Origin: Sulfuritalea sp.
GTDB taxonomy: Bacteria; Pseudomonadota; Gammaproteobacteria; Burkholderiales; Rhodocyclaceae
DNA: 34,595 nucleotides
Reading direction: 5' to 3'
Assembly (NCBI GenBank): GCA_020853215.1
Contig: JADYZH010000135.1
Span: 1 to 34,595, forward strand
A model generated the notes under the pieces. The model was not told where the DNA came from and ran no database searches. It worked only from the letters and a program-made list of their open reading frames with translations. The translations under genes were made by a program, and so were the position numbers. Shown here in pieces: positions 1 through 34,595 of the stretch (positions within the stretch are counted from its first letter, which is position 1; every line of letters starts with the position of its first letter).

Positions 1-916
1 CGGAAATGATGGTCTGGAATACCGGCTGGTGCCGGCGGTGGATCTTCTTCACCCGCACCAGCGGGCGTGGCGCGACCGTGGCGTAGTAGCCCGTGACCTC
101 GGCGAAGGGGCCTTCCTCGTGCAGTTCGCCCGGCACCATCTCGCATTCGAGCGCGAACATCGCGTCGGCCACCATCTCCACGTCAGAGGTGATACCGGCA
201 ACCAGTTCCAGCGGCCGGCCGTGGAAGCGGCTGGCGATTCCGAGTTCGTCGGTACCCATCGGCGCCGCCTCGGCCGGTGTCGCCGCGGCGAAATGCAGGC
301 CGGGACCGACGCCGACGTTGAGCGTGAAGGGCAGCGGCTCGCCACGCGCGGCCGCCTTGGCAAGACAGATCTCGAGATGCCGGCCGGCATCGATGTTGAT
401 CGCCAGGCGATCCTTGGCGACCACCAGGAAGCGCTGGATCGAAGTATTGCGGATGCCGGTTTCCGGATCCCTGGTGATCACCACGGCGGCATCGAAATAG
501 GGTCCGGCATCGAGCTCGGCATGGGTCGGCACCGGCAGCACGGAAAGATCGACCTTCGGCTCGGTGACCTGCAGCACCGGCCCGGTCTTGACCACGACCG
601 GCGCCACCGGCTTCTGCTGCCAGTCGCGGATGCATTCGGCAACGTATTGAGGAAGCGTCGCGGCAGGGCGGCCAAAGAGGTCGCCGAGCAGTTCGCGCGA
701 CCAGTAGAGGCCGGTAAAAACCGGATAGCGCGAGCCCTTGACCTTCTCGAACAGCACCGCGCGCGGACCGCGTTCGAACTTCGCCGCGATGCCTGCCAGC
801 TGATGCGCCGGATCGACCTCGGAACGCACGCGGACCAGCCGTCCCTTGCGGTCGAGCCAGTCGATGATGGCGCCCAGGTCGGCAATCTCAGCCGCGCCGG
901 ATCGTTTCCCGGTCAT
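1..916 (-). CDS. UbiD family (de)carboxylase, N-terminal part (runs off left edge)
   Basis: 305 codons are open from the ATG at 916 to the left edge, so the C-terminus is missing. The start is set by a strong GGAGGAGG ribosome binding site a few bases upstream. UbiD enzymes use prenylated FMN for reversible decarboxylation of aromatic or unsaturated acids. Seen here: the NTSIQR segment (N157, R162), matching the cofactor-contacting Arg of the family, and EGPFAE (E268, E273) followed by VTGYY, matching the paired active-site acids. The protein lacks the sequence style I expect of the ubiquinone-pathway UbiD, so an aromatic-acid (de)carboxylase outside ubiquinone synthesis is at least as likely. 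It lies on the same strand as glmS but 322 bp away with its own ribosome binding site, so it is probably a separate transcript. Family assignment is firm; substrate is unknown. Confidence 0.88.
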   Translation of the reverse strand, partial: MTGKRSGAAEIADLGAIIDWLDRKGRLVRVRSEVDPAHQLAGIAAKFERGPRAVLFEKVKGSRYPVFTGLYWSRELLGDLFGRPAATLPQYVAECIRDWQQKPVAPVVVKTGPVLQVTEPKVDLSVLPVPTHAELDAGPYFDAAVVITRDPETGIRNTSIQRFLVVAKDRLAINIDAGRHLEICLAKAAARGEPLPFTLNVGVGPGLHFAAATPAEAAPMGTDELGIASRFHGRPLELVAGITSDVEMVADAMFALECEMVPGELHEEGPFAEVTGYYATVAPRPLVRVKKIHRRHQPVFQTIIS

Positions 917-1004
917 GCCCCTCCTCCAATGTCGTCCGCTTCATGAATCCGTCGGTGCGCTGCCGGCGCCGCGTAGGTCAGCGCCCGCGCCAGTTGTCGG
1001 GTTC

Positions 1005-1035
1005 AGTATACTGGATACATTGCTTTCGGAACAGA
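1005..1035 (-). promoter_or_regulatory. candidate promoter for the UbiD-family gene
   Basis: On the minus strand a TATACT hexamer (1005-1010) lies inside the perfect palindrome CAGTATACTG (1004-1013), about 90 bp upstream of the UbiD start. The -35 region is poor (TTCCGA or TGTTCC, depending on spacing). The palindrome could equally be a regulator half-site. Weak call. Confidence 0.25.
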
Positions 1036-1105
1036 TGCCGGAACATGATTTCCGGCGGGCGGCAGCGGGATTGCGCCGATACCCCGCTGTGCGAAAACCT
1101 GCGCT

Positions 1106-1144
1106 ACTCGACCGTGACGCTCTTGGCCAGATTGCGCGGTTTGT
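1106..1144 (-). repeat. duplicate of glmS 3' end (copy 1, detached)
   Basis: These 39 bp are identical to 1240-1278, the last codons of glmS. On the minus strand they read [12 protein letters not shown] and then TAG, where the intact gene has TGA. The copy lies 134 bp downstream of the real gene end and is not part of any gene. The gene 3' end, stop codon included, has been duplicated, as happens when an integrative element uses a gene end as its attachment site and restores it. Confidence 0.85.
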
Positions 1145-1177
1145 AGCTGCGGCCGCTCGCCGGTGAAGCGGGCTCGC

Positions 1178-1198
1178 TTAACCGGCTGCGCCGGTTAG
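1178..1198. repeat. hairpin between the two glmS tail copies
   Basis: A perfect stem AACCGGC/GCCGGTT with a TGC loop (extendable by T-A and a wobble pair) lies 40-60 bp past the glmS stop. No T-run follows on either strand, so it is not a canonical intrinsic terminator. It could stabilise the glmS mRNA 3' end. Confidence 0.45.
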
Positions 1199-1237
1199 CC
1201 TTCTCTGCAAACTGCGGGATCGTACGCCCGGCCCGCC

Positions 1238-3067
<1,830 letters not shown>

Positions 3068-3070
3068 GGC

Positions 3071-4447
3071 TCAGTCCTTCTTCGGCTTGACCGGCCGCTT
3101 CCAGCCGGGAATCGATATTTGTCTGGCGCGTGATACGGTCAGCTGGTCGGGCGGCGCGTCGCGCGTCAGCGTTGTTCCCGCGCCCAGCGTGGCGCCGCGA
3201 CCGACCGTGACCGGAGCGACCAGTTGCGTGTCGGAGCCGATGAATGCGTCATCCTCGATCACGGTGCGGAACTTGTTGGCACCGTCGTAGTTGCAGGTGA
3301 TGGTACCGGCACCGACATTGACGCGGCTGCCGATCGTGGCGTCGCCGATGTAGGCGAGATGGTTGGCCTTGGAATGGTCGGCTATGGTCGAATTCTTGAC
3401 CTCGACGAAGTTGCCGACATGAACGTCGCGACCGAGTTCGGCGCCGGGGCGCAGCCGAGCATAGGGGCCGATGATGGACTGCTCGCCGACCACCGCATCC
3501 TCGATGTGGCAGAAGGGGGCAATGCGGGCGCCGCGGCCGATGCGGCAGTTCTTCAGCACGCAGTTGGCGGCAATGCTGACAGCGTCCGCAAGCTCGACTC
3601 GACCCTCGAACACGCAATTGACGTCGATTGCGACATCGCGCCCGCACAGCAGCTCGCCGCGCACGTCGATGCGCGCCGGGTCCGCCAGCGTCACGCCGGC
3701 GGTCATCAGGGCTTCGGCGACATTGCGCTGATGCACGCGCTCCAGCGCCGCCAGTTGCAGCTTGCTGTTCACGCCCTCGGTTTCCCAGGCGGCATCGGGA
3801 TGCGCGGTCGCGACCGGCATGCCTTCGCTGACTGCCATGGCGACGATGTCGGTCAGGTAGTACTCGCCTTGCGCGTTGCGGTTGCCAAGGGTCGGCAGCC
3901 AGCGCGCCAGCGCGGCGGTAGGCGCGACGAGGATGCCGGTATTGATTTCAGTGATCGCGCGTTCGGCATCATCGGCATCCTTCTCTTCGACGATGCGCAC
4001 GACCCGGCCATCCACGCGCACGATGCGTCCGTAGCCGAGAGGATTGTCGAGGTATGCGGTGAGCAGCGCCAGCTTGTCGCTGCCGGCCGCATCGATCAGG
4101 CGTCGCAAGGTCGAAGCGCGGGTCAGGGGTACGTCGCCATACAGCACCAGGGTAAAAGTCGGCGCCGGCGATACGGCAACGGCAAGCTGCGGCAGGGCTT
4201 GCATCACCGCATGGCCGGTGCCGAGCTGCGGTTCCTGCAAGGCCCAGGCGAGGTCCGGCGCATCGAGGGCGGCACGCACCTGTTCGCCGCCATGACCATG
4301 GACCACGCAGATCTTCTCCGCGCCCAGTTCCCGCGCGCTTGCGATGACATGCGCCAGCAGGGGCTTTCCCGCCAGCGGATGCAGGACCTTGGGCAGGTCC
4401 GAATGCATCCGCTTGCCCTTGCCCGCGGCGAGGATGACGACGTTCAA
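3071..4447 (-). CDS. glmU: bifunctional GlcNAc-1-phosphate uridylyltransferase / GlcN-1-phosphate acetyltransferase
   Basis: 458 aa, normal length. GlmU carries out the last two steps to UDP-GlcNAc: acetylation of glucosamine-1-phosphate, then uridylyl transfer. The N-terminal pyrophosphorylase domain (about 1-230) shows LAAGKGKRM and YGDVPL. The C-terminal left-handed beta-helix acetyltransferase domain shows hexapeptide repeats, [18 protein letters not shown] and CNYDG. It starts 7 bp after the gltD stop and is followed by glmS at 3 bp. Oddity: residues about 89-98 ([10 protein letters not shown]), just before [10 protein letters not shown], form a longer loop than I expect from the family. 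This loop is encoded by the antisense of a 27-bp repeat also found in lysA, otnK and at 28319. The fold should tolerate it because the loop precedes a core strand. Confidence 0.97.
4154..4180 (+). repeat. 27-bp dispersed repeat, copy 1 (antisense inside glmU)
   Basis: Starts AAAAGTCGGCGCC and ends GATACGGCAAC; identical over all 27 bp to the copy at 22954-22980. On the plus strand it would read KVGAGDTAT, but glmU is on the minus strand, so here it encodes VAVSPAPTF in GlmU. It contains an inverted repeat GCCG-GCGATA-CGGC. Confidence 0.85.
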
Positions 4448-4454
4448 GGCGGGC

Positions 4455-5917
4455 TCAGCGCGGCAGGGTGGTGCTGCCCATCAGGAACTGGTCGACGCTG
4501 CGCGCGCACTGACGGCCTTCGCGGATCGCCCAGACCACCAGCGACTGGCCGCGGCGCATGTCGCCGGCGGCGAACACGCCCTTGACGCTGGTCGCATAGG
4601 CTTGGGCGCTCTCGGTGTCGGCGCGGGCATTGCCGCGGTTGTCCTTCTCGATGCCAAAAGCATCGAGGACGCCGCCGACCGGGCCGACGAAGCCCATGGC
4701 GAGGAAGACGTAGTCGGCCGGGATCTCGAACTCGGTTCCGGCGACCTCGCACATCCTGCCGTCCTTCCACTCCAAGCGCACCGCCTTGACGGCCTTGAGC
4801 ACGCCATTTTCGCCGATGAACTCCTTGGTGCCGATGGCCCAGTCGCGCGCGCAGCCCTCTTCGTGCGAGGACGAGGTGCGCATCTTCAGCGGCCAGTAGG
4901 GCCAGGTCAGTGCGCCGTTCTCCTGTTCGGGCGGGCGCGGCAGCAGTTCGATCTGGGTAATGCTGGCAGCGCCGTGTCGGTTGGAGGTGCCGACGCAGTC
5001 GGAGCCGGTATCGCCGCCGCCGATGACGAGCACATGCTTGCCCTTGACGTTGATCGGATTCGGCCCGTCACCGGCGACTTCCCTGTTCTGCGGAATCACG
5101 AATTCCAGCGCGAAATGTACGCCCTTGAGATCACGACCCGGCACCGGAAGGTCGCGCGGGTATTCCGCGCCACCGGCCAGCACCACGGCATCGAAGTCCT
5201 TCTGCAACTGCCTGGCGGAGATCGTCTTCTTTGCGTCGTTGGCGATGCTCCCGGGCAGCGCGGCGCCGGTGACCATGGTGCCGGTGACGAACCTGACGCC
5301 CTCGGCCTTCATCTGCGCCAGGCGCCAGTCGATCAGGCGCTTGTCGAGCTTGAAATCCGGAATGCCGTAGCGCAAGAGGCCGCCGATGCGGTCGTTCTTC
5401 TCGAACACCGTCACCGCATGGCCGACACGCGCCAGCTGCTGTGCGGCGGCAAGCCCGGCGGGGCCGGAGCCTATGATTGCAACCTTCTTGCCGGTCTTCT
5501 TCGCCGCCGGTTGCGGCACCACCCAGCCGTTCTCGCCGGCCTTGTCGATGATGGCGCGCTCGATCGATTTGATGCCGACCGGTGTTTGCGGAATGTTCAG
5601 GGTGCAGGCCGCCTCGCAGGGCGCGGGGCAGATGCGGCTGGTGAACTCGGGGAAGTTGTTGGTCGAGTGCAAGGCGACGATCGCCTCCTGCCACCTGCCG
5701 CGATAGACCAGATCGTTCCAGTCCGGGATGAGGTTGTTGACCGGGCAGCCGTTGTTGCAGAAGGGAATGCCGCAATCCATGCAGCGCGCACCCTGGGTGC
5801 GCGCCTGCTCGTCGCTCAGGTGCGGAATGAATTCGCGGTAATGCTTGACGCGCTTCTCGGCCTTCTCGTAGCTCTCGGAGATGCGCTGGAATTCGAGGAA
5901 TCCGGTGGGCTTGCCCA

Positions 5918-5918
<1 letters not shown>
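4455..5918 (-). CDS. gltD: glutamate synthase (NADPH) small subunit
   Basis: 487 aa from the ATG at 5918 ([10 protein letters not shown]); a tandem ATG at 5921 would add one Met. An in-frame extension to 6110 is rejected because it lies inside gltB and reads as arginine-rich nonsense. The gltB TGA overlaps these ATGs, so the genes are translationally coupled, with AGAGG as ribosome binding site. GltD passes electrons from NADPH via FAD and Fe-S clusters to GltB. Seen: cysteine clusters [17 protein letters not shown] and CPAPCEAAC near the N-terminus, an FAD-binding [11 protein letters not shown], an NADPH-binding [10 protein letters not shown], and a C-terminal [16 protein letters not shown] motif. 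glmU begins 7 bp downstream, so the transcript probably continues into glmU-glmS. Confidence 0.96.
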
Positions 5919-10546
<4,628 letters not shown>

Positions 10547-10607
10547 CGTGTCTTTCCTCGGAAATGCGACCGGCAATCGGCCGAAATATCTGCAAAACGC
10601 GGCCGGC

Positions 10608-10637
10608 AAAAAAGCCGGGGTGTTGCCGCTCCCCGGC
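10608..10637 (-). terminator. intrinsic terminator / possible attenuator in the gltB leader
   Basis: On the minus strand: stem GCCGGGG / CCCCGGC (10637-10631 with 10620-10614), a 10-nt loop, then an immediate run of six T (10613-10608). This is a textbook rho-independent terminator. It lies after the candidate gltB promoter and before the gltB start. Its 3' arm can instead pair across the T-run (CCGGC-TTTTTT-GCCGG), giving a mutually exclusive antiterminator-like hairpin. It could also simply end the pil-aro-dgt transcript. Confidence 0.7.
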
Positions 10638-10671
10638 CTTGGATGTTCCGCCATGCATCGCGGACGCCCCA

Positions 10672-10700
10672 AATATACCGCCAAAAGAGGTGGATTTCAA
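10672..10700 (-). promoter_or_regulatory. sigma70-type promoter for gltBD-glmUS
   Basis: Minus strand: -35 TTGAAA (10700-10695), a 17-bp spacer and -10 TATATT (10677-10672). Each box matches the consensus at five of six positions. The predicted start is near 10664, giving a leader of about 118 nt that contains the terminator-like hairpin at 10608-10637. It lies downstream of the dgt stop (10736). Confidence 0.65.
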
Positions 10701-10735
10701 TACGCTGCAATGCAGCAATCGGGTTAGCGTGCGTC

Positions 10736-11860
10736 CTAGAACTCGCTGACGGCAAACAGACGGCGATGCTCCCGCATCGAGTAGCGGTCGGTCATGCCGG
10801 CGATGTAGTCCGCCGTTGTTCGTTCGATGGTTTCCGTGGCGGCCATGGCCTGGTACTGGGGCGGCAGCAGGCGCGGATCGGCGACGAAAGCACCGAACAG
10901 GTCATGGATCACGCGCCGTGCCTTGGCGGTCATGCGCAGCACTTCGTAATGCCGGTAGAGGTGTTCGCGCAGGAAGCCCTTGAGTGCCCGGTTCTCCTCC
11001 GTCATGGCCACCGAGAAACCTATCAGCTCCGGTGCGCGGCGGACATCCTCGAGTGTGCTCGGCGCTGCTGCCGCAATACGCCGGACCGACTCGGCGAGCA
11101 GGTCGGTGACCTGGGCGTCGATCATGCGACGGATGGTTTCATGTACCCGGCGACGGCCGGCAATGGAAGGAAATTCGGCGGAGACTTCGGCGGCATGGCG
11201 CGCGAAGAGCGACACGTCCTGCAACTGCTCCAGCGATAGCACGCCGGAACGCAACCCGTCGTCGACGTCGTGGTTGTTGTAGGCGATTTCGTCTGCCAGG
11301 TTGCAGATCTGCGCTTCCAGTGACGGCCGCTGGCCATCGATAAAGCGCCGGCCGAGGTCGCCGAGTTCCCGTGCCCGCGCCGGCGAGCAGTGTTTGAGGA
11401 TCCCTTCGCGCGTCTCGAACATCAGGTTCAGGCCGTCGAAGGCGCCATAGCGTTCCTCGAGGCGATCGACGATGCGCAGGCTTTGCAGGTTGTGCTCGAA
11501 GCCACCATGCCGCTGCATGCACTCATTGAGCGCATCCTGGCCGGCGTGGCCGAACGGAGTATGGCCGAGGTCGTGGGCCAGCGCGATAGCTTCGGCCAGG
11601 TCGTCGTTGAGCTCCAAGGCGCGCGCCACCGTTCGCGCGATCTGGGCCACCTCGATGCTGTGCGTCAGACGGGTGCGAAACAGATCGCCTTCATGGTTGA
11701 CGAACACCTGTGTCTTGTATTCCAGACGACGGAAGGCCGTGGAATGCACGATGCGATCGCGATCGCGCTGAAACTCGCTGCGTACCTTGGGCCGTGGCTC
11801 CGCCAGCATGCGCCCGCGGCTGCTGCCGTCGCTGACCGCGTAGGACGCCAGATCAGGCAT
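10736..11860 (-). CDS. dgt: deoxyguanosinetriphosphate triphosphohydrolase-like protein
   Basis: 374 aa from [11 protein letters not shown]. This start overlaps the end of aroB by 8 bp and has GAGG upstream; longer in-frame starts reach further into aroB and look non-coding. It belongs to the HD-superfamily dNTP triphosphohydrolases, which cut dNTPs to deoxynucleosides and triphosphate. Seen: H67 in [13 protein letters not shown], the H96-D97 pair in [13 protein letters not shown], and a later Asp in [16 protein letters not shown], together forming the metal site. It is the third gene after aroK and aroB, a common betaproteobacterial order. Substrate range (dGTP only or several dNTPs) cannot be read from sequence. 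Confidence 0.92.
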
Positions 11861-12947
11861 CGCAGCAGGCCTCGATGGCAGCTGCGATTTCGGCGGGCGA
11901 CGCATCGGCATGGATCACCGCCTGCCCCAGGCTCTTGAGCAGGATCAGGCGCAAACTGCCGGCGATGACCTTTTTGTCGTGCGACATCAGTTCAAGATAG
12001 CGCGCCAGGCCGAGATCGGGTCCGGTGACAGGCAGGCCGGCTCGCAGGATCAGGGCTCGCACCCGATCCACATCGGCGGCTGACAACCAGCCCAGGCGAC
12101 GGGAAAGCTCGGTGGCCATCATGGTACCAGCGGCAACCGCCTCGCCGTGCAGCCATTCACCGTAGCCCATGCCGGTCTCGATCGCATGGCCGAAGGTATG
12201 GCCAAGGTTGAGCAGCGCTCGGCCGCCCTCCTTTGCCGTTTCAAATTCGTCGGCAGCCACCACCTCGGCCTTGTTGGCGCAGGAGCGTTCGATTGCCTCC
12301 GCCAGGAGTTGCCCGTCACGCCTCACCAGGCCATCCATGTTGGCCTCCAGCCATTCGAGGAAGGGCAGGTCACGGATCAGCCCGTACTTGATGACTTCCG
12401 CCAAACCCGCCGACAACTCGCGCGCCGGCAGCGTCTTCAGCGTATCGGTATCCGCCAGCACCAGCTTCGGCTGCCAGAAGGCGCCGACCATGTTCTTGCC
12501 GCGCGGATGGTTGATGCCGGTCTTGCCGCCCACCGATGAATCGACCTGCGACAACAGGGTGGTTGGTACCTGGATGAAGGGTACGCCGCGCTGGTAGGTG
12601 GCGGCGGCAAACCCTGCGAGGTCGCCGACCACGCCGCCGCCGAGGGCGACAATCGTTGTCGCACGATCGCAGCGCGCCGCCAGCAGAGCATCGTGGATCA
12701 GGTTGAGCGACTCCCAGTTCTTGTGCGCCTCGCCATCGGGAAGAATGATCGGCGTAACGGCAGCGCCGACTTTTTCCAGGCCGCCGAGCAGACGCTCAAG
12801 GTAGAGCGGGGCCACCGTCGTATTGCTGACGAGTGCTATCCGCGGACTGCTCAGGAAAGGCTGGACAAGGTCGGCACGCTCCAGCAGGTCGCCCCCGATC
12901 AGTATCGGATAGCTGTGGGTGCCGAGCGCAAGCGTCAGGCTGCGCAT
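11853..12947 (-). CDS. aroB: 3-dehydroquinate synthase
   Basis: 364 aa, standard length. It converts DAHP to 3-dehydroquinate, the second step of the shikimate pathway, using NAD and a divalent metal. Seen: [13 protein letters not shown], the glycine-rich [22 protein letters not shown] site, [22 protein letters not shown], and metal ligands in [10 protein letters not shown] and the later HGEAVA segment. The start overlaps the end of aroK by 13 bp, consistent with coupled translation. Residues EKVGAAVT resemble the dispersed repeat peptide, but the DNA match is poor (21 of 27). Confidence 0.96.
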
Positions 12948-13483
12948 TGCTTTTGCAACTCCCGTTCGACCTGCTTTACCAGGTGGCCGATGCTGCCGCC
13001 CAGGCTGTTGACAATGATATCGGCAACCTCGCGGTACAGCGGATCACGCACGGCGAACAATTCTTCAATCTTCTTCAGCGGATCGTCGACCTGCAGCAGT
13101 GGCCGGTTATGGTCGAGGCGGGTACGCTCGACCAATAACTGCGGCGTGGCATGGAGATAGACAACCACTCCACTCTCCGCGATGGCGTAGCGATTTTCAG
13201 GCCGGAGCAAGGCGCCACCCCCCGTGGCGACTATCAGGCCCGACCGGCTGCCCAGCTCGGCCAGCACTCTTGATTCGCGGTCCCGAAACCCCTGTTCTCC
13301 CTCGATGTCGAAAATCACGGGAATCCGCACGCCGGTGCGCGCCTCGATCTCCTGATCGGCATCGACAAAGGAACGCTGCATGCGCTTGGCGAGCTGGCGT
13401 CCGACCGTGGTCTTGCCCGCCCCCGGCATGCCAACTAGATAGATATTGCTGTTCCGATTCACGTTTCGATTGTAGCAGTGCAT
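12935..13483 (-). CDS. aroK: shikimate kinase
   Basis: 182 aa from the ATG at 13483. It phosphorylates shikimate with ATP. Seen: Walker [10 protein letters not shown] at residues 18-26, the substrate-binding Asp in [13 protein letters not shown], the GGG of TGGGALL, and the lid segment with RPLLQ. The start is uncertain. A GTG at 13462 ([11 protein letters not shown]) gives the length typical of the family but has no ribosome binding site, and a TACAAT -10-like box sits just before it. The ATG at 13483 has GGAG 11 nt upstream. Longer starts to 13594 would overlap the terminator-like hairpin and look non-coding. It follows pilQ, the order seen across beta- and gammaproteobacteria. Confidence 0.93.
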
Positions 13484-13592
13484 GCCCCGGAACACTCCAC
13501 CATTGCCCCCCACAAGCCGACTCCGCCAGAGTTTCCATACCTCGGTTCCGACTGACGGGGGCCACCCCGCGCTCCTTGCCACCCGCGACGCC

Positions 13593-13624
13593 AAAAATGC
13601 ACGGGGCCGGCATCAGCCGGCCCC
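13593..13624 (-). terminator. hairpin with T-run between pilQ and aroK
   Basis: A perfect 9-bp stem GGGGCCGGC/GCCGGCCCC with a 4-nt loop (13603-13624) is followed on the minus strand, after 5 nt, by TTTTT (13597-13593). It lies 27 bp after the pilQ stop. It probably trims or partly ends the pil transcript before aroK. The gap before the T-run makes it an imperfect terminator. Confidence 0.55.
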
Positions 13625-13650
13625 GAGGAGGCCGTGAAGCAGATCCGGCG

Positions 13651-15921
13651 TTATCGCTGTGTCAGGTTTTCGCTGAGGATGCGCGGCGTGATGAAGACCA
13701 GCAACTCACTGCGCGCCGAGCTCTTGGTCGTGGTCTTGAACAAGTTGCCCACGTAGGGCAGGTCGCCCAGGAAGGGAACCCTGTCCTGGCTTTGAAGCTC
13801 GGATTCGCGCGCAAATCCGCCGATTACCACGGTTCCGCCATTCTCCACAATCACGTTGGTGGTCACGGTATTGGTATCCAGGCTGCCGGTCGTGGCATTG
13901 GTGATCGTGCTCTTGGCGATATTCAAGTCAAGGCTGATACGATTGTCCGGGTTGACCGACGGCGTCACCCCGAGAGTAAGGGGCGCCGAAAAAGTCTGGT
14001 AGATGGGCAGGCCCGTTGTCGCGTTGACGCCGCTGAGGATGGTCACCTGCTGCGTATTGTTGATCGTCGCCGCCTTGCGATTCAGCGTGACGACCCGCGG
14101 GGAAGAGATCGTCTTGTTACGCAGGTCGGTTTCCGCCGCCTGCAACTCCAGTGCGAGCAGCTTGCTGCCGGCGTTGTTGAACAGCATCAAACCGAAGTTG
14201 GCCGCACCTGCCAGGGAATAGCTGGGTTTGAAGATGTCGGTCGATCGGGTCAGAACCGGCGTGCTCGGCGCATTGTAAGTATCGACATTGGAATAGCTCG
14301 ACGTGGTGCCAAAAGCCGCGCGGGTTCCGGTGCCGAACAGCTGGTGCCCGCCGGAGCCGAGGAGATTGGCGTTGGCCAGACGCAAACGCATGCCGAGCGA
14401 ACTGGCGAATCCGGTCGAGGCCTCCACGATACGGGCTTCGATCATCACCTGCTTGGGCGGCACATCCACGTTGCGGATGACTTCGCGAATGGCTTCCACC
14501 ACGGATGCCGTATCGCGGACGAATATCTGGTTGGTTGCGTCGTGGGCCGATATGCTGCCGCGGGCGGTAAGCATGCCCTTGGCGGGCCCGGCACCGCCCG
14601 CCGGCGCGGCACCGCCCGGTGCTGGTGCCGTCGAAGGGGAGCCGCCGGCGATATTGGCCGCCGGGGAAACCACGCCGGCGACCGGAGGCGCGGCACCCGT
14701 CGGCGTCGCGGCGGGAGCGAAACTGGCATTTACCAGGGCGATGATATCGCTCGTCTTGACGTAGTTGAGCTTGAAGGTTTCAGCCACCAGCGGTGCGACA
14801 TCGCTGGCCCTCGCCGCTTCGTCCGCGCTGTCCTGGTCCCGCTTCTGCAGGACGGCTCGATCGCCGAAAAGAATTATGTCGTTGCGCACCCGCATTCCGG
14901 CATTGACCTGTCCCATGATGATTTCGAGCGCCTGGTCATAGGGAATGTTGTCGAGGTTCGCAGTTACGGTTCGTCCGTTCAGCGAGGGATCGATCAGCAC
15001 GTTCTTGCCGGAAATGTCGGCCAGGGTGCGCAGGACCATGGTCGCGTCGGCGGAGAAGAAATTGATCGAGACTTTCTTGCCCTGCTGGCCGGTCTGGACC
15101 AGCTTGTTCGCATCATCCGCCGGAATCGGTTTGACCTCGATCGACAGCTGGTTGTTCGCCAGGTGCGCCTGGTGGAACCAGCGTCCGCGGGCGTTGATGT
15201 CGATGCGCGTCAGGTTGCCCATGGCTCGCGAAGTCATCACGGTAACCGGCGTGGCGAAGTCGTTGACGTCGCGGCGATTCTGCAGGCGTTCGGGCAACTC
15301 CACATCCCGCAGTTCTACGGTCAGGCCCGTCCCCACGCGCCGTATGTCTACCGGCACGGTACCGTCGGTCAGATCAATGGTGATCCAGGCCTGGCCTTCT
15401 TCGCCGCGACGAAAGAGGATATCGCGTATTGCCGCTGCCTCGGTCCGGGCCACCGGGCTTCCCGACGCACCCGCCGGGGGCGACGCGGTTCGCTGAAATA
15501 CGCTGGGCGCGGGCTCATTGGTCGCCTGCACACCCTGTCCCTGCAACTTGATGAATAGAACATCGCCAGCGATTTCGGTGGAAAACTTGGTCGGTCGATA
15601 GAGATTCAGCACCAGCCGTGTCAACTTGTCGGACTGAACCACATTCAGGCTCTTGAGGTCACCTTCCGCCACCTGTTGCGTCGACTGGCCGGACTTGTTG
15701 TCGGTCTCGGGGAAATCGATCACCACCCGCGGCGGCTCGACCACGCTCCAGTTTCCAGGCATCGACTTCAGGGGTGCCGCCATTTGTACCTTGAGCAGGA
15801 CTTGATCGCCATCGCGCCTGACCTGGATCTGCTTGATGGAGTTTTCTGCCGCGAACGAAATGCCGGCGAGTCCAAGCCAAAGACCCGCAAGTGCAACAGC
15901 GGCGCGTTTAGTGTTGTTCAT
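13651..15921 (-). CDS. pilQ: type IV pilus secretin
   Basis: 756 aa from [17 protein letters not shown], a typical signal peptide ending near SFA-AEN. The ATG overlaps the pilP TGA (TGATG). PilQ forms the outer-membrane pore for the pilus fibre. Domains seen in order: N-terminal AMIN-type beta domains (about 30-300); a secretin N/STN-like region ([32 protein letters not shown]); an N-domain interrupted by an Ala/Pro/Gly-rich segment; and the C-terminal secretin core ending [30 protein letters not shown]. The low-complexity segment is at about 14580-14740. Last gene of pilMNOPQ and followed by a terminator-like hairpin. Confidence 0.96.
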   Translation of the reverse strand: [756 protein letters not shown]

Positions 15922-16445
15922 CAACGTCCTCCTTCTTTCGGCACGATGAGCAGCTTTTCCTGCGCCACCCATGCACCGTTCGCATCCTTCACGGATTCAA
16001 CTACCGTAACGCCTTCTCTGGTGATTGCCGTGATCTTGCCAAAGTTGCGACCCATGTATTCGCCCACGCGAACATGCTTGGGCTTGTTTGGCGGCGGCGT
16101 CTGGATCAGGGCATAGGGCACCGGCCCTGCCATGATGACGCCGGTCACCCTGAGATCCTCGAGCGGGAAAATCTCCAGTGGTTGCTGGGGACGCGCGCGA
16201 TCCGGCGCGGTCTTGTCCGCGGCGACGTCCAGCGTCACGATCTTGCCCGCTGCAAAGGGGGGCGTAAGCATCTCTGTTTCGTAGGAAACCACCGGGAACG
16301 GGGTTATTTCAGGAAGCGGCGCCACTTTGCCCTTCATGCCCTTGGCCTCGTCCCGCATCCACTGCCGCAAATCCTGGTGCTCCTGGCTGCCACAGCCCAG
16401 CAACAACAGCGGCAGGATCAGCGCAGCAAGCCGGCGGGAGTTCAT
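15921..16445 (-). CDS. pilP: type IV pilus alignment lipoprotein PilP
   Basis: 174 aa. A signal peptide with lipobox LLLLGC puts the lipidated Cys at residue 18. PilP links the inner-membrane PilMNO complex to the PilQ secretin in the periplasm. The C-terminal half, with LRVTGVIMAG...ALIQTPPP...VRVGEYMGRNFGKITAIT, is the small beta-sandwich typical of PilP. The start overlaps the pilO stop (ATGA) and the stop overlaps the pilQ start (TGATG), so it is embedded in a coupled operon. Confidence 0.94.
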   Translation of the reverse strand: MNSRRLAALILPLLLLGCGSQEHQDLRQWMRDEAKGMKGKVAPLPEITPFPVVSYETEMLTPPFAAGKIVTLDVAADKTAPDRARPQQPLEIFPLEDLRVTGVIMAGPVPYALIQTPPPNKPKHVRVGEYMGRNFGKITAITREGVTVVESVKDANGAWVAQEKLLIVPKEGGR

Positions 16446-17203
16446 TTCCGGCCTCCCTTGGGTTGCTGAGCCTTCTTCTGGCTGGCCATCTCCGCTTCAT
16501 CGAGATAGCGGAAGGTCTTGACCGTGGTTCTCAGCACCAGGGTCCCGTTCGGATTCGTACTCATGTTGATATCGTTCAAGGTGACGATACGCGGCAACTT
16601 GGCGACATCTCCTGTAAACGCGCCGATGTCATGATAACTGCCGATCAGATTCAGCGTGATCGGCACCTCGGCGTAGAACTCCCGCGGCGCCTCACCACCC
16701 GGCTTGAAAAGCTCGACCGCCAGCCCGCGGCTCTGGGCCGCCTTGTTGATATCGACCAGCATGTCTCCCATCTCGGCCTTGTTGGGCAATTGCTTGAGCA
16801 AGGCACCGAACGAGCGGTCGATCTCGGCCAGCTGGCGACGGTATTCGTCGAGATTTACAGCCTGCTTCTTCTTGCCCAGCCAGTCTTCCTTGAGCTTGGC
16901 TTCCTGCTGTTTCATGGCCTCCAGCTCCTCGAGCTGAACGCTCCAGCCGAAAGCCCCGAAGCCCCAGGCGGCGGCCAGCAATGCGGCGAAAAAACCGAAC
17001 AGTATGACGACGCGCGGTGCCAGCGGCCACAAGCCCGGATCCTTGAAGTCCAGGGTCTTGAAATCCATCGCCAGTTGCTGGAAGTTGATCAGCGGCGCTT
17101 TGGGTGCCACCGGCTCCGACTTGACCGCCTGCTTGTCCGCCAGCTTTTCGGCAGCGGACTTGCGCTTGAACAAACCGGCAATCGAAGGGGGCAGCTTCAT
17201 CAT
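16442..17203 (-). CDS. pilO: type IV pilus inner-membrane protein PilO
   Basis: 253 aa. The N-terminal cytoplasmic stretch (about 1-62) is longer than in many PilO proteins. One membrane segment follows (about 64-88), then a coiled-coil (about 90-130: LEELEAMKQQEAKLKEDW) and a periplasmic ferredoxin-like domain (LLKQLPNKAEMGDMLVDINKAAQSRGL, VPITLNLIGSYHDIGAF). It pairs with PilN to carry force and signals from PilM to PilP/PilQ. It overlaps pilN and pilP by 4 bp (ATGA) at each side. Confidence 0.94.
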   Translation of the reverse strand: MMKLPPSIAGLFKRKSAAEKLADKQAVKSEPVAPKAPLINFQQLAMDFKTLDFKDPGLWPLAPRVVILFGFFAALLAAAWGFGAFGWSVQLEELEAMKQQEAKLKEDWLGKKKQAVNLDEYRRQLAEIDRSFGALLKQLPNKAEMGDMLVDINKAAQSRGLAVELFKPGGEAPREFYAEVPITLNLIGSYHDIGAFTGDVAKLPRIVTLNDINMSTNPNGTLVLRTTVKTFRYLDEAEMASQKKAQQPKGGRK

Positions 17204-17763
17204 TTCTTCCCTGGCGCCGCAGTCTGACGGGTGATCATGGTGGTGATGCTGAAGGCGTTGAGCCGGCGGCTGGCAACCGTCTCGGCCTTGGTTTCGACCA
17301 GCGTCGATTTCTCGAGCAATGGCGATTCGTCGAGATTGTTCATCAGCGTCGTGATTCGCGCATTCGACTGTGCATAGCCGGTGATGGAGATTCTTTGCCC
17401 GGTTTGCACCAGAGTGCGCAAATAGATACCTTCGGGGACCTGCTTGGCCAACTCGTTGAACAGGTGCACGGTTTCCGTACGATTGGCCTGTAACGCCTCG
17501 ATGACCCGCTTGCGCGCCAGTAGCGCGTTGGTCTGCTCCTGGATTTTCTTGATTTCGTTAATTTCCTTGTCCAAGCTGGATATTTCGCGCTTGAGGAATT
17601 CATTCGCATCGTTTTGCGCGGTAATCTGGCGGTTTATGAACGAGAATCCCAGGAACCAGATCAGTCCGGCCAGTACCGCAATCATCCCAAGCAGGACATA
17701 GAACTGCTGTCGCCGCGACTTGCGCTTGGCCTCGCGATGCGGAAGCAGGTTGATCCGTATCAT
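17200..17763 (-). CDS. pilN: type IV pilus inner-membrane protein PilN
   Basis: 187 aa from MIRINLLPHREAKRK. The first residues, INLLP, are the conserved PilN tail that docks in the PilM groove. A single membrane segment (about 20-42) is followed by a coiled-coil with KEINEIKKIQ and a periplasmic fold (IYLRTLVQTGQRISITGYAQS). The chosen ATG overlaps the pilM stop by ATGA; an in-frame start 30 bp upstream lies within pilM and would bury the docking motif. Confidence 0.95.
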   Translation of the reverse strand: MIRINLLPHREAKRKSRRQQFYVLLGMIAVLAGLIWFLGFSFINRQITAQNDANEFLKREISSLDKEINEIKKIQEQTNALLARKRVIEALQANRTETVHLFNELAKQVPEGIYLRTLVQTGQRISITGYAQSNARITTLMNNLDESPLLEKSTLVETKAETVASRRLNAFSITTMITRQTAAPGKK

Positions 17764-18851
17764 TGATCGAACTTCCTGAGCGCCAGCCCGCACGCCACCA
17801 TCAGCGACGGCGCGTCCGTGGCCAGCTGCTTGGCGCGAATGCGCGGCGAAATGGCCATGCCGGCAAAGGGATCCGCGAGCAGCGTGTTGATATTGGTACG
17901 CTGGCCAACGATTTCCGCCACACCGGGAACAAGCGCCGAACCGCCGGCGAGAATGATGTAATGCACCTCGCCGTATGGCGTGGATGTAAAGAAGAACTGC
18001 ATGGCACGCGCGACTTCCTGCGCCAGTCCTTCAATGAACGGGTGAAGAATTTCCGCTTCGTAGTTGTCCGGCGGCGTTCCGGAACGCTTGAGGCTTTCCG
18101 CCTCCTCGGGCCCCATGCCGTAAGCGCGCATGATTTCCTCGGTCAGCCTGACTCCGCCGAAGGCCTGCTCCCGCGTGTACAGTTGCTGGTCATCCTTCAT
18201 GATGGTGATTTTCATCGCCGACGCGCCGACATCCACCAACGCCACGATCTGCCCGGCGCCCTCGCCGGGGAGCTGCTTGGTAACGAGTTCGTACGCCGCC
18301 TCGGTTGCATACACCTCGACATCCATCACCACGGGCTTCAACTCGGCCACTTCGGCGGCGGCCACGCGATCTTCGACTTTCTCCTTGCGCGACGCAGCCA
18401 GCAAAACTTCGACATCATCCGGGTTTCCCGGCGCCGGACCGATCACCTGAAAGTCGAGATTGACCTCTTCGAGGGCAAACGGGAGGTACTGGTTGGCTTC
18501 CGACTCGACCTGGATTTCCATCTCCTGATCCCGCAGGGTCGCCGGCAGCGTGATCTTCTTGGTAATCACCGCCGCCGTCGGCAAGGCCATGGCGACAAAT
18601 CGCGTCGAAGTGCCGAGCCGCTTCCAGCAGCGTTGCAGGGTCTCCGCAACAGCCTCGATCGATGCCAGATTGCCGTCAACCACTGCGTCTTTCGGCAGCG
18701 GCTCGATCGCATAGCGCTCGACACGAGGCTGCCCCTTGCCGGCATCGACCAGTTCGACCATCTTGACGGCGGTCGAACTGATATCCACACCGATCAGCGG
18801 ACGGAGCTTCGGGTCAAAGATCGACTTCAGTGCCGCGACATCGATCTGCAA
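17760..18851 (-). CDS. pilM: type IV pilus assembly ATPase-like protein PilM (TTG start)
   Basis: 363 aa. Actin-like cytoplasmic protein that binds the PilN N-terminus and anchors the alignment complex. Seen: phosphate-1 motif GVDISSTAVKMVEL near residue 20, the VDVGASAMKITIM motif near 205, and an adenosine-type ILAGGSALVPGV near 305. The start codon is TTG. It is supported by a clean AAAGGA ribosome binding site (18864-18859) 7 nt upstream, and no ATG or GTG in frame fits better. First gene of pilMNOPQ-aroKB-dgt, divergent from the PBP1A gene. Confidence 0.95.
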   Translation of the reverse strand: MQIDVAALKSIFDPKLRPLIGVDISSTAVKMVELVDAGKGQPRVERYAIEPLPKDAVVDGNLASIEAVAETLQRCWKRLGTSTRFVAMALPTAAVITKKITLPATLRDQEMEIQVESEANQYLPFALEEVNLDFQVIGPAPGNPDDVEVLLAASRKEKVEDRVAAAEVAELKPVVMDVEVYATEAAYELVTKQLPGEGAGQIVALVDVGASAMKITIMKDDQQLYTREQAFGGVRLTEEIMRAYGMGPEEAESLKRSGTPPDNYEAEILHPFIEGLAQEVARAMQFFFTSTPYGEVHYIILAGGSALVPGVAEIVGQRTNINTLLADPFAGMAISPRIRAKQLATDAPSLMVACGLALRKFDQ

Positions 18852-18905
18852 AGAATTTTCCTTTAAAAATATTGCTTTACAAGCTATACGGATAATTTAC
18901 TTCAG

Positions 18906-18934
18906 ATGCTAGCAGCAACTATATCGACTGTAAA
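18906..18934 (-). promoter_or_regulatory. candidate promoter for pilMNOPQ
   Basis: Minus strand: -35 TTTACA (18934-18929), a 17-bp spacer and -10 TAGCAT (18911-18906), matching the consensus at five and four of six positions. The surrounding 18852-18960 region is clearly AT-richer than the rest of the window and carries no coding sequence. Confidence 0.5.
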
Positions 18935-18983
18935 GCTAAATTATCAGCACCAAGCCAACGAAGCGTGTCTCTGACGCCACAGC

Positions 18984-18989
18984 TATAAT
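18984..18989 (+). promoter_or_regulatory. -10 box upstream of the PBP1A gene
   Basis: A perfect TATAAT hexamer lies 30 bp before the GTG start. No good -35 box is seen at 16-18 bp. Predicted leader is about 23 nt. Confidence 0.4.
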
Positions 18990-19018
18990 TCCTCGCGCCG
19001 CCCTCCTCCCAGCCCATC

Positions 19019-21403
19019 GTGTCCATTTCCGCCCTGCCCACTCCCGTTCGCTGGGTGTTGTATCTCCTGCTCCTGACCGGCGGCACCCTGTTATCGGTGG
19101 CCGCCCTTGCCGGCATAGTGTTGCTGCTTGCCTACCCGCAACTGCCTTCGGTCGAGGTACTGACCGACTATCAACCCAAGATTCCGCTGCGCATCTACTC
19201 TGCCGACGGCTACCTGATCGGTGAATTCGGCGAGGAACGACGCAATTTTGTGTTGATCAAAGATGTTCCCGCCGTCATGACCCAGGCAATTCTCGCCGCC
19301 GAAGACGAACGCTTCTACCAGCATCCCGGCATCGACACGCTGGGCGTATTGCGCGCAGCGTATTCCAATTTCGTCGGCGGTGGCAAGCGCCAAGGTGCGT
19401 CGACCATCACCATGCAGGTGGCGCGCAACTTTTTCCTTTCCACCGAAAAGACCCTGACCCGCAAACTTTACGAGATGTTACTGGCTTTCAAAATCGAGAA
19501 CAATCTGGGAAAGGATCAGATCCTCGAGATCTATATCAACCAGATTTATCTCGGCCAGCGGGCCTACGGCTTCTCTTCCGCCGCACAGATTTACTTCGGC
19601 AAGGCGCTGAAGGACATCAGCATCGCCGAAGCGGCCATGCTCGCCGGGTTGCCGAAAGCGCCTTCGGCCTTCAATCCGGTGGCCAACCCGAAACGGGCCC
19701 AGCTTCGCCAGCGCTACGTCCTGCGCCGGATGCACGAGTTGAATTTCATCGACGATGCCCGGTGGAAGTCCGCCCAGGCGGAAGCCCTGCACGTAAAACG
19801 CGATGTAAATGACTTCGGTGTTCGTGCCGAGCATGTTGCCGAAATGGCGCGCCAGATCGCCGTCGAGCACTTCCCCGACGAGGTCTACAACCGCGGCCTG
19901 CGCGTGATCACCACCATTGACCGCGCCGACCAGCAGGCCGCCTACCTGGCACTTCGAAGCGGAGTCATGGATTACGACCGGCGTCATGGCTATCGCGGCG
20001 CCGAGGCCTACGTCGACATGAAAGACATCGGTTCGGACCAGGACGAGGAACTCGAAGAACACCTGTCCGATTTCAACGACAGCGACGACCTGCTGCCAGC
20101 CATCGTCCTCGAGTCCGGACCGCGGCAGGTACGCGCCTACCTGCGCGGCGGCGAGGTGCTGAAGATTGGCGAAGACGGCCTCAAATTCGCGGCCCGCATG
20201 CTGGATGACAAGGCTGCGCCAAACAAGCGCATACGGCGAGGTGCGGTGATCCGCGTGCAAAAGGCCGGGAAAAGCTGGCAGATCCTCCAGTTGCCCGAGG
20301 TCGAAGCGGCGTTCGTCGCCGCCAGCCCGGTCGACGGCGCGATCCGCGCGCTGGTCGGCGGCTTCGATTTCAATCGGAGCAAGTTCAACCACGTCACCCA
20401 GGCCTGGCGCCAGCCGGGCTCCAGCTTCAAGCCCTTCATCTACTCCGCCGGCCTGGAAAAGGGCTATACGCCGGCATCGGTGATCGCAGACGAGCCCGTT
20501 TCGATCTCGGCCGAAGAGACCGGTTCCCAAGCCTGGGAACCGAAGAACTACGACGGCAAGTACGAAGGCCCGATGAGCTTGCGTACCGCACTGGCGAAAT
20601 CCAAGAACATGGTCTCGATCCGCCTGCTGCGTTCCATAGGCACCCAGTATGCACAGGACTACGTGACGCGCTTCGGTTTCGATGCCGACAAGAATCCGCC
20701 GTATCTGACCCTGGCCCTTGGTGCCGGCGCCGTGACCCCGTGGCAGCAACTCGCCGCCTATTCGATCTTCGCCAATGGCGGTTACCGCATCACGCCCTAT
20801 ATCGTGCGCCAGATCGTGGACGACAAGGGCACGGTGCTGGCCGCCATGCAGCCCGCGCTGGCAGGCGACGAGGCGCTGCGCGCGATCGACGCGCGCAATG
20901 CCTGGCTGATGGACTCGATGATGCACGACGTGGTGCGGCGCGGCACCGCCACCCGCGCCGCGGCGGTGCTCAAGCGCAGCGACCTGGCGGGCAAGACCGG
21001 TACCACCAACGACTACATCGACGCCTGGTTCTGCGGCTACCAGCCGACCGTGGTCGGCGTCGCCTGGATCGGCTTCGACCAGCCCAGGCGCATGGGCAAC
21101 GGCGAAACCGGGGGCGCTGCAGCGCTGCCGATCTGGATCGGCTTCATGGAGCACGCCCTGAAGGGGGTTCCCGAAAGTTGGCAGGAAACCCCGGAAGGAC
21201 TGGTAACGATCGTCGCCCACGATCCGTCGGGGAAGACCACCAAGGAACTGATCTACAAGGAGCACCTGCCGGCTCCGCCGGTGGATGCGGAGGCCGAAGA
21301 ACCGAAGCAGGAACCGACGCAAGAGCCCGCGCCGGTGACGGACGCCAAACCCAAGCCGGTGGAAAAACCGGCGGCGCAAAAGTCCGCGGAAAAGAAGAAC
21401 TAG
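19019..21403 (+). CDS. mrcA: penicillin-binding protein 1A (bifunctional glycosyltransferase/transpeptidase)
   Basis: 794 aa, GTG start; no clear ribosome binding site. It polymerises lipid II and crosslinks peptidoglycan at the outer face of the inner membrane. Seen: a membrane anchor (about 12-38); GT51 domain with AAEDERFYQHPG (catalytic E95), GASTITMQVARN and QILEIYINQIYLG; an OB-like/linker region (about 300-430); and the transpeptidase domain with SSFK (catalytic S468), SKN (528-530) and KTG (659-661). The C-terminus is a Pro/Glu/Lys-rich tail (about 760-794). It is divergent from the pil operon, a long-standing neighbour pair in proteobacteria. Its TAG stop lies in a CTAG shared with cyaY. 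Confidence 0.95.
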   Translation: MSISALPTPVRWVLYLLLLTGGTLLSVAALAGIVLLLAYPQLPSVEVLTDYQPKIPLRIYSADGYLIGEFGEERRNFVLIKDVPAVMTQAILAAEDERFYQHPGIDTLGVLRAAYSNFVGGGKRQGASTITMQVARNFFLSTEKTLTRKLYEMLLAFKIENNLGKDQILEIYINQIYLGQRAYGFSSAAQIYFGKALKDISIAEAAMLAGLPKAPSAFNPVANPKRAQLRQRYVLRRMHELNFIDDARWKSAQAEALHVKRDVNDFGVRAEHVAEMARQIAVEHFPDEVYNRGLRVITTIDRADQQAAYLALRSGVMDYDRRHGYRGAEAYVDMKDIGSDQDEELEEHLSDFNDSDDLLPAIVLESGPRQVRAYLRGGEVLKIGEDGLKFAARMLDDKAAPNKRIRRGAVIRVQKAGKSWQILQLPEVEAAFVAASPVDGAIRALVGGFDFNRSKFNHVTQAWRQPGSSFKPFIYSAGLEKGYTPASVIADEPVSISAEETGSQAWEPKNYDGKYEGPMSLRTALAKSKNMVSIRLLRSIGTQYAQDYVTRFGFDADKNPPYLTLALGAGAVTPWQQLAAYSIFANGGYRITPYIVRQIVDDKGTVLAAMQPALAGDEALRAIDARNAWLMDSMMHDVVRRGTATRAAAVLKRSDLAGKTGTTNDYIDAWFCGYQPTVVGVAWIGFDQPRRMGNGETGGAAALPIWIGFMEHALKGVPESWQETPEGLVTIVAHDPSGKTTKELIYKEHLPAPPVDAEAEEPKQEPTQEPAPVTDAKPKPVEKPAAQKSAEKKN

Positions 21404-21726
21404 AGCTCGACCCGCACCCCGGCCTGTTCCGAGACGGAGCGTGCCAGCGCGGCCAGCAGTTCTTCGCCATCGCGCGTTCCCAGCCAGCGCCCGCCGTCGG
21501 GCCGGAAGTGGTATCCGCCCGACTTGGCCGCCACCCAGATTTCGCGCGCCGCGCCGTGGCGATTGACGATGATCTTCGAACCGTTCTCGAACTCGATCTC
21601 GATCACGCCGCCGGGCTTGGTTTCGAAATCGAAATCGGCGACGCCACTTGCGCTCGCCGCTTCCAGCGCCGCCTCGATGCGCGCCAGCTCCGCATCGGCC
21701 GCCATCGTGAATTCCCGCTCGTCCAT
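21400..21726 (-). CDS. cyaY: frataxin-like iron-sulfur cluster assembly protein CyaY
   Basis: 108 aa from MDEREFTMAAD, the usual CyaY size; GAGGAC precedes the ATG. A longer in-frame start (21795) would overlap the divergent lptM leader and is rejected. CyaY binds iron and modulates IscS-driven Fe-S assembly. Seen: the acidic first helix, the beta sheet VIEIEFENGSKIIVNRHG, REIWVAAKSGGYHF, and the conserved Trp of GGRWLGTRDGEEL. Convergent with the PBP1A gene, overlapping by 4 bp, and divergent from lptM. Confidence 0.93.
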   Translation of the reverse strand: MDEREFTMAADAELARIEAALEAASASGVADFDFETKPGGVIEIEFENGSKIIVNRHGAAREIWVAAKSGGYHFRPDGGRWLGTRDGEELLAALARSVSEQAGVRVEL

Positions 21727-21830
21727 CGCGCCCTGTCCTCGGATTTGTAAAACAGCCGACAGGATACAGAATGTCGCCGTCGCTGCGCGCCGCATATACT
21801 TATGGCCTCAGCTCCTCACAGATAAACCCC

Positions 21831-21959
21831 ATGCGCCCCCTGACTCTGCTTGCCGCCCTGCTCACCCTTGCCATGCTTGCCGGCTGCGGCACAAAGACCC
21901 CGCTCAAGCTGCCGTCCCCGACGCCATCCGCCGACAAACCCGCCGAGCCCGTACGATGA
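21831..21959 (+). CDS. lptM: LptM (YifL)-type small lipoprotein
   Basis: 42 aa. A signal peptide with lipobox MLAGC puts the lipidated Cys at residue 19, followed by GTKTPLKLP, the short conserved stretch of this family. LptM acts as a maturation partner of the LptD/E LPS translocon in enterobacteria. Its stop overlaps the lysA ATG (ATGA). The position between cyaY and a lysine/DAP gene matches E. coli yifL. Too short for many gene finders, but the context and lipobox make it convincing. Confidence 0.85.
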   Translation: MRPLTLLAALLTLAMLAGCGTKTPLKLPSPTPSADKPAEPVR

Positions 21960-23233
21960 GCCTGACCACGATGGGCGGGGATGGACTGCACGTCGAGTCC
22001 GTCGCATTGGGCGACATCGCCGCGCGCTTCGGCACGCCATGCTACGTCTATTCGCGTGCCGCGCTCACCGCGACCTATGCCGCCTACCGCGACGCGCTGC
22101 AGGCCCACGGCCTGGCCGACCGATCGCTGGTCTGCTACGCGGTCAAGGCCAATTCCAACCTCGCCATCCTGAACCTTTTCGCCCGGCTCGGCGCCGGCTT
22201 CGACATCGTTTCCGGTGGCGAGCTGGCGCGCGTGCTGGCCGCTGGCGGCAGTGCGGGCAAAATCGTGTTCTCCGGCGTCGGCAAGTCGCGCGCCGAGATG
22301 CGTGCGGCGCTGGAGGCGGGCATCCACTGCTTCAACGTCGAATCCGCCAGCGAGCTGGACCAGCTCGACGAAGTCGCCGGCAGCCTCGGCCGCCGCGCAC
22401 CGGTGTCGCTGCGCGTGAATCCGGACGTCGACGCGAAAACCCATCCCTACATCTCCACCGGGCTCAAGACGGCAAAATTCGGCATCGCCTTCGGCGAAGC
22501 CTTCGATATCTACCGTCGCGCCGCGCACCTGCCGCATATCGCGGTGAGGGGCATCGACTGCCACATCGGCTCGCAACTGCTCGATCCGGCACCGGCCGCC
22601 GAGGCCGCGGACAAGGTGCTGGCGCTGGTCGATCGCCTCGCCGCCGCGGGCATCGCGCTGGAACACATCGACCTCGGCGGCGGCATGGGCATCCAGTACC
22701 GCGCCGACGAGCCGGCGCCCCCCGTCGCCGACTATCTGGCGCCGATGCTGGCGAAACTTGCCGGGCGCCGCGAAAAGCTGGTGTTCGAACCCGGCCGCTC
22801 GCTGGTCGGCAACGCCGGCCTGCTGCTGACCCGGGTACAGGTGCTGAAGCCGGGCGAGGAAAAGCACTTCGCGGTGGTCGATGCGGCGATGAACGACCTG
22901 ATGCGCCCGGCACTGTACGACGCCTGGCACGACATCGTGCCGGTCTCCGCCACAAAAGTCGGCGCCGGCGATACGGCAACTGCGATGCCTTACGAAATCG
23001 TCGGCCCGGTCTGCGAGTCGGGCGATTTCCTCGGTCATGACCGGAAACTGGCGCTGAACGAGGGCGACCTGCTCGCCATCCTCTCGGCCGGCGCCTACGG
23101 CATGGCCATGGCCTCCAACTACAACAGCCGGCCGCGTGCCGCCGAAGTCATGGTCGACGGCGATGCCACGCACCTGATCCGCCACCGCGAGGAGGTTCCG
23201 GAACTCTTCGCCCTCGAATCGGTCCTGCCCTGA
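21956..23233 (+). CDS. lysA: diaminopimelate decarboxylase
   Basis: 425 aa. PLP enzyme making lysine from meso-diaminopimelate. Seen: YAVKAN with the PLP Lys64, DCHIGSQL, LGGGMGI, EPGRSLVG, CESGDF (Cys353) and YGMAMASNYNSRPR. The start overlaps lptM by ATGA. Oddity: residues 334-342 (KVGAGDTAT) lie between ALYDAWHDIVPV and YEIVGPVCESGDF, a surface region I expect to be variable and shorter in homologs. This stretch is encoded by a 27-bp repeat that also occurs in glmU (antisense), otnK and at 28319. It does not touch the recognised catalytic motifs, so the enzyme is expected to work. Confidence 0.95.
   Translation: MSLTTMGGDGLHVESVALGDIAARFGTPCYVYSRAALTATYAAYRDALQAHGLADRSLVCYAVKANSNLAILNLFARLGAGFDIVSGGELARVLAAGGSAGKIVFSGVGKSRAEMRAALEAGIHCFNVESASELDQLDEVAGSLGRRAPVSLRVNPDVDAKTHPYISTGLKTAKFGIAFGEAFDIYRRAAHLPHIAVRGIDCHIGSQLLDPAPAAEAADKVLALVDRLAAAGIALEHIDLGGGMGIQYRADEPAPPVADYLAPMLAKLAGRREKLVFEPGRSLVGNAGLLLTRVQVLKPGEEKHFAVVDAAMNDLMRPALYDAWHDIVPVSATKVGAGDTATAMPYEIVGPVCESGDFLGHDRKLALNEGDLLAILSAGAYGMAMASNYNSRPRAAEVMVDGDATHLIRHREEVPELFALESVLP
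22954..22980 (+). repeat. 27-bp dispersed repeat, copy 2 (sense, in lysA)
   Basis: Identical to copy 1 over 27 bp, with identity stopping sharply on the 3' side. Read in the lysA frame as KVGAGDTAT. Confidence 0.85.
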
Positions 23234-24468
23234 TGCGTCATCCCCTTGTTGTCTGCCTGGCACTGATCCTCCTCGCCGGCTGCGGCCAGAAAGCCGAGGA
23301 AAAGAAGGCAGTCCCGCCGCCATCGTTGATCACCGTGACCCAGGCCGCCAAGGGCGAGTTCGAGGTCGTGCTGGAAACCCTGGGCACGCTTGAAGTTCTC
23401 GCCGATCCGAAAATCGGCGCCGAAGTCGCCGGTCGGGTGACCCAGGTTCTGGCGCGCACCGGGACGCAGGTCAAGGCCGACGACCTCATGGCGGTGATCG
23501 ATGCCGGCGATGTCGCCCTGCAGAACAAGGCCGACGAAGCCGAAGCGCGGCGCATCGAGGCACTGGCGAAGCAGCAGGAAAAGCTCGCCGAGCGGCAGCA
23601 GACCCTGATGGACAAGGGCTTCCTGTCGAAGAACGCCGGCGAGGATGTCGCCGCACAACGGGCCGCGCTCGCCGCCCAGCATGAAGCGGCACGGGCGCGC
23701 GCCGACAACAGCCGCCGTTCGCTCGGCAAGACACAGGTGCGGGCGCCGATCGACGGCATCGTCGAAGTCCAGATTGTTTCCCCCGGCGACTACGTCAAGG
23801 TAGGCGATCCGCTGTTCAACCTGGTCGCGCCGAAAAAATTGCGCGCCCACCTGCCCTTCGCCGAAAGCCTCGGCCCGCGCCTGCAGGTCGGGCAGGAAGT
23901 CAGGCTGGCCTCGCCGCTGGCGCCGGGCAAGGTATTCACCAGCCGCATCAAGGACATCCGCCCCGGCATCGTCGAGGGCAGCCGCTCGCTCGACGTGCTG
24001 GCCGACATCGACAATGACGGCAGCCTGCGCGGCGGCGGCACGGTCAATGCCGCAGTGATCGTTTCGGCCAGGACCGAAGCGCTCACCGTGCCCGAGCAGA
24101 GCATCGTGCTGCGCCCCGCCGGCAAGGTGGTGTATGTCATCGCCGACGTGGATGGCCAGAAGAAAGCGCAGCAGAAACCGGTCAGGGTCGGCGCCAAACG
24201 CGGCGGCCGCATCGAGATACTCGAAGGCCTCGCCGGCGGCGAAACCATCGCGCTCGACGGTGCGGGCTTCCTCACCAATGGCGCTGCTGTCGCCGTCAAG
24301 GAGGCGGCCGGGGCTGCCAGCAAAGTTCCCGCAGGGAAGCAGAGCGCTGGCGCTGGCGGTACGGCGACCGCCGGCGCGGCAGGCGTCAAAGACGCCGCCA
24401 AACCCGAAGCCCCCCTCACCCCCAACCCCTCTCCCGCGAGGGGAGAGGGGAGCGTCGCGAGTCGCTGA
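23233..24468 (+). CDS. RND efflux periplasmic adaptor (membrane fusion) lipoprotein
   Basis: 411 aa. Lipobox LLAGC (Cys17) followed by a HlyD/AcrA-type adaptor: a split lipoyl/barrel-sandwich (IGAEVAGRVTQVLARTGTQVKADDLMAVID and later QVRAPIDGIVEVQIVSPGDYVKVGDPLFNL), a central coiled-coil hairpin (about 95-165) and a beta-barrel domain. It joins the inner-membrane pump to an outer-membrane channel, which is not encoded here. The ATG overlaps the lysA stop (TGATG). Oddity: the last residues APLTPNPSPARGEG come from a dispersed palindromic repeat read as coding sequence, and the stop codon lies in the loop of the next hairpin. The native C-terminus may have ended earlier. Confidence 0.92.
   Translation: MRHPLVVCLALILLAGCGQKAEEKKAVPPPSLITVTQAAKGEFEVVLETLGTLEVLADPKIGAEVAGRVTQVLARTGTQVKADDLMAVIDAGDVALQNKADEAEARRIEALAKQQEKLAERQQTLMDKGFLSKNAGEDVAAQRAALAAQHEAARARADNSRRSLGKTQVRAPIDGIVEVQIVSPGDYVKVGDPLFNLVAPKKLRAHLPFAESLGPRLQVGQEVRLASPLAPGKVFTSRIKDIRPGIVEGSRSLDVLADIDNDGSLRGGGTVNAAVIVSARTEALTVPEQSIVLRPAGKVVYVIADVDGQKKAQQKPVRVGAKRGGRIEILEGLAGGETIALDGAGFLTNGAAVAVKEAAGAASKVPAGKQSAGAGGTATAGAAGVKDAAKPEAPLTPNPSPARGEGSVASR
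24412..24450 (+). repeat. REP-like palindrome at the end of the adaptor gene
   Basis: A C-rich block ends in the perfect 10-bp stem CCCCTCTCCC/GGGAGAGGGG (24426-24435 and 24441-24450). Translated, it gives the LTPNPSPARGEG signature known from dispersed intergenic repeats in many proteobacterial genomes. Here it forms the C-terminal codons of the adaptor. Confidence 0.75.
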
Positions 24469-24480
24469 CGCGACTTTTTT
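24454..24480 (+). terminator. terminator-like hairpin between RND adaptor and pump
   Basis: Stem GTCGCG/CGCGAC (24454-24459, 24469-24474), a 9-nt loop that contains the adaptor stop codon, and six T (24475-24480). The pump ATG follows at 24484, only 3 nt after the T-run, leaving little room for a ribosome binding site. Confidence 0.6.
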
Positions 24481-24483
24481 GGA

Positions 24484-27400
24484 ATGACCCTGCCCGAGCT
24501 TTCCGTCAAGCGCCACGTCCTGGCGTGGATGGTCAATGCCGTGCTGGTGCTGTTCGGCGTGATCGCCTTCACCCGCATCGGCATGGACCGGCTGCCCTAC
24601 ATCGAATTTCCGGTGGTCTCCGTCACTACCGCGCTGAAGGGCGCCAATCCCGACATCGTCGATTCGAGCGTCACCAACCTGATCGAGGGCGCGGTCAATA
24701 GCGTACCGGGGATCGAGCACATCCAGTCGACCTCGTCGCCGGGTGTCTCCGTCGTAAACATCACCTTCGGCCTGGAAAAGGATGTCGACGTCGCCTTCAC
24801 CGAGGTCCAGTCCAAGGTGAACCAGGTGCTGCGCCGCCTGCCGAAGGACGTCGATCCGCCCGTGGTGGCCAAGGTTGAGACCAACGCTTCGCCGATCTTC
24901 TGGATGGCGGTGCAGGGCAACCGCACCCAGCAGCAGCTGAACCAGTACGCGCTCAACGTCATCAAGAAAAAGCTGGAAACCATCGACGGCGTCGGCGAAG
25001 TGCGCCTCGGCGGCCGCCGTGACCGCACCATCCGCGTGAACCTCCTGCCCGACCGCATGACCGCACTGGGGGTCTCGGCGCAGGATATCAGCGACGCCTT
25101 CGCCCGCGAGCATGTGCAGTTGGCCGGCGGTTTCGTCGTCGGCGAGACCACCGAGCACCTGGTCAAGCTCGACCTCGAGTTCCATACCCTCGACGCGCTG
25201 GGCGGCCTGGTCGTCGGTTACCGCGGCACGCCGCCCTCCGCCGCGCCGATCCGGCTGGCCGACATCGCCGAGCTGGAAGACGGCCTCACCGACAACCGGC
25301 AGCTGGCGCGCTTCAACGGCGAAACCACGATCGGCATGGGCGTGGTCAAGGTGACCAACGCCAATACCGTCGCCATCGTCGAACGCATCAAGGAAAAGCT
25401 GGCCAACGAAATCGAGCCGCAACTGCCGCCGGGGATGAAGATCAGCATCGTCTCCAACGATGCCGTGTTCATCCTCGAAATCGTCAACTCGCTCAAGGAA
25501 CACCTGCTCGAAGGCACGCTGCTGGCCTCGCTCGTGGTCTGGTTCTTCCTGCGCTCACTACGCTCGACGCTGATCGTCGCCCTGGCGATCCCGGTCTCGC
25601 TGATGGGCGCCATCGCCGTGATCTACTTCTTCGGCTACACGCTCAACTCGCTGACCATGCTGGCGCTGCTGCTGCTGATCGGCGTCGTCGTCGACGATGC
25701 GATCGTGGTGCTGGAGAACATCTTCCGCCACCGCGAGGAGATTGATCCGGAGCCGGTGGCCGCCGCCGTGAACGGCAGCAAGGAGGTCGTGTTCGCCGTG
25801 ATCGCGGCGACGCTGTCGCTGGTCTCGATCTTCGCCCCGGTGATCTTCCTCTCCGGCATCATCGGCCAGTTCTTCCGCTCCTTCGCCGTGGTGGTCACCT
25901 TCGGCGTGCTGGTCTCGCTCTTCGTCTCGCTGACCCTGACGCCGATGCTCTGTTCGCGCTACCTCAAGGTCGAGAAGCAGCACGGCCGCATCTACCACCT
26001 CTTCGACCGGGTGCTGGGCGGCCTCGATCGCATCTACATCACGCTGCTGGACCGCGCCCTGCGCCACCGCTGGCATGTCGTCGCGCTGACCGTCGCCGTG
26101 GTCGGCTCCTCGGCTTTCTTCTTCATGAACGTCGGCAAAACCTTCACTCCCGACGAGGACGAGGGACGCTTCCGCATTTCGCTGCGCACGCCGCTGGGTT
26201 CGAGCATCGACTACACCGACGCCAAGCTGCGCGAGGTGGAAGAAGTGCTCAACCGCTATCCCGAGATCCGCACCGAGTTCGCCCTGATCGGCCTCGGCAC
26301 TGCCGGCCAGGTCAACCAGGGTCTGGTCATCGTGCGCATGGCGCCGCGCGAGGACCGCACCCGCAGCCAGCAGGAAGTCATCGGCCTGGTGCGCCGCGAC
26401 CTGGCCAATATTCCCGGCGCGCGCGCCTTCGCCTCGCCCTTTTCGGTGGTCGGCGGCCAACGCGGCGAGCCCTTGCAGTTCGTCCTCGCCGGCGACAACA
26501 TCGACGAAATCGGCCGCCTCTCGCGCGAGCTGCAGCAAAAGCTCGCCACCGTGCCCGGCCTCGGCCGCATCGACAGCGACGTCCAGCTCGACCTGCCGCA
26601 GCTGGTCTTCGTCCCGGACCGCCTGCGCATCGCCGCCGCCAACCTGTCCTCCAGCGATGTGGCGCAAGCGGTGAACATGCTGACCGGCGGCGTCGATATC
26701 GCCAAATTCAACGACGAACCCGGCGACGGCCAGCGCTATGACATCCGCGTCAAGGCCAAACCCGGCGAGTTCACCCAGCCGGCCGACCTGTCGAAGATCT
26801 TCCTGCGCAGCCGCGACGGCAAAATGGTGCGCCTCGATTCCGTCGCCCGCTTCGAAGAGAAGCTCGGGCCCGCCGTGATCGGCCGCTTCGACCTGCAATA
26901 CGCCGCCACCTTCTACGCCACGCCCTCGATCCCGCTCGGCGACGCCGTCGAGGCGGTACGCCGCAGCGGCCAGGAAATGCTGCCTGCCGGCTACCAGGTG
27001 CGCTTCATCGGCCAGGCCGAGGAATTCGGCAAGACCATGAAGTACATGGTGTTCACCTTCGCCCTGGCGCTGGTGCTGCTCTACATGGTGCTCGCCAGCC
27101 AGTTCAACTCTTTCCTGCAGCCGGCCATCGTCATGCTGGCGCAGCCACTCGCCGTGGTCGGCGGCGTCGCCGCGCTATGGGCCACCGGCCAGACCCTGAA
27201 CATCTATTCGATGATCGGCCTGACGCTGCTGATCGGCCTCGTGGCGAAGAACTCCATCCTGCTGGTCGACCTCGCCAACCAGCGCCGCGAGCAGGGCATG
27301 GGAGTCGACGCAGCGCTCAGAAACGCCTGCCCGATCCGCATGCGCCCCGTTCTGATGACCTCGGCCACCGTGATCATGGCGCTGGCCCCGGCCGCACTGG

Positions 27401-27540
27401 GCTTGGGCGCCGGCGCCGAGACCCAGCAGCCGCTGGCCATCGCCGTCATCGGCGGCATGTTCTCGTCCACGCTGCTGACGCTGGTCGTGGTGCCGGCGGT
27501 GTATTCGCTGATCGAGCGGCGACTGGAACTCAAGACCTGA
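24484..27540 (+). CDS. RND-family efflux pump permease
   Basis: 1018 aa, AcrB/MexB-type (HAE1) inner-membrane proton-driven transporter. Starts MTLPELSVKRHVLAWM, the usual beginning for this group. Seen: 12 expected membrane segments with two large periplasmic loops, proton-relay D404-D405 in IGVVVDDAIVVLENIFRHRE, and Lys922 in LIGLVAKNSILLVDLANQRREQG. The sequence is complete. Paired with the adaptor upstream; no TolC-like gene is present, so it must use a channel encoded elsewhere. There is no good ribosome binding site (GGA just before ATG), and the terminator-like hairpin directly precedes it. It may be expressed below the adaptor or by read-through. Substrate unknown. Confidence 0.94.
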   Translation: MTLPELSVKRHVLAWMVNAVLVLFGVIAFTRIGMDRLPYIEFPVVSVTTALKGANPDIVDSSVTNLIEGAVNSVPGIEHIQSTSSPGVSVVNITFGLEKDVDVAFTEVQSKVNQVLRRLPKDVDPPVVAKVETNASPIFWMAVQGNRTQQQLNQYALNVIKKKLETIDGVGEVRLGGRRDRTIRVNLLPDRMTALGVSAQDISDAFAREHVQLAGGFVVGETTEHLVKLDLEFHTLDALGGLVVGYRGTPPSAAPIRLADIAELEDGLTDNRQLARFNGETTIGMGVVKVTNANTVAIVERIKEKLANEIEPQLPPGMKISIVSNDAVFILEIVNSLKEHLLEGTLLASLVVWFFLRSLRSTLIVALAIPVSLMGAIAVIYFFGYTLNSLTMLALLLLIGVVVDDAIVVLENIFRHREEIDPEPVAAAVNGSKEVVFAVIAATLSLVSIFAPVIFLSGIIGQFFRSFAVVVTFGVLVSLFVSLTLTPMLCSRYLKVEKQHGRIYHLFDRVLGGLDRIYITLLDRALRHRWHVVALTVAVVGSSAFFFMNVGKTFTPDEDEGRFRISLRTPLGSSIDYTDAKLREVEEVLNRYPEIRTEFALIGLGTAGQVNQGLVIVRMAPREDRTRSQQEVIGLVRRDLANIPGARAFASPFSVVGGQRGEPLQFVLAGDNIDEIGRLSRELQQKLATVPGLGRIDSDVQLDLPQLVFVPDRLRIAAANLSSSDVAQAVNMLTGGVDIAKFNDEPGDGQRYDIRVKAKPGEFTQPADLSKIFLRSRDGKMVRLDSVARFEEKLGPAVIGRFDLQYAATFYATPSIPLGDAVEAVRRSGQEMLPAGYQVRFIGQAEEFGKTMKYMVFTFALALVLLYMVLASQFNSFLQPAIVMLAQPLAVVGGVAALWATGQTLNIYSMIGLTLLIGLVAKNSILLVDLANQRREQGMGVDAALRNACPIRMRPVLMTSATVIMALAPAALGLGAGAETQQPLAIAVIGGMFSSTLLTLVVVPAVYSLIERRLELKT

Positions 27541-27615
27541 AAGTCATGGTCCCGGCGAAGACGCAGGCGTTATCCCTTGAGGGCGCCGCCGCCGGCACAC
27601 CGCGGTGGCGCGCAC

Positions 27616-27669
27616 CCTGCAGGGAACGCGCGAAGAACATGCGCCTGGAAGCTGCGTGCCTGCAGGGAA
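27616..27669. promoter_or_regulatory. paired 11-bp direct repeat with palindromic core, upstream of secreted-protein gene
   Basis: CCTGCAGGGAA occurs at 27616-27626 and 27659-27669, 43 bp apart (about four helix turns). The first copy sits in the palindrome CCCTGCAGGG. A TAATAT -10-like box follows the second copy. It could be an operator pair for the 27753 gene. Speculative. Confidence 0.3.
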
Positions 27670-27752
27670 ATGCTAATATCAGCCTTCCCCAACCAGCCCG
27701 TCAAGCATTGAATCGGCGGCGTTTTGATGGTTTCAATTTCCCGGAGAACTGC

Positions 27753-28253
27753 ATGAACAATAAATCCGTTATCGTCCGTTTCCTTATCGCCTTCCTCGCG
27801 CTGACCTTCGCGCAAGTCTCGTTTGCGCAAAGCAACGACGCGCAAAAGCAGGCGGATGCAAAGGCGCAGGCCAGGCAAAAGGCCATGAGCGGACCGCCGG
27901 ACGCTACCGCCGATTTCGAGGGCAAGCAGCTGCGCCTGATCGCCGGCGGCTCCAAGGGCAAGGGCGTCCTGCACTACAAGGGCAAGGATTACCCCTTCAC
28001 CATGAGCGGCGTGTCAATCGGCGGCGTCGGCTACACGGAAGCCCAGGGCACGGCGAATGTTTACTTCCTGAAGTCGATCGAAGATTTCCCGGGCACCTAC
28101 CAGGGCATCGGCGCCGGCGCAGCGGCCGGACCCAGCAAGGGTGCCAACACCTTCCAGAGCATGAAGGAAGTGGTCATCACCACCAAGTCGAAGGGCGAAG
28201 GCGTTGCGCTCAACCTGGGCGTAAGTTCCGTCACCATCACGCTCGACAAGTAA
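27753..28253 (+). CDS. secreted protein of unknown function, possibly EipA/DUF1134-like
   Basis: 166 aa from MNNKSVIVRFLIAFL, with GGAGA just upstream. Residues 1-25 form a signal peptide (likely cut after VSFA). A charged Gln/Ala/Lys stretch follows (about 27-48), then a beta-rich domain (about 50-166) with GKQLRLIAGGSKGKGVLHYKG, a GVSIGGVGYTEAQGTANVYFLKS segment, EDFPGTYQGIGAGAAAG and GVALNLGVSSVTITLDK. The G-x-Y patterning and the edF.GtY block recall envelope-integrity proteins of the DUF1134 kind, but I am not certain. It stands alone between the RND pump and the convergent enolase gene, with its own 212-bp upstream region. Confidence 0.75.
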   Translation: MNNKSVIVRFLIAFLALTFAQVSFAQSNDAQKQADAKAQARQKAMSGPPDATADFEGKQLRLIAGGSKGKGVLHYKGKDYPFTMSGVSIGGVGYTEAQGTANVYFLKSIEDFPGTYQGIGAGAAAGPSKGANTFQSMKEVVITTKSKGEGVALNLGVSSVTITLDK

Positions 28254-28263
28254 CAGGTTCAAT

Positions 28264-28292
28264 CGGCGCTTTCCCCTTGCGGAAAGGCGCCG
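28264..28292. terminator. hairpin after the secreted-protein gene
   Basis: CGGCGCTTTCC pairs with GGAAAGGCGCCG with one bulged base and a 6-nt loop, 10 bp after the stop codon. Only a short AT-rich stretch follows (ATAATT), so it is a weak terminator candidate, possibly bidirectional between convergent transcripts. Confidence 0.45.
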
Positions 28293-28318
28293 ATAATTCC
28301 GGCCATGCGCCGGCCGGA

Positions 28319-28345
28319 AAAAGTCGGTGCCGGCGATACGGCGAC
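28319..28345 (+). repeat. 27-bp dispersed repeat, copy 3 (between genes)
   Basis: Matches copies 1 and 2 at 25 of 27 positions. Both differences (GGC to GGT, GCA to GCG) would be synonymous in the KVGAGDTAT frame. It lies in the gap between two convergent genes. A short open frame from 28305 could include it, but nothing else supports a gene. Confidence 0.8.
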
Positions 28346-28436
28346 CCGACTGCCCACCGTACCAAATTTCCACGAAACGGCGAAGCGGATCACGCGAAGC
28401 GGCGGATCTATTCCCGCGGCAGCCGCGACAGGATTT

Positions 28437-29729
28437 TCATTTGCCCCCCCAGGGAAAACTGTCTCGCGGCGGCAGGCGTCCGCCGGCCTGGCCGAGGGCC
28501 TCCGCCAGGCGCAGGCCCTCGTTCCACTTGGCCATGCGCTCGGAGCGGGCGAAGGAGCCGACCTTGAGTTGCTTCGCGCCCCAGCCGACGGCGAGATGGA
28601 CGATGGTCACATCCTCGGTTTCACCCGAGCGCGCCGAGACGATGCTTTCCCAGCCGGCGGCGCGCGCGGCATCGAGCGCGGCGCGGGTTTCCGTGAGTGT
28701 GCCGGCCTGGTTCGGCTTGACCAGCGCGGTGTTGCAGGCGCCCTGCGCAGCCGCTGCGGCGATGCGCCCGACATTGGTGCAGATGAAATCATCGGCGACG
28801 AGCTCGACCTTGTCGCCTGCGGCGGCGGTGAATTTGCGCAAGCCTTCCGCATCGTCTTCCGCCAGTGGATCTTCGATGGCGACGACGGGATAGCGCGCCA
28901 GCCAGCGCAGCAGCATTTCCGCCAGCCCGTCGGAATCGATGCGGCGCCCGTCGCGCGCCAGGGTGTATTCGCCCTTGAGGCCGAAATCGGTTGCGGCGAT
29001 GTCGAGCGAGATCGCCACGTCCTGCCCCGGCGTATAGCCGGCGCGCTCGATCGCGCGCAACAGGAAATCCAGCGCGGCTTCGTTGCGGGCGAAGGCCGGC
29101 CACCAGCCGCCCTCGTCGGCAACGCCGGCCTGCAGCCCGGCCTCGGCCATCAGCAACCCGGCGGCGCGATACACCTCGGCGGTCCATTCCAGCGCCTGCG
29201 CGTAATCGGCCGCGCCCACCGCGATCACCATGAAATCCTGCACATCCACGCGACGACCGGCATGCGCGCCGCCGCCGAAGATCTGCACTTCGGGCAGCGG
29301 CAGGAAAAAGTCTTCCCGGCCGGCGCCGAGGTGACGCCACAGCGGCAGGCCCTGCGCCGCGGCGGCGGCATGGGCGATGGCCATCGAGGTGGCGACGATG
29401 GCATTGCCGCCCAGGCGCGCCTTGTTCGGCGTGCCGTCAAGCGCGATCAGCGCGGCGTCCAGCGCGGCCTGGTCGCAGACCTCGCGCCCCGTCAGCATTC
29501 CGGCGATCTCGCCATTCACCGCGGCCAGCGCGCCCTGCACGTCGTAACCGCCGAAGGCCGCACCGCCGTCGCGCCGGTCGACCGCCTCGGCGCTGCCGGT
29601 GGAGGCACCGGCCGGCGCCATGGCGCGACCGCTCTTGCCGTCCGCCAGCGTGATTTCGGTTTCCACCGTGGGGCGGCCGCGGGAATCCCAGACGCGTCGG
29701 CCGCGAACGGACTTGATCAGACTGCTCAT
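28437..29729 (-). CDS. divergent enolase (phosphopyruvate hydratase family)
   Basis: 430 aa from MSSLIKSVRGRRVWDSRGRPTVE; the ATG overlaps the upstream kinase stop (ATGA). Enolase-fold features kept: loop Ser43 in GASTG, His156 in GGGAHA, E206 in ADEGG, metal ligands D243, E286 and D313, Lys338 in VKPNQAGTLTET, R367-S368, and Lys389. Differences from housekeeping enolase: the SHRSGETED motif reads SARSGETED (A366 in place of the active-site His), QEF is QDF (D165), NGGxHA is FGGGAHA, and SEF-like is TDF. The main housekeeping enolase normally sits by pyrG/kdsA, so this is likely a specialised paralog. It is coupled to an APH-type kinase, suggesting kinase-then-dehydratase chemistry that yields an enol phosphate. 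It could still have ordinary enolase activity. Confidence 0.9.
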   Translation of the reverse strand: MSSLIKSVRGRRVWDSRGRPTVETEITLADGKSGRAMAPAGASTGSAEAVDRRDGGAAFGGYDVQGALAAVNGEIAGMLTGREVCDQAALDAALIALDGTPNKARLGGNAIVATSMAIAHAAAAAQGLPLWRHLGAGREDFFLPLPEVQIFGGGAHAGRRVDVQDFMVIAVGAADYAQALEWTAEVYRAAGLLMAEAGLQAGVADEGGWWPAFARNEAALDFLLRAIERAGYTPGQDVAISLDIAATDFGLKGEYTLARDGRRIDSDGLAEMLLRWLARYPVVAIEDPLAEDDAEGLRKFTAAAGDKVELVADDFICTNVGRIAAAAAQGACNTALVKPNQAGTLTETRAALDAARAAGWESIVSARSGETEDVTIVHLAVGWGAKQLKVGSFARSERMAKWNEGLRLAEALGQAGGRLPPRDSFPWGGK

Positions 29730-30748
29730 GCGTTCAGTTCCCTTTTCCAGGCCACCAGCACGTCGCCCAGGCGCGACGGCGGCGCGACGAGCAGAACCCG
29801 CGCGCAGCGCCGCACGCGGCCACGGTCCCCATCGCTGCAAATGTACTCGGCCGGCGACTTGCCGTCGACGCGGGCAAGCAACAAACCGGGCAGGAGGCTC
29901 GCGGCGCGCCGCTCGACAGCGGCGGCCGGCTCCCAGCTCACTTCGCCCAGATAAGCATGCGTCATGGCCTCGAAACACGCGTGATAGCCCGCGCGGGCCG
30001 CCGGATTCCACAGGCATTTGAGCAGCAGGTGGTTGAGGCAGAAGGCCAGGTCGAAGGCCGGATCGCCGATGCAGGCACATTCGGCGTCGAGGAACACCGG
30101 GCCGGCGGGGCCGAGCAGGATGTTCTTCGGGCTGACGTCGCCGTGGACCATCGCCAGCCGCGTGGCGCCGGTGCGCCGGCTGAGGCCGAACAGTGCCTCG
30201 CGCAGGTCCGGATGCGCGGCAGCCGTGGCTTCGAGGTAGGGTTCCAGGCGAATGGCATGGAAGATGTCGTGGCGCGGAAACTGTGCGGCGACCTGAGGTT
30301 TGTTGGCCGTGGCGGCGTGAATGCGGCCCAGGCGCCGGCCGACCTCCGCGGCATCCACCGCATCGGTCCGCCCGTCGCGCAATTCGCTCTTCCACAGGCG
30401 ATGGTCGCGCGGGTCGAGGTAGCTCATGGCGCAGCACATTTCCGCAGGGTCGTGATACAGGATTTCCGGCGCCGCGCCGGGAACGATGCCATGCGCGATG
30501 CGCATCCAGGCCACTTCGTAACGATTGCGTTCGACCGGCGCCTGCCAATCGGCGGCCACTTTCAGCTTCGCCAGCGCGCGTTTGACGCAGAAGCTTCGCG
30601 TCGGTGTCGTCACCTTCCAGATGTCCGACGAAACGCCACCGGCCAGTGCCTCGAAACCGGCTTCGGCCGGATCGCCGAGCAGTCCGCCGCGTACCAGCGC
30701 CGCGACCAGGCGCGGGTCGGGCGCGGCGCTGGCGGACGGGGTGATCAC
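29726..30748 (-). CDS. APH-fold small-molecule kinase (phosphotransferase family)
   Basis: 340 aa with a GTG start at 30748, 12 bp after the regulator stop; no clear ribosome binding site, so a slightly later start is possible. Kinase features: ATP-site Lys56 in FCVKR, the catalytic loop MVHGDVSPKNIL (H202, D204, N209), and the metal-binding Asp221 in FLDAECACIGDPAFDLAF. The family includes aminoglycoside, choline and methylthioribose kinases. The context (enolase partner, sugar-acid genes) argues for a metabolic hydroxyl acid or sugar substrate rather than an antibiotic. It overlaps the enolase gene by 4 bp. Substrate not inferable. Confidence 0.87.
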   Translation of the reverse strand: MITPSASAAPDPRLVAALVRGGLLGDPAEAGFEALAGGVSSDIWKVTTPTRSFCVKRALAKLKVAADWQAPVERNRYEVAWMRIAHGIVPGAAPEILYHDPAEMCCAMSYLDPRDHRLWKSELRDGRTDAVDAAEVGRRLGRIHAATANKPQVAAQFPRHDIFHAIRLEPYLEATAAAHPDLREALFGLSRRTGATRLAMVHGDVSPKNILLGPAGPVFLDAECACIGDPAFDLAFCLNHLLLKCLWNPAARAGYHACFEAMTHAYLGEVSWEPAAAVERRAASLLPGLLLARVDGKSPAEYICSDGDRGRVRRCARVLLVAPPSRLGDVLVAWKRELNA

Positions 30749-30760
30749 TGCGACAGACGG

Positions 30761-31534
30761 CTAGAGACGCGTCAGGCCATGGCTGGCCAGCAGCTCGACG
30801 AGCATGCGTCCGCTTTGCTCGCGGTGCGCGAAATGAAGCTCGCGCGCGCGTCGCGCGTCATGGGCTGCGACGGCGTCGACCACGGCCTCGTGATCGCGGT
30901 TGGACATCACGGGTTTGGGCCGCAGGCGCAAGGTCAGCATGCGCACACGGTGCGACTGGCCGACGTAGGTTTGCACCAGTTCGGTCAAGCGCGAATTCCC
31001 GGCCGCTTCCACCAGCAGGGTATGGAAGCGCTCGTCCGCAGTGGCCCAGGCGGCAAGGTCGTCGCGCTCCAGCGCCGCATCCATGTCGCGAATCGAGGCG
31101 CGCAGCAGCGCCACAGAGTCGCCCTGATCGGAACGCACCGCGGCCAATGCCGCGGCCGTGGACTCGAGCGCGGTAAGGACCTCATAAATCTCGCGCATGT
31201 CGACCTGCGACACCGGTTTGATCCGCATGCCATGGCGGGGACGAACCTCCACCAGGCCCTCGCCGGCCAGTCGCAACATGGCTTCACGCGTCGGCGTGCG
31301 GCTCATCTGCAGCATGGCCGCGAGTTCCTCCTCGGTGTATTGCTCGCCCGAGGGCATGCTGTTGTCGAGGATGCGCGCCCGCAGTTCGCGATAGGCCTTG
31401 TCGGCAAAGGGCTCCTTGGCGGGCCTGCGCCCGGGCCGGACTGCGACCGCAGGCTTCTTGGCGATCGTTGTCTTGGCGGGTTTGCGCGGCGGCGTGCTTG
31501 CGCGCGAAACGGGAGCTTTCATTGCATCGGGCAT
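30761..31534 (-). CDS. GntR/FadR-family transcriptional regulator
   Basis: 257 aa from the ATG at 31534 (a second ATG at 31522 is equally possible; neither has a clear ribosome binding site). Winged helix: AYRELRARILDNSMPSGEQYTEEELAAMLQMSRTPTREAMLRLAGEGLVEVRPRHGMRI (about 48-105). It is followed by an FCD ligand domain with the helix DERFHTLLVEAAGNSRL and NRDHEAVVDAVAAHDARRARELHFAH, containing likely metal-binding Asp/His. Such regulators usually sense the acid substrate of adjacent genes. Oddity: a roughly 40-residue Lys/Pro/Ala/Arg-rich N-terminal tail. A TACAAT box lies 18-23 bp upstream of the start. Confidence 0.9.
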   Translation of the reverse strand: MPDAMKAPVSRASTPPRKPAKTTIAKKPAVAVRPGRRPAKEPFADKAYRELRARILDNSMPSGEQYTEEELAAMLQMSRTPTREAMLRLAGEGLVEVRPRHGMRIKPVSQVDMREIYEVLTALESTAAALAAVRSDQGDSVALLRASIRDMDAALERDDLAAWATADERFHTLLVEAAGNSRLTELVQTYVGQSHRVRMLTLRLRPKPVMSNRDHEAVVDAVAAHDARRARELHFAHREQSGRMLVELLASHGLTRL

Positions 31535-31551
31535 GGGGACGGATAGCCGGA

Positions 31552-31557
31552 ATTGTA
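31552..31557 (-). promoter_or_regulatory. candidate -10 box for the GntR regulator
   Basis: TACAAT on the minus strand in the 37-bp gap between the ABM gene and the regulator. No convincing -35. Suggests the regulator may also be made from its own promoter. Confidence 0.3.
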
Positions 31558-31571
31558 GCGTTTGGCGCGCC

Positions 31572-31862
31572 TCAGGCACTTGCCAGTTCGTAGGCGTGGA
31601 CCGCCTTGCTCGCCACCATCGCCTTGACGGCGCCATCAAAGACCTTGAAATGCGCGGCCGCCAGGTGCGCATCGAATGCGGCACGATCGTCATACAGTTC
31701 ATAAAGGAAGACAAGCTCCGGCCGAACCGGATCGCGACAGACATCGAAGCGCCGGCAGCCCGGCTCGGTCTCGCGGGAGATGCGCGCATTCTCCAGCATC
31801 AGCGGCATGAAGGCCGCGAGATGCTCCGGGGGGATCGTGAACTCGACGGTGATCACGTACAT
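31572..31862 (-). CDS. ABM-domain protein (putative quinol monooxygenase / YgiN-LsrG type)
   Basis: 96 aa, a single antibiotic-biosynthesis-monooxygenase ferredoxin-like domain: MYVITVEFTIPPEHLAAFMPLMLENARISRETEPGC at the N-terminus, FDVCRDPVRPELVFLYELYDDRAAFDAHLAAAHF in the middle. These small dimers act as cofactor-free oxygenases or as isomerases of small sugar-like compounds (LsrG). It lies 18 bp after the aldolase gene in the four-carbon acid cluster, so a role in handling a reactive keto-acid intermediate is plausible but unproven. Confidence 0.87.
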   Translation of the reverse strand: MYVITVEFTIPPEHLAAFMPLMLENARISRETEPGCRRFDVCRDPVRPELVFLYELYDDRAAFDAHLAAAHFKVFDGAVKAMVASKAVHAYELASA

Positions 31863-31880
31863 GAATGGGCCTCAGGAGGT

Positions 31881-32507
31881 TTAGCGTTGACGCAGTTCGG
31901 CGACGTGTTCCGGGCTGAGCAGCCGTAGTTGCTGGCCGCGCAACAGCAGATAGAGTCGCGCCGTGGCTTCGAGTTCCTCGATCGCATCGGTGGCGGCGGC
32001 AAGCGAACTGCCGGCGACCACCGGTCCGTGGTTGGCCAGCAGCATCGCGTGATGCTTGCCGGCGAGCGCGCCCACCGCGTCGGCCAGCGCCATGTCGCCC
32101 GGCGGATGGTAGGGCACCAGCGGCAACCTGCCGATGCGCATGATGTAGTAGGCGGTGAGCGGCGGCAGCAGGTCCGCCGGATCGAGTTCGGCCAGCACCG
32201 AAACCGCCACCGAATGGGTCGAATGCAGATGCACCACGGCGCCGCTGCCGGGCCGCTGCCGGTACATCGCCAGATGCAGGAAGGATTCCTTGGTCGGCTT
32301 GTCGCCCGAGACGTGGCGGCCATCGGCGTCGAGCCGCGACAGGCGTGCCGGGTCGAGTTCGCCGAGCGATGCGCCGGTCGGGCTCATCAGCCAGCCGTCG
32401 TCGAGGCGGATGCTCAGGTTGCCGGTCGAGCCATGGGTCAGGCCGCGCTGGTACAGGGAGTGCGCGGTGCGGCAGAGGGTTTCGCGTGCGGCCGTTTCGG
32501 CGGTCAT
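31881..32507 (-). CDS. otnC: class II aldolase family protein, OtnC-type 3-oxo-tetronate-4-phosphate decarboxylase
   Basis: 208 aa. Zn-dependent class II aldolase/adducin fold: TGNLSIRL near 28, SPTGASLG near 42, KPTKES with the catalytic-type Glu74, zinc ligands His93 and His95 in HLHSTHSVAVS, and His160 in LANHGPVV. Directly downstream of the OtnK-type kinase gene. In the known threonate/erythronate pathways OtnC decarboxylates the 4-phosphate made by OtnK to dihydroxyacetone phosphate. Assignment to OtnC rather than FucA/AraD comes mainly from this neighbour. Confidence 0.82.
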   Translation of the reverse strand: MTAETAARETLCRTAHSLYQRGLTHGSTGNLSIRLDDGWLMSPTGASLGELDPARLSRLDADGRHVSGDKPTKESFLHLAMYRQRPGSGAVVHLHSTHSVAVSVLAELDPADLLPPLTAYYIMRIGRLPLVPYHPPGDMALADAVGALAGKHHAMLLANHGPVVAGSSLAAATDAIEELEATARLYLLLRGQQLRLLSPEHVAELRQR

Positions 32508-32521
32508 TCGACTACCCTCCT

Positions 32522-32588
32522 GTCACTGCGTGACATCCTCCCCAAGGGAGGACGAGCGCCGCCTGCGGGCGGCCGTGCGGCGGCGCTC
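32522..32588. repeat. triple palindrome between otnC and otnK
   Basis: Three consecutive perfect inverted repeats: GTCAC-TGC-GTGAC (32522-32534), TCCTCCC-CAA-GGGAGGA (32536-32552) and GAGCGCCGCC/GGCGGCGCTC (32554-32563 and 32579-32588). The last overlaps the end of otnK. The arrangement resembles REP-type dispersed repeats and may control mRNA stability between the two genes. No T-run is present. Confidence 0.7.
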
Positions 32589-33864
32589 ACCGCACCATCT
32601 CCAGGGCCCGGCTGAAGAAATCGGTACGACCGAAGTTGCCGGACTTCAAGGCCAGCAGCAAGGGTTGCGGCCCCAGTACCCGTGTCCAGGGAACGCCGGG
32701 ATCGATCTGCGGGCCGATGGCCAGCGCTTTCACGCCCAGCGCGCCGACTACCGCGCCGGAGGTCTCGCCACCCGCCACGACCAGGCGGCGCACGCCACGC
32801 GCAACCAGAGCCTGCGCAAGGTGGGCAAAGGCCTGCTCCACCAGCGTCGCCGCATGTTCCAGCCCGAGCCGTTGCTGGATCGAGGCTACCGCCGCGGGAT
32901 CGGCACTGGAATAGAACAGCACGGTCTCGCCGCGATCCAGCGTGGCGGACGCGTTTGCCAGTGCGGCCTCGGCCAGGTGCACGGGGTTGTCGGCCGTCAG
33001 GGGGTCGATGACCACGGCCGGATGGCGGCCGGCCATGTCGGCCACTTGCGCCCGCGTGGCTTCCGAGCAACTGCCGGCGAGCACGGCCGCCGCCCCGCCG
33101 ACCTGGCCGAGTGCATCGGCATCGGCGTGATCGGCCAGGAGGTTGTCATCGCGAAAATTCTGCGGCAGGCCCAATGCCAGCCCCGCACCGCCGACCAGCA
33201 GGCGCTGCCTGCGACAGGCCGTACCGATCGCATGCAAATCTTCGTCGCGCACGGCATCCACCACGGCATGACGCACCCCTTGCGCGGCCAGCGCCGCCAA
33301 AGCCTCCGCGATCGCCGTGTCGCCGGCGCCGACTTTTGACCAGGGCACCAGGCCCACCGGATATCGGCTCTGGCGACCAAGGACGCGGACCAGGTTGGCG
33401 TCGGTCATCGGCGTCAGCGGATGATTGCGCATCGGCGAATCCGAAAGCAGGACGTCGCCGACGAAAAGATGCCCCTGGAATACCGTGCGCCGGTTGGCCG
33501 GGTAGGCCGGACAAACCACGGAAATCTTCTCGCCCAAGGCATCGAGCAGGGCATCGGCAACCTGCCCGATATTGCCGGCGTCGGTGGAATCGAAAGTGGA
33601 ACAGACCTTGAAGAAAACCTGCTGCACCCCTTGCGCCTTCAGCCAGTCGAGCGCCGCCAGCGATTGCCGGATCGCGTCAGCGGCCGGTATGGTGCGCGAC
33701 TTGAGCGCCACGACCACCACATCGCATTCCGGCAAAACGGTGTCCGCCGCCGGCACGCCGATGGTCTGCACCGTGCGCATGCCGCCCCGCACCAGTATGT
33801 TGGCGAGGTCGGTGGCGCCGGTGAAGTCGTCGGCGATGGCGCCGAGCAGGATGCGATCGTTCAT
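32587..33864 (-). CDS. otnK: four-carbon acid sugar kinase, OtnK-type 3-oxo-tetronate kinase
   Basis: 425 aa, DUF1537 family. The N-terminal domain begins LLGAIADDFTGATDLANIL, the signature substrate-binding start; KVCSTFDSTDAGNIG and YPANRRTVFQGHLFV follow. The C-terminal nucleotide-binding domain has VAGSCSEATRAQV (as VLAGSCSEATRAQV), LVVAGGETSGAVVGAL and LKSGNFG. It phosphorylates 3-oxo-tetronate (oxidised threonate/erythronate) with ATP. It lies 9 bp after the TRAP permease gene and 79 bp before otnC. Residues 177-185 (KVGAGDTAI) are encoded by the fourth copy of the 27-bp repeat, at a helix start where homologs need only a spaced Gly and hydrophobics; no net length change is evident. Confidence 0.9.
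   Translation of the reverse strand: MNDRILLGAIADDFTGATDLANILVRGGMRTVQTIGVPAADTVLPECDVVVVALKSRTIPAADAIRQSLAALDWLKAQGVQQVFFKVCSTFDSTDAGNIGQVADALLDALGEKISVVCPAYPANRRTVFQGHLFVGDVLLSDSPMRNHPLTPMTDANLVRVLGRQSRYPVGLVPWSKVGAGDTAIAEALAALAAQGVRHAVVDAVRDEDLHAIGTACRRQRLLVGGAGLALGLPQNFRDDNLLADHADADALGQVGGAAAVLAGSCSEATRAQVADMAGRHPAVVIDPLTADNPVHLAEAALANASATLDRGETVLFYSSADPAAVASIQQRLGLEHAATLVEQAFAHLAQALVARGVRRLVVAGGETSGAVVGALGVKALAIGPQIDPGVPWTRVLGPQPLLLALKSGNFGRTDFFSRALEMVR
33312..33337 (-). repeat. 27-bp dispersed repeat, copy 4 (sense, in otnK; last base diverged)
   Basis: Minus-strand match to copies 1 and 2 over 26 bp with two changes, GAT to GAC and GCA to GCG, both synonymous in the KVGAGDTA frame. 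The 27th base differs (ATC in place of AAC/ACN). Confidence 0.75.
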
Positions 33865-33873
33865 CTCCCGACC

Positions 33874-34595
33874 CTAGAAAATCAGCTTGTAGACCACCGA
33901 GGTCATCCACGGCACATAGGTGATGATGCCGAGCACCACCAGGGATGCCGCAAACAGCGGCACCAGCGCCTTGGTGATGTCGCCGATGCTGGCATCGGCC
34001 AGCTTGGCGGCGACGAACAGGGTGCCGCCGACCGGCGGCGTGTAAAGGGCCAGCGCCAGATTGGCGGTGACCACCACGCCGAGGTGGATCAGGTCGATGT
34101 GCAGCGCGTTGGCCATCGGCAGCAGCAGCGGCACGGTGAGCAGCATGGCCGGCAGCGGCTCGATGAATATGCCCAGCAGCAGCAGTGCGACATTGACCAT
34201 GGCGAGGAACATCCATTTCTCGGTCGCCACCAGCCGCACCCATTCGGCCAGCTGCGCGGCGACCTGCTCGACCGTGATCAGCCAGGCCAGCGCGCCGGTG
34301 GCGCCGATCACCAGCATCACCGTGGCGCTGGTCGAGAAGGCCTTGAGGATCAGCCGCGGCAGATCGCGCCAGCCGATGTCCTTGTAGAGAAAGATCGAAA
34401 TGCCGAGGCCATAGACCACGGCAATCGAGGCGGCTTCGGTCGGTGTAAACAGCCCCGACCAGATGCCGCCGACGATGATGATCGGCATCAGCAGCGCCGG
34501 GCCGGCATCCTTGGTGGCAAACCAGATCTGCGGCAGGGTCGAACGTTCCTGGCCGTTGTCGCAGCCGCTCTTGCGGCCGTACCAGATGCAGACCA
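33874..34595 (-). CDS. dctM: TRAP transporter large permease, C-terminal part (runs off right edge)
   Basis: 240 codons are open from the right edge to the stop at 33874. The DctM family forms the ion-coupled inner-membrane channel of TRAP transporters for organic and sugar acids. Seen: GGIWSGLFTPTEAASIAVVYGL, a family hallmark; several membrane segments; IEPLPAMLLTVPLLLPMANALHID; and TPPVGGTLFVAAKLADASIGD. The N-terminus and the partner DctP/DctQ genes lie beyond the window. Next to otnK, so it probably imports the four-carbon acid. A Met at 34488 is internal, not the start. Confidence 0.92.
   Translation of the reverse strand, partial: VCIWYGRKSGCDNGQERSTLPQIWFATKDAGPALLMPIIIVGGIWSGLFTPTEAASIAVVYGLGISIFLYKDIGWRDLPRLILKAFSTSATVMLVIGATGALAWLITVEQVAAQLAEWVRLVATEKWMFLAMVNVALLLLGIFIEPLPAMLLTVPLLLPMANALHIDLIHLGVVVTANLALALYTPPVGGTLFVAAKLADASIGDITKALVPLFAASLVVLGIITYVPWMTSVVYKLIF

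What the first reader, a model, noticed from the sequence alone, without database searches (positions are those of the whole stretch)
4154..33337. A 27-bp dispersed repeat embedded in genes, encoding KVGAGDTAT
Four near-identical copies are found: 4154-4180 (antisense in glmU), 22954-22980 (in frame in lysA), 28319-28345 (between genes) and 33312-33337 (minus strand, in frame in otnK). Copies 1 and 2 are identical over 27 bp. In the KVGAGDTAT frame, the differences in copies 3 and 4 are synonymous except at the end of copy 4, yet copy 1 is used in antisense and copy 3 lies outside genes. In GlmU and LysA the encoded residues fall in loops that look longer than I expect from the families. This resembles in-frame palindromic elements that invade genes, such as the Rickettsia RPE repeats, but is much shorter and carries only a small inverted repeat (GCCG/CGGC). 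If the density holds (about one per 8-9 kb), there would be hundreds per genome. It could be a mobile micro-element, a gene-conversion donor, or a DNA motif under selection (uptake, segregation).
Basis: partly seen in the sequence, partly recalled or inferred. Interest (0 to 1): 0.8.

Follow-up and report, generated by a model that had tools for sequence, protein, structure and literature searches.

The report
Genome-wide conserved short DNA tag
Bacteria related to Sulfuritalea carry hundreds of near-identical copies of a 21-27 letter DNA tag, kept at the same places in different species, which looks like a recognition signal for taking up DNA of their own kind.

Summary
The repeat is real. 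The window holds the four reported copies plus three more, one of them interrupted. The host genome has 490 copies of the core within 1 mismatch (control 0). It is abundant in this genus and two sister genera, and rare or absent in the other genomes sampled. Form: RRRAGTCGGCGCYGRCGNNACGGCGA.

It is neither a peptide feature nor plain mobile debris. At orthologous sites of two species the fixed bases are 85% identical, the free NN 66%, adjacent flanks 61-69%; third codon positions in the motif beat codon-matched controls (0.83 against 0.61), first and second positions do not. Five of six sites comparable with other genera are occupied. Close pairs are avoided, and there is no replichore polarity.

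Best reading: an uptake-sequence-like signal of natural transformation (confidence 0.5). DNA-level constraint is shown; the function is inferred. Unexplained: some sites carry hairpin modules at fixed points of the motif; at lysA the short form is probably ancestral and a module was most simply gained twice. No transformation test, no receptor.

The parts
4154..4180 (+). Copy 1 of the motif, antisense in glmU (gene 3071-4447 -). The G002 ortholog carries an extra hairpin module inside the motif.
22954..22980 (+). Copy 2, in frame in lysA; the same loop holds the motif (some degenerate) in 24 of 27 genus orthologs read
28319..28345 (+). Copy 3, in the intergenic space between convergent genes (27753-28253 + and 28437-29729 -)
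33311..33337 (-). Copy 4, in frame in otnK (3-oxo-tetronate kinase)
2397..2419 (-). Further copy in glmS; all fixed positions of the short motif intact (GAC variant)
12751..12774 (-). Further, diverged copy (2 mismatches) in aroB
24322..24369 (+). Interrupted copy: AAAGT, then a hairpin-type module (TCCCGCAGGGAAGCAGAGCG), then the right half, in frame in the RND adaptor gene

Best explanation
The repeat is a genome-wide DNA recognition motif, RRRAGTCGGCGCYGRCGNNACGGCGA, present at hundreds of places and held there by constraint on the DNA itself. Its most likely use is as an uptake sequence: a DNA receptor of the type IV pilus / competence machinery binds it, DNA carrying it is taken up preferentially and recombined, and this biased exchange keeps sites at the consensus and lets them accumulate where genes tolerate them. 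Shown: copy number, restriction to a clade, shared positions, DNA-level constraint, spacing and placement. Inferred: that the binder is an uptake receptor and that transformation maintains the motif. A minority of sites carry hairpin modules at fixed points of the motif; how these enter is unknown.
For: Sharp motif: 135, 196, 224, 254 places at up to 0, 1, 2, 3 mismatches in 1.2 Mb of G002, reversed control 0, 0, 0, 14. Constraint on DNA: fixed positions 0.85 identical between G000 and G002 orthologs, free NN 0.66, flanks just outside 0.61 and 0.69; third codon positions 0.83 against 0.67 in the same genes (p 9e-6), first and second 0.87 against 0.89; codon-matched 0.83 against 0.61. Shared positions: of 32 strong G000 sites with a spanning G002 ortholog, 21 are within 1 mismatch and 1 within 2-3; across genera 5 of 6 comparable sites are occupied. 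Fewer close pairs than random: 4 under 400 bp against 16, 21 under 1 kb against 38. Absent from a 29-kb rpoBC/ribosomal-protein stretch and a 63-kb low-G+C stretch. One orientation favoured in genes, 161 sense to 102 antisense, as reported for known uptake sequences (PMC2346458, abstract). Variants by genus: left flank AAA in G000, mixed A/G in G002; RG at the NN in many of the listed places of G186. ComEC in 40 of 41 genomes; pilM and pilQ in the window. No replichore polarity.
Against: No transformation or binding data and no receptor candidate. ComEC is also in the motif-free relatives tested, so it does not discriminate. The motif (about 19 fixed positions) is longer than the 9-12 nt given for known ones (PMC12616744, passage). 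Hairpin modules inside the motif are not expected of an uptake sequence. Overall spacing does not differ clearly from random (KS p 0.055) and gaps over 20 kb are as many as expected (5 against 5.2). Random windows in the same alignments are often well conserved too (42% at 17 of 19 or better, against 75% of sites), and of 9 pairs with flanks under 75% identity only 3 keep the motif. Seven of 32 sites are lost in G002.
Confidence: 0.5

Rival explanations
1. A family of modular, hairpin-bearing repeats of the REP/RPE/BOX kind. The 27-bp form is its shortest and commonest member, spread by a mobile mechanism and kept alike by exchange between copies rather than by a function.
For: Constant ends with optional hairpin modules at two points; stems with compensatory changes; match lengths of 48 A-forms all differ by multiples of three; the same site has short, A or B forms in different species; intergenic sites 2.1-2.6 times over the share of bases.
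Against: Sixty per cent or more of short-form sites lie in genes. Most comparable sites are shared between species, and fixed bases are conserved while NN and flanks drift. Y1 transposases are absent from G061 and G186, which have 157 and 321 copies, and present in motif-free G254 and G103. Close pairs are too few for clustered repeats.
Confidence: 0.25
2. A binding site for a chromosome-organising, segregation or replication protein, needed at many places around the chromosome.
For: Hundreds of sharply defined sites under DNA-level constraint; few close pairs; even density: 40 per Mb in the first 1.87 Mb of G002 and 37 in the rest.
Against: No replichore polarity (Fisher p 0.51) and no gradient along the first 1.87 Mb (KS p 0.80), unlike KOPS-, matS- or SlmA-type sites (recalled). 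The NN dialects and the absence from conserved gene clusters fit tolerance rather than positional need.
Confidence: 0.2
3. Chance or ordinary protein conservation of a [12 protein letters not shown] loop.
For: The OtnK copy aligns to homologues without a gap.
Against: None expected by chance; copies also lie antisense and between genes; the extra conservation is on synonymous positions.
Confidence: 0.01

Closest known systems
DNA uptake sequence (DUS) of Neisseriaceae
   Same: Hundreds or more of near-identical copies, in permissive regions inside and between genes, both strands, dialects by species (PMC3630211, passages)
   Different: Unrelated and longer sequence; hairpin modules lie inside the motif rather than arising from inverted pairs; uptake untested
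Uptake signal sequence (USS) of Pasteurellaceae
   Same: Genome-wide motif, one orientation favoured in genes (PMC2346458, abstract)
   Different: Different sequence and phylum class; uptake untested here
CGTC/GTAG-tagged palindromic repeats, including Rickettsia RPE and neisserial dRS3
   Same: Short dispersed repeats, some in frame inside genes (PMC3733652, passages); the longer forms here carry hairpins
   Different: The common form lacks an 8-9 bp stem, is mostly intragenic and is constrained across species
BOX elements of pneumococcus (recalled)
   Same: Constant ends with optional inner modules
   Different: Here the form without modules is the commonest and mostly intragenic

Membership tests
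DNA uptake sequence (DUS/USS) | Motif strongly over-represented in the genome | tested here: met
   490 places within 1 mismatch, reversed control 0; 224 within 2 mismatches in 1.2 Mb of G002, control 0
DNA uptake sequence (DUS/USS) | Placement in permissive regions, intragenic and intergenic, without replichore polarity | tested here: met
DNA uptake sequence (DUS/USS) | Sequence kept as DNA at shared positions between species | tested here: met
   22 of 32 comparable sites within 3 mismatches, 7 lost, 3 long forms
DNA uptake sequence (DUS/USS) | Competence machinery present | tested here: inconclusive
   ComEC in 40 of 41 genomes, motif-free relatives included; other components not searched genome-wide
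DNA uptake sequence (DUS/USS) | Specific receptor (such as ComP) | not tested
   Only a rough pilin-motif scan of the stretches held, 3 proteins, not pursued
DNA uptake sequence (DUS/USS) | Motif enhances DNA uptake and transformation | not testable with these tools
   Needs a bench test
REP with RAYT | Strong imperfect palindrome | tested here: not met
   27-bp form as single-stranded DNA: z -1.42, 14 of 200 shuffles as good; the L form does fold (z -3.88)
REP with RAYT | Extragenic location | tested here: not met
   148 of 224 and 115 of 193 sites are intragenic
REP with RAYT | Associated Y1 transposase | tested here: not met
   None in G061 and G186; present in motif-free G254 and G103
RPE / CGTC repeats | CGTC tag with an 8-9 bp stem | tested here: not met
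   The short form has no such stem; definition from passages of PMC3733652
Structured RNA family | Match to an Rfam family | tested here: not met
   None at gathering scores in the window and five loci; none at E up to 1 in 191 bases around a full-length form

The most novel reading that the evidence does not exclude
A third, independent uptake-sequence system, in the Sulfuritalea-Rugosibacter-Sulfurisoma group, with an unusually long motif. Its sites also act as fixed docking points for small hairpin modules that enter or leave at exact positions, mostly without shifting the reading frame. This would open a path by which mobile repeats and uptake sequences turn into one another.
Probability: 0.4. 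Interest if true: 0.85.

Novelty: new variant of a known kind. Interest (0 to 1): 0.75.

Why it matters
[quoted passage not shown] A third lineage would let the origin and upkeep of uptake sequences be tested independently. Separately, hairpin modules appearing at an exact point inside an old, constrained 21-bp motif are a puzzle of their own: they could show how short repeats move without a recognisable transposase.

Tried and rejected
Strand bias: truncated place lists suggested strong polarity, but the lists give forward places first; whole counts for G002 show none. REP/RAYT as main account. Rfam: nothing. Plasmid collection: no match to a joined short+long query. Long form in viral contigs: none. 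ComEC: not discriminating. Over-represented 12-mers in the stretches of G002 and G000 held are dominated by this motif. Pilin-like proteins: 3 by a rough motif, not pursued. Insertion against in-place origin: 219 genic sites queried, 60 with a spanning homologue in the loci held; where the motif is absent the result is mixed (10 gapless, 15 small gap, 6 gap of 5 or more residues, 4 subject longer); in the outgroup stretch only 5 alignments. Literature: no paper for Accumulibacter + DNA uptake sequence, Sulfuritalea + repeat + natural transformation, Rhodocyclales + repetitive extragenic palindromic, Rhodocyclaceae + uptake sequence, Rugosibacter + Sulfuritalea + repeats + genome. Searches gave listings; of these PMC3733652, PMC3630211 and PMC12616744 were seen in passages and PMC2346458 as abstract and outline. 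'Not in print' means not found by these searches in this open-access library.

Full report
WHAT IS THERE. The four copies are confirmed. The window's assembly (G000, 3.40 Mb, 364 contigs) has 84 places within 3 mismatches of the 27-mer (control 0), 457 within 1 mismatch of AAAAGTCGGCGCNGGCG (control 1) and 490 within 1 mismatch of AAAGTCGGCGCYGGCGNNACGGC (control 0). Three further copies lie in the window: in glmS, aroB and, interrupted, in the RND adaptor gene.

DISTRIBUTION AMONG ORGANISMS. Of 61 genomes (own plus 60 relatives), 33 have the 27-mer within 3 mismatches: all 31 of the genus, from 2 copies in G017 to 191 in G000, and two others with one copy each. Of 399 genomes drawn from the order, 25 match the 23-mer within 1 mismatch: own 490, G186 321, G284 172, G061 157, and 21 more with 1-5 copies; the reversed control matches once in each of 3 genomes. 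Within the family the rich genera are g1, g32 and g36; one genome of g35 has 2 copies; the 8 genomes of g33, g34, g37 and g38 have none.

MOTIF. From 1.2 Mb of G002 (one contig of 3.80 Mb with dnaA at its start) and 0.92 Mb of G000 (and the window), the motif is RRRAGTCGGCGCYGRCGNNACGGCGA. The three bases before AGT are A at 74-88% per position in G000 and mixed A/G in G002. The mismatch spectrum is steep: 135, 196, 224, 254 places at up to 0, 1, 2, 3 mismatches in G002, reversed control 0, 0, 0, 14; in G000 120, 168, 193, 221, control 0, 1, 1, 14. The G000 contigs were chosen mostly because they carry the motif, so their density is not a genome average.

PLACEMENT. By a gene caller of my own, 76 of 224 sites in G002 and 78 of 193 in G000 are intergenic, against 16% of random positions. 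In genes, 161 are sense and 102 antisense; of the sense sites 120 read [12 protein letters not shown], 38 in a second frame, 3 in the third. Convergent spaces hold 19 of 76 intergenic sites with 10.7% of intergenic bases (p 5e-4). Sites avoid one another: 4 pairs under 400 bp against 16 expected, 21 under 1 kb against 38, and none of 2000 random sets was as low. The largest gap (63 kb) is unusual (p 0.001) and low in G+C (0.598 against 0.632), with a transposase-like gene by my reading; a 29-kb gap holds what I read as rpoBC and ribosomal-protein genes. The number of gaps over 20 kb is not unusual (5 against 5.2), and the spacing as a whole is not clearly different from random (KS p 0.055). 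Orientation does not follow the replichore (+42/-33 in the first 1.87 Mb, +35/-36 in the rest; Fisher p 0.51).

CONSTRAINT ON DNA. Of 168 strong G000 sites, 32 have a spanning ortholog in the third of G002 that was held: 21 are within 1 mismatch, 1 within 2-3, 3 carry a longer form, 7 are lost. Identity is 0.85 at fixed positions, 0.66 at the free NN inside the motif, and 0.61 and 0.69 just outside it. In the 26 genic pairs the third codon positions in the motif are more conserved than in the rest of the same genes (0.83 against 0.67, p 9e-6; 22 of 26 sites), while first and second positions are not (0.87 against 0.89). Matched for codon the contrast is 0.83 against 0.61. Across genera, 3 of 3 comparable Rugosibacter sites (of 6 in the loci) and 2 of 3 comparable Sulfurisoma/g36 sites (of 9) have an ortholog in G000 or G002 with every fixed position intact; the NN differ in 4 of these 5. 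I take this as the strongest result: the motif is old, stays put and is kept as DNA. Against it: random windows in the same alignments are often well conserved too (42% at 17 of 19 or better, against 75% of sites), and of the 9 pairs with flanks under 75% only 3 keep the motif.

LYSA. In 27 genus orthologs read (of 30 loci fetched) the loop holds the motif in 24, some of them degenerate, a longer form in 2 (G010, G015) and nothing recognisable in 1. On a midpoint-rooted LysA tree with the site masked, both long forms sit beside short-form sisters in separate clades, so the short form is most simply ancestral and the insert gained twice. Repeated loss from a long ancestor is less simple but not excluded.

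HAIRPIN MODULES. Longer versions keep the ends. An A module sits between AAAAGT and CGGCGC: TATG, in the longer kind an 8-bp stem with a 3-base loop (replaced by a short stretch in the commoner kind), CGGTATCC, a small second stem, GGA. A-forms occur in 28 of 61 genomes, all of the genus, 1-22 each, reversed control 0; a related pattern also finds 13 in G284 of g36. A C module at the same point is rare (1 in the G002 and 2 in the G000 stretches). B modules of several kinds sit near GGCG/NACGGC. Stems vary with compensation (TA and CG at pair 1; CG, AT, GC and TA at pair 2), 75-100% Watson-Crick per pair over 44 distinct hairpins. Of 48 A-forms, match lengths are 32 (20), 35 (10), 44 (1), 47 (15) and 50 (2), all differing by multiples of three, though other lengths occur in the wider list. 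At orthologous places relatives mostly have the short form: for A-forms 51 short, 15 none, 13 degenerate, 10 long; for B-forms 11 of 11 short. These are rough: lysA and one neighbouring site supply many rows, at least four 'long' rows are a genome matching itself, and two 'degenerate' rows are in fact full-length forms. At one site G002 and G013 share the full-length form and G012 has the A module, while G000 and a named relative have the short form, so long forms can be old too.

MECHANISM. What fits best is a recognition sequence kept by biased exchange: uptake of DNA with the motif, then recombination, restores decayed sites, tolerates only permissive places, makes close copies redundant and leaves foreign islands bare. 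The step from constrained DNA motif to uptake sequence is inference. ComEC is in 40 of 41 genomes, motif-free relatives included; pilM and pilQ are in the window. A chromosome-organising protein remains possible. A purely mobile repeat explains the modules better and the conservation worse. How modules enter an exact point is unexplained; insertion of a single-stranded hairpin and exchange between dispersed copies are the two options I see. A Y1 transposase is not needed for the short form: G061 and G186 have none.

PRIOR WORK. Statements on known uptake sequences come from passages of PMC12616744 and PMC3630211 and the abstract of PMC2346458; those on CGTC/GTAG repeats from passages of PMC3733652. 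What I say of BOX, KOPS, matS and SlmA sites is recalled.

Noticed in passing
window 1106-1144 and 1240-1278: A perfect 39-bp direct repeat 134 bp apart at the 3' end of glmS and just beyond it, as if the gene's end had been partly duplicated.
   Followed up: no
Not checked whether these are phages, proviruses or host DNA.
   Followed up: no
L340 from 1500 (G013) and G002 near 148 kb: A full-length, about 105-bp version with both A and B modules; in G013 it reads in frame in a gene whose G000 ortholog has the short form.
   Followed up: partly
G002, 1.2 Mb held: Other 9-mers are also over-represented, such as TAATCTGCG and TTTCGCAGA (5-7 fold), perhaps another dispersed repeat.
   Followed up: no
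G017: A 99% complete genome of the genus with only 2 copies of the 27-mer and no LysA match at 1e-60, though ComEC is present. It may have lost the motif or use another variant.
   Followed up: no
21 genomes of the order outside the rich genera: One to five copies of the 23-mer in genomes that otherwise lack it, possibly transferred DNA or an older, thinner distribution.
   Followed up: no
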